From Arctopsyche grandis (lineage: Eukaryota > Arthropoda > Insecta > Trichoptera > Hydropsychidae), in contig NC_135356.1 of the NCBI RefSeq assembly GCF_051622035.1, forward strand, positions 3,596,001 to 3,660,000: 64,000 nucleotides of DNA, written 5' to 3'. The position numbers and the translations under genes are program-made. Positions 1-64,000 of the stretch are shown here, one piece after another. How positions within the stretch are numbered: the stretch's first letter is position 1; every line of letters begins with the position of its first letter. The notes under the pieces are model-generated. The model did not search any database. It was given only the letters and a program-made list of their open reading frames with translations, and was not told the DNA's origin.

Positions 1-3000
1 ATACACATATTATTTTCTTTTCGGTAAAATAATTTTTCAAAATGCATACCTTTTTACGTAGAAAAATCTGTTCTTCTGGACTTCGCATTGGCAAACACTT
101 CGATTATTTCGTTAAAATTCATTTTATTTGTTCTCTCATGTTCAATACTAATCAGCGCTAATCCTTTGAGTCGATGTTGTGACATAGTTGACCTTAAGTA
201 ATTTTTAATAAGTTTCAACTTAGAGAACGAGCGCTCAGCAGTGGCTACAGTTACCGGAAGCGTGAGGAACAAGATGATTGCGGTGGCGATATCAGGAAAT
301 GACGAATTTATAGTGTAAAAATCACAAATGAAGAGCTTCGCCAAATTATGAACACTGTCGATCTTCTCTATTTTTTCTCTTAACCCATTTGAACCCACGC
401 GGTCAGTTATGAACTTACACGATGTATGCCAGCGCGGTCGTTCACGGCATTTTACAATTTTGCGTCGTAAAATAAAGGGATCACTCAGGCCGGCCGTAAA
501 ACCTTTCATTACGCTTGGTTAGATGTTGGTGATGAATTTTAAGAAAGTCACACGAAATTAAATCAGTTCCTTTTGGAGTTTTGAGGGAATAACATCGAGC
601 GCTTTTCGACTTGCGGATATGTCGAAGAGAAAACATACGTAAGTTTTTTATTTATCTTTATGTTTCTTGTACAGTAGGACTTATTGTATAATATGCATAA
701 GAGAAATTGCGTTTAAATATCTCATATTCCTGAAAAAAAAAAAAAAATCAAAATCGACGGAGTCGTATATGACTCCTTGGGATAATGACACATATTTCAA
801 TGACAAAGCTCCAAACCCCATTTTGTTGCAATCATTGATGAAATCGTTACAAATTCTTCAAATGTATTCCTAAAACGATTGAGATTGTCGTATGCATTTT
901 TGATCATCGACTGAGCACTGATAACATCGACGTTTTTTGATTGTAGGAGCTTTGATACAAAGTTGAGAGGCTGAAGAATGTTATCAAAAGGCACGAGTAG
1001 GAGAATAAATTCGAAACTTTCCATTTTCTTTTTTAGTCCCTTTGCTTCTGATTGTTCATCCTTTCTTTTACTTTTTAAAATTATTTCTGTAAGACATTTT
1101 AGGACATCTGTATATGAATATCGAAGTGCATTGATGGAATCTAGTCTTGAAGACCAACGAGTAGGGTTCAATCTTTTTAAAGTAACTGATGGTGAATTTT
1201 CCTTAAAAACTTCCCACCTGTTAATGCTGACAGCGAAAAATTTATAAATTTGTTCAACCACATCAAAAAAATAAGAAGCTTTTGGCACATCAGATACGGT
1301 ATCTTTAATGACGAGATTTAAATTATGAGCTGCACAGTGAACGTAATGAGCGTTTGGTTCGAGTTCAGTTATCTTCTTTTGTAGACCGTTGTATGCACCA
1401 CTCATTACTCTGGCACCATCGTAACCCTGTCCTCTACATTTCGCAATATCTAGTCCTTTACTTGTCAATAAATCCAAAATAATTTTTTTAAACCCTCTGC
1501 ACTTCTGTTTTTAACATTAAAGAACCCAACGAATGATTATTTAATTTCAACATCAATTGGACGTTGAATTTCATCTTTTTGAACAACAATGTATCGAAAA
1601 ACAACACTCACTTGCTCAATTTTACTTAAATCTTGAGTACCGTCAATTATGATTGAATAGAAAGGCGAAATGTTTATCTCTTTAAATATTTAATTTTCTA
1701 TTTGTGTCGAAATTAATTGGATGATTTCATTTTGAATTTTCGCGCTCAAATAAGTCACAAAACCTGCCTTATATTTGGTTATCAATGATTCCAAAAGAGG
1801 ATCATAAGTTGCCAGAAATTTAATAAGAGAAAGAAATTTTCGAAATGCCAAATTACATTTGGCCAATGTTAATATTACATTAATAATAAGATGAATCACT
1901 TGACGCCAGTAGTTTACACGACTTTTCAATTCTGACGAGATATATTCATCAATTGTCTCAGGATTTAGTGTGTACTTGAGATTTTTCGTGAATTGAAATT
2001 TTTTTTGAAAGTCCTCTCCAGTCTTGTATGCCTTCAACCCAAGAGGAATTATAATATTTATTTTTTTTGTCAGCAAAAAGCCAACACGGTTCACAGTACG
2101 CTCTATTCAGTTTTACCGAGTAACCTAGCCACGTCCTTTGTATTTCAATCCCAGACTGGTTGGTCCACTTAAAATATTTTTTAGAAAAGCATCTTTTTCC
2201 AACGAGGTCTCGAGGAAAAGATACAAGATCAGGTTGACAAGTACCGTGATTCAATATAAATTTCCTCAGATTAGTGTCATTTTCTGTCAGCTCATTTGTG
2301 TAATGTCCTCGGTCAGTCGGATATTTTTCTTGAAGAAGGAACCTTATCGACTGAATCGACCACTTCACCAGAAATGTTTGAGGAAGAAGAGCTAGGCTCA
2401 GTCGACTAAATTTCTGCAACAGTTAAGTTCGCCGTATTATCCGTAACTGCTGGTTCAATTACATCGGTATTGCTCAAAGGAGAGCTTGGTTGTTTTTCTG
2501 ATAAAACTGCTGGAGGACTTAATTCCACTATGTCACTAGAGGCTTTGAAAAATTTGTGGATTTTAGTCAATTTCGATGAACTCGCGATTTGAGTATATTT
2601 TCGCTTTCGAGATTCTGCTCCACTGAATTTTTTCTTAAAACTACTCATATTAAAAAAATATATGTATCGCGAAAGATTTCTCAACTACAGGGATAACACA
2701 ATGGTACACTTCACGTCACTTTACCCTGAGCAATGAGTTAGTTTTTATATACAATGATCAAACACCAGTGGCGGCTCGTGATAATTTTTAGTGGCGGGGC
2801 TGCACTGAAAATATGTCTAAAAAATGTCACCATAATTATTTTATCATGTCATAACAGGACAAAATAAGCACAATTTTTGGCGTACGACCACTTACATGTG
2901 GATTTAAGTATTATTGAAAAAAAAACTAGCAAAATTCACCACTCATTAAAGGGGTGCGTCCAAACGCGATGAAGATTTCGAAAAATACGCTGGTACTCCA

Positions 3001-5076
3001 GTAAGATTGCTAAAAAAATTCGTTCTTGCTGGTTTCGCGACGCGGATTAAAAAAAAACCCCAAAACCTTTCAAAAACTTAACCCCCTAATTCGTAACGAA
3101 AAACATTAACCTGTTGACAATGCATCGATACATCGGTTGTTTCATCTGCCATAACAGCTAGATAAGTTGTTTTTTTTTTTATTTCAGCACTTATTTGTTC
3201 CCTACACACGTTCAAAATACAATCTAAAAGTTAATTTTGAATAGTTTTTGATGTCCCTTTAAAAACCGAAGAAGTTTGAAAATGTTTTTTTAAAGAATCG
3301 TCGAAATTTTGTGAATATTCTAGAAGCCCCCGAAAAACTCCTGGATTTTTTTAATTATCTGTTTCATCGTGTCCCCTCATTGGCATTTCAAATTTACCGC
3401 AAAATTTAACGCAATCAATAATTTTAAATAAAACATCCCGATTTTTTTTTGACGTTTTCGTTATGCTTATCTATTTCCCGCCGACAAGCTTCCCAAAATC
3501 GTGAGATTACACAAATTTTTTAAGTGTTCGACACTTCCCTCGTGTTTTTAAATTTATCGTTTAAATGTTTTAAGTCAATAACTCCTGTTTTCGTCCAAGA
3601 TGCTTCGCCTGGCGACTCGCCTCCAAACAAAATACACGGATAACAAAATAACGCGTTTTTTTCTGTACATCTCGTTAACCAATTGTATTTTTTATAAATG
3701 TCTGGATTAAATTTTCGCGAGTAACTAAAAGATCTACTAGTTGCAGGCTGTGAAATAATTAAATTGGGCGTGAGGCAGCCTAATGCTTTTATAGCGACTT
3801 TTTCGGTAAGTTCTAGTCGCGAAAAGTGCAAATTTTGTAAATATTTTACTGAATTCTTTTGTTCTTCCATTTTTAAAAGAAAAAAAATCTTAATATATTT
3901 AAATAAAAAATTACGAGAAAAAGTTAAACAGATTTGAAAAAAGTTTGCTGTTATCAAAATGAAAACGACTCACCGAAGATTTGATGAGGGCTCGTACACA
4001 ACCAATTAAGAGTAACGAAAACGAATAAAGCTGTGATCGTGCGATTCAACTAATCAAATGTAAGATCAAGCGCGCGAAATCTTAAACAAACTGACAGATG
4101 AATGTCGAAGGCGAAGACTGCCGACTGTAGACGGCAGACAGGCGAAGGCTGCCGACTGTCCAGCCCAAAATGGCAGAGTGAGTGAAAGAGAAAGAGCTAT
4201 CTGCAGTTGCAAATAGCTCTTTCTCTTTCTCGTTCCGAAACTCCGGGCTGCGCAGCGTTCAGCTCGGCGCTGTAACACTTTACAGCCAGTACAGCAACAT
4301 TTTAATTCATCTGTCACCATACAAGTTAGTGGGGTCTTCAAAACGGTCAACATTACTTACAATATCACCCTTTTGGATATGGGTGATATTGTAAGTAATA
4401 TTTACTCTGTCGAAGGCCCCAATAGTTAAGTCCATCCAACTAATAAAAAAAATATCATTAATAAATAAAATATTAAATGTTTTATTAAATATATATCTTA
4501 TAATTTTATAGGAGGGGCTGCAGCCCGGCAGCCCATTAGGACGAGCCGCCACTGTCAAACACGTTTCGGGAGCTAGTTTTAATGATAATCAATCGCGATC
4601 CGATTCCAGAGCGTGTTCAAAATCAACTGAAGAAAAGTCCGAACGAACACAATGATTTTATGAGTAAAGTTGTAAAATTGACATATTTTGGTCGCGTTCT
4701 ATGATTTATTAATGGAAAGACGTTATACTTATGTTGAAAAAAAGGTGGACCCATTATAAAACCGACATGCATGCTTTTGACTTTTATGACGGTCTGCAAT
4801 GAAATAATTTTGGTCGGAGATTTCAATGCTATTCTCGAAAATAAATACAAAGTTGTAAACTTTAATTGGTTTTCACGCCTCATTTAATTTTGTGTTATTG
4901 TTTTAACGTTTAATATGTATGTACAAAAGTAGGAGAGAATTCTCAGATACATGTACATAACATAAAACGAGATGCGAATAGTTTGAAAAATAAAGTAGTG
5001 TTTAAAAAATTGTCACAAAAAAATTTACAGAAAAAGTTAAAAAATCAGTGAAAAAGACGCGCCCCCGCATGGACCC
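1..5076 (-). mobile_element. hAT element (ZMYM1/TTF-type), incomplete copy with a second hAT nested inside
   Basis: This matches 9049-14130 at an offset of 9048 bases (9047 after one base change in a poly-A run near 734), and I see almost no other differences. It starts immediately after the position of a C-tract in the other copy and stops at an N gap, so both terminal inverted repeats are missing. The minus strand carries the same broken transposase pieces (2648-2406, 2419-1958, 2094-1690, 1477-797, 509-54), and the same nested hAT lies at 2766-4554. Identity this high, including the nested insertion, suggests either a very recent duplication or one locus assembled twice. Confidence 0.85.
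2766..4554 (-). mobile_element. Nested hAT element (first copy), 1789 bp, with 8-bp target duplication
   Basis: The ends are CAGTGGCGGCTCGT and ACGAGCCGCCACTG, a perfect 14-bp inverted repeat, flanked by the 8-bp direct duplication TCAAACAC (2758-2765 and 4555-4562). That length is the hAT hallmark. The minus strand from about 3870 to 3520 encodes part of a TTF-type zinc-finger region (residues around CYPCILFGGES). The rest of the transposase is missing or unreadable, so this is a non-autonomous relic. Confidence 0.9.
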
Positions 5077-5576
5077 NNNNNNNNNNNNNNNNNNNNNNNN
5101 NNNNNNNNNNNNNNNNNNNNNNNNNNNNNNNNNNNNNNNNNNNNNNNNNNNNNNNNNNNNNNNNNNNNNNNNNNNNNNNNNNNNNNNNNNNNNNNNNNNN
5201 NNNNNNNNNNNNNNNNNNNNNNNNNNNNNNNNNNNNNNNNNNNNNNNNNNNNNNNNNNNNNNNNNNNNNNNNNNNNNNNNNNNNNNNNNNNNNNNNNNNN
5301 NNNNNNNNNNNNNNNNNNNNNNNNNNNNNNNNNNNNNNNNNNNNNNNNNNNNNNNNNNNNNNNNNNNNNNNNNNNNNNNNNNNNNNNNNNNNNNNNNNNN
5401 NNNNNNNNNNNNNNNNNNNNNNNNNNNNNNNNNNNNNNNNNNNNNNNNNNNNNNNNNNNNNNNNNNNNNNNNNNNNNNNNNNNNNNNNNNNNNNNNNNNN
5501 NNNNNNNNNNNNNNNNNNNNNNNNNNNNNNNNNNNNNNNNNNNNNNNNNNNNNNNNNNNNNNNNNNNNNNNNNNNN
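5077..5576. other. Assembly gap of exactly 500 N
   Basis: There are exactly 500 ambiguous bases, a conventional placeholder length used when scaffolds are joined without knowing the true distance. The hAT copy before it breaks off here, inside its GC-rich terminal region. Confidence 0.97.
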
Positions 5577-6520
5577 ATTTAATAGTTCTAATGATTGTCT
5601 TTTACCTATTCTCTTGCGAAAAGTCCATTATCGATATTGTGTCTTAAAACTCATGAAAAGAATTCACCGAAGAACGGAGACATCTGATTTTTTTTTATTT
5701 GGTGATTCTTCAATGATTCAATGTTGAAATCACTTATTTCATGTGTCTTTTTTGTGTTTTACATTAATGAATATATATTTTTTGTTACGATTGTTTTAAA
5801 TGTTATTAAAATTATATTTTAATGCTTTTATATGAATAAATGCTATTCTGTTGCTTGAGTGGCCCGTATTTAAACCCAATTACCTGACTCTTATTTCAAT
5901 TTAAAACCGAAAAATCAAGGTGGACGAGAAATGGTCAAGCATCAAAAAAAAAAAAAAATAGCCAATGTTTGGGAATTCCGAGTCATATTATATTTACACG
6001 ATCAATCATAAATTGGGATTTCTTTCAGTGAATTAAGATTTCGAAACATACTTAAGTAATTATAACTCTATAAAATTGCATTATGATACAGTTATTTTCT
6101 TTCTTAAATATAACATGTAAATTAAAAAGCAGAAATAGTAGATTGTAAGCAGAATATACTACGATGACAATTCATATGTGTGTAGCGGCTGGCGAGCTTT
6201 TCTGAAATAAAATTATTTTGTGGAGCGAATAGCTTGTTACAGGGACGAGGAAGAGATGATAAAAATTATAACCATTATTCTCAAATGCTTTTATTATATT
6301 TTCCAAATAGCAGTTTTGTGTAAACAAGATTTAGGTAGACAAGTTTTGAAATTTTGAAAGGAGTATCTATACAATCAGAATGATATTTGAAAGTATAGAT
6401 TTGAATAGGATGTGTGATTGTAGAGTGTTGAAACAATAAAGGTTTTATTTGTTTATTTAAGATATAGCCAAGCTTAATAACTAATTATATTCAATCACAC
6501 AAATAATAATGTATTAATAT
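5577..6520. other. Intergenic AT-rich stretch, no gene seen
   Basis: The sequence is low-complexity and AT-rich with short A and T runs. I see no long open frame, RNA gene or clear repeat end. Confidence 0.5.
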
Positions 6521-6539
6521 ATACACATACATTCACATA

Positions 6540-7110
6540 TGTACATAGATACATACACACTGTTTGAGGTGTTACCTTACAGCTACCATAAGTTTATCAA
6601 TATTACAAGTATATTTGTAATTTCATCTGGCAGCTTATTATAAGTAACAACACTTCTATACATACACGTTTTTCCTACTCTTATTTAATTTTAAATTCTG
6701 TGATTTATTGCTACCTCTAATGCTATATTTATGTAAATGTAACCCTCTGTGGTGACCGCCGGGGTTCTGGCAGTACCAATGGGATGCACGGTCAGTCACC
6801 GTTTTGCGGGAAGCATTCTCTTCGTCAGAATAAACAACACCGTCACTGTTGCACTCGCCTTCCCCCATACCTCTAATAAAATATCTATCGAAATACCTAG
6901 GTAACATTTTCTTATCCAACTTATAAATAAAAACCGACATATATATTTTCAGAGTATCATCAAATTTATAAAATACTTTAACACGGATCTTATACTAATA
7001 TACCTATTTATGTGCATCTAAGATACTCTTCGTGGCTCTATTCTGTAATGTTTGTAGCCTATCTTAGCCTAGCCTACAGAAAAGATCCACAACACATAAA
7101 ATGTGGTCGG
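6540..7110 (-). mobile_element. Decayed non-LTR retrotransposon (LINE), C-terminal fragment
   Basis: The minus strand shows the pattern of a LINE reverse-transcriptase tail: a segment around LQNRATKSIL near 7040, then VFIYKLDKKMLPRYF (about 6930-6890), then a KYSIRGSNK...LNLKLNKSRKNV-like block (about 6720-6660). These correspond to the 'QN+A...I...VFIYK...G.LP.YL...H.YNTR...RKN' layout common in insect LINEs. Frames are interrupted and a C/G-rich stretch (6740-6870) looks inserted. The family cannot be named from this piece. Confidence 0.5.
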
Positions 7111-7508
7111 ACAATTGCATTATATATGATAACTGCCTCCACCACATCCACTAAACTATGAAAATAGCATTGAAATCACTTGGAAACGATCCACCTTGAA
7201 TTTGTTAGACCAGCATACAATGAAATCCATCCCGGCAAAAAGCTTTATGGATAAGCCGTCATCTGATGTGGAACCCATGGGGTTATGTTTGTATTCTTTA
7301 TAAAAGTTGGACATGATAGAGGAGGGGCAGTAGATGTTAGATATGCGTTCAGCTATATCAGCGGCTTCGAAGAAAAGTGACTGACTGACTGACTAACTCA
7401 TGAATGGATAATATATGTCGCGGTACGAATGCACACACGTCAAATGTAAAAACGTAAACAAATGTCTGTTAGTGTGTGTGTGTGTGAGCTATCGACGCGA
7501 CACCGGTG

Positions 7509-8767
7509 TAGGGCTGCCATAATTGTCGGACCATAGACCGGGACACCCTCCCCCCCCCCCCCAATAAAAATAATTTATTATATTTTTTGATAGTTTAATT
7601 AAAATAAATTGAATCATGTTTAATTATATTATTAACAGATTGTAATTGAATCATGTTTAATTTTATTTTACTCATTCTCTCTTGTCTTCACTCTTCCCCA
7701 ACTTCTTGAACTCGATCTTCAATGCTCTTCGTTGCCCAATCATACTTTTTTACTTTTTGAAGGAGTTCCTTTTTCTCTTTTACATAATTATAAAATTCGA
7801 TGCATGACATTTTATAATTGAAAACGCACTGAATTATGCTTTCTACTGTGTCAATTGAAAGCTTGTTTCGTTCATCTGTCCACCGAGTATTAATTAATGA
7901 AAATACACGCTCAACGTGTGCATTATGTGCTGGGACAGCGTACAGGCACAATTTCAGTAGGTTAGTTTTTCTTTCTGTTTCTTTAGTATTTTTAAAAAAG
8001 CATAACCATTTATCATGTACATATTTGGTATCCCATTCTTCATGTGTTTCATTTTCAATAAATGATTTCATGTACACTAATTACTTCCTCGTGAATTGAA
8101 TCCGTGAAAAATATATTGATGTTACTTAAATATGCAATAGTTTCTTCAACTCGTTCCCATTTGAGTACATCATTGAGAAGCATCCATGAAAAAACATCAT
8201 ATTTCGCGATTGGAACAGACCACTGTTCCAAATATTTAATTTCAACTTTGAAGAAATTATCCACTTCTTCATCAAACACTTTTAATTGTGTTATCGTAAC
8301 TTCTTTGCATTCTTTCAGTTTGTTGTAGGTTTGTTTTGCTTGTATTTACTAGTTAATCTTTCCATTAATTGTTTTTTTTGTATCTTCTAAAATATGTTTT
8401 ACTTCTATTGTAATTATAGCCTTTTCAGGCTTTTTAATTTGCTTTTCAAATAAAAACATTTGACTGTGTACAAACATGGTGTTAAGTTCTGACAAAGGAT
8501 TTTTAAAGAAATCAATTATCGCTTTTGGAGCATTTTCTTCATTGGAGAAAAAGTCTTTCAACGCCTCCCACATACTTAGTATTCTTGTAATTGATGGAAG
8601 GAGTGATAACCATCTGCTTCTAGCGCAAAAACACACTTAATTATATATTATCGGAAAGTATTATTTTTAAATAATATCTGGGACAAATATCCTTCTGAAG
8701 GGGACACTGGGACGCAAGCCTCAAAACGGGGACATGTCCCCGTAAACTGGGACGTATGGCAACCCTA
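7509..8767 (-). mobile_element. hAT element relic, 1259 bp, with perfect 8-bp target duplication
   Basis: The terminal inverted repeats are TAGGGCTGCCATA and TATGGCAACCCTA (one mismatch), and the duplication CACCGGTG lies at 7501-7508 and 8768-8775. Three minus-strand pieces resemble a hAT transposase in order: 8636-8349 (RWLSLLPSITRILSMWEALK, catalytic-core region), 8279-8055, and 8077-7688. The last carries the C-terminal dimerisation motif (VPAHNAHVERVFSLIN, then RNKLSIDTVESI). The N-terminal zinc finger and much of the core are absent, and frame breaks separate the pieces. A second end of similar sequence lies near 42963. Confidence 0.88.
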
Positions 8768-8811
8768 CACCGGTGGCGAGTACTAGTAATTACGTCAATT
8801 CGGATGGGAAA

Positions 8812-9000
8812 CTTAGATATGCGGCCAGGAGAATTGCCGGGCCGAGGAAAGAGAGGTAAATAATGATCGGACATGAATGTTTTTTTTTTATTTTTATTGT
8901 TGTTTGACAGGTTGCATTATCCTACATATCCATTGTCAATTTATCTGAACCTTCCTTACTAATGGGAAGGTCAATCAATTCAGTAGTAATGGGTAGAGAC
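8812..9000. repeat. Dispersed repeat, copy 1 (second copy at 31877-32011)
   Basis: A segment beginning GGCCAGGAGAATTGCCGGGC and running to GTAATGGGTAGAGAC is shared with 31877-32011 in the same orientation. This copy carries about 50 extra bases (a T-rich run, then TTGTTTGACAGG) that the other lacks. The hAT element at 9001 begins exactly where this similarity ends. Confidence 0.75.
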
Positions 9001-9101
9001 CAGTGGCGTAACGTGAATTCCAGGCGCCCCCCCCCCCCCCCCCCCCATATACACATATTATTTTCTTTTCGGTAAAATAATTTTTCAAAATGCATACCTT
9101 T

Positions 9102-11695
9102 TTACGTAGAAAAATCTGTTCTTCTGGACTTCGCATTGGCAAACACTTCGATTATTTCGTTAAAATTCATTTTATTTGTTCTCTCATGTTCAATACTAAT
9201 CAGCGCTAATCCTTTGAGTCGATGTTGTGACATAGTTGACCTTAAGTAATTTTTAATAAGTTTCAACTTAGAGAACGAGCGCTCAGCAGTGGCTACAGTT
9301 ACCGGAAGCGTGAGGAACAAGATGATTGCGGTGGCGATATCAGGAAATGACGAATTTATAGTGTAAAAATCACAAATGAAGAGCTTCGCCAAATTATGAA
9401 CACTGTCGATCTTCTCTATTTTTTCTCTTAACCCATTTGAACCCACGCGGTCAGTTATGAACTTACACGATGTATGCCAGCGCGGTCGTTCACGGCATTT
9501 TACAATTTTGCGTCGTAAAATAAAGGGATCACTCAGGCCGGCCGTAAAACCTTTCATTACGCTTGGTTAGATGTTGGTGATGAATTTTAAGAAAGTCACA
9601 CGAAATTAAATCAGTTCCTTTTGGAGTTTTGAGGGAATAACATCGAGCGCTTTTCGACTTGCGGATATGTCGAAGAGAAAACATACGTAAGTTTTTTATT
9701 TATCTTTATGTTTCTTGTACAGTAGGACTTATTGTATAATATGCATAAGAGAAATTGCGTTTAAATATCTCATATTCCTGAAAAAAAAAAAAAATCAAAA
9801 TCGACGGAGTCGTATATGACTCCTTGGGATAATGACACATATTTCAATGACAAAGCTCCAAACCCCATTTTGTTGCAATCATTGATGAAATCGTTACAAA
9901 TTCTTCAAATGTATTCCTAAAACGATTGAGATTGTCGTATGCATTTTTGATCATCGACTGAGCACTGATAACATCGACGTTTTTTGATTGTAGGAGCTTT
10001 GATACAAAGTTGAGAGGCTGAAGAATGTTATCAAAAGGCACGAGTAGGAGAATAAATTCGAAACTTTCCATTTTCTTTTTTAGTCCCTTTGCTTCTGATT
10101 GTTCATCCTTTCTTTTACTTTTTAAAATTATTTCTGTAAGACATTTTAGGACATCTGTATATGAATATCGAAGTGCATTGATGGAATCTAGTCTTGAAGA
10201 CCAACGAGTAGGGTTCAATCTTTTTAAAGTAACTGATGGTGAATTTTCCTTAAAAACTTCCCACCTGTTAATGCTGACAGCGAAAAATTTATAAATTTGT
10301 TCAACCACATCAAAAAAATAAGAAGCTTTTGGCACATCAGATACGGTATCTTTAATGACGAGATTTAAATTATGAGCTGCACAGTGAACGTAATGAGCGT
10401 TTGGTTCGAGTTCAGTTATCTTCTTTTGTAGACCGTTGTATGCACCACTCATTACTCTGGCACCATCGTAACCCTGTCCTCTACATTTCGCAATATCTAG
10501 TCCTTTACTTGTCAATAAATCCAAAATAATTTTTTTAAACCCTCTGCACTTCTGTTTTTAACATTAAAGAACCCAACGAATGATTATTTAATTTCAACAT
10601 CAATTGGACGTTGAATTTCATCTTTTTGAACAACAATGTATCGAAAAACAACACTCACTTGCTCAATTTTACTTAAATCTTGAGTACCGTCAATTATGAT
10701 TGAATAGAAAGGCGAAATGTTTATCTCTTTAAATATTTAATTTTCTATTTGTGTCGAAATTAATTGGATGATTTCATTTTGAATTTTCGCGCTCAAATAA
10801 GTCACAAAACCTGCCTTATATTTGGTTATCAATGATTCCAAAAGAGGATCATAAGTTGCCAGAAATTTAATAAGAGAAAGAAATTTTCGAAATGCCAAAT
10901 TACATTTGGCCAATGTTAATATTACATTAATAATAAGATGAATCACTTGACGCCAGTAGTTTACACGACTTTTCAATTCTGACGAGATATATTCATCAAT
11001 TGTCTCAGGATTTAGTGTGTACTTGAGATTTTTCGTGAATTGAAATTTTTTTTGAAAGTCCTCTCCAGTCTTGTATGCCTTCAACCCAAGAGGAATTATA
11101 ATATTTATTTTTTTTGTCAGCAAAAAGCCAACACGGTTCACAGTACGCTCTATTCAGTTTTACCGAGTAACCTAGCCACGTCCTTTGTATTTCAATCCCA
11201 GACTGGTTGGTCCACTTAAAATATTTTTTAGAAAAGCATCTTTTTCCAACGAGGTCTCGAGGAAAAGATACAAGATCAGGTTGACAAGTACCGTGATTCA
11301 ATATAAATTTCCTCAGATTAGTGTCATTTTCTGTCAGCTCATTTGTGTAATGTCCTCGGTCAGTCGGATATTTTTCTTGAAGAAGGAACCTTATCGACTG
11401 AATCGACCACTTCACCAGAAATGTTTGAGGAAGAAGAGCTAGGCTCAGTCGACTAAATTTCTGCAACAGTTAAGTTCGCCGTATTATCCGTAACTGCTGG
11501 TTCAATTACATCGGTATTGCTCAAAGGAGAGCTTGGTTGTTTTTCTGATAAAACTGCTGGAGGACTTAATTCCACTATGTCACTAGAGGCTTTGAAAAAT
11601 TTGTGGATTTTAGTCAATTTCGATGAACTCGCGATTTGAGTATATTTTCGCTTTCGAGATTCTGCTCCACTGAATTTTTTCTTAAAACTACTCAT
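9102..11695 (-). pseudogene. hAT transposase (TTF zinc finger, RNase H-like core, C-terminal dimerisation), broken
   Basis: The likely ATG is at 11695 (MSSFKKKFSGAESRKRKY, a basic nuclear-type N-terminus). The pieces in order are 11695-11453 (N-terminus), 11466-11005 (TTF/ZMYM-type zinc finger around YCEPCWLFADKKN, ending near HEKSQVHTKS), 11141-10737, 10524-9844 (RNase H-like core: CRGQGYDGARVMSG, then AHYVHCAAHNLNLV and PTRWSSR), and 9557-9102 (dimerisation domain: LTLPVTVATAERSFSKLKLI, then LRSTMSQHRLKGLALISIE). At least three to four breaks separate the pieces, so no functional enzyme is expected. Such proteins cut and paste their own DNA in the nucleus. Confidence 0.85.
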
Positions 11696-11812
11696 ATTAA
11701 AAAAATATATGTATCGCGAAAGATTTCTCAACTACAGGGATAACACAATGGTACACTTCACGTCACTTTACCCTGAGCAATGAGTTAGTTTTTATATACA
11801 ATGATCAAACAC

Positions 11813-13601
11813 CAGTGGCGGCTCGTGATAATTTTTAGTGGCGGGGCTGCACTGAAAATATGTCTAAAAAATGTCACCATAATTATTTTATCATGTCATA
11901 ACAGGACAAAATAAGCACAATTTTTGGCGTACGACCACTTACATGTGGATTTAAGTATTATTGAAAAAAAAACTAGCAAAATTCACCACTCATTAAAGGG
12001 GTGCGTCCAAACGCGATGAAGATTTCGAAAAATACGCTGGTACTCCAGTAAGATTGCTAAAAAAATTCGTTCTTGCTGGTTTCGCGACGCGGATTAAAAA
12101 AAAACCCCAAAACCTTTCAAAAACTTAACCCCCTAATTCGTAACGAAAAACATTAACCTGTTGACAATGCATCGATACATCGGTTGTTTCATCTGCCATA
12201 ACAGCTAGATAAGTTGTTTTTTTTTTTATTTCAGCACTTATTTGTTCCCTACACACGTTCAAAATACAATCTAAAAGTTAATTTTGAATAGTTTTTGATG
12301 TCCCTTTAAAAACCGAAGAAGTTTGAAAATGTTTTTTTAAAGAATCGTCGAAATTTTGTGAATATTCTAGAAGCCCCCGAAAAACTCCTGGATTTTTTTA
12401 ATTATCTGTTTCATCGTGTCCCCTCATTGGCATTTCAAATTTACCGCAAAATTTAACGCAATCAATAATTTTAAATAAAACATCCCGATTTTTTTTTGAC
12501 GTTTTCGTTATGCTTATCTATTTCCCGCCGACAAGCTTCCCAAAATCGTGAGATTACACAAATTTTTTAAGTGTTCGACACTTCCCTCGTGTTTTTAAAT
12601 TTATCGTTTAAATGTTTTAAGTCAATAACTCCTGTTTTCGTCCAAGATGCTTCGCCTGGCGACTCGCCTCCAAACAAAATACACGGATAACAAAATAACG
12701 CGTTTTTTTCTGTACATCTCGTTAACCAATTGTATTTTTTATAAATGTCTGGATTAAATTTTCGCGAGTAACTAAAAGATCTACTAGTTGCAGGCTGTGA
12801 AATAATTAAATTGGGCGTGAGGCAGCCTAATGCTTTTATAGCGACTTTTTCGGTAAGTTCTAGTCGCGAAAAGTGCAAATTTTGTAAATATTTTACTGAA
12901 TTCTTTTGTTCTTCCATTTTTAAAAGAAAAAAAATCTTAATATATTTAAATAAAAAATTACGAGAAAAAGTTAAACAGATTTGAAAAAAGTTTGCTGTTA
13001 TCAAAATGAAAACGACTCACCGAAGATTTGATGAGGGCTCGTACACAACCAATTAAGAGTAACGAAAACGAATAAAGCTGTGATCGTGCGATTCAACTAA
13101 TCAAATGTAAGATCAAGCGCGCGAAATCTTAAACAAACTGACAGATGAATGTCGAAGGCGAAGACTGCCGACTGTAGACGGCAGACAGGCGAAGGCTGCC
13201 GACTGTCCAGCCCAAAATGGCAGAGTGAGTGAAAGAGAAAGAGCTATCTGCAGTTGCAAATAGCTCTTTCTCTTTCTCGTTCCGAAACTCCGGGCTGCGC
13301 AGCGTTCAGCTCGGCGCTGTAACACTTTACAGCCAGTACAGCAACATTTTAATTCATCTGTCACCATACAAGTTAGTGGGGTCTTCAAAACGGTCAACAT
13401 TACTTACAATATCACCCTTTTGGATATGGGTGATATTGTAAGTAATATTTACTCTGTCGAAGGCCCCAATAGTTAAGTCCATCCAACTAATAAAAAAAAT
13501 ATCATTAATAAATAAAATATTAAATGTTTTATTAAATATATATCTTATAATTTTATAGGAGGGGCTGCAGCCCGGCAGCCCATTAGGACGAGCCGCCACT
13601 G
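11813..13601 (-). mobile_element. Nested hAT element (second copy), 1789 bp, with 8-bp target duplication
   Basis: This is identical in structure to 2766-4554: CAGTGGCGGCTCGT/ACGAGCCGCCACTG ends and TCAAACAC duplicated on both sides. A minus-strand fragment from 12917 (MEEQKNSVKYLQ) to 12567 covers a zinc-finger portion of a ZMYM1-like transposase. Two strong hairpins sit in the right half (13233-13278 and 13399-13447). A lone end of the same family is at 41602-41615. Confidence 0.9.
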
Positions 13602-14153
13602 TCAAACACGTTTCGGGAGCTAGTTTTAATGATAATCAATCGCGATCCGATTCCAGAGCGTGTTCAAAATCAACTGAAGAAAAGTCCGAACGAACACAAT
13701 GATTTTATGAGTAAAGTTGTAAAATTGACATATTTTGGTCGCGTTCTATGATTTATTAATGGAAAGACGTTATACTTATGTTGAAAAAAAGGTGGACCCA
13801 TTATAAAACCGACATGCATGCTTTTGACTTTTATGACGGTCTGCAATGAAATAATTTTGGTCGGAGATTTCAATGCTATTCTCGAAAATAAATACAAAGT
13901 TGTAAACTTTAATTGGTTTTCACGCCTCATTTAATTTTGTGTTATTGTTTTAACGTTTAATATGTATGTACAAAAGTAGGAGAGAATTCTCAGATACATG
14001 TACATAACATAAAACGAGATGCGAATAGTTTGAAAAATAAAGTAGTGTTTAAAAAATTGTCACAAAAAAATTTACAGAAAAAGTTAAAAAATCAGTGAAA
14101 AAGACGCGCCCCCCCGCATTGCGGGGTCTGCGGGCGCGGTAGTAACGCCACTG

Positions 14154-14782
14154 CGTACAATTGAAACGGCTTTTGGGAGTTCAAACGGTTAAAGTTCATC
14201 GGAGAAGATGATTTAGCATAAGTGGATCAATCATGATGGTTTATCCGAATTATTGTTGTTATTATTGAAGAAAGAGATCGATGTCTCGTTGGATAATATA
14301 ATTGTTTGTTATCAAAAAAGAAAAATGTCTTGTTTGACAGTTTGAATTGTTATTATAGTTTGTTTTGACAGATGGAATTTTATTATTGTTATTCGTTTTG
14401 ACAGGTGAATGACTGTAATGACTGCTATTTTTATAATTTTGACGTTTATTTAATTAATTGTTTTTGCAGCACTTAATTTATCAGTCGCTCTCCCCCTATT
14501 TGATCACTGGGGAGGGGAGTGTTTCACTAGCACTTATTGGGAGCGGGGCCGATTTGGCTGAATCAGGCCATGGTCACTGCGTCTGCTCCCGGGAGGATGC
14601 GCGAGTGACTCTGCCCAGAGCCCACTCCGCCGTTGGTAGCCCGTCATCCTTGATTGGTCCCGACATATGTATGGGTCGATGTCCTCTCCTCCATTTGCTC
14701 ACTGACGGAAGTCTCTCTTGTGCGCGTGTGTGTGTGTGTGTGATCTGAACGCGTCCCCAACCAAGCCAAAGCCGAACCCACC
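14154..14782. other. 5' flank of the ALYREF gene; probable promoter region
   Basis: The left part contains three spaced copies of a TTTGACAG motif (near 14330, 14370, 14398) in T-rich DNA. From about 14470 the GC content rises and a GT microsatellite (14722-14741) lies just before the gene. No TATA box is evident. The GC-rich part probably holds the promoter and 5' UTR. Confidence 0.4.
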
Positions 14783-15523
14783 ATGGTGTACAGAATCGAC
14801 ATGAGTCTGGACGACATCATCAGGTCGTCGAAGCGCGGCAGGCGAGGGGCGGGAGGAGGAGGAGGAGGAGGAGGAGGAGGGGGAGGGCGAGGGCGAGTGC
14901 GAGCCGGCGGCATCCAACGCAACCAGCGCAAGTCACTCGCCTACACCAGGGGCGATGTCAACGGCGCATGGAAGCACGACATGTACGACTTTGGCATAAA
15001 GAAAGCGGCGACAGACTTAAACTCGACCACTTCCACCAAGCTGCTCGTGTCCAATCTCGACTTTGGCGTGTCCGAGTCGGACATACAGGAGCTGTTCGGC
15101 GAGTTTGGCGTGCTGCGCCGCACGTCCATGCACTACGACCGATCTGGACGATCGTTGGGTACCGCTAATGTTGTTTTCGAACGACGTGCGGATGCTGTGA
15201 AAGCGATCAAGGAATACAACGGTGTGCCGCTCGACGGCCGCGCCATGAACATTCAGTTGGTGACGTCAGACATCGCGGAAGCCCTGGGAGGCGGCCGCCG
15301 AGGGGGCGCAGCAAATCGTCAAGGCGCCGTTGTTGACAGAAATGCCCGAGCAGCACTTCCACAGCAACGCTCAAGACAGAGTCGCGGTGCTGGTGCTGGT
15401 GCTGGAAGACAAAGAAGAGGAGGTGGTCGGCGCGGTGGTGGACGTGGTGGCCGACAACGTCCACCCCCACCCACCGTCGAACAGTTGGATGCGGAACTCG
15501 AAGCCTACACCTTAAGGAAATAA
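14783..15523 (+). CDS. Ref1: ALYREF/REF family mRNA export adaptor
   Basis: The 246-residue protein is intact and intronless. The start is fixed by a strong context (CCACCATGG) and by the family N-terminus: residues 7-16 ([10 protein letters not shown]) form the N-terminal UAP56/Sub2-binding motif. Next come a Gly/Arg-rich RNA-binding stretch with about 12 consecutive Gly (24-40), the conserved WKHDMYD block (63-69), and one RRM (about 84-163) with RNP2 LLVSNL (87-92) and RNP1 GTANVVF (126-132). A second RGG-rich region (168-226) and a C-terminal UAP56-binding motif ([16 protein letters not shown], 231-246) follow. Known family members act in the nucleus as TREX-complex adaptors, linking UAP56 and spliced mRNA to the NXF1 exporter. 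The high GC differs sharply from the surroundings. An AATAAA overlaps the stop codon. Confidence 0.96.
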
Positions 15524-15534
15524 AGTGATCTTTT

Positions 15535-15586
15535 GATGATGATGATGATGATGATGTGATCTCGTATGCAAATAAGACACGTTGAA

Positions 15587-15618
<32 letters not shown>
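15535..15618. repeat. GAT and TA microsatellites in the ALYREF 3' region
   Basis: A (GAT)n run at 15535-15556 starts a few bases after the stop codon of the ALYREF gene. A (TA)n run follows at 15590-15618. Both probably lie in the 3' UTR. Confidence 0.85.
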
Positions 15619-15622
<4 letters not shown>

Positions 15623-15647
15623 TACTCAGTTGAGTAGTACTATTTAT

Positions 15648-15885
15648 GTACACATCAACTTACCTTGGCAACACAAAATATCGTTATAATGTGAATATCC
15701 AAGAGCTATGTATTACGGGTGGCATACTCACAATCGGTCACTGATCACTGATCACTTTTTCATGATCTAGAAATAATGTGTGTGTCTATATGTGTCTGTC
15801 TGTCACTCCACTTTCAGGATATTTGTTGTGTATGCATGTCCGGGAAGCTTACTGTAAAAATATTAAACGTTAAGTAAAGAACGTA
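15648..15885 (+). mobile_element. Helitron-like repeat fragment
   Basis: Shares order and sequence with 44785-45330: an ATCAACTTACCTT start, the segment ending in TCATGATCTAGAAA, the TGTCTGTCTGTC run, and TGCATGTCCGGGAAGCTTAC. The right end with the CTAGT terminus is not preserved here. Confidence 0.55.
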
Positions 15886-15998
15886 TAAAAATATTTTTGT
15901 ATTTTTAAATTTTTATTTTATTGTTGTTTTTTTGTATATTTTATAAAAATTTTAATTACTTTATGTGAACGTTTATAATTGTAATTTGTAATTTGTAA

Positions 15999-16068
15999 TT
16001 GGCCAGGAAGGCGCATTGAGATTTACCTGTAAGGCCTTCCTGGTATATGTGTAAATAAAATTAAAAAA
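15999..16068 (+). repeat. SINE/LINE 3' tail with hairpin
   Basis: Contains GGCCAGGAAGGC and GCCTTCCTGG, which can pair, followed by TATATGTGTAAATAAAATTAAAA, an A-rich tail. The same tail ends the SINE at 56409-56842 on the other strand. Only the 3' end is visible here. Confidence 0.6.
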
Positions 16069-16087
16069 ATATATATATACAAATATA

Positions 16088-16808
16088 TAAAATATATATA
16101 TATATAATAAATTAAATTTCTCTCAACATATTTCTTTTATTACCAACAAAGCATTTAAATCTCTTGGATTCCTACTCCGCTCGACAAAACCCTTTAATGA
16201 TCCTTATGTACATACTTAAATTACTTTATTTTTCCTTTGTAAGGTCTTTATTTTCCCTTGAATTTGCCTCAATTATCTGGTCACCTTTTTATTTATCCCA
16301 TATTAATTGTATTTAGAAAGTTCAACTTAAATTTATTAAATCCTTACGCTACCTTTTTCCTACCTATACCCATTCTACTGTTTCCGACATTTTAAAAATC
16401 CTTTCTTTTAACAATCTTTCTGTCAGGCGACGACATACTGATGCTATATTCTTCTTTAAGCTCATAAATGGTTTCCTTGATTGTTCTGATTTACCGAATA
16501 AGGTTAATTTCAGAATCCCAGTTCGGTACTCTAGACGCGTTGCACTCTTTTCACTTGATCCTTTCAATACTAATTCCCAAAAATATTCTTATCTGCAGCG
16601 CGTTTATCGTATGTTTAACGGAGAGCTGAATGAGGTTGATCTGTTTGGTATTTCCCTACATCAATTCAGGTCTAACATCAAGAGAATCTTGACCGATTGA
16701 TTCATTTCTTCTCCTATTCTATTTTTCCAATATTTTTATACATATATACATATCTATGTGCATCCTGTTGTCTGTTGATTTTTCAATAAATAAAATAAAA
16801 ATAAATTA
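16088..16808 (+). mobile_element. 5'-truncated LINE (non-LTR), reverse-transcriptase C-terminal part
   Basis: The plus-strand reading contains NKAFKSLGFLLRST, LEFASIIWSP, VQLKFIKSLRYLFPTY and RRHTDAIFFFKLINGFLD. This is the C-terminal layout shared with the LINE at 21641-22935 (KILGFVIRNS, LEFGSIIWSP, VQRKFLRFLYLKT). It ends with a stop, a short 3' UTR and an A-rich tail near 16790-16808. One in-frame stop (TAG near 16314) interrupts it, so it is an inactive, truncated insertion of the same or a sister family. Confidence 0.8.
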
Positions 16809-17987
16809 AGGTAGCAATTAACAAATTTTACTTTAGTCAAATTTGTGATAGTTTTAATGACCATTAAAAATGTCTCATTTACATATACTTTTATAACTAT
16901 TATCCCAGTTGTATTAGAATATATGAGAAATAATTTTAATTTTAGTATTGTTTACTCGGGAAATTTCCACACGCATAGAATTCTAATTCTTTGAAATGTT
17001 CTTTCGCTTTCGACAGTATATTCGCATTAAGATGTAGGTTTGTAGCTTAAGAATGTTTTCCTTTATCTGTGTGTTCACCTACCGACGATTTATTCGGAAA
17101 GAACGAGTTTTCCCCACCTCAGCAATAGAAAATCCCACGTTTGACTCTCCCGCTTCGGTTATCTCGCAGTATCATTTGTCAGACGAATTATTTTCCATTC
17201 CCTTGTATTATACTATAGTAATCGCAAGAAAAAATTTCTACTACCAGTTGTCGGATTTCGTTCAAATTTTTTTATTTCTTAAATTCACTGTAAATATTAT
17301 ACACATTAAATATCAACCTTATCAACTATGAAGAAAATGTCCACTTGTGGCTTTCTTGACAGATTAGTCCAATTTTTTAAATCATATCTCTTGAATCGTT
17401 AACAGTTTGTTGTCTTTGGTACCTCTCGCTCCCATATCTATGTTGCTGGCGAGTTCAGAATACACCCGAGACCTAAGTTAATTGTTAACTTGGCTGTTTT
17501 TAACGAATTTTTGCCCAATCCAGTTGTGCAAGAAAATTTCACACAATCAAAAACAAAGCACCACTGGTATATTGAACTCGCAGCTTTATTCTATAATTTG
17601 TCTTACCCGTCTTAAGCTGGTTCCTTTGCCATTGACAAATCCCGCTTAACCAACAAAAAGTTCTTTGAAGAAAACGGAGAATAATTTATCGTGACGAGGG
17701 ATTATTTCGTCTTTGCGATAAAATATTTTGGATGTAAAATATCACTTAAATAAAAAAAACATAAAAAATTGCAAGAGGAAATATGTTATATCTATAAAAA
17801 CACATTAACCCACAATACTTTTTGGCGCACACGAATTGCGCGTGTTGATCCAAGAATAATTTGAAAGCAATCTAAATCTAGAAAAATCCTTTAATTGAAA
17901 CATCCAACATAGAAATTGCTTCGGCAACAATTGTTTACCATTTGAGACGGACATTACAATTGTTTATCATTTTTGACACGGACACTT
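16809..17987. other. Intergenic stretch with a dispersed repeat fragment
   Basis: AT-rich with no gene. The part at about 17230-17330 (TTGTCGGATTTCGTTCAAA, then ATACACATTAAATATCAA) matches fragments near 32580-32660, 35040-35130 and 45770-45830, members of a scattered repeat family with a CTTCCGGTT motif. Confidence 0.5.
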
Positions 17988-18718
17988 CTTACATTATTGA
18001 GCCAAAGCATTGACGTCAATCAAATTGTGCAAGAAGATATAGCAGGCAAAAATAGATGAATCGGCAAAATCGACAAAAGAATATTTACAAAGGGAAAAAA
18101 TATTTAAATAAAAAGACCTTTTTTAATACCAAATTATATTTCGATTAAATCTTCAAGTTACAGAATAGACTTTGCATATTTTAGATTTCATACTAAATAA
18201 CAAATAAATAAACTCACTTGTATCACTTATATAACTATAATAACAAATTCATATTCAATAATAGAAATCACAATATTTTCTTAAACAATATTCAATTAAC
18301 AAATATCACATTGAATTTATCAGTCTTATATTATATACATATGTATTATAGGAACAACTAACAAATAGTTAACACATGCACATTCTATAGAATGTACATA
18401 TAATAAAGGGGTGTACATATATCGAACACCATATTTGGTTGAAATAGGTATGTATGTGTTCTATTAACAACTATCACATTGGATCAGTCTTATTAATTGA
18501 AGATACTAATTACTTATTTAACATTTATATACATATATAAAGAATAAATATATATAAAGGCACATGACTTTGTTTTGCCAATCACAATATTCAATAGCTA
18601 CGCTATATAAGACTATATTAATGTAAAATACTAAATATTACAATGAGATGTTACCCAAAAGAGGTATCCATCATCAAACACAAAAGTTAAGTAGACGTTT
18701 TACTCTTCTAGTATCAGT
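17988..18718 (-). repeat. 3' flank of the left microexon gene; outer arm of the inverted duplication
   Basis: Reverse-complement similarity to 37758-41283. It holds one copy of the ~550-bp unit (GGTAACATCTCATT, then TATATAGCGTAGCTATTGAATATTGTGATTGG) that is repeated six times behind the right-hand gene. Then comes the outermost part (TTACAGAATAGACTTTG, GTGCAAGAAGATATAGCAGGC). Similarity stops abruptly at about 17988, matching about 41283 on the right, which marks the outer breakpoints. Confidence 0.8.
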
Positions 18719-18799
18719 CTAATTATTTGAACATCTTTTAAATCGAGGACGTCGGTTTGAAGAATATTTCCTATACATTTTTGACTGCCGAATCGCTAA
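18719..18799 (-). pseudogene. Decayed terminal exon of the left microexon gene
   Basis: Aligns with the last exon of the right gene (37670-37757): both read L-A-(M/I)-R-Q-S-K-(I/M), then a basic Arg-rich tail to a stop (TAG at 18721-18719). Relative to the right copy, one G is missing at the splice acceptor, so splicing here would shift the frame. The preceding exon (18911-18964) already has a stop, so this exon is probably untranslated. Confidence 0.6.
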
Positions 18800-18910
18800 C
18801 TTGGGAATTGGAGAATTGTTGGCGAAATCCCTAAACAAATAAAAGTAATTATTAATACAACAGATGATCAGTAATAATATGTACATAAGTTATAAATAAC
18901 CGCGACTTAC

Positions 18911-21900
18911 ATTTCTTAAAGCGTTGATGATCCGATACTCATCAGCTCCACATCGCTGTCACAGCTGAAATTGAAATGATTGCGATTGTTAGCATAACGT
19001 AACCAACAAGAATTGAAAATACCACAGGAATAATATGTAAAGATATGCGATTTTACCTTTTCGATGAACTCGCGTCCGAGGAGATGGACCTGAAAGTAAG
19101 GTTATTGTAATTATGAATATTGTCAAACATTGATAAATAATCATAATTGTACTGTAATTATTTATTTATTTAAAAGTTTCGGACCATTGTGGCATAAAAA
19201 AATAATAATAATAATAGATAGAACAAAAAGCAAAAGGAAAAAATACAAAAAAGAAGAAAAAAAACATACAATTATATAATATTAGAAACAACTTACATTT
19301 TGGTAGGCGACACTGAGCTCCGGCTCCTCATCTCAACATCGCTGAGTCTGAAATTTCAAAAGCGAATGCGATTATTAATATATCCAAGAATTGATAGTAA
19401 TACAGAAACAATATATGTATATGTATGTGACTTACTCGTTTGACGAAGATCCCGCCTCGGAGATGGACCTGAAAGAAAAGTGATTGTAATTATGAATATT
19501 GTAAATCATTGATAAATAATCATCCTTGTACTGTTCTGTACATTGAAACAACTTACATTTTTGTTGGCGATGCCGAGCGAACGCTCATCATTTCCACATC
19601 ACTTTCTGAGCTGAAATTGAAATTATTGCAATTAATAACATATCCAAGAATTGATAATAATACCGAAACAATATATACATAAATATATTTACTATAAATA
19701 TAGTCATAAGCCTATATAGGGTATAGATCAGCGGTTTCCAAACTGGGAGGCACCAAAACTTTTTAATAAAAAAATAATTTTCATACCATAATCTATAAAC
19801 TCCAAATAAATAAAACTTCATATCGTAGCTTAACAGTAAAAATTCAATGCATGAATGTTTATTTTTATTTTTCTTTCATTTTTATATATACATTTAATTA
19901 CTATAAAAAATTATCCGGAGAAGAAGTAAAAATCTTTTTATTGACCACTTGGATGGTTTAGTGCTGCATTTTTCCAATTATTTCAAAGACCTTGATTTCC
20001 CAAAGTTGTTGTGGATCCAGAATCAATTAATAACTACATTAAAGAAGAAGACGAATTCGAGCTGACAACCATCGAAAAAGAAAAATTGATAAAACTAAAC
20101 TTTGTGCCAATAAACAACAACATCCTTCGCATTTAATTTTGATGTGTTCTGAGATGTAGTTTAATTAGTAATTTAATATATAAATTTATGTTTATAGCCA
20201 AACATTTTTATTATTCTGTCATTAAAGGTTTATTATTTAAAACGTGTCTATATTATTATATCTATTGAAAAATAAAAGGTAGCATAAAGTTTGGAAACCG
20301 CTGGTATAGATAGAAGCATTATATAAAATATTATATAGAAACTGTCATCCATATAATAATAAAACATGGATAATATGTACATATATAAATAGATATGATT
20401 TACCATTTCGATGGGCCCGCGTCTGAGCAGATAGACCTGAAAGTAAAATGATTGTAATTATGAATATTGTCAATCGATGATAAATGATCATACTCATACT
20501 GTAATTATAGAGAATCAACTTACATTCTGGATACCGGGTTCCTCATCTTAACGTCGCGATTGGACCTGAAATTTAAAAGCGATTGCGATTATTTACATAT
20601 GCAGGAGTTTATAAGCAGCAAGTTTATGTGATTTACTATAAATAATCATACGTATAGTAAAATATAAGTTAAAACTTACGCTCTGTATAAAGTGCTCGGG
20701 GTTTGACTAACCTCGGAATCGCTATCCGAGCTGAAATTGAAATTATTGCGATTATTTACATATATCCAGGAAGTGATAATAATACAGAAACAATATATAA
20801 TATATAAATAAATGTGATTTACTATAAATAATCATACTTAAAACTTACGTTTCGTATAAAATAGTTGAGGCTTGACATAGGCCGGAATCGCGGTCATTAT
20901 CCGAGCTGAAATTGAAATTATTGTGATTAATAACATATCCAAGAATTGATAATAATACAGAAACAATATATAAATATATGTATGTGATGTAATATAAATA
21001 ATTATAGGTCTATATTGTATAAAGGGTTAAAACTTACTTTCCGCGTACCGTTGCGAGCGAGCTCCGTTCGGAATCGCTGTCTGATCTGAAATTGAAATTA
21101 TTGCGATTAATAATATATATTTAAGAATTGATAATAATACAGAAACAACATATAAATATATGTATGTGATTTAATATAAATAATTATAGGTATACATATA
21201 TGTAATATAAAGGGTTAAAACTTACGTTCCGCGCAGCGTAGCGATCGAGCCCTCTCCAGAATCGTTATCAGAGCTGAAATTGAAATTATTGTTATTAATA
21301 ACATATCCAAAGATTGATAATAATACAGAAACAATATATAACTTTATGTTTGTGATTTAATATAAATAAATAATTATAGGTATAATATATACAGGGTTAA
21401 AACTTACGTTCCGCGTACCGTAGCGAGCGAGCTCCGTTCGGAATCGCTGTCTGAGCTGAAATTGAAATTATTGCGATTAATAATATATATATATTTAAGA
21501 ATTGATAATAATACAGATATTATGTATATAAGCAGTCAACACTTACGTTTCGCATGGTGTAGTTGGTCGGCGATTTTCTTCATCATCGCTATCCGAGCCA
21601 AAATTGAAATTATTGTGATTAATAACATACATATACATATATTTTATTTTATTTTATTTTAAAAAATCAATACCACAGAGACTTGACAGGTTGCCCCAAA
21701 GCGTCAATGTGATTTTAATACAAATAATAAAAATCATAAAAATTACAAAAAAAACATCATAAAAAAAATAATAAAAATCATAAATAAAAAAAAACATAAG
21801 AAAATAATAAAAATCATAAATAAAAAAAAACATCATAAAAAAATAATAAAAATCAAGTAAAAAATATGTACACAAAATAAAAACAAAGAAATAAGATTGA

Positions 21901-24489
21901 AAAATTTATATCGTGCTATTTAGGATGTGTTCCACCAACTCAACATAACTGGCATCGAATAGGTCCAAGTAATGTGCCAGTAAGTTAAGGAGTCGAACAG
22001 CTCTCGAGAGGGGGGAGTTCATGAGCACGTTTGATTTAGCCCTAATTGGCAAAAATATATCATGTTTTCTTAAAACTCTACGATTTTCCGGGGCCCAGAA
22101 TTTTAGTTTCTCCAGGATAGTGGGATTGTGAATCTCTCCTCTAAGTAATTTTACGAAATGTTTCCCAAGAAATAAATCTCTTCTCTTTGCCAGGGAGTTG
22201 AAACCCAAAGATCCCAAGACAAAGGCACTAGGGAACAGATATGGATAAAATCCAAATGTCTTCAGATATAAAAATCTAAGGAATTTCCTTTGGACTCGTT
22301 CCAACATTAGAGAGTAACGAAGTTGATAGGGAGACCATATAATGGAGCCAAACTCGAGCACACTGCGAACTAATGTACAATATAAGAGACGAATGGCAGT
22401 GAGCCCTAGTTCGGACGAATTACGGATTACGAATCCAAGGATTTTTGTTGCCCTATCACAGATATTCTCAATGTGAATGTTGAAACTCCAACTATTTTCG
22501 AAGACTATTCCCAGATCAGATATAAATAATTCTCTCTGAAGAAGAGAATCATGAAATTTATACGGATATTTAATAGGAGAACGAGAACGAGAGTAAGAAA
22601 TGACCCGACACTTTAGGATATTGAAGGGAAGTTTATTAACATTAGCCCATTCATAAATAGAATTCAAATCCTCTTGCAAATAAAGAGCGTCAGGTAAATC
22701 AATTATTCTCTTATAGATTTTTAAGTCATCCGCATATAATAAAAATTTAGAATGGTGAATAGAAGATTGAATATCGTTGATAAATATTAGGAATAATAAA
22801 GGGCCAAGATTTGATCCTTGGGGAATCCCAGTAGTGGCAACATACTCATAAGAAAAGCAACTCCCAAACTTAACGAATTGACGTCGATCCTGTAAATAAG
22901 AAATAAAAAGACCAACAAGATTATAAGTAAATCCAATAATATATGTACAAGAATTGATAATAATACAGAAACAATATATAAATATATGTGGGATTTACTA
23001 TAAATAATCATAAGCATAAAAGCATTATACATACGTATGTACATATGTATATGTAATGTAATAGATTACATACACACATAATATCATTACAATCAATGTT
23101 GTCGAGTCGAGTCGTGAAAAATCTCACTCTGAATGTTAAAAATCGTTATATGAAGAAACATCCAACAATGAATTGTAATCGATATGTATTTCATATGGAA
23201 ACGTTTCGGTCGATTTCACAACATTGATTACAATAATAATATTATAGTTAAAAATACATAAAAAGCAAGCATTCCAGTTTTAGACGTTTCGTCAATATGC
23301 ATATTGTTCAATTTCAAGTCAGTGGGAAGAACAAGGGAAGCAACAAATCAATGGATGAAAGCAATGGATTCAGGATTCCTTGAAATTATACATATGTATG
23401 TATGTATGTATGTATATTGCATGTCAACACGTCGCTTGATGTAAGCGCACAAAATAATAAATAATCAATCAAAAAATAGTATACGTAAGCTATTTGTTAG
23501 CAGTTAGCACGACCATCTGAAGTCGCACAAGCAAGTCCGCAAAAGCTTTCGCTAAACACTACATACATACATACATGTACTTAGGTGCATGTAAATTATG
23601 AAAAGAATTTTCAGAAAGCATGTGCAAAATACAAAATTTAAATATATATACCTAGGATGCCAATGGAAGCCTCGATCGTATAAAACAGCACAAGAAATTG
23701 TATACGATCATTTCGACCGTACATATAATTACTTGTGAATTATTTTATAGAATCATAAATTCAATCAGCATTTTTATTTGAAGTTCATCTCGATCGATAT
23801 CTTGAATAAAAAAAAAAAAGTCAAATTTTGAAAAATCTAATATAAAATTGGAATTATTTTCGAAAAAAGTGTAGCTCTGTAGAGGCTGCTGCTGGTATTA
23901 AAAATTGGTAAATATATTTGAAACACCGAAAACAATCATGAAAATGGTCTGGATATTGCGTTTATCCGAAACATTGCGTCAGTCTGAAAAATCATCCTGC
24001 ACTTACATATGTACATATGAGAGTACAACTTCCATATAATACACTTTCGATATATGTACATATGTACATATGTAATGAAATGAAACACGTTTCAAACAGA
24101 TTTACACTTTTAAATATATCATTATAACTACATATGTAGAGGCCGGAATCTGAAGGGGCTGTTTATTGTTCAAAGATTGTAAATGCATTGTTAAAGGTTT
24201 GCCGAACCTTTTTTACAAAGCATTTACAACAATTGAACAATAGGCGGCCGGCACGTTTCCGGCCCCTAATTATAACACACATTTGTACGTAATATTAAAT
24301 AGTATTATTTTACCTATTAGAGACTCTCATACGTTTAGCCCTTTTATGATTAAACGTATAAGAGTCTGGCAATGACTCGTCATCCGTCGAGACTTCATGC
24401 TCCGTCAACATTTCTCGATCCGTTGGCGTTTCAGCATCGGAAGCCATTTCGGTATCTGACGACGGTTCGGAGTCGTATGGTGAATACAT
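18911..24489 (-). CDS. Left microexon gene, Ser/Asp/Glu-rich protein, unknown family; possibly decaying
   Basis: Minus-strand exons in transcript order: 24489(ATG)-24314, 21455-21408, 21273-21226, 21085-21038, 20905-20849, 20730-20680, 20565-20524, 20436-20404, 19610-19557, 19468-19436, 19347-19297, 19089-19057, 18964-18911. Each has an AG acceptor and a GT donor, and every junction splits a codon after base 2. Joined this way the frame stays open for 12 exons and meets TAA in the last. Motifs repeat: SDSDSE-type exons first, then S-(E/S)-SDVEMMS...SPTKM exons alternating with 33-base MSIS-type exons. The protein is highly acidic, Ser-rich (casein kinase 2-like sites) and without signal peptide or membrane segment. 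The first exon (SEPSSDTEMASDAETPTDRE) shows no similarity to the right gene's first exon, so the true 5' end is uncertain. The large first intron contains a LINE, another intron a hAT. Confidence 0.6.
19729..20303 (+). mobile_element. hAT-type deletion derivative, 575 bp, in an intron of the left microexon gene
   Basis: The ends read CAGCGGTTTCCAAACT and AGTTTGGAAACCGCTG (perfect inverted repeat), flanked by the 8-bp duplication GTATAGAT (19721-19728 and 20304-20311). Inside, about 19990-20135, a plus-strand tail reads FPKVVVDPESINNYIKEEDE then FELTTIEKEKLIKLNFVP to a stop, resembling the C-terminus of ZBED5-like hAT transposases. Perfect ends and duplication suggest a fairly young insertion. 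It sits between two intact microexons. Confidence 0.9.
21038..21455 (-). repeat. Tandem exon-plus-intron units inside the left microexon gene
   Basis: Exons at 21408, 21226, 21038, 20849 and 20680 (lower ends) are spaced 169-189 bases apart. Each intron repeats the same blocks (ATTGATAATAATACAGAAAC, then ATAAATAATTATAGGT, then GGGTTAAAACTTAC on the plus strand). The gene grew by tandem duplication of whole exon-intron modules. Confidence 0.85.
21547..21597 (-). pseudogene. Dead microexon of the left gene (acceptor lost)
   Basis: This 51-base exon has an open phase-2 frame (SDSDDEENRRPTTPCET) and an intact GTAAG donor, but its acceptor reads TTTTGG instead of TTTCAG. It should be skipped, which leaves the frame intact because the exon is a multiple of three. 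The LINE insertion begins a few dozen bases upstream. Confidence 0.75.
21641..22935 (-). mobile_element. 5'-truncated LINE with intact reverse-transcriptase C-terminal half
   Basis: The minus-strand frame is open from about 22930 to 21906, roughly 340 residues. It carries GLFISYLQDRRQF, the GIPQGSNLGPLLFLIFIND block, the catalytic YADD (about 22737-22726), LEFGSIIWSPYQ and VQRKFLRFLYLKT. The stop is followed by a T-rich 3' UTR and an (AAAAT)n tail at about 21641-21661. The layout fits the Jockey/CR1 group of non-LTR elements. It interrupts an intron repeat unit of the left microexon gene (unit resumes at about 22945). The unbroken frame suggests a recent insertion, but the 5' half was never copied. 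Confidence 0.88.
22936..24137. other. Intron interior of the left microexon gene
   Basis: The first ~100 bases are the rest of the intron unit split by the LINE. The remainder is AT-rich with CATATGTATGTA-type repeats (e.g. 23393-23414). I looked for further microexons with CTTAC...CTGAAA borders and found none. Confidence 0.5.
24138..24267. mobile_element. Short hairpin MITE
   Basis: Ends AGAGGCCGGAA and TTCCGGCCCCT are inverted repeats. The centre holds TGTAAATGCATTG, AAAGGTTTGCCGAACCTTT and CATTTACAACA, which fold into a hairpin. Related cores lie at 44328-44470 and 51846-51985, with a shorter one near 51735. Confidence 0.75.
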
Positions 24490-24515
24490 GTTATTTTCGA
24501 AAGATGTAACGAAAT

Positions 24516-26280
24516 CTGAAAAAAAGAAAAAACCGTGCTGATTAAAGTTGTAAACGATAAAATACATATGTATGTATGTAAATAAAATTCAATCACGAGG
24601 TACATTTTACATTTAAGTAAGAATCGTTTGCATAATTAATTACACAACACTGAGACAGTCTCGGGACAGTAGCGAATTGGCGAAGTGCCGCCGCCACTTA
24701 ACAAAAGCACAGCCTGGGCTTAGTTAGCTTGTGACTCCGTGACTCCACCCAATCGTGAGAAGCTAACTCCAGAAACAAGTCCCTGTCCCTGTCCCCAGCA
24801 GCATTGGCAAGTTAGAGAAATTCAAAAGAATTACTGCGGTGCAGAAGGTAAGAGAGAAACCATCATCAGCTGCAGACTGTACAGAAGTGCGGGGATGTAT
24901 GACGTACATATCATACAGCTCGGCACACTTTCTGACACTCGTGAGCAGCACTTGAATGACAACTCCAGTGGCCGCGACCCCGAGAGGGGGAAAGCCATGT
25001 GCCTCACAATGTTGTTAGAGAAATGAAAAGATTGGATCTGACTTTGATGGGGGCAATAGCGAAATGAGATGACCTATGTAGTTCTGGAGAATGTTGTGTG
25101 GATGTATATACTATTCATAAGTATGTATACTATTCGGGCAATGATGATGGTCGTCATAAAAAGTGGACGGAGTGGGTGAACGAGGAGGCTATGAGATGTG
25201 TCAAAAATTGGCTGTTAAACCTTTTTCATTGAATGTTATTGAAGTATGTACATACATATATGCACCTACTGCTCCAAACGCACCGGACCAAGGGGTCGAG
25301 CTCTTCTATGCTGATCGAATGATATTGAATCGAAGAAAAGCAAAGAAATGATGAAATCAGAAATCAGAGATCGAATCGATTCGATCGATAAAATTGACCA
25401 TCGCGCACCGGTAGCGAGTGGAGCCCAAGTCTATTTTTTTGGATTTTGAATGAAATTTTTCCTTGCAAGGAAGAATGTCATATTGTTTTGACAATACGGA
25501 TAGGTTGAAACGTAACAAAACTAAAATCATGGAAGATTGCTAGCAATTCACGAACGAGGATAGAGGAGCTTAATTAATATGACAATTTAAAAATACGATG
25601 GTGGTCCGTGAGAATTACTGAATGTTACTGAATATGCCGGTCCGCCAACTGAAAATGTTAGAGTAGCACTGGTATACACTGGTATGTAGACTGTTATCCG
25701 TCACTGTCACAAGAATACCTGTATGTATCTTGGAAGTGAGATCGAGGATAGAAGCCGCGGGAGTTAGAGGTTAAGGTTAGATTGCACCATTTATCCAAAC
25801 GTCAACCTTAACGTTAACCTCACTGGGATGAGAGTATTTCAGATTGAAAGATGCTAAAGCGATCGAAAGGAATCATGTGCGAATGACATTGAGGATTGCA
25901 CATTGTGACGGATACGGATACGTATACGTAGACGGTGTCTCGAGAAAAAGTGCTGTGATGACGGAAGGTCGAAGAAAATAAGAGCGAAGGAAAGCGGAAA
26001 GCGGAAAGCGGAAAGCCTCGAGCTCGAGCTTCAAGTACGAGCTGAAAGGCAACGGTAAACGGGAAACGGGAAACGTCAAAATGTCAAAATGTCAGACGAT
26101 TGAAGTACGCGTATGTAAAAAAATGACGTACGTAAAGGTATCATTTCCAATATACATATGTATTTGAATGAAAGAGTACGTACTCGATTGGTCGGCAACC
26201 GAAGGAGACGACACGGCGACGAGAGCAGCGCACGCACCGGCTGTCAGACCGCAACTGTCAAAACGTACTGCAGTAGGATT
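24516..26280. other. Gene-poor region upstream of the left microexon gene
   Basis: Mixed composition, richer in GC at 24660-25020 and 25740-26280. Contains short direct repeats (GGAAAGC x4 near 25985-26015; ACGGATACG near 25910; GGGAAAC x2 then TCAAAATG x2 near 26065-26090). Part of 25470-25560 recurs at 44225-44310. Possible 5' region of the minus-strand gene, but no promoter element is clear. Confidence 0.4.
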
Positions 26281-26412
26281 CACTGTAAGTTCGCCTAATG
26301 CAATTCACCTAATTCGAGTATACCTAAGCGAGTTGGTCGAATATCAACATACCGAACGACGACCATACCTAATGTCATACATACCTAACTGCAGTTTACC
26401 AAATACAAATTG
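26277..26412. repeat. Repeat terminus rich in ACCTAAT motifs
   Basis: GCCTAATGCAATTCACCTAA and many spaced ACCTAA/ACCGAA blocks alternate with GGTCGAAT. The inverse pattern occurs at 31480-31615 and a short related piece at 42386-42440. Arrays of degenerate motifs like this often mark transposon ends. Confidence 0.55.
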
Positions 26413-27740
26413 ATCGAATGAAGGTTGTTTTACGTTGACGGATAGATGGCACTTTTGCATTGATAATTTCAAGATTATTTAAAACAAAATAAAATATTAA
26501 GTTGTATTTTAAAATTTATATTTTATTAATAGATGAAGTCGATCACTGTTTTTAAAAAATGTGCGTGTTTGGCTGTGTATTTTAGTAATAATTCAAACAC
26601 CATTAAATATCTTTGAAACTGAAACACTGAAACTTTTTACTGCGTAATAAAATTTTAATCGTTGCGCTATAATTTTTTTTTTCATTTTCAAATCTGCCGG
26701 AAGTAGCATTATTTTTCTTTGAATTATTATATATCCTAGACCGTGTATCGAACTGAAATTTTATATCTATAACTTGTATTAACTTGTACGCTCGAACTTA
26801 CACTATTTTTTGGACTTATTAATTAAATGTCTACTCTTATCGAAAAAATATAGTCCTTCAATTAATATTACATAAATAATAAATAATCAATAAGTTTTAT
26901 AAACCGGAAACGAGCCTTTTATTACATACAAATCTCAAAAATGATGCGACTACTGCTGCCGATGCTGCTGATTTTTTCGAAACTATTGGATACTCACATT
27001 AAACTAATAGTTGATAGTGTCATGCCGACTCGAATTGCAAGTCAAGTGCCGTTTTATTAAGTGATAAGCAATACTGTGTTACATTCATTGAAAGCCTAGG
27101 TTCTATAAATCATATTCATTATGTAGATAGAAGAAACGGAATTCAGCGAAGAAATGTCATACGATGAACACTTACCATTTTACATATCGACTAATTCCGA
27201 TAAGTCATATTTTAAATCCATTGTCATATGAAATAATTATTATATATGGGATAGATGAAACATATTGTGACTAATCAGAATATATTACAACAGGTAAATA
27301 CACTTTTACTATACATATGTACTCTGTTAATATTTTTCTTATATAGATATATACTTTTTACCCGAACACTAGAAAAAGTCAAAGATTTGTGGAAACATTG
27401 TGTTTCATTTGATACTTACTCTAGAGAACAGCTGGCATTGTTATCATTAACAATCTTTGAGTTTTACTGAACAACATTTCAAATCTATTTTCAAACAAGA
27501 AATCGAACGGAATCAAACTAGAAAATATATATCACTCTTTATCTTCCGGCGACAATTCGTCTTAGATTGTAGAAGACAAGAGTCTCCACTTGCTGAAGTT
27601 AAAAATTATAAAGAAAAAGTAAATATATATTAATTATTTAAATAATGGGAATAAAAAGTACACAGTAAAATTTTTTAAATTCAAAGAAATAGTCTTTTGA
27701 AATTTTTTTAATACACAATAGTTATGACAAATATTAATAA
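26413..27740. other. AT-rich non-coding stretch
   Basis: No convincing coding exon, RNA gene or repeat end was seen. Short open frames here have no family features. Confidence 0.4.
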
Positions 27741-28085
27741 ACACGAAAACACAGTATTTAATGAATGGTCTGGTATACAAATATTTAAAATATAAAAAAA
27801 CTCATGGTGTGGTGATTTATTGGCAGTCTTTTCACTACACAATAACCATGAGCGGTGACACATCACTTGCAAAACTTGATTTTAAGTGGCAGTCATTACA
27901 TAACAATTCATTCCACAATAACAACAATTCAAAACAACATATCAATTCGGAAATCAACGAAAACACAGTATTTAATCATTGGTCTCGTATACAAATATTT
28001 AAAATATAAAAAAAACTCATGGGGTGGCGATTTATGCAATAGTATTAAAGCTAATCAGTCTTTTCACTACACAATAACCATGAAA
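27741..28085 (+). repeat. Imperfect tandem duplication, ~217-bp unit
   Basis: ACGAAAACACAGTATTTAAT, TACAAATATTTAAAATATAA, AACTCATGG and the closing CTTTTCACTACACAATAACC occur twice in the same order. The second copy has extra bases (about 28037-28052). Small open frames here are by-products of the repeat. Confidence 0.8.
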
Positions 28086-28209
28086 AGTTATAAACCCCTG
28101 ATATGATATACATATGTAGTGTTTGTGTCCTTTTGATGTTGTCGATTTTATATGCTAAAAAATCAATTCACTATATTAAAAAAAAAATATTATACTTTCT
28201 CGAGAATTT

Positions 28210-28740
28210 TCCACGATTTGTCCGATATATTTTTGTGCTGGCCACCCCAGACTGACTGACAGTCGCGCGCCAACGGCTTCGGCATAAACACGTAGTTTTT
28301 GTCGCCACCGAAATCACCAGCTCGGCCACTGGTGATGGGTTGTGACGATAGTTGGAGACCAGCGACCAGCGACCAGCGACCAGCTCCAGTATCGCCAGTA
28401 TAGCGGTGTGCGCCAGAGGAAGCAGTTGTCTGCAGAGGGTCTGTCTCAGTTGTCGTCCAGAAGGCAGCTACTCAACAACTCGTAGCCAGCTACGCGTGGC
28501 TAACCTCAAAAGGCACGCGTGCTTTCTGCTTTCTTTGTTTACTCCCCCCCTTTCCTCGGTTGCTCTGCTTGATCTCTGTATAACTTATACAAAATACAGT
28601 CGCAATACATAAACAGATTTACGCCCTGTTTTCATTGGTTTACAATTTCCTCCCTTTTTTCCACATCACGCATCCCACGCACACTACGAAGGAGAAAGGG
28701 ACAGCAGAGCAGCCGACATCTTAAATTAAAATATAGCAAC
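28210..28740. promoter_or_regulatory. GC-rich island, possible promoter
   Basis: Base composition is clearly richer in G and C than the flanks. It includes a four-fold GACCAGC tandem repeat (28357-28384). No ATG-initiated open frame of useful length starts here. It could be a promoter with a non-coding first exon, but the gene it would serve is not visible. Confidence 0.3.
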
Positions 28741-30370
28741 TAACATATAGGTACTTTTATAATATTTCTGATAGATTTTTAACTCATTAAAATATATTTT
28801 TAAGATCTTTTTTTTTAATTTGTCATAGGACCCAGAATTAATTTTCCCAGGGCCCAGGATATTGCGATACTGGCCAATCAAAATATGTACACGAATGTTG
28901 AATTAATTATACCTCCCACTTTAGATACGGTGGGACTGATTTTTCATTCTATTCATATTTTAATTCATACTCTATCATCATTAGCTATAAGTAATTATAA
29001 TCACTGATGATGTTATATTATTATGAATGTGATATCACTCAGGAGATAAATTATTCACATCAATAAAATCATAATGAAACTGTGTAAATAATACGTTCTT
29101 GAACTAGTACAATTATTTATAATGCTGTATTGTTTTAGATGCAGATACCATTAATAATACTGCAGATTGTTTATCCTACCAGAACAGTGAAAATATTGTA
29201 AAAGTACTTAAAAGAAGACCAGGAAATCGAATACGGTGGACTAGAGAAATTCATATCTAAATATAAGGGACAACCCGTGTCTGCAAAAAACCCTAACATC
29301 TGGATTGCTCAAAATGTCGGATTTTGGTATTCAGATAACTTCTCCATTGAAAAATCAAAATATTTTTTGCAATGCATACTCAAGTCTTGTTGATTCTGCA
29401 CGGCAAAAGTCGTACATTTGTTCTATAGTCAAAATGAAGCCTTTTTTACGAGGCTCTTTTTTATCATTTAAATGTACTTATGTTATACTCATAATGAACA
29501 TTTCAAGAACATATATAATATGCAACTTTTATTTGTGCTGAAATGTAACATGTCAAAATTCAATACTTTCATATATACAGTTATATTGTATGCCAAATCA
29601 CTCCATAAAACTTGAAATAATTCATACCAGTAATAATTCATTTAGAATATTGTACTTTAGAAAAATGCCAAATTCACTATTTTATTTAATGTAATAATTA
29701 AACGCTAGCAAAGCTTTCCCGCAGTTGTTCTCACCAACCACAACCATTAATATGAAGTACACGTATGATTTAAGTGAAGTTATATTTCGCAATTGCAATC
29801 ACATTATCTTAGAATAGCACGTAACATTTCATTACTCAATATAATCAATTTCACCCTACTTATTTTATTTATTAAGTTTTGATAACATGGGATCAATTAA
29901 GGTAATGATTTTTTTTTTTAGACATTGGAAAACTATTTCTGAAGAGGAAAGGGTTGGAATAACTGTGGAAACTACTGAGGACCCGTTGGTCCTACTCATC
30001 GAGCCAAGAATATCCTAAATTTGTTGTTAGTAGATTTATGCGACAACTAATGGAACAGTATCACATTTGTGTTAGCAAAATTTGATATGGGAGCTGTTTC
30101 GTTCACAGTTATCGTCGCAGGGAGGCAATCTGCGTTAGAGAATATGTCAAGATTAAAAATGCTGAATTCCATAATTTATTGATAAATATTACTTATACTA
30201 TGCTATTTTTAAATTTTTCGTTCTAGTATATTTAGAACTGAAATTTGGATTTAATGTACGTTTAGAATCCTAGCTCCACGCTTGAAACCCAATTATAAAT
30301 GTGATATTAAATTCTGAACTAAAAAAGGATTTCGAAAAAATATGCGGCTTCAAATTTTTAAACTCTTTCC
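28741..30370. other. AT-rich stretch without recognisable gene
   Basis: Nothing certain. 29130-29300 and 29920-30010 have slightly less biased composition and broken frames that could be old transposon coding DNA. I cannot name a family for them. Confidence 0.35.
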
Positions 30371-30585
30371 AATGTTAAATTTTATTTATCGCTGTGTGAA
30401 TGAGCTGATAAGCATTAAATTTTGTGCGAAACAATTAGACATGTCACAAGCTACAGTTATTGATTGAAATCATTATTTACTTAGGGTCTGTGTGGTGTCA
30501 CTAATAGAACAACCAAATACCATGATCGGTGGAGAAGAGATGGTCATTGAAATTAGCAAACGTCTTTTCGTTTATATACGTACCA
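30371..30585 (+). mobile_element. Relic of an ISXO2-like (Merlin) transposase
   Basis: The plus-strand reading gives KFCAKQLDMSQATVID, a stop, then LLRVCVVSLIEQPNTMIGG and EEMVIEISKRLF. This matches the order of the ISXO2-like transposase domain: a helix-turn-helix-like segment ending in TxxDW, then REVC, then IGGxGxxVEIDES. The expected catalytic Asp is not seen at its usual place (EISK instead of EIDE). The fragment is short, contains a stop, and no terminal repeats were found. Confidence 0.5.
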
Positions 30586-31476
30586 AATTTTTTGTAAAAA
30601 ACTTCTATAGCTTCACACAAGAGTATTTTTATTACATGACTTGATACAATAGTCAATTTTCTTTAACGTTAGTTGTTTTACATATTGATTATTCATATAT
30701 TGAAAAGAATATATGTGTTCTGTGTTGTCTGTAATAAGTTGACCATCTGTAATACCACTCATGAGTTTTTATTATATGAAAATGTTTATTATAAATTGGT
30801 TTATTTCTGTAACTTGATTAATAAATTATTTATTATTTATTGTATTGCTTGTTTCTTGTCTTGCTATTATTGTTTATATTTCATTGTGTTTTGCAATCTA
30901 CGTATAAATTACTAACTGATTTATATTTGTTATGTATTCATCATAATTTATATTTATTACGTATATTTAAAATTATTAATTATTTATTATGGAAATTGTA
31001 TCAATCGTAGAAATTGTACTAGTCTGTCTATTATACATGCGTTTTCTTCTCACCTTCTTTTAATATTGATGATTGGAAAGCCAATTTTAATATATGTACA
31101 ATAAAAAAAATCTGTATATCTTTTTTGATTCCTTTTTATTACTTTGTTTTATCATAAATTTTATTGTAAATATGTACAATGTTTGCTATATAATATAGTA
31201 TAGTATATATAGCAAAAGATAATACAAAGCTACAAAAGCAATTAATTTTTTCAATGTCCTTAATTTAGTTCACTCGCCATTAGGTGGGAAATCCTCTTTA
31301 AATCTTCTGTCGGGCGCAATATGGTGTATATAGAGTTTAAGGGCTATTTGCAAAGAAATGTTATAACATTTATCTGTCAATGTTACTACACCATCTATTG
31401 ATATCGCGTCGAAAAATTACTAAATAATAAAATTTACTACTATTGGTTTGAAACTCGGCTACTGCTGGTTTGAAAC
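30586..31476. other. AT-rich non-coding stretch
   Basis: Very AT-rich, no gene seen. Short phrases near 31250-31290 (CACTCGCCATTAGGTGGGAA) may be the start of the ACCTAAT-type repeat arm that follows. Confidence 0.4.
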
Positions 31477-31615
31477 TCGAAATTAGGTGAATGTGTCATT
31501 CGGTATAAAGATATTAGGTGAATTTACCATTAGGTCAATAGATTTTCGGTAAAAGCGTCATTAGTGGAATTGCATTAGGTGAATTGATTTAGGTGTATTG
31601 CATTCGACCAATTTA
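31477..31615. repeat. Inverted counterpart of the ACCTAAT-motif terminus
   Basis: ATTAGGTGAATT-type motifs recur five or more times, ending in GCATTCGACCAATTTACCTG. In reverse complement this reads like 26277-26412. The two could be the ends of one ~5.3 kb element or independent copies. Confidence 0.5.
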
Positions 31616-31876
31616 CCTGCTCCCCTGCAGTAGTAGTAGTGCTGCCGGCAACAAATTCCCCACTCACTCCCCCACCACTACCACTACCACTACCACTACC
31701 ACGCTGCCGGCGTTTCGAATACGCGCCTGTGATTGGTCCCCCATACTGTTTATATTTACATATATATTATTATGTCTCTTATTTATTGTACATGTATTTT
31801 TTTTTTTTTTTGTAAACAATGCGTAATATCTGGTGCAGTATCTCGTATACTTTTAAAATATGAATTTGCTAATGGG

Positions 31877-32011
31877 ATTTAGGCCAGGAGAATTGCCGGG
31901 CCGAGGAAAGAGAGGTAAATAATGATCGGACATGAATATCCATTGTCAATTTATCTGGACCTTCCGCACTAATGTCATTGTCAATCAATTCGTTAGTAAT
32001 GGGTAGAGACA
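31877..32011. repeat. Dispersed repeat, copy 2 (copy 1 at 8812-9000)
   Basis: Same order of blocks as copy 1 without the ~50-base insertion: GGCCAGGAGAATTGCCGGGC, GATCGGACATGAAT, ATATCCATTGTCAATTTATC, GTAATGGGTAGAGAC. It continues into ACGTATTTTGGGC, showing what may have lain beyond the point where the hAT at 9001 inserted. Confidence 0.75.
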
Positions 32012-32757
32012 CGTATTTTGGGCATGTATTTTTGTCAAATTTTGCATTTTTAACGTCTATTTAGCATCTATTTTTATGAACAGTTTAATTTCAAATAATA
32101 AACAGTTTCGATGAATTTTAATAAAATTTATATTCCATTTAAAGACAACACAACAATTAAAAAACTAATAATAAATTCATATTTTAAAAGTATTAACATT
32201 TAATTTTTTTTTTTTAAAGATATTATAGAAATGTAGAATAAAAAATATTTTCGTTTTAATCTTCCCAAGTAATTTTTTTTCGGAAGGAAGCAAACGTCTA
32301 TTTCGGATAAAAAGTGTGCTTCTACACTCAATTGCGTTTAAAATATTTGTATGAACAATACTGCACCAAATACTTTGTAGATAAACTCAATAAGATACTA
32401 CGCATTGTCAACAAAAAAACAACAATTCGGGTGTGACCAACCCATGACTTTATCTATGTATTTGAGGAATATAAGAGGGTAACAAAACAAAATTCGAAAT
32501 TGAACTAATAACTATCGTATGATATCGTGCGATACAAATTGAGGGCAAATGTATGGAAACTTGCACAAGACAAAATTTCACTTCCGGTTATCGGATTTTG
32601 TTCATTTTTTTTTTATTATTTAAAATCAGTATAATTATTATACACATTAAATATCAAGAGGATAAAAATAATTTAAAAGGTCAAAATAAAATAATGAAAT
32701 ATTGTTTAAAAAAAAATACTACTTCCGGTTTACGAATTCTGACCAAAACGTTAGCAA

Positions 32758-32946
32758 CTCTAAGTTCGTACATAAAGAATACAAATATAAATTTTCAGCT
32801 TAATACGTTCACGGGTGTGGACAGGATCCAGGCGACAACATTTTTGACCTTTCTAAGAGGATAAAATCCCACTTCCGGTTTATTGAATTTAGTGAGTTTT
32901 TTTTATTTTCATAACATTAATACAAGATCAATACTTGAATTTTTTT
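32758..32946 (+). repeat. ~187-bp direct repeat, copy 1
   Basis: From CTAAGTTCGTACATAAA through GGGTGTGGACAGGATCCAGG and ACTTCCGGTTTATTG to ATACTTGAATTTTTT. The same segment returns at 34501-34687 with only about two differences, 1.7 kb away in the same orientation. Confidence 0.85.
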
Positions 32947-33761
32947 CAATCAATATTTATAATAATATTTATAATAAGATCAATATTTTCGTCCATTTGT
33001 GTAGACAATTCATTTGTCAATCATAGAACTAATTTCAAAATATATTATTGTTTTGCCATCTCTATTCAACGCGCGTGATTTTTTTTACATTTACATTTTA
33101 ATTGTCTTTTACATGTCAAAATTAAATTTTGTATGCAACCCTTACGCATAATAGTTAGTTGTAAATGATGCAATATTAATGTGAAACATAAAGGAGGTAT
33201 GTAAAAATAATTTTAGCTGTAAATTTCTAATGTCTGCCTTTTTTACATACCTCCTTTTTTCTACAATACAATGTCCGATTCATACATTTGTTTTTTGCTA
33301 AACACTAAGTAAAATCTCTCCATCGTTAATCCGAATAGTCGTAATTCGAGACTTGACTGTAAAATAATACATTAAATTTATCTAAATTAATATTTGATAT
33401 TCTTGCCTTATAATTGTATAATGAAATATTAAGTTTAAAAAAAACTTTCATTATACATATAGCTTGCGAATGTACACTAGAAGACTTATTTGCAGAAGAA
33501 ATAAAATAATTGCATTTTAAACAAAATTTTGGAAAAAAATTATGTGAATTTGATTTAGAGACGCCGTAAAGGTCACATTCAATGTTAAAACTCGAAGTAC
33601 ACGTGACCGCTGGCTGGGAACTGTTTTATCAAAATAAAACGTGGCGTTCTACGTTTATTTATTTATATATTATCTTAGCTATAAAGCTAATTTTAAAAAT
33701 ACATCTTAATTACTTAACTCTAAATAACTCTAAAATTTATAATTATCTTATATGTACTGTC

Positions 33762-33794
33762 CCTCACAGAGGTCTTCGCACCTCTGTGAGGGTG
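33762..33794. other. Perfect 13-bp hairpin
   Basis: CCCTCACAGAGGT and ACCTCTGTGAGGG pair perfectly around the 6-base loop CTTCGC. GC-rich in an AT-rich setting. It could be structured RNA, a transposon internal hairpin or a terminator-like structure; the sequence does not decide. Confidence 0.7.
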
Positions 33795-33799
33795 TTAAA

Positions 33800-34360
33800 C
33801 TAATTCAATGACATACGCTTAAAAAGTAATTTTTTCAATTTAAATAAGTAAACATTGGATACGGTTTAGAACCCCTGACATTTAAACTAATTCATTGACA
33901 TCTGCAATACGCATAAAAACTTTTTTTTTTTCAATTTAAATAAGAAAAAATTGGATACGGTTGAGAACCCCTGTCATTTATACTAATTTAATAACGCCCG
34001 CGATGTGTACGATAAAAAGTAAATTATTCATTTGAAATAAAGTAAATTTTGGAGACGGTTGAGAAGCCCTGCCGTATAAACTAATGCAATGTAATCTGCA
34101 GTTCATACGCTCGGAAAGTTTTTTTTTTCAATTTAAATAAGAAAATATTGGATACGGTTGAGAGCCCCTGACATTTATACTAATTTAATAACGCCCGCGA
34201 TGTGTACGATGAAAAGTAGATTATTCATTTGAAATAAAGAAAATTTTGGAGACGGTTGAGAAGCCCTGCCATATAAACTAATGCAATGTAATCTGCAGTT
34301 CATACGCTCGGAAAGTTTTTTTTTTCAATTTAAATAAGAAAATATTGGATACGGTTGAAC
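33800..34360 (+). repeat. Tandem repeat array, composite ~180-bp period
   Basis: Alternating blocks TTGGATACGGTTGAGA(A/G)CCCC and TTTTGGAGACGGTTGAGAAG recur with TTCAATTTAAATAAG, TAATAACGCCCGCGATGTGT and ATGCAATGTAATCTGCAG. The last two full units (about 33950-34130 and 34130-34310) are nearly identical, so amplification is recent. Confidence 0.85.
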
Positions 34361-34500
34361 ATTTTGAACATTTTTGAACATTTTGTCGCTTGAACATTTT
34401 TTCCGTTTACATTTTGTCGCGGGTACATTTTGTCAGTGCACTAATTTTCGGGTACATTTTGTCGTTGAACATTTTGGACTTGCACCAATTGTCGTGTAAC
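34361..34500 (+). repeat. Array of ACATTTTGTCG motifs
   Basis: About eight degenerate copies of (G/T)(A/T)ACATTTTGTCG separated by a few bases. This subterminal motif array sits between the tandem array and the second copy of the 187-bp repeat. Such arrays often lie near transposon ends. Confidence 0.65.
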
Positions 34501-34687
34501 CCTAAGTTCGTACATAAATAATACAAATATAAATTTTCAGCTTAATACGTTCACGGGTGTGGACAGGATCCAGGCGACAACATTTTTGACCTTTCTAAGA
34601 GGATAAAATCCCACTTCCGGTTTATTGAATTTAGTGAGTTTTTTTATTTTCATAACATTAATACAAGATCAATACTTGAATTTTTTC
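34501..34687 (+). repeat. ~187-bp direct repeat, copy 2
   Basis: Second copy of the segment at 32758-32946. It continues into a TTTCCTTTCAGACAAATGACTCG block that recurs in reverse at 41665-41720. Confidence 0.85.
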
Positions 34688-34743
34688 CTTTCCTTTCAGA
34701 CAAATGACTCGCCAGTGGCTGCGAACGTCACTCGGCACGGGAC

Positions 34744-34799
34744 GCGATGCGATGCGATGCGATGCGATGCGATGCGATGCGATGCGATGCGATGCGATG
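34744..34799 (+). repeat. (GATGC)n microsatellite
   Basis: Eleven units of the 5-mer GCGAT/GATGC in perfect register. Strand slippage length polymorphism is expected. Confidence 0.95.
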
Positions 34800-34829
34800 G
34801 TGCAATATTTTGATTATTGCTGTCAATCT

Positions 34830-35492
34830 GATCAGTAATATTTACTGTAACTGTCGTCAACCGGATAAATAAGAATACATTTTTTCGATTGCATCTTCTA
34901 ATTGTAAATGTATTTCGATCGATACAATGCAATTACTAACATTTTCTACAATGAAAAATAAAATAAAATTTAATATTTTATTTAAATAATAAAAATATTT
35001 AATAATATTTAATTATTTTATTTTGAAATTATTTTTATCTTCTTGATATTTAATGTGTATAATAATTATACTGATTTTAAATAATAAAAAAAATTTGAAC
35101 AAAATCCGACAACCGGAAGTAGAACTTTTGTCTTGTGCAAGTATTTGCATATTATATTCGATACAATGCAATTACTAACATTTTCTACAATGAAAAATAA
35201 AATAATATTTAAAGTGTTGTCATCCGGATAACGATAATCGGATTTGTTTACGATTGTATTTTATAAATGAAATGCATTTAGTTCGAAAAAGTAAATTAGT
35301 GAAATTTAGTTCGATAAACGTTGCGTTGACAAGTAAAATAAAATTGAAGCGGTTAACTACATATTTTTTTCCGATAACATTTGTGTTTACTTCGAGAGGC
35401 GAGTTTTGCGAAAGTGACAGTCGGTGCGCGGGTTCGGTCGAGTCTGCACGTTTCGGTCGGCGCACTCTGAAAGATCAATTGAGCAACTGAAG
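34830..35492 (+). promoter_or_regulatory. 5' flank of the right microexon gene
   Basis: Contains repeat fragments (GTCAACCGGATAAATAA, CGATTGTATTTTATAAAT) also present at 42480-42720, and a CTTCCGGTT-family piece at 35000-35140. From 35390 the composition turns GC-rich up to the ATG, consistent with a promoter and short 5' UTR. No TATA box is apparent. Confidence 0.4.
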
Positions 35493-37757
35493 ATGGCCAA
35501 CCCCAACCCCAACCCCAACGGAGGCAGTGGCAGTGGCAGTGGCAGTGGCAGTGGCAGTGGAGATGCAAATGCAAATGGCAACAGCAACGTGTCAATTTGC
35601 GAATCGATGCGAACGGTCGGAGTCCGAGCTGGCCGCGTCGCCAGCTTCATCGACCGGCAAGCTGCAGCCTTCGGGTCCAGGATTCCACTTCTGACCTGGT
35701 TGGGTGACCGGATCCGACACCGGCCTCGAGGAGTCATCAAGACCAAGTCCAGGATCAACCCGACCTCGTTAGACGTCTCCAAGATCAGCGCCGCCAAAGT
35801 CAAGAAAATGTGGCAGTCGATTGCTGCCGAGCTGGAGCACATCTTGGATCCACGAGAGCCTCGCGAGTAAGTCATTCCCAACTGTGTACCAACCGATGTT
35901 TTTCTGTCTATTATTAATCGCGATCAATTTCAATTTCAATTTCAGCTCCGAGAGTCGGCTCGGTGTGGCAATGAGGAGTCGACGCTCCGCATCTCCGTCG
36001 AAAATGTAAGTTGTTTCAATGTACAAACAGTACGAGTCTAATTATTTATCAACGATCGATTTTCTTTCAGGTCCATCACCGAGCCAACAACACCGTTAAG
36101 AGAGTAAGTCACGTTCATTTATATATATTATTCCCGTATATCGCGAATCAATTCTTGGATATGTTAATAATTGCAAACGCTTATTAATTTCAGCTGGTCA
36201 TCCGATGTTGAGATGTTGAGCCCAGCCTCGGCATCGTCATCGAAAATGTAAGTTGTTTTTATGTACCTAACATACAGTATGAGTATGATATTTTTATCAA
36301 TGATTGACAATATTCATATTTCTTTCAGGTCCATCACCGAGGCAGCAACACCGTCAAAAGAGTAAGTCACATACAAATATTTATATATTGTTTCCGTAGT
36401 ATTATCAATTCTGGGATATGTTAATAATCGCAAACACTTATAAATTTCAGCTGGGCATTCGAAGTTGAGATGATGAGCCCACCTTCGGCAGGGCCATCGA
36501 AAATGTAAGTTGTTCTAATGTACCTACAGTACGAGTATGATTTTTTATCAATGATTGACTTTATCCATAATTATGTACAACCACCTTTCTTTCAGACCCA
36601 TCTCCGAGGCAGCAACATTGCCAAACGAGTAAGTCACATACATTTATATGTATTGTTTCTGTATTATTATATTATCGATTCTTGGATATGTCAATAATTT
36701 CAATCGCTTTTAAATTTCAGCTCGGATTGTGATTCGGAAACAAAAAGTGAAAGCTCGCTGACTTTATACGGAACGTAAGTTGTAACTGCTTATAATATAC
36801 GTATGATAATTTATAGTAAATCACATTATTAATTTCCGGATATGTAAATAATCGCACTAATTTAAATTTCAGCTCGGATAGCGATTCCGAAGTCAGTCAA
36901 AATTCGACCGTTATATACCGAACGTAAGTTTTAACTTACATTTACATATTGTTTCTGTTGTCAGTTCTTGGATTTGTTATGAATCGAATTATTTTCAATT
37001 TCAGCCTCAAAAGGGGTTGTGCAAACGAAGAACCCCTTTTCCGGGCCACGCTACCTGAAATGTAAGTTTTGCTGCTTACATTATTTATCGATGGTAGACA
37101 GTATTCATAATTACAATCACTTTAATTTCAGGTCCGTCAAAGAGTGTGCTAACTCGTTGAACGGGTAAATCACACATGTCTATTTATTTATACTTATACA
37201 TATATGTATAGTATCTGATTATCTACGATATGTTAATAATCGCAATCGCATTAAAATTTCAGCTCGGAGAGTGAATCCGAGGATAATGACTGGAAAGCGC
37301 CATCGGAAATGTAAGTAATAAGTGCATCGAACATGTATGTAATTTGTGAATGTTTCTCCATGTCTAACAATATTTATAATTACAATTACCATTCTTTCAG
37401 GTCCAATAGCGAGGCTGCATCCTCATCAACAGAGTAAGTCTCACCGATTAATATTATTCCTGTATTATTATCAATTCTTGGATATGTTTATAATGGCAAT
37501 CGCATTTAAATTTCAGCTCTGATAGCGACGTGGAGCCGGTTAGATCGGGATCACCGATGACTTCGGAAACGTAAGTCGTACTTGTACAATACATAAAATA
37601 TATTTATGTACACATTATTATTATTTGTTATCATCTGCTGTATTAATCATTACTATTGTACTATTGTAGGTTAGCGATGCGCCAGTCAAAAATATGTAAA
37701 AAAAGGCGATTGCCTCCGTCTCACCCGTATTCTCTTCGACCTCGGCCAAAATTCTGA
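35493..37757 (+). CDS. Right microexon gene: 15 exons, Ser/Asp-rich 352-residue protein of unknown family
   Basis: Exons: 35493-35866, 35946-36005, 36071-36103, 36194-36247, 36329-36361, 36451-36504, 36596-36628, 36721-36774, 36873-36923, 37005-37061, 37132-37164, 37263-37310, 37401-37433, 37517-37570, 37670-37757. Every intron is 65-99 bases with AG and GT ends, and all 14 split a codon after base 2. The joined frame is open to TGA. The ATG (AAGATGG context) opens MANPNPNPNG, then a GSGSGS run and a basic segment with TWLGDRIRHRP and KKMWQSIAAELEHILDP (possible helix, about residues 105-122). The microexons add alternating (D/M)-S-rich modules: 33-base MSITEPTTPLR-like and 48-60-base DSESDVEMLS...SKM-like or SDSDSE-like. 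The tail is basic (KKRRLPPSHP). No signal peptide or membrane span; a nuclear or cytosolic protein is an inference. I recognise no family. Confidence 0.85.
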
Positions 37758-40700
37758 ATCATCAACTGTGCATCGATAATTTTCTTAATGTCCTTAATAC
37801 TTAATTTTTGTTTATGATGTGGACCTCTTTAGGGTAACATCTCATTTAAATATTTAGTATTTTACACGAATGTAGCTTTATATAGCGTAGCTATTGAATA
37901 TTGTGATTGGCGAAACAAAGTTATGTGCCTTTATACATACAAATGTATTGTTAGTTAGTAAGTTCAATTAATAAGACTGATTCAATGTGATACTTATTAA
38001 TAGAATATGGTGTGTTCGATACACACCCTTTTATTGTACGGTTTTTAGAATGTGTATGCATTAGCTATTGGTCAGTTGTTCCGATAACATACATATAAGA
38101 CTGATAAATTCAATGTGATATTTGTTAATTGAATATTTTTTAAGAAAATATTGTGATTTTTATTATAGAATTTTTAATTTGTGGTGTAGGGTATTAATTA
38201 CAGTCATATAATACTACACTAGTGAGTTTATTTAATTGTTATTCAGTATGAAATCTAAAATATTTATTAAATATAAACATTTCAAATAGATGTTCCAAGA
38301 ACTACACTGATATTAGAGTACAATTTCCTTAATAATTTTTGTATTCGATGTAGACCTCTTTTGGGTAACATCTCGTTATAATATTTAGTATTTTACATAA
38401 ACGTAGCCTTATATAGCAAAGCTATTGAATATTGTAATTGGCAAAACAAAGTTATGTGCCTTTTTACATATGTATATACTATCAATAATTAGTAAGTTCA
38501 ATTAATAAGACTGATAAGTTCAATGTGATAGTTGTTAATAGAATATACCTGTTTCAACCAAATATGGTGTCTTCGACACGCGCCCTTTTATTGTACTTTT
38601 TTTATAATGAGCATGCATTAGCTATTGATCAGTTGTTCCGTTAACATATAAGACTGATTAATTCAATGTGATATTTTTAATTGAATATTTTTTAAGAAAA
38701 TATTGTGATTTTTATTATAGAATTTTTAATTTGTGGTGTAGGGTATTAATTACAGTCATATAATACTACACTAGTGAGTTTATTTAATTGTTATTCAGTA
38801 TGAAATCTAAAATATTTATTAAATATAAACATTTCAAATAGATGTTCCAAGAACTACACTGATATTAGAGTACAATTTCCTTAATAATTTTTGTATTCGA
38901 TGTAGACCTCTTTTGGGTAACATCTCGTTATAATATTTAGTATTTTACATAAACGTAGCCTTATATAGCAAAGCTATTGAATATTGTAATTGGCAAAACA
39001 AAGTTATGTGCCTTTTTACATATGTATATACTATCAATAATTAGTAAGTTCAATTAATAAGACTGATAAGTTCAATGTGATAGTTGTTAATAGAATATAC
39101 CTGTTTCAACCAAATATGGTGTCTTCGACACGCGCCCTTTTATTGTACTTTTTTTATAATGAGCATGCATTAGCTATTGATCAGTTGTTCCGTTAACATA
39201 TAAGACTGATTAATTCAATGTGATATTTTTAATTGAATATTTTTTAAGAAAATATTGTGATTTTTATTATAGAATTTTTAATTTGTGGTGTAGGGTATTA
39301 ATTACAGTCATATAATACTACACTAGTGAGTTTATTTAATTGTTATTTAGTTTGAAATCTAAAATATTTATTTAATATAAACATTTCAAATATATACGTT
39401 CAAAGAATTACACTGATATTAGAGTACAATTTCCTTAATAATTTTTTTATTTGATGTAGAGCTCTTTTGGGTAACATCTCGTTTTAATATTTAGTATTTT
39501 ACATGAACGTAGCCTTATATAGCAAAGCTATTGAATATTGTGATTGGCAAAACAAAGTTATGTGCCTTTCTACATATGTATATACTATTAATCATTAGTA
39601 AGTTCAATTAATAAGACTGATAAGTTCAATGTGATAGTTGTTAATAGAATATATCTATTTCAACCAAATATGGTGTCTTCGACACGCGCCCTTTTATTGT
39701 ACTTTTTTTAGAATGAGCTATTGATCAGTTGTTACGTTAATATATAAGACTGATTAATTCAATGTGATATTTTTAATTGAATTTTTTTTTAAGAAAATAT
39801 TGTGATTTTTATTATAGAATTTTTAATTTGTGGTGTAGGGTATTAATTACAGTCATATAATACTACACTAGTGAGTTTATTTAATTGTTATTTAGTTTGA
39901 AATCTAAAATATTTATTTAATATAAACATTTCAAATATATACGTTCAAAGAATTACACTGATATTAGAGTACAATTTCCTTAATAATTTTTTTATTTGAT
40001 GTAGAGCTCTTTTGGGTAACATCTCGTTATAATATTTAGTATTTTACATGAACGTAGCCTTATATATCAAAGCTATTGAATATTGTGATTGGCAAAACAA
40101 AGTTATGTGCCTTTCTACATATGTATATACTATCAATAATTAGTAAGTTCAATTAATAAGACTGATAAGTTCAATGTGATAGTTGTTAATAGAATATACC
40201 TATTTCAACCAAATATGGTGTCTTCGACACGCGCCCTTTTATTGTACTTTTTTAGAATGAGCATGCATTAGCTATTGATCAGTTGTTCCGTTAACATATA
40301 AGACTGATTAATTCAATGTGATATTTTTAATTGAATATTTTTTAAGAAAATATTGTGATTTTTATTATAGAGTTTTTAATTTGTGGTGTAGGGTATTAAT
40401 TACAGTCATATAATACTACACTAGTGAGTTTATTTAATTGTTATTTAGTATGAAATCTAAAATATTTATTAAATATAAACATTTCAAATATATACGTTCA
40501 AAGAATTACACTGATATTAGAGTATAATTTCCTTAATAATTTTTTTATTTGATGTAGACCTCTTTTGGGTAACATCTCGTTATAATATTTAGTATTTTAC
40601 ATGAACGTAGCCTTATATAGCAAAGCTATTGAATATTGTGATTGGCAAAACAAAGTTATGTGCCTTTTTACATATATACTATTAATAATTAGTAAGTTCA

Positions 40701-41083
40701 ATTAATAAGACTGATAAGTTCAATGTGATAGTTGTTAATAGAATATACCTATTTCAACCAAATTTGGTGTCTTCGACACGCGCCCTTTTATTGTACTTTT
40801 TTTTTTAGAATGAGCATGCATTAGCTATTGATCAGTTGTTCCGTTAACACATAAGACTGATTAATTCAATGTGATATTTTTAATTGAATATTTTTTAAGA
40901 AAATATTGTGATTTTTATTATAGAATTTTTAATTTGTGGTGTAGGGTATTAATTACAGTCATATAATACTACACTAGTGAGTTTATTTAATTGTTATTTA
41001 GTTTGAAATCTAAAATATTTATTTAATAAAAACATTTCAAATATATACGTTCAAAGAGTTACACTGATATTAGAGATTAATTC
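37758..41083 (+). repeat. Six tandem ~550-bp copies of the gene's 3' flank
   Basis: The block GATGTAGACCTCTTTTGGGT then AACATCTCGTT recurs near 37826, 38350, 38904, 39455, 40002 and 40556, i.e. every 547-555 bases. Each unit also has CTTATATAGCAAAGCTATTG, CAACCAAATATGGTGTCTTC and GGTGTAGGGTATTAATTACA. Units 2 and 3 are practically identical and unit 1, next to the stop codon, is the most diverged. The left gene has a single copy. No coding frame is apparent. Confidence 0.92.
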
Positions 41084-41283
41084 AATGTGATATTTTTAAT
41101 TGAATATTGTTTAAGAAAATATACAAAGTCTATTCTGTAACTTGAAGATTTAATCGAAATATAATTTGGTATTGAATAAGGTCTTTTTATTTTATTATTT
41201 TCTCCCATTGTCTATTTTTGCCTGCTTATATCTTCTTGCACAATTGGATTGACTTCAATTCTTTGGTCCAATAATGTAAGAAG
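41084..41283 (+). repeat. Outer end of the inverted duplication, right arm
   Basis: AAGTCTATTCTGTAACTTG, TTAATCGAAATATAATTTGG and GCTTATATCTTCTTGCAC match 17988-18180 in reverse complement. Similarity ends at AATGTAAGAAG. Confidence 0.8.
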
Positions 41284-42480
41284 CGAATGGGCATCACAAA
41301 TATTTATTATGAAATTTTTATTTTTGAATAAATACACTCTTGTTTTCAATGAAAATATATATTATCACAACTTTATGACTATTATAATAATTTTTAATAC
41401 TAAATAACAAGAATGTATTATAATCTCAACGTCGCAACTAGTATTTCTATGTACATATGGATCTATAAACAATTTTCGCTTGAAATGCCATTTTTATGTC
41501 ATTTGACTTATTGACCATACCGGTGACCAAATGCAAACATAATACGAAAGCCATGTGAAATGCAAAGGAGGTATGTAAAAAATAGCATGCACAGCCCATA
41601 TGGACGAGCCGCCACTGGTTCAGATTAAACTGTAGTAAATCGCATAGGTAAGTGTGATCGAACCGAGTGACGTTCGCAGCCACTGGCGAGTCACTTGTCT
41701 GAAAGGAAAGGAAAGGAAAGGCAGTGAAGATGGAAATGATTCGCAATTCCAGTCCCACGACGAGATGGACCGAGATGAGTTGCCGCCGCACGATCGTGTG
41801 TTTTCGGATTTCGCTCGGCTTCGCGCGGCAACTGAACTAAACACCGCGTTGTCGCGCCATTACTATACCACTAGCGTCCTTCTATAAAATCATGATATCT
41901 ATTGTCATATAAAAAATCAATTAATCGATTTCACTTATTTATATTTTTTTATTCGCTTCGTCTATTTTGTACAATTTTTTTGATTCATACCATAGTTACT
42001 TGTGTATATTTAACATGTCAAAAAGACGTTACGTTATCACATGATAAGTTTTTATTTTCATTCGGGAATCAAGTACGCGCGCGTCTTTGCTTATTCTAGT
42101 TTACAGCAGGCTGCTTTTTGAATTTTCTTCAAATGTTACTTCATACACACTGTTTTTCATATACATATAACATGTCGATATTATTTTGAATAACTGAAAT
42201 AAAAGACACTGTATATTTTTTGTGGCTTGGTCGCTATCTATATATTTGGTTATATTTGTGCTAAACGACGTGAAATTGATGTCTCTGCAATGTTGCGTTT
42301 TGCATTTCGCTCGAGTGAGGTTGGTCAGTATGGTCTACGACTGTTGCTGGAGGGGAAGGAGGGGGAGGGGAAGGTTATTTAAGTCGGGAGCATGTAAATT
42401 GGTCGAATGCTATACACCGAAATCCATTCGACCATTACTTTCGACTTAATACAATAATATTTAACCTATTTCCAAACTGA
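41284..42480. other. Repeat-rich intergenic region
   Basis: Holds a lone hAT end (ACGAGCCGCCACTG at 41602-41615, same family as the nested element at 11813), an AAAGGAGGTATGTAAAAA phrase shared with 33190, and 41665-41720, which is the inverse of 34690-34740. A GC-rich patch at 41740-41870 has open frames but no ATG-led gene. A GGTCGAATGC-type repeat piece lies at 42386-42440. Confidence 0.5.
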
Positions 42481-42838
42481 TAAATAATTTTGTTTTCGAT
42501 TGTATTTTATAAATTAAAATATATTTTGACCTATAAAATTAAATAATTTAAATTTACTAGGTTATAAAATAAAATAATATTTAAACTGTTGTCAACCGGA
42601 TAAATAATTTTGTTTTCGATTGTATTTTATAAATCAAATGCATTTTGATCGATAAAATTTACTTTAGTCTTTTTTGAAAAATAAAATTATATTTGATCTG
42701 TCGTCGACTGGATAGTTTCGACTGGAGTATTTTTATTCGATGGTAATTTTTAATTTTTATTTCGATATTTTGTACGCTACTGGTTCTAAAGCCGATCCTC
42801 TTCGCTTGCCTTCGTTGGCTTAATGTGTACGCACCATT
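42480..42838. repeat. Tandem-like repeat plus end of a TACGCACC element
   Basis: GATAAATAATTTTGTTTTCG and ATTGTATTTTATAAAT recur at 42480 and 42600, with related copies near 34860 and 35220. 42745-42838 (TATTTCGATATTTTGTACGC to GTGTACGCACCAT) is one end of the foldback family at 57255-58206. Confidence 0.6.
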
Positions 42839-44327
42839 ATAAAAAGTTGTGTTTTATTACACAATTTTTGTTTGTTTACTACACAATACAATATTTTGTA
42901 AAATTTTGTCTAATTCTGGTGATTGGCGGAAATTAGTGTTGCAACTCACTCTTTTACTTTGTGTAGGGTTGCCAGATTTCTTCCAAGTACATATTATATA
43001 ATCACAGAATAGAGATACATAAATTTATACACTTTAAGCTTCTCTGGGTGTGCAAATCTTGCAATCCCAAATACGCACCCAGAGGTGAATCAAAACTAAA
43101 TTTCACAAGCAATACGAATTCGATTGAATGGAAGGTTATCTACAAACATGAAACATATAACTACATTTATTTGATAGACTTACATAAAATCGACATGTAC
43201 CTAAAGACGTCTTCAAATTAAAATATAATAAAAAAAAAAAACATTTGACAAGTCCCATATTATGCCAGTCGTAATTTTTTCTTAAAATCGTAATGGTTCC
43301 ACATGACTTATATTTTGCGATTTTGCGCAGGTGCGTTTTGTCTTAATAATGTGTACAAGTCATGAGATGAATTGGAGTGGGTGTGGGATGTCCTTCGGCG
43401 CAAGCTCCAACCCCTAAATAATGGAAAATGTAAAGAGAAAAACTTGATTATGAAAATTTTTAATATACATACATACATTGTATGTAGGTATTTCAGTGAT
43501 TTTATTAATTAGAATACATACTTATATGTATGTATATGCAGTGCCAGCTTTACCTGAAATCAGAACAACGTTTAAGAAGAGTATTGTCGTATACATAAAG
43601 CACTATACGTAAATTAAATTAAAAATCAAAAAAGGCTCAAAATTATATATCTGTAAGTTAAAACGCGATTGTAGAATTGTCTTGTACTTGTCTCTGTTGA
43701 ATGTACTTGTCTCTGTTGATTGAAAGATTTGAGCTTTTAACAAGTCATACTCAAATTTTCAATTTTAATGAACTTTGTATATTGGATAATAATAGGCTGT
43801 AGCGATTTACAAACTGCTCTGAGTGAAGGAAAATAAATAGACGTAGTTTAGTGCAGTGCTACTCAAACGCTAGTCCGCGGACAAAGACGTAATTAACAAA
43901 TTAAATCAATAGCTTATGACAACGTTGCATCATATTATGTATATTATATAAAGACAAGCCCTGCAAACTCGAGAATATTTGGGATACTATGCCAATATAT
44001 GGGCGCTGATTATAAACGACTATTATCGCATGTTGCCATACGTTGGTTGTCAAGCGGTAAAGTGCTGAAGAGAATATATTTCAGCTCAGGGATGAGATCG
44101 CCATATTTCTACAACAAAACCAACAAACTATGTCAGAACTATTTCAAAACATAAACATAAAGCCAAGCGAGCTTTTTTAAAAGATATTTTTTGCATTTTG
44201 AATGGCCATAACTAATCCATGCAAGGAAGAATGTCATCTTGTTTTACAATAGCAGACAATACATATGGGTTGAAACGAAAACTATGTAAAATCATGGAAG
44301 ATTCTTGCTTCAAAAGATTGCCACGAC
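42839..44327. other. Intergenic stretch with scattered transposon ends
   Basis: GTAGGGTTGCCAGATTTC (about 42963) resembles the hAT terminus at 7509. CAGTGCTACTCAAACGC then AGTCCGCGG (about 43854-43880) resembles another hAT terminus type. 44215-44310 repeats 25460-25560. No gene is supported. Confidence 0.45.
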
Positions 44328-44470
44328 TAGTCACCGGACCCAGAAGGTGCCGCGTATTGCTCAAAGGTTGTGAATGCATCGTTAAAGGTTTGCCGAACCT
44401 TTTTTTACAAAGGATTTACAACAATGGAATGGAATGTGACTATCCGGTGTCTAGCCATGACATGTTTCAC
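44328..44470. mobile_element. Hairpin MITE, second copy
   Basis: Core (GTGAATGCATCGTTAAAGG, TTGCCGAACCTTTTTTTACA, AAGGATTTACAACAATGGAA) as at 24138 and 51846, here with CACCGGACCCAGAAGGTGCC in front, shared with the 51846 copy. Confidence 0.7.
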
Positions 44471-44784
44471 AATTCGGCTGATATTATTCACGAAGGAGGA
44501 GAAGAGCTAATGACATGACGTCTTTGCGCGATGTAATCACTTGTCATTTGACAAATTTATCAGAAGGATTCGATTTCCACCAGTTGACGATCCCCGAAAG
44601 AGATAACTGGAAGATATATCAGTTATATTTTTCACGATGGAAGATATATCAGTTAATTTGGAAGATAAACTAATTGATCTGCTACAAATCAATAATTAAA
44701 AAAGTGTTTTGAAATCACAACTTCACTTGCGACATTTTTGGAACAAATATAAAGCAGAATTCCCAAAACACTTTTACCATTTTT

Positions 44785-45389
44785 GTACATCAACTTACCT
44801 TTGCGAGACTGGTTTCTTAACCATGAGTTTAATGAACACAAAAAATCGTTATAATGTGGATATCCAAGATATATTACGGGTACATACTCAGAATCGATCA
44901 CTGATCACTTTTTCATGATCTAGAAAAAATGTGTGTGTGTGTGTACACAAATCTATATATAGGTATATAAAAATGGGTTCGGTGATTACTGGTCACAAAT
45001 TACTCGTCACAAAGTCACTAAAATCTCTATAACGGAACATCTGGCAGCCGAAAAGTCCCTCATACTAACGATCACTATCATAGTAACGAGAACTTGAGTG
45101 CCAAATATTGTGTATTCGCGATTTGCATGACAAAAATTGTCTTTGTGACCACCCCAATGTGACGAATAGTCCAATTACCCAAAAAAATGAATGTCTGTTT
45201 TTCTACTTGTCTGTCTGTCTCGCATAGGCTCCTAAACCACTCAACCGATTACGATGGAACTTTCAGAATTTGTTGTATGCATGTCCGGGAAGCTTACTGT
45301 AAAAAAATAAGCGTAAAGTAAAGAACGGGAACGGGAGCGAGAATTGCATGCGTTATTATGGCATTGCAACGCATGTCGGGTTCAGCTAG
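44785..45389 (+). mobile_element. Non-autonomous Helitron-like element with 3' CTAG terminus
   Basis: Ends ...GCATGTCGGGTTCAGCTAG followed by T, the CTAG-T signature of Helitron 3' ends. The body contains GTCTGTCTGTCTCG, AACCACTCAACCGATTACGA and TGCATGTCCGGGAAGCTTAC, which recur at 15790-15860 (same strand) and 49096-49190 (reverse). The 5' boundary is approximate, set by where similarity to 15648 begins. No Rep/helicase coding. Confidence 0.6.
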
Positions 45390-45414
45390 TGATTTGATAA
45401 GTGTTTTTCTTAAT

Positions 45415-45665
45415 TTATCTACATATTTCATTGTGCATACTATTGACACTTCCAGTATCGGTAGCTACTGGGGAAAGATCATTTTCGAAGCTGAAATACG
45501 TAGATAAAATCGTATCTCCGTGCTACTATTTCCCAAGAGAAGTTTTTAATGTTTGTAACTTTCAATAATATCTATAGATAATTAATTGTGTGAAAAAATT
45601 GAGCTAAATGAATTGTTAAGCGAATTCGTGTCCGAAAATTTATATTTAAATTCTTTATGTACTAA
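45415..45665 (+). pseudogene. hAT transposase C-terminal fragment
   Basis: LPVSVATGERSFSKLKYVDK is readable on the plus strand (about 45449-45508), the hallmark hAT dimerisation motif. A basic/acidic tail (KIELNELLSEFVSE) follows in another frame. No terminal repeats or other domains. Confidence 0.75.
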
Positions 45666-45679
45666 CTTAGAGCTGATAA

Positions 45680-45835
45680 GGTTTTGGCCAGAATTCGTAA
45701 ACCAGAAGTAGTATTTTTTTTTAAACAATATTTCATTATTTTATTTTGACCTCATAAATTATTTTCTTGATATTTAATGTGTATGATATTTATCGTTATT
45801 TTACAAAATCCGACAATCCTACATTTGCGATCAAT
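45680..45835. repeat. CTTCCGGTT-family dispersed repeat (reverse copy)
   Basis: CAGAATTCGTAAACCAGAAG, CAATATTTCATTATTTTATT, TTGATATTTAATGTGTAT and AAAATCCGACAATCC are the reverse complement of 32580-32750. Related pieces lie at 17230 and 35000-35140. Confidence 0.65.
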
Positions 45836-46691
45836 TTGTATCGAAAATGCTCTCATAAACGGTATCAATGAACGTGTATGTACATATGTTTAATTATCGA
45901 ATTTTGTTTTGTGACCTTCTTATATTCCTCAAATACATAGATAAAGTCATGGGTTGGTCACATAGCATGAGATAATAAGAATCTAATGAATTGATTTCAC
46001 TTACTCAATTAACTGGTGCTCAAACAGCAGACTATAAATTCACATATGAATTTATATGCGCCAGGGTTAGGACATGTTGTCACGTGAGACAAAAGAAAAA
46101 CTTTGCACCCTATGAAGCTTTTTTTTCAATAATTATAATATACTGGTATTGTGCCCGTTGAAATTCCAACGGGTAGTCTCAGAAAGGAATTGATACATGA
46201 TTTAAATTAGGGTTACGAATAATACCGGAATCGGAACCGGAACCGAAACGGTTGAAGAATCTCAATTATCTCATTAAATGGTCCCAAAATTGACTTGATA
46301 ATGTATTGACGAATTATTTTATACCATATGTACGAATGTATTTACATATGTATGTACATACATACATTCGAAAATGCTATGTTATTTATGTGTTGTAGCT
46401 GGTCGCTTCTGATAACATAAACTCAGATGTGATACACACCGGATGTGAGCTGCAAACGTTCGCCACAAAAGACTTTTTATATACATATGTATTAGAATAC
46501 TATATTAGTATATCCAAGTGGAGTATATCTCGTTCAAAATTTTACTCAACTTCAAAATCGATACGGGTAGACGGGTATGATATGGCGGGTATGGCTTGAG
46601 CACAGGAATAGCTCGACGATCTACCTGTTGCGAAGCGACATATAATACATAATATATTATCATACTGTATAATATACATATGTATGTACTA

Positions 46692-46790
46692 CTAGCTGAA
46701 CCCGGGAATTGCATGCTACAATGAAGCATGCAATTCCCGTTCCCATTCCCGTTTCAGGCGATGTTTGGAGCTCAAACATCACCTGAAACG
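46692..46790 (-). mobile_element. Helitron-like 3' end (minus strand)
   Basis: In reverse the segment ends GCATGC...CCCGGGTTCAGCTAG|T, as at 45389. Next to it are inverted GCATGCAATTCCCG motifs able to pair. Confidence 0.55.
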
Positions 46791-46816
46791 GGTTTTTATA
46801 TAATACAAAATAAAAC

Positions 46817-46817
<1 letters not shown>

Positions 46818-46874
<57 letters not shown>
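46818..46874. repeat. (TA)n microsatellite
   Basis: About 57 bases of uninterrupted TA. Confidence 0.97.
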
Positions 46875-46881
<7 letters not shown>

Positions 46882-46899
46882 TACGTATATACATATATA

Positions 46900-47518
46900 C
46901 TAGTGGTTTTACCCGGCTTCGCTCGGTATTTGTAATATAAACCGCTTAAACATGACTAATTTAATAGTAAACATTTTATTAAATAGTTTTATTTTATATA
47001 AATTTATTTGTTTTTTTTTATTAAATTGACTGTCACGAACCAGAGAAATGTTTGAATCGAAAAAAAAATCGAATCATTTGTTCGATGACGTCGCGGATTT
47101 CTACGACCCAATAATAATAAAAGCGCCTTTTCGAATACATTTCTTGTTTCAATAAAACGCGTACCGTTTCCATAACTACGCAATATTGTACGCGTACGCG
47201 TATGCTCTTGCCGAATGTCGCTTCCATATACGATGTTAATTGAATAATATGTTACTTTCATGATCAATTTACTTATCAAAATGTATCCCATGTTGTGTAT
47301 CGTATGTTTTTGAATGCACCGTGCAATTGTTAACGATGCACTTGCCCGTTGACCTTGCCCAGAGGAGTTTTTATCGGACATTATGTATGTACGTCGAGCA
47401 CCAAGCATCAAATACGACTGATGCTAAGACTATTTAGGAATATCTGTGGACAATCGTCACTTGACAACAATATAACGCCTAAAGCCACTTCTATTATTAT
47501 AACATTTCTCTGTCACGA
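46900..47518 (-). mobile_element. Helitron-like element, second 3'-end type
   Basis: The minus-strand end reads CCGAGCGAAGCCGGGTAAAA then CCACTAG|T, a Helitron-type short hairpin followed by CTAG. The same end occurs at 49303 and, eroded, on the plus strand near 53255. The body 47050-47515 (CATTTGTTCGATGACGTC, AGTTTTTATCGGACAT, TTGACAACAATATAACGCCT) recurs at 55145-55350. Boundaries inferred from these matches. Confidence 0.55.
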
Positions 47519-47526
47519 ACAAACAA

Positions 47527-47631
<105 letters not shown>

Positions 47632-47833
47632 CTAAGTCTCTTTTGAAATTATATGTATACCAGAATCCGGCGGCCTCCCCGACGCCTTTGGCCCCAGGGT
47701 CTTCGAATCCTTTGAATCGAATAAAAATCGAATCGGCGCCTATGAATTGTTGTTTGTGTTGTTTAAGAATACCCAACCAATGATACATATATGCTGATGC
47801 ATATATACAAAGTCTCTTTCGAAATTATATATT

Positions 47834-47835
<2 letters not shown>

Positions 47836-47914
<79 letters not shown>
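47836..47914. repeat. (TA)n microsatellite
   Basis: About 79 bases of TA. The flanks on both sides contain CAAAGTCTCTTT(C/T)GAAATTATAT, repeated from before the previous array, so the two arrays may come from one duplicated block. Confidence 0.97.
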
Positions 47915-47916
<2 letters not shown>

Positions 47917-48835
47917 CATGGAAACCATTAGGGTGATACCACTGCATACACGTTAGAGTTACACCCCATCGCGACCAATAGCATTTCGAACAGACAATGA
48001 AACATATGTACATATATTGTCTGCAGGAAATGCAAGCGGCTTAGTATAGTCAAAATATATTTAAACTTTTAATATATTTTATATATTTTTGTCAATTTCA
48101 ACAAGATACACTTCAACTATAACATCTATGTACATAACGAGAGTTGCTATCAACGTTTACTACATATGTATGTACGTTGTATTTTCTCCCCCCTCCCCCC
48201 CCCCAAAGTCTCCTTCATGTATCCAATGTATCCAATATACATACATATGAGATATATTATATATTTGTTGATCAATAATGTAGTTTGAGGGACTGTGTTT
48301 CCTATACATTTAAAACGTGCATCATAGAATTTGATAAAATCACTACTTTACTACATATGTATCAGTGCATATAGCAAATGCAGAGTTGAATCTGGTTTGC
48401 AAGCAGGGAAATGGAAATTTTCACGAATGGTAGCGCTCGGAAATTTTCAAAACAAGCTTTTGATTTTTTTATTATAAATTTATTATATACAGAATGCACT
48501 ACAGATCGATGCAAATCTTGTTAGAGGTAATAGAGGAGATTGTTTAGAAAGCGTCTAGCCACCTTAGTACAAAGTCTGACAGTTTCAAAGAAAATCCTGA
48601 AATATCGTAATTGTGGTCTGATAACACACACACACTGATTAACGGTGCCATCTTTATTTTTTTGTCATTTTCTATTACTACAGTGCAGCGTTTCTCAACG
48701 TGGGTCCACCCTTGCCCCCTCGGGAGACCCAGACCCTCTCAAGGGAGGCACAAACCAAAATTCTACTTTTGGGGAGGCATAACGAGCTCTAGGGGAGGCA
48801 CAGTCAGAATAAAATTATGAAACTTTTATTTTTAA

Positions 48836-49470
<635 letters not shown>

Positions 49471-50495
49471 AATGTTATAACAATAGAAGCGATCTTATAT
49501 AATATCGATAAAAGAGCTTAAATGTTTTATTTGCCATCAAACTGAATATATGTACGTTTGCATTTCGGAAAATATATTAGATGGGGCAAATAGATGCTTC
49601 AATGGTTGGCAAATATCGAGGATTTATCGAAAATTTAAAAGTAGATGTGCCAAATATATTTTTTTAAATAAGGTTGGGAAGGTGTTTACACGAATCTGGA
49701 TTTAGTCGAGTTATGCATCTCCTCTCAAAAGCTCGTAACCGACTTTATTTTGTTAAAACCTAATTAAGAAATCACCAATTCTCTCCGTTAACTTTGATCA
49801 TGAGTATGGCAAAGTGCTCAACTGCCATAGCGAGAGGGGGGCGAAAAAGGAAAAAAATGATCAGAACAGTGTGGACCAATGGAACGATAGACGTCACCAT
49901 GAAAGAAGATGCAGTATTATCAAACGTGTCTATTGCGATTATTTTTCACCATGGTAATGGCGGACGTCATTTCCACTTATATTGATGATCAAACCGAGCA
50001 AAATGGCAAAGTTTGAAAACGATCGGAAAATAACCCAAACGACAAAATCGATTCTGAACTAAGAAGAGGTTAGTAATAAAAAAAAGACCATATTCGTATG
50101 TCACTAACAACATTTGAGCCAGATATATGTAAATAAACTCGCCAGTTTACATCAGGCACAAGGATAACACTAAATAAAATTATCTTTCAATTTATTATGT
50201 TAAAAAATAAATATTACGTATGTACATATGTTCAAATTTGTAATTATAAAATAAAGTTTATATAATATATTCTAAGCCCGCTTTAAAGGTCAAGGAATTT
50301 GACCATTAAAGACCTCAACATGAGGTCACCACCCCCCCAACGAATACAGTAAAATAAGTGAACATATATATAATATATAATATTTTTTATATGTATGTTC
50401 TTCTATGTATTTTCCAGGAAAAAGGGGGGGGGGAGGCAAAGAAAAATATTAAAGGTAAAAGGGGGGCACGGTCCAAAAAAGGCTGAGAAATGCTG

Positions 50496-51845
50496 ATCTA
50501 GTGTGCATTTATCCCGTGATATACGTTAATAAGTGTTTTTGACAAAAAGTGCTTTTTTCTCATGGCGAATTGAGGGCTAGAAAATATATTTAAATACATT
50601 TTAAAATATCTCTGGTTTTTGTCGTATCGAATGGAATATCCTAGAAGTACATATTTACGGCGTGCGCAAATAAGTATTTTTTTGTAACTTTGGAAATTCT
50701 CAAATATATTCGAATACTTGCACTCCTCTGGGCTTCAAATCTAAATCCAAAAAGTTTTTCTATTCTAAGCATTCGATGTTTTATTTATATTTTTAAAAAA
50801 ACATGAAAACGTGATCAGTGGTCGATCAGCAGTAGTGATATTTCCAGCAGATTTCCTTGAGTTTCCGAAAACTATTTATTTAAAGTATAAAATTGTCAAT
50901 TGCCAACAAATTTTTCATTTTTGGCAACGAAGTATTTTCGAATAAAGATAAGTGGTGTGTTCTTGGATCTCAATGGGGGATTTGGATCTTGAATGTTCAC
51001 TTATTTATTTAATAACCATCAAACAACTCGTATTATAACCATTTCTATACAACCCCAAATTACCATAGAAAAATGTATGTATGCTAAATTGGACTCATTG
51101 AGAGGCAAATCGAGTATCATCTATATATGTATATAAAAATCAATGTTTGTCTGTCACGTATGCGTTCCTATACCGTCAGTGCTGGCCTTACACCTAATGG
51201 CGCCCTCGAGCAATTGGATTACCATCCTCCTTTTTCCGGGCTTAGGACCTTGCTACAGTTTCAGGCAGTGCCAGCAAAAGCATAGCAACACAAATGTTTG
51301 GATATAATTCTTGTAAATCATGCTGTTAAATGCATATAAAATGAATTACAATGAGTGGATTAATTTTACCTTGAACTCTATTTGAAAGAAGGGAGCTTGC
51401 TCTCTAGAGAGCAAAAATAAAAGGTTAACAATAGAAATTAACAATAGGAAGCCATTTAATTCGAGCCGGCACCGTGATGCGCCGGTCTTTACTCATTAGT
51501 AGAGATCGGCAGTCGAGTTGCCGCCATAAAATAACAATAGATCTGTCCGTTGTCCGAGAAAGCAGGAGAGCAAAAGAAATGGTTGACAATAGAAATTGAC
51601 AATAGAAATTGACAATAGTGAATCACTTTTTTATCTGTCGGGCATCTTTTCCGCCGGTCATTAGTAGAGGTCGGACCGGAAGCGTGCCGTTCTTTGTTTA
51701 TTGTTCGTTGTGCATTGTTCATTTTTATGATGAACCTTTGTTAAAGGTTCGCCGAACCTTTTTTTATTGCACTCTGGCTTTGTGAATAGACCCAAAATGC
51801 CGTGATTCCTGGAAAAAGCACGCTCTCTATCCGCCCTTTAGTCAT
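50496..51845. other. Intergenic stretch with short repeats
   Basis: No gene. 51430-51700 has direct repeats (TTGACAATAGAAA x3; CATTAGTAGAGRTCGG x2). A hAT-like CAGTGCTGGCCTTACACC end lies at 51177. A short AAAGGTTCGCCGAACCTTT hairpin is at about 51743-51763. Confidence 0.45.
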
Positions 51846-51985
51846 TAGTAGTCATCGGACCCAGAAGGTGCCGCGTATTGTTCAAAGGTTGTAAATGCAT
51901 TGTTAAAGGATTGCCGAACCTTTTTTACAAAGGATTTACAACAATGGAACAAAGGATAGCACTGTGACTATCCTACCTCTAGTCA
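51846..51985. mobile_element. Hairpin MITE, third copy
   Basis: Core TTGTAAATGCATTGTTAAAG, GATTGCCGAACC and GGATTTACAACAATGGAACA as in 24138 and 44328. Flanked by TAGTCATTAG on both sides. Confidence 0.7.
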
Positions 51986-53220
51986 TTAGACATCTGTACA
52001 TATATAGTGTAATTTCTGGAATTTCGGGATAGCAATAATTAAATACTCGCATTGAAAGAGTTTGTTAACCCATTAGTATAAAAACTTTTTTATCTTTCTT
52101 GGCGGACTTTAGAGGGACGTTGGGTGATCTAAGACCTTGAACTACAATTTGAAGACAGAGAGTTATCAGACATCTGATAGCTTAAATGCTTTTCAGTATT
52201 AACCACTTGTGTTCAAAATTAAATTTGAATGATCATGATACACATTTTTTTGTACTGCTTTTGTTCACCCTGACAAAGAGATTACAAAAACGCTTTTCAA
52301 AACGAATAAAAGTATAAACATTGAACAGCACTATTATGCACAGTGGAATATATTTTTGAATATCGATCATATATGTACATGCTCGATTTTTCCAATTCGA
52401 CATTTTAGTTCATGTAAAGTAGTATAACTGGGTCTACTTTGATTTTCCGACATCAAGGACAGCTGAAAGTCGACTAATCGAAATGTTTTAATTCAAGTTT
52501 GACCTAATCCAACCTAACATGCATCGTAAGATGATGAATAAGAAGCCTACTTGTTCTATATGTGTCAAAGGTTATCAAAGCGCTCGTCAGCAAGCTCATA
52601 GAGGTGACTTTCGAAAAGAGAAAATATTCTATTTACTAATAGGATTCTTAATATTTTACAATACGTCTTCATGAATTAAAATAGATATATGTATGTATGT
52701 ACCTATCACTTCATAGTCCCCAAATTGTTCACAATTTATGACTTTATTAATTACGCAGACATCCAATCCAACGTTAAATATTCGAAAAGAAATTAAGCAT
52801 CTCCTTGAAGGAGACAACAGACGAGGCCACTTATCAAGCGATAACTCGCTCAGCAAATTGCATGCTACGGTCATTATCGTAGCAAGCAATCATACCAGCG
52901 ACCTTATGGGGATTTACCCGACTTCATATCCGACAACTTTTGATGAACAAAGACTCCTTTGTCAAATGCAATTTTAGAATTACAATGATAAAAGAAACTA
53001 CGCGTCGTCGTTTCACATTGTATCGTTACATACATGTATCTAATATATAGTTTCTAAAGAGACTTTGTATGTAAAGTTTAATGTAACTATGTATGTAAGG
53101 TTTGATAGGAACATCGAAAACAAATCAAAGTTTCTATAAGTTGAATATTATTTTTTTTCGATTCACATAAATTTAATAAAAAAACAAATGAATGATATTA
53201 GATTATTTTGCCATGTTTAA
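51986..53220. other. Intergenic stretch, no gene seen
   Basis: 52738-52977 has an open plus-strand frame of about 79 codons but no recognisable family; I do not call it a gene. Confidence 0.4.
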
Positions 53221-53316
53221 ACTGTTTATATTACAAATACCGAGCGAAGCCGGGTAAAACCACGTGTAATATTTATATATGTCTAGCTAAGACCCCATTA
53301 ACCCCATGATTTAATG

Positions 53317-53689
53317 GGGTCTACGTGACGAGCCAGAATGTTAAATTACAGAAAACACAAATATCGGAAGGCAAAGATCGAAAATCAAAAGATCTTAAGT
53401 CGAAAGATCAAAAAAAAAGGGTGCATGGTAAACGGTACATACTCACTTAATTTGCGCGAGCAGGGTACAACAGGAACAAGAGGAACAGGCTTTTCCTCCC
53501 GTATTCTGCGCGCGCACATTAATACGGGAGGAAAAGCCTGTTCCTCTTGTTCCTGTTGTATCCTGCTCGCGCAAATTAAGTGAGTATGTACCGTTTACCA
53601 TGCACCCTTTTTTTTTTGATCTTTCGATCTTTGCCTTCCGATATTTGCGTTTTCTGTAATTTAACATTCTGGCTCGTCACAGAGACCGG
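53317..53689. mobile_element. Near-perfect foldback element, 373 bp, with 8-bp target duplication
   Basis: The two halves are reverse complements over about 170 bases each, meeting around CCTCCCGTATTCTGCGCGCG. Termini GTCTACGTGACGAGCCAGAA and TTCTGGCTCGTCACAGAGAC are flanked by ATTTAATG at 53309-53316 and 53690-53697. Inner phrases include CGGAAGGCAAAGATCGAAAA. One-sided relatives occur at 54665-54750, 55490-55512 and 57165-57252. No coding capacity; the mirrored open frames on both strands are a by-product. Confidence 0.9.
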
Positions 53690-53699
53690 ATTTAATGTC

Positions 53700-54640
53700 A
53701 CGAGCCGCTAATGATGATTTGACAAATTTTAGATAAATAATTTATAAAAAAACTACAAACAAAAGATTTCATATGTGGCTAATTTATTATGTTTATAAAA
53801 AAGGAAACTTGATGAAATAATTTCCTTGTCGGAAAAAAAGGACACTTGTCGAAATAATAAGATCGTACAAATAAATAATGACATGAAGAAACGCCTTTCC
53901 CAGCTGGAAACCACGAGCACGTGTATGGTGTATGATTCAGTGTGTTTGCGCCTTTAGTTAACACGTCTGGTTAAAAGAGCTAATAGATATTTTCAAATTT
54001 ATCTCAATCGGAAAATAAATTGAATTTTACAATTTGAAAATCAGAGTTGGAGTCGGAGTTAGATTGCTGGAAAATGTCGAATTTAAAGTCAAAGTTTTTT
54101 TAACGGCTCCACATTCTTACTCATTAAATGAGAAAAAACATAATTTAAATTTTTAAAATCTTAAAATTTTGTTTGAAATTTTTCAAATCGGAGTCGAAGT
54201 CGTGTTTTTATAACGACACAACCCCGATTCTTACACTTTGTATAAGAAAAAAATTAATTTTTAAATTTTTTAAATCAGAGTCGAAATCAAACTGCGGGAA
54301 AATGTTAGACCAGCTGTCCTTTTTTTCATTAAAGGCTCCACAGGCTTGAGCCTTACACATTGTACATATGTATAAGAAAAAATATAACTTGAAATTCTTG
54401 AGTCGGAATCGTATTTTTATAACGACTCCACAGCCCTAATTCTTACGCATTGTATAAGAAAAAATATAATTTTAAATTCTTAAAATGGGAGTCGGACTCG
54501 GGGTCGTGTTTTTAAAACATCTCCACGAGCCCCGATTTCTACACATTGTATAGGAAAATATATTTGAAAATTTTGAATCGGAGTCGTGTTTTTTACTAGC
54601 CTCTTCTATACTTCACTTCAAACAGATAGACAGAATAGCG
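53700..54640. repeat. Degenerate tandem-like A/T-rich repeats
   Basis: From about 54030 a loose unit recurs five times: GGAGTCG...GTGTTTTTA(T)AACGACTCCAC...TTCTTACACATTGTATAAG then AAAAATATAATTT. Units are 80-110 bases and diverged. No gene. Confidence 0.6.
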
Positions 54641-54856
54641 ATATTATGGGTCTGGTTCACGGCATGGAAATTCGAAAGATCGAAAAGTAAATATCGGAAA
54701 GCAAAGATCGAAAATCGAAAGATCTTAAGTCGAAAGATCGAAAAGAATGTATGCAAGTGGTTGAAGGAGCGGGTCGACCGAGCCTCGCTTCCGAGCCTAG
54801 AGAATTCCGATTTCTACCGAAAATTTGTAGTGCTCCACTAAAAATTTTCAAATATA

Positions 54857-55125
54857 TGAATTGTACATAAATTTTATTGTACATTAATCATCCTTCAAAT
54901 AGTGGTGACATATGTATGTAGTAGGTAGGAAGGATTTATAGCCAATTTTTAAACGAGAACCGTTTCAACAATGAAATCAGATAAAATTGGCAAACTCTGA
55001 TAGGAAACCGATCGACCTGGAGCACAATATCCAAGTCTGACCAGCAGCACTACAGATGTACTCAGAAAAATTATTTTCCAATCGAGGTCAGCTCATGGGA
55101 TCGAACCCGGCGACTCTCGGCGTTA
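54857..55125 (-). mobile_element. tRNA-derived SINE, older copy
   Basis: On the minus strand it starts with a tRNA-like head containing CCGGGTTCGATCCCATGAG (B box) and shares its body with the SINE at 56409-56842 (AGTGGTGACATA, GTAGGTAGGAAGGATTT, GAACCGTTTCAACAATGAAA, AATTGGCAAACTCTGATAGG). The tail is missing. Confidence 0.8.
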
Positions 55126-55144
55126 AACAATTGTGCAATTTTTA

Positions 55145-55410
55145 ACGATGCACTTGCCCAGAGAAGTTTTTATCGGACATACATACATACGTCGACCACC
55201 AAGCATCAAATACAACTGATGCTAAAATTATTTAGGAATGTCTGTGGACAATCGTTACTTGACAACAATATAACGCCTAGAGCCACTTCTATTATTATAA
55301 CATCTATCTGCTTCGAATCATTTGTTCGATGACGTCACGGATTTCTACGACCCAACGAACGAAGGTTACATATATACAAAGTCTCTTTCCAAATTATATA
55401 TTAAGAAGAG
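55145..55410 (+). mobile_element. Helitron-associated repeat fragment
   Basis: Matches 47336-47518 (CACTTGCCCAGAG, ATCGGACAT, GACAACAATATAACGCCTA) and then 47070-47110 (TTGTTCGATGACGTCACGG) in rearranged order, ending with CAAAGTCTCTTTCCAAATTA. Confidence 0.55.
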
Positions 55411-55519
55411 TCAATATTTGATAGTTTTTTATCCTGGAATCATTTGACATGTGTATCCCGCACGCCACTGATATATATATATATATACATTCTTTTCGAT
55501 CTTTCGACTAATTGAGGCA

Positions 55520-56190
55520 GCGAAATGCAAGGCGATGCGGGGTATATCCTCAATATATCCAATATTTAATCGCCATAGTTCTTTATCAACGCTAAATAAA
55601 ATAAAATTATATCGCGCGCTCATATTACCATTATTAACCTATGCTTCACCTGTATGGAATAACGCCTCGAATACTAACCTTTCCAAGCTCCAAGTAATAC
55701 AAAATAAATCCCTAAAAATAATTTATAATACACCCATATATACTAACCTGAAAAAACTGCATGCCAAATATAATATTCCGTTTGTTACAGACATTACTAA
55801 CAAACTAACCAGTAGATTCTATGACAGAATCACTAATAACCATACTAACACACTTGTGAAGAGTCTCGGTGATTACAACAAAATGTCTATACCCTTCAGG
55901 TATAACACACAGATTGCCTAAACACAATCTGCTTTAGGTCATCGACTTTAGAGAGTCTTTAATTAATATTATGTATTAGATGTATTATGAACATTTATAA
56001 GGATTGTAAATAGGTTTTTGAGCTCTTTTTCCTATTATGCTTTAGATTAACATTAGAATAATATAATACTGTGATTACTAACCAAATTAAATTAAATTGT
56101 AAAATAGAAAATGATCAGTAGATCAGTAGCTATTAAAATAGATATAACATGTATTGTGAACATAATTTCGTAATAATAAAAAGCATTTAA
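55520..56190 (+). mobile_element. Jockey-like LINE, 3' fragment
   Basis: An open plus-strand frame of about 128 codons ends at 55921: STLNKIKLYRALILPLLTYA, SPVWNNASNTNLSKLQVIQN, KSLKIIYNTP. This is the C-terminal reverse-transcriptase tail of Jockey-type LINEs (LY+.L+.P.LTYA.PVW...S...LQ..QN..L+.I). A 3' UTR continues to an A-rich end near 56190. The 5' side is cut off around 55515 next to a foldback-family arm. Confidence 0.82.
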
Positions 56191-56370
56191 AAATCAAAAA
56201 AATATTCATTCAAAGATTTGGATCTACCTATGGCTTGACGATCATAAATAAATCATATCAACAATGTACATGTGTGTGTATGTAGATACATACATACACA
56301 CATACATACATACATAAATATACTACTGATATTTAAGAAATACTCACTATAATCAAATTGGATAATTGGA

Positions 56371-57147
56371 TAAGAAACGCTAAGCATCACTATACGATTA
56401 CATAACACATTTTTTATTTTATTTTATTTTATTTTATTTTTACATATATACCAGGAAGGCCTTACAGGTAAATCCCAATGCAAATACAAATACAGCATTT
56501 TTATTATAAGTCGTTGAATTGCGAGACACTGAAAAAACTCGCAAATTATCGAGACATCTATGAATTGTACATAAATTTTTATTGTACATCAATCAAATTT
56601 TTCAAATAGTGGTGACATAGTAGGTAGGAAGGATTTTTAGCCAATTTTTTTTTCCGGGAACCGTTTCAACAATGAAATCAGAGAAAATTGGCAAACTCTG
56701 ATAGGAAACGATCAACCTGGAGTCACAAATCCAGGTCTGACCAACAGCATACTCTGAAAAATTCATTTTCATTCAGGGATAGAACCCGGCACCTTCTTGA
56801 CGGTAAGCAGAAGCTTAACGTCCGAGCTATGCTGCTGGCTAAAAAGCATATAAAGTCTAGCCTTTTAAGCAATTTAATTTATATTTAATATAATAATAAT
56901 ATAATACACAAACACTCACTTATTGAACTGGATCAGTTACTTACTCAATATGACCGAAGATGACCGAATTTCATCTAATAATTATAATATTTTTTTTTTA
57001 GAGATGTGGTCTTTGATTAATACAAACAGTAAGATACTTTTAAGAATCCACATTTTTTATTAATAATCCAAGAATAATACAAACTATTCATCTTGGAATA
57101 ATTTGTAGGTAGAGGTAGAATATGTGTATATGTATGATTATTAACTG
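56371..57147. repeat. Left arm of a long inverted repeat (right arm 63662-64000)
   Basis: Both flanks of the SINE (56371-56408 and 56843-57147) match the reverse complement of 63662-64000 closely: TAAGAAACGCTAAGCATCAC, ACTGGATCAGTTACTTACTC, GAGATGTGGTCTTTGATTAA, CTATTCATCTTGGAATAATT. The right arm has no SINE and so shows the empty site. The right arm runs off the window. Confidence 0.9.
56409..56842 (-). mobile_element. tRNA-derived SINE, full-looking copy
   Basis: Minus-strand order: a tRNA-like head with A box (TAGCTCGGACG) and B box (GGGTTCTATCCC), a body (AACCGTTTCAACAATGAAAT, AATAGTGGTGACATAG in reverse), and a 3' hairpin tail CCTGTAAGGCCTTCCTGG followed by (TAAAA)n at 56411-56447. SINEs are transcribed by RNA polymerase III and moved by LINE machinery. 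The insertion is absent from the matching arm at 63930-63950. Confidence 0.85.
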
Positions 57148-57164
57148 ACAAAATCAAATCTTTT

Positions 57165-57252
57165 GACTTAAGATCTTTCGATTTTCGATCTTTGCCTTCC
57201 GATATTCGCGTTTTCTGTCATTTAACATTCTGTCTCGTCACGGAGACCGGTG
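57165..57252. repeat. One arm of the foldback family
   Basis: AAGATCTTTCGATTTTCG, ATCTTTGCCTTCCGATATTC and CTCGTCACGGAGACCGG match the right arm of the element at 53317-53689. The left arm is absent. Confidence 0.7.
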
Positions 57253-57254
57253 TA

Positions 57255-58206
57255 TTATGGTGCGTACGCACCAAGCCAACGAACGGCCCACAGGCCAACT
57301 TTAAAAACCAGTAGCGTACAAAATATCGAAATAAAAATTAAATTTAAAAATTGAAATTAAATATCAAAATTAAAACTATTATTATTATATTAAAATTAAA
57401 TTCAAGTATCAAAATAAAATTATAATCATTATATTAAAATTAAAATTAAATATTGAAAGTTAAAACAGAACATGCACAATTTAAATAAATTTTCGAGATT
57501 GACCTAAAATTAGATCATCAACAATCACATACAGGTAATCCTCGACTTTTGTTTGTCGAAGATGTTTTGACTTACGAAGATACGCACTAAGATCGAAAAA
57601 AAAATTAAAGAATTATTATTTTTACTTCCCCGTAATGCGCAGTTACTGAGAATATATCATGTGTTAGTATGGGTGATCCAACGATTTTTGCTAACCCGGG
57701 GTGTTGTCGGTCACATCAAACGGATTTTTTTATTCTTCAATTGTTTCTCTCGTCGAAATAAATCAAGTAATCAAATCATTTCAGAGGTAAAATTTATTGG
57801 ATAATGTGTGATTATTAATTTTATTTCGACGAAAGAAAAAAAACCATTTGACAAATCACCGACATTCGACACCGCGTTTTTTTATGAATTGTTTTTTTTT
57901 ATCGATCATCCAAGTGGAAATACAGTAACATCTCGTGACGACTTTAACAATATTTTTTTTCGCTCGTACGCAGAGAAATTATAATATTTCTCTAGTTTTA
58001 AATGCGGTATCGTCGTAATTCAAAACATTGTTGTAATTCAAAACATCAACGATGATCTAATTTTAGCTCAATCTCGCTCTTTAGCTTGATTTTGATATTT
58101 AATTTCAATTTTAAAATTTAATTTTTATTTCGATATTTTGTACGCTACTGCTGGTTAAAAAGTTGGCCCAAAATCGTCGTTGGTTTAGTCCGTAAGCACC
58201 ATTGAT
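57255..58206. mobile_element. TIR element with ~85-bp inverted ends, ~950 bp
   Basis: Left end ATGGTGCGTACGCACCAAGC ... AGTAGCGTACAAAATATCGA and right end reverse complement ATGGTGCTTACGGACTAAAC ... AGTAGCGTACAAAATATCGA align over about 85 bases. The interior is A/T-rich with no transposase. A lone end is at 42745-42838. The target duplication cannot be fixed. Confidence 0.75.
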
Positions 58207-58419
58207 TACATCAATGAGTGGAGCACTACAAATTTTCGCGCTCCGGCTCCGCTCCTGCTCCGCGCAAAAACTCGTTGCTGCACTACTCCGCGCGCTCCTG
58301 CTGTAAAATAGTATTCTACAACAGACATTCATAAATGGTTACTTTTACCTCACATACATTCTCCACCGTGTTTGGGATTATGAAATTAAATTCGTTCAAT
58401 ATGTATGTATGTATGTATG

Positions 58420-58596
58420 TATGTAGTACCTGAAGTTTCCAATTAGACTTTGTCGCGCCAGGATTGGCAGGCCCCGTTCACCTGCAAAATTGATACGGTC
58501 GCATTCAGCATTGTGTGGTGCTATGCAGGGTGGTTGTGGTGGTGGTGGTGATAGTGATTCGAGTGGTGTTGGCGGTGGGGGTAAAAGGTAGGCCAT
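58420..58596 (-). CDS. Possible proline-rich first coding exon of an unidentified gene
   Basis: The ATG at 58596 lies in an excellent context (CCACCATGG). The reading is MAYLLPPPPTPLESLSPPPP, then a short Cys-containing segment and ERGLPILARQSLIGNFR, followed by a GT (AACTTCAG|GTACTA) usable as a donor. The GC-rich codons differ from the AT-rich surroundings, which supports real coding. No downstream exon could be found on the minus strand in this window and I do not recognise the protein. It could also be chance open sequence in a GC-rich promoter. Confidence 0.35.
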
Positions 58597-58700
58597 GGTG
58601 GGGGTTGCAGCATCCGATCAATATAACGGGCGGCGGCCAGACGGAGGGCGAACATTCGTCTGAGTAGCACGCGCCTATATCAGGTATGAAGTCGAATCTC
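58597..58700. promoter_or_regulatory. GC-rich possible bidirectional promoter
   Basis: Contains GGGCGGCGGCCAGACGG and CACGCGCC, then a plus-strand CAG|GTATGA donor-like site at about 58684. It lies between a minus-strand ATG and the plus-strand midkine-type gene whose ATG is directly preceded by an acceptor-like TTCCAG. A first non-coding exon of that gene could start here. Confidence 0.25.
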
Positions 58701-59395
58701 CATCCAACCCCTTTTCACTCCAACCCTTGCTCAAACTAATCGCCTAATCTAAACTACCCCGCCTATTTACAAACCAAACACGAGAAAAAAAAATTCAATC
58801 AAATCCTCCCCCATCCACACATCCACACATACATACATATGTTTCATATACCCATTTACAAAAGAAAAAAAAACAGATACACAGTAAGCAAATAAAAATC
58901 CAAGTCGAAATTTCGAACATATTGGAACTGATAATTCCAATATAAAATAAAAATATCATTTTATATAATTATTTTTTCATATTCAACTCAATAATTTTTG
59001 CTTTGAATTAGTATTAGTATATAATCTTTCAGAAAAGTGTGTGATTTTATTTTGCTTATTATGTATGTATATCAAATTCGCGGCGCATTTTGCGTAGTAT
59101 CTACATACATATGTATATCTACAATTTTGTATGTATATTTTGCTGCTAATATTCAATGTCGTATGGCGAGTCGAAATATAATGCGAATTTATTTCAGATG
59201 TAGTTTGAAAGTGAGTGTTTAAATATTCATTTGATTTTAAATATACGTGATATTTTATCGAAAATCGTATGTATGTATATTAGATTCGTCCGCGCTCTAT
59301 GCTTGCCGAAATTTTTCATCATTCGTATTTCGCAATATTTCTATATAAAGATTCAAATGGTGAAGGTCTCTCAGTTTGATCAATTTTTTTATTAT
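58701..59395. other. Gene-poor AT-rich stretch
   Basis: No coding, RNA or repeat-end signals beyond CATACATATGTA phrases. Confidence 0.4.
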
Positions 59396-59399
59396 ATAC

Positions 59400-59515
<116 letters not shown>

Positions 59516-59808
59516 TCGGTTTCGCCAGATTGCCAGATGGTATAAATTACAAATAATATAAATGCAAACTTTCATCATATTTATGGAGCCATTGATTCAT
59601 TTATACATATATGAATTATATGTAAACGTGTATATGCCAAAAAAAAAATCTTATCTTTCGTACTAATTCAATTTATATCGTTTCTATTTGATTCATTATT
59701 ATTACAAGTAATATCAGTTCTAATTATTATTTCTCAATACTGTCAACCTTTGACAATTTTAATTTATTATCGTAGAAGATTGCTGTTCAAACTATAAATA
59801 TTTACGTG

Positions 59809-60110
<302 letters not shown>

Positions 60111-60843
60111 GATTTAGCCATGTGTAATTTAATACTATAATATCTATGTACATATGTATTTGTATCGTCGAGTCTAAAGAGCACTCGCAAGCCAAAATGC
60201 GTTGTATTTAAATAGCATTGCTGGGCGATTTCTTTTTTCAGTGCGAATTCTTTTACACGTGCTCTTTTTTATTTTCAGCTTAATAAAAAATTGTTTGAAA
60301 TTCGTCTTCATTTGAACTATTGATCGTCGATCGCCCAAAGATTGTAGATCAATTGGTCGCGGTCTTCATTATTTTCAATCAAATTTAAATTCAATTGTAA
60401 AAACGGGATAAAACGCTTCAACAGCAGTCGACCCGTCAACCAAGATACACTCATCAAATCCAATCACGTCGTAACGAGTCGTAAATCACCGTGCAAGACG
60501 AAGAGTCGTTGGGACTAAAAGCGATGGGCCAGCTCGCTATTTGTGTCGCTCAATTCGAATTGAATCCAATTGACTGGATCCAGACCTCTATCTAAGCATC
60601 AAGCGATAACCCCATAGTCCGGTTGTTGCTCACAATACACAGCCATTTGTTTGCGTATGTGTGGATTTTTTCAATTTTTTAATGCCTTCTGCATTATTTA
60701 TTTTTTTTCTCTCCTTATCGGAACGTGGGGAATAAAGATAGCCACTGGCAATTGCTATCCTCTCCACATACATATGTATGTACTAATCGCTCGTTGCAGC
60801 GCATTTCTCTTTTGCATTATATATTTCTCTACGTATAAATTTA

Positions 60844-60874
<31 letters not shown>

Positions 60875-62133
60875 TCGTTGTGACCTATTTGCATTGTTGA
60901 ACAGGAACAGGAGCATTATCCCTGGTACCGATAACTTGTTGAATTAATCAGACACCAATGTAAATGTACCGTTGTTGTGCATCGTCGTACCCAACTCAAT
61001 TATTCTAATTTACATATTTATATACCCGAATTTATAATCGGCGAGACTATGATGGGGTAAATGGTAGAATCTGGCCAGATCAAGTTTCTAACGACTATTC
61101 TTTGAATGATGTTTTTTTTTTTTTTTCAAAAGCTACCTACATATATTTAGATTTTGGTTGTGAATTTTGATATTGTATAGTTGGTATAATAATTGAAGTT
61201 TTTAATGAAATCACCAGAATTAAATTTATTTATTTTATTATAATATACAAAATAGTCAAATTGCTCAGCGTTGCTTGGGTGGTAGAAAGTAGGAATAAAA
61301 AAATAAAAAATTATAGTTAATGATTAACATGGGCAAGTGTACCAAATTTGATGGTCCTAAATTGAAACTATTGCCATACGTACATGTATAAAATTAATAT
61401 TTATATGGTAGATAAAGCAATTTTCTTTGTATCGATTAATCACAGCCAAATTTTAAACATTTATTTTTAGAAAACATTTGACTTTTAAATTACGGAATTT
61501 CACTGACTGGTTAGATTAAATATCAGCGTGTACTCGACGATTACAGTTTATCATCAAATTGTTTAATATTTTCCACATTAAATTTACGTAACTAATCTTA
61601 TAGCGATAGTATATGTATCTACGTACATATATGTACATATTTAAAATCTACTTTCTATATAATCCTGATAATCGCTGCGTCTCGTGTTTTTGATGTTTTG
61701 ATGAATCGCATACGCCATAAAGACATTTATTATACATATGTAGATGTGCTTGCAATATTTGTTTGTGCTAATGTAATCGAGTCTAAATCTTGTTTCAGGG
61801 TTGTAAACACTCTATCGGAGTTCATTTCTACTTTCCAATCAAAGTGTTCAGATACTTAAGGTAGCTTCATATATTATACATACATATGTGTTTTATTATT
61901 ATTTTTTTTTTTATTATAATTGTGAACTTTGCGTTTATGTTGGACTGTGCGAAAATATATACCTATACATATTCACATTATATTAGAAAATAAACTGATT
62001 ATTTTTTATCAATGCCTACATCCCAGCATAAAGTCAAGGTTCACCGACTTCTAATGAACTCTATTGTTCCCCACGCATGAAAATATGAAAAATTAAAATC
62101 TATAACCGCAAAGCTTTATTAAATAACTTCCAG
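60111..62133. other. 5' flank of the midkine-type gene
   Basis: No coding exon certain. A less AT-rich segment at 60380-60620 might include a 5' UTR exon. A GT microsatellite is at 60846-60874. The last bases before the ATG (TTCCAG) suggest an upstream intron in the 5' UTR. Confidence 0.4.
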
Positions 62134-62420
62134 ATGAAGTGGATTGTGTTGGCTTTGTTACTTCTGTCGATCGTATTCACCGTCTCGGGTGATGGTGAAA
62201 TATGGGAAGACGAAGATCACGGAGAGGTACTTATTCGAAATGAACGGGGAGCAAAAGACAAAGGTAAAGGTAATATGTCTTCATTTAACATGAAATCGAA
62301 ATTACATTTAATATTTCTAAATATTGTATAATACAATGAAGTTTTCAGTAATAAATAGATATCACGCCTCTGAAATAATTTCGAGTATTCATCATATACA
62401 TACACATACATATGTACTAT

Positions 62421-62508
<88 letters not shown>

Positions 62509-63185
62509 ATTTTCAATTTGACTATTCCCAGATGCATGCCGATACAAGAAAGGAGAATGGTCGGAGTGTGATTTCAAATCTAATATGCGTTCAAGAACAT
62601 TGACCTTAAAGAACGGTGGTGATACATGCGAACCGACGAAACTTATTCAGAAGAAGTGTAAACGAGGTACGTTTTTTTTATTTTCATAGTTATTTCTCCT
62701 CTAATTATAGTTTTAAATCATCACATTATTATTAAAATCATCGAAGAGAGGAATACAAAATATAAACATATCTTGAAAACATTCCTCGGGAAGTAAAATC
62801 TTGTAAGTATGCCAAAAAATGAACAGTTATTGTGTGGAGTGTTGTAAAATACCAACAATGTGTAAAAATTACATCAATATATGTATCTACCTATAATCAA
62901 TAAAATTCGATATGCAGCTTGCCGATATGAAAAATCTCCATGGAGTCAATGCAAGGAAAATGGTGAAATGACACGAACAGACATATTAAAAGCAAACAGT
63001 GATGCTAGCTGCGAGCCTAATCGCCTTTTAACAAAAAAATGCACTGGAAATAAGCCCGCCAAAAACAACAAAGATAAAGGTATTGCATAATACATATGCA
63101 TTTGAAATATTGCCAATGGCAGATGGTCACGTAGTAAAATAATGTTCATTGAATTGTTCCAGGTAGTCGACGCAATCGTCAGTAA
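62134..63185 (+). CDS. miple: Midkine/pleiotrophin-family secreted growth factor (Miple-like)
   Basis: Exons 62134-62263 (or to 62269), 62532-62666, 62918-63079 and 63163-63185 give 149 (or 151) residues, with all introns in phase 1. Residues 1-19 are a signal peptide (MKWIVLALLLLSIVFTVSG), followed by an acidic linker (EIWEDEDHGE). Exons 2 and 3 each encode one pleiotrophin-type domain with four Cys: ACRYKKGEWSECD...DTCEP...KKCK and ACRYEKSPWSQCK...ASCEP...KKCT. The tail is basic (KPAKNNKDKGSRRNRQ), as expected for heparin/glycosaminoglycan binding. Family members are secreted, bind proteoglycans and affect neural development and growth; that role here is inferred from family. Intron 1 contains a TA microsatellite (62430-62506). 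The gene lies between two inverted repeat arms. Confidence 0.95.
62430..62506. repeat. (TA)n microsatellite in intron 1 of the midkine-type gene
   Basis: About 77 bases of TA, ending 25 bases before the exon 2 acceptor, where length changes could affect splicing. Confidence 0.97.
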
Positions 63186-63661
63186 AAATGATAAAGAGTA
63201 TTAATCTCATCATGTTTCTAAAATGAAATGAAAATTAATTCAATGTATTTATAGTTTCTGATAACTGCTATCAGTAATATAATTAAATGTATTTCATAGT
63301 TTATAAACTACAGTAACAGTATATGTATAAACAAATATATCACATCGCATTACTTCCATATAAATACATAGATGTAATTGCTTCACATATGTAGTTCATT
63401 TTACAGTTTTTCATTACTATATTATATTTAACGACTGAAAAATGTACATTGACTGCTTGCATTAAATAACCTACAGTCATTATAATGTTGCCAAATCATT
63501 GAATTTTTCACATACCAATAAAATAGATATTCCATTACATATGTAGGTTAACGCTTAATTATCCCCACATTTTATTATATACCAATTGTATAGTTAAGGA
63601 AAACGTAGTCAGTTTTGTTTTAAATACGTCATATCGCATTATAGATATGACATTGTATTTA
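63186..63661 (+). other. 3' UTR and downstream flank of the midkine-type gene
   Basis: AT-rich. An AATAAA near 63518 (CCAATAAAATAG) could be the polyadenylation signal, giving a 3' UTR of about 350 bases. Nothing else seen. Confidence 0.45.
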
Positions 63662-64000
63662 CAGTTAATAATCATACATATACACATATTCTACCTCTAC
63701 CTACAAATTATTCCAAGATGAATAGTTTGTATTATTCTTGGATTATTAATAAAAAATGTGGATTCTTAAAAGTATCTTACTGTTTGTATTAATCAAAGAC
63801 CACATCTCTAAAAAAAAAAAATATTATAATTATTAGATGAAATTCGGTCATTTTCGGTCATATTGAGTAAGTAACTGATCCAGTTCAATAAGTGAGTGTT
63901 TGTGTATTATATTATTATATTAAATATAAAAATTAAATTGGTTAAAAGGCTAGACCTTATATGTGTCACGTAATCGTATAGTGATGCTTAGCGTTTCTTA
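63662..64000. repeat. Right arm of a long inverted repeat, cut by the window edge
   Basis: Reverse complement of 56371-57147 without the SINE. It contains the uninterrupted site (ACCTTATATGTGTCACGTAA) into which the SINE went in the other arm. Confidence 0.9.

Follow-up and report, generated by a model that had tools for sequence, protein, structure and literature searches.

The window, that is, the whole stretch of 64,000 nucleotides analysed here, corresponds to C2:3596001-3660000 in a genome assembly of 475,669,232 bases and 189 contigs, and includes a gap of 500 N at 5077-5576. Within it lie two genes arranged head to head, the left one on the minus strand and the right one on the plus strand, which neighbour an ALYREF-type reading frame (14783-15520) with RRM and FoP domains. 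This frame has 1519 database matches among 7982 scored candidates; in the best 120 of these 1519, named matches come mostly from moths, wasps, bees, ants, beetles and flies at about 45-64% identity, with the best-scoring ones from moths, bees and other insects at about 55%. Judged by this protein sequence, the window is insect-like and close to none of the ALYREF matches listed.

The right gene runs from an ATG at 35493 to a stop codon ending at 37757 on the plus strand, and has 15 exons:

35493..35866, plus strand, right first coding exon, 124 codons and 2 bases
35946..36005, plus strand, right microexon 1, type A, 60 bases
36071..36103, plus strand, right microexon 2, type B, 33 bases
36194..36247, plus strand, right microexon 3, type A, 54 bases
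36329..36361, plus strand, right microexon 4, type B, 33 bases
36451..36504, plus strand, right microexon 5, type A, 54 bases, acceptor deleted in the inverted copy
36596..36628, plus strand, right microexon 6, type B, 33 bases
36721..36774, plus strand, right microexon 7, type A, 54 bases
36873..36923, plus strand, right microexon 8, type A, 51 bases
37005..37061, plus strand, right microexon 9, type A, 57 bases
37132..37164, plus strand, right microexon 10, type B, 33 bases
37263..37310, plus strand, right microexon 11, type A, 48 bases
37401..37433, plus strand, right microexon 12, type B, 33 bases
37517..37570, plus strand, right microexon 13, type A, 54 bases
37670..37757, plus strand, right last coding exon, basic tail, with homologous sequence in the left gene and in the C2 copy at 2.12 Mb
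37787..41176, plus strand, tandem array on the 3' side of the right gene, about six units of about 552 bases

Joining these exons gives a frame open over 352 codons, as the initial annotation had claimed. All 13 internal exons are divisible by three and in phase 2 at both ends, and all 14 introns are in phase 2. Exon lengths vary in threes, whereas intron lengths (65-99 bases) do not, showing no preference for multiples of three. The donors read GTAAGT in 13 of 14 introns and GTAAAT in one; the acceptors read TCAG in 13 of 14 and GTAG in one.

The left gene extends from 24515 to 18911 on the minus strand:

24314..24515, minus strand, left first coding exon seen, possible ATG at 24489, acidic with a basic cluster at its end
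21547..21588, minus strand, left microexon 1, 42 bases, usual acceptor lost, alternative AG in frame
21408..21455, minus strand, left microexon 2, type A, 48 bases
21226..21273, minus strand, left microexon 3, type A, 48 bases
21038..21085, minus strand, left microexon 4, type A, 48 bases
20849..20905, minus strand, left microexon 5, type A, 57 bases
20680..20730, minus strand, left microexon 6, type A, 51 bases
20524..20565, minus strand, left microexon 7, 42 bases
20404..20436, minus strand, left microexon 8, type B, 33 bases
19557..19610, minus strand, left microexon 9, type A, 54 bases
19436..19468, minus strand, left microexon 10, type B, 33 bases
19297..19347, minus strand, left microexon 11, type A, 51 bases
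19057..19089, minus strand, left microexon 12, type B, 33 bases
18911..18964, minus strand, left microexon 13, type A, 54 bases, with an in-frame stop codon
18718..18830, minus strand, left homologue of the right last exon, either a relic or an alternative last exon
18176..18739, minus strand, left 3' flank, single homologue of the 552-base unit arrayed beside the right gene

Its first 12 internal microexons (33-57 bases, phase 2) are open. If all exons are used, the frame closes in the thirteenth, before the homologous last exon is reached. The early description of about 12 phase-2 internal exons of 33-60 bases per gene is confirmed, with 13 in the right gene and 12 open exons plus one with a stop in the left. 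In left microexon 1, TTGG stands in place of TCAG, and an AG nine bases in preserves the frame. A reverse-transcriptase fragment (21909-22994, PF00078) lies inside a left-gene intron.

Sequence comparison confirmed the head-to-head layout and the shared 3' flanks, where the 552-base-type unit occurs about six times at the right gene versus once at the left. Seven microexon pairs and the last exon were matched between the genes. A comparison of the two first coding exons found no similarity.

Exon types and the predicted product

The microexons fall into two types. Type A has 42-60 bases and codes mostly for Ser/Asp/Glu-rich sequence, while type B has 33 bases and codes for ten residues such as SITEAATPSK. 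In the right gene the types mostly alternate, and a tandem duplication of exon plus intron is seen with a period of 257 bases; the paralogues differ in the exon types that are expanded. Because right-gene exons end in AT, GA, AC or GG and start with C, G or A, no combination of them yields a stop at a junction. Together with phase 2 at both exon ends, this implies that units could be added, lost, converted or skipped with the frame intact.

The right product starts with a Gly-Ser-rich segment, followed by a basic first-exon domain, a Ser/acidic repeat region (201 residues, with 46 Ser, 35 Asp/Glu and 17 Lys/Arg) and a basic tail (27 residues, with 9 Lys/Arg and no Asp/Glu). The first coding exon encodes the Gly-Ser repeat, followed by 91 residues predicted to form three helices. 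By inspection, the N-terminus of neither gene has a hydrophobic stretch that would resemble a signal peptide, and when the sequence upstream of the left gene was scanned to a limited extent for an earlier first exon, no convincing hydrophobic start emerged (best 10-residue mean hydropathy, 0.98), in agreement with the absence of a signal peptide noted initially.

Homology searches returned no recognizable family, as had also been the first impression. No Pfam family scored above the cut-off in either product. Neither the right first exon (E <= 1; 3262 candidates, proteins of similar length only) nor the whole right product (E <= 10; the 7985 candidates with the most words in common) found a relative in a protein database that is rich in insects, as seen from the ALYREF matches. 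Because both searches depend on five-residue words in common, and microexon genes are frequently mispredicted, the missing relatives are weaker evidence than they appear. A comparison with solved structures at E up to 1 gave five matches (best, 0.0037), every one of which began at residues 8-10, within the Gly-Ser run; they were for this reason taken as composition. A single-sequence model of the 91-residue domain has three helices (48 residues) at a mean pLDDT of 67.7; compared with the PDB at E up to 10, it gave 16 matches, of which none reached E <= 0.001. A description of this gene family was not found in the open-access literature searched.

Chance, constraint and relatives in the same genome

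Could such chains of exons arise by chance? We scanned for chains of exons 24-75 bases long that have strict splice sites, carry phase 2 on either side and stay open both internally and across junctions. With introns of 50-130 bases, the longest in-phase chain was 13 in the right gene and four in the left, the latter because some left introns are long. Under the same limits, the chain maximum was two in 1000 dinucleotide shuffles of each gene region, two (plus strand) and one (minus strand) in the rest of the window, and zero or one at eight other genome loci, which were picked for reverse transcriptase. When introns of 50-900 bases were allowed, the left gene reached 12, against a maximum of three in 1000 shuffles of its region (attained in two of them) and four (plus strand) and two (minus strand) in the rest of the window. 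A chance origin of the chains (13 versus at most two, 12 versus at most three in the shuffles) is thereby ruled out, which bears out the early judgement that the open frame is very unlikely by chance. The exons are, however, duplicates of each other and not independent trials; coding constraint was therefore tested separately.

Pooled over seven matched right/left exon pairs, pS was 0.484 and pN 0.297, a pN/pS of 0.61 (bootstrap 95% interval, 0.43-0.90; at least 1 in 0.6% of 2000 resamples). These pairs are the seven of 13 left microexons whose best right exon was unique; for left microexons 1-5 and 11, which were set aside, another pair had already taken the best-matching right exon. Alignment of the pairs at the protein level biases the ratio slightly downward, and saturation of pS biases it the opposite way. 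With the last exon included, the right/left ratio was 0.57. A ratio of 0.61 suggests that both genes have been translated.

Beyond these seven pairs, the sequence measures of constraint are weak or absent. Pooled pN/pS was 0.71 within all A exons and 0.75 within all B exons, and a young pair of A exons in the right gene (36194/36451) has pN above pS (0.20 versus 0.09). The right gene and its copy on C2 at 2.12 Mb gave a pN of 0.161 and a pS of 0.273 over the alignable 3' part, and these two differ at 26 of 141 exon positions and less in introns (20 of 169). The last exon is recognizable in the right gene, the left gene and this copy.

A DNA search of the same genome (query 35418-37840; 40 of 52 candidates scored) returned 115 matching pieces across six contigs, clustered on C6, of which 30 places were made into loci. 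Instead of the single pair first described, the genome therefore has a family with many decayed fragments. The 2.12-Mb copy (L039) is a long decayed member in which A and B exons are numerous and the last exon resembles that of the right gene; it carries an insertion that by eye resembles a retroelement, and two exons whose junction would form a stop. From the 30 loci, 25 fragment copies were aligned, 21 of them on C6; the other five loci are the right gene in its two full-length copies, the left gene in its two copies and the 2.12-Mb copy, and the alignment covered only matches assigned to a locus. In only three of the 25 are the five exons all retained, frame and splice sites included (L014 and L017 on C6, and L020 on C9). 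Exon diversity exceeds intron diversity (0.103 versus 0.080) and is highest at codon position 2. The possibility that the C6 fragments are functional genes was rejected, as they are mostly broken and their exons are more diverse than their introns, and we take the 25 copies as drifting fragments. Across this genome, the first-exon domain is intact only in the two mirror copies; a remnant lies at C2:533749 (E = 5.9e-5), and two weak matches contain stops.

Microexon systems and the interpretation of the gene pair

To our knowledge, genes made largely of same-phase microexons come mainly from secreted effectors of parasites and aphids. The rapid change of such effector genes is attributed to host conflict, and an N-terminal signal peptide is typical of bicycle genes. 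The building plan of our gene pair, with small internal exons of the same phase, does recall microexon genes (MEGs) and bicycle genes, as was noted at the outset. As outlined in PMC9168663, the bicycle genes of aphids contain numerous small internal exons, nearly all of them in phase 2, diverge fast and are multigene. The same features are found here, where 13 of 13 internal exons in the right gene and 12 of 12 open ones in the left are small and in phase 2; the differences are the alternating A and B exon types and the lack of a visible signal peptide. Scored with the published coefficients of the bicycle gene-structure classifier (cut-off 0.72, as given in PMC9168663), the left gene reached 0.756, assuming a start at ATG 24489 and an end at the in-frame stop, and the right gene 0.011.

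Schistosome MEGs, according to PMC5825161, have about 80% of the coding region in symmetric exons of 6-36 bases, and all those found in that study were predicted with a signal peptide. Our genes likewise have much of their coding region in short symmetric exons that could be skipped without loss of frame. However, the exons are of 33-60 bases, the symmetric microexons make up 597 of 1059 coding bases in the right gene (56%, below the MEG value), a large first exon takes up about a third of its coding region, and a secreted or membrane-anchored product is not indicated, no signal peptide being seen by inspection. The KQY/KHI cassette effectors of the pea aphid, as described in PMC7495047, form a family with isoforms, a conserved signal-peptide region and coding regions made of miniature exons; in KQY1a, 33 of 37 exons have 15 bases or fewer. 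Coding regions built from miniature exons are common to both, but the shortest internal exon here has 33 bases, and no signal peptide is seen. The gene pair is thus built like bicycle, MEG and KQY genes. It departs from all three in the signal peptide and from MEGs and KQY genes in exon size, its two members fall on opposite sides of the bicycle cut-off, and it is not shown to belong to any of them.

We consider it probable, from the sequence evidence as a whole, that the two genes are protein-coding paralogues and belong to a fast-evolving, undescribed family, whose modular product probably acts within the cell. That they form a coding family is likely, and we hold this part with good confidence; that the product is nuclear is a guess, to which we give a little less than even weight. 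Acidic Ser repeats and basic ends recall nuclear phosphoproteins, and the combination of a basic tail with acidic repeats suggests a nuclear, disordered protein, the NLS-like and phosphorylation readings having been made by eye from known motifs. We infer that phase-2 units could be gained, lost, converted or skipped with the frame unbroken, which would result in a variable Ser/acid-rich repeat region, probably disordered and phosphorylated, between the N-terminal domain and the basic NLS-like tail. The product would most likely act inside the cell, probably in the nucleus, where repeat number, and perhaps splice choice, could tune its charge or binding. It would be tempting to see the pair as part of a family that parallels MEG and bicycle genes but has an intracellular, probably nuclear product instead of a secreted one. 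In such a family, interleaved phase-2 microexons of two types would serve as interchangeable cassettes, and repeat content would vary by duplication and conversion of exon units, and possibly by combinatorial splicing; this idea is tentative.

Alternatively, the pair might be recently dead, formerly coding genes that are now pseudogenes like their C6 relatives. The mostly broken state of the 25 fragments and their higher diversity in exons than in introns are in line with this, as are the in-frame stop and lost acceptor of the left gene and the insertion and junction stop of the 2.12-Mb copy. Nevertheless, in the right gene all 15 exons and every splice site are preserved and 352 codons stay open, and pN is below pS between right and left exons, so that we regard the death of both genes as unlikely.

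It is less probable still that the pair belongs to a bicycle-, KQY- or MEG-type family of secreted effectors. Small internal exons of one phase, rapid divergence, growth in copy number and the left gene's passing the bicycle classifier would fit; against this, no signal peptide was seen in either gene or, convincingly, in the limited left upstream scan, the right gene fails the classifier, the ends are basic and NLS-like, and the protein searches found no sequence relative. The effector reading was rejected on the first of these points. An origin of the repeat-built frame from a transposon, which the initial annotation had also raised, is very improbable despite the matching fragments on six contigs, their clustering on C6 and the tandem 3' array, since neither product has a Pfam domain above the cut-off, transposon domains included, the copies contain introns and are thus not retrocopies, and we know of no transposon feature resembling a chain of 13 in-phase microexons.

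If the preferred reading of an undescribed intracellular family is true, a family of this kind without signal peptides would provide a test of whether architecture, rather than secretion, drives rapid modular evolution. Moreover, microexon genes are easily missed by gene prediction, and protein databases may therefore conceal more of them.

Near-identical copies with apparent conversion of exon units may even capture the process in the act. In this genome the gene pair also occurs as a near-identical inverted copy, in which the right gene is present at full length (C2:3569673-3572091). Compared with the gene in the window, 12 of its 15 exons are identical, with differences at none of 374 bases in the first exon, five of 588 aligned bases in the microexons, none of 90 in the last exon and the bases that follow, and 26 of 1183 in the introns. 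Almost all differences within the gene are at 36119-36460, where the sequence of one B exon resembles that of another B exon and the acceptor of microexon 5 is lost to a 25-base deletion; this tract reads as a putative conversion or unequal exchange of an exon unit. Since the centre of the mirror lies near the 500-N gap, the inverted copy may be the other haplotype, misplaced in the assembly. In the inverted left copy, from microexon 4 to the last exon, none of 569 exon bases and three of 2726 other bases differ, with four gaps.

Repeats within and beside the right gene

The following repeats were found in the right gene, in the region upstream of it and in its 3' flank:

Window 32756-32945 and 34498-34686: upstream direct repeat of 190 bases (98.4% identity)
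Near window 34745: upstream array of the pentanucleotide GATGC
Window 35523-35560: 6.3 copies of the hexanucleotide GGCAGT, repeated in frame
Window 37787-41176: 3' array of about six tandem units of 552 bases each

The GGCAGT repeat, which might vary in length, encodes the Gly-Ser run in the product of the right gene. The 552-base unit is present only once in the left gene, the head-to-head paralog, whereas the right gene has about six.

Repeated segments around the assembly gap

The gene pair at window 18-38 kb has an inverted, near-identical counterpart around the assembly gap (500 N, window 5077-5576), at 3569673-3584095 of the same contig (NC_135356.1), which represents either a palindrome or a misplaced haplotype. 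A direct repeat of ~5.1 kb (window 1-5066 and 9049-14113; 99.98% identity) flanks this same 500-N gap; either the segment was duplicated very recently or its two copies are an overlap left by the assembly. By eye, this repeat contains frames resembling transposase.

Neighboring frames

At locus L040, the frames at 6756-7879 that adjoin a microexon-family fragment on another contig, C6, look BTB/kelch-like by eye; two pieces of them, scanned against Pfam, gave no match at E <= 0.001. The segment around these frames seems to have been amplified along C6. Within the window, an ALYREF-type frame (14783-15520), with RRM and FoP domains according to Pfam, occupies a single uninterrupted exon and is possibly a retrocopy.
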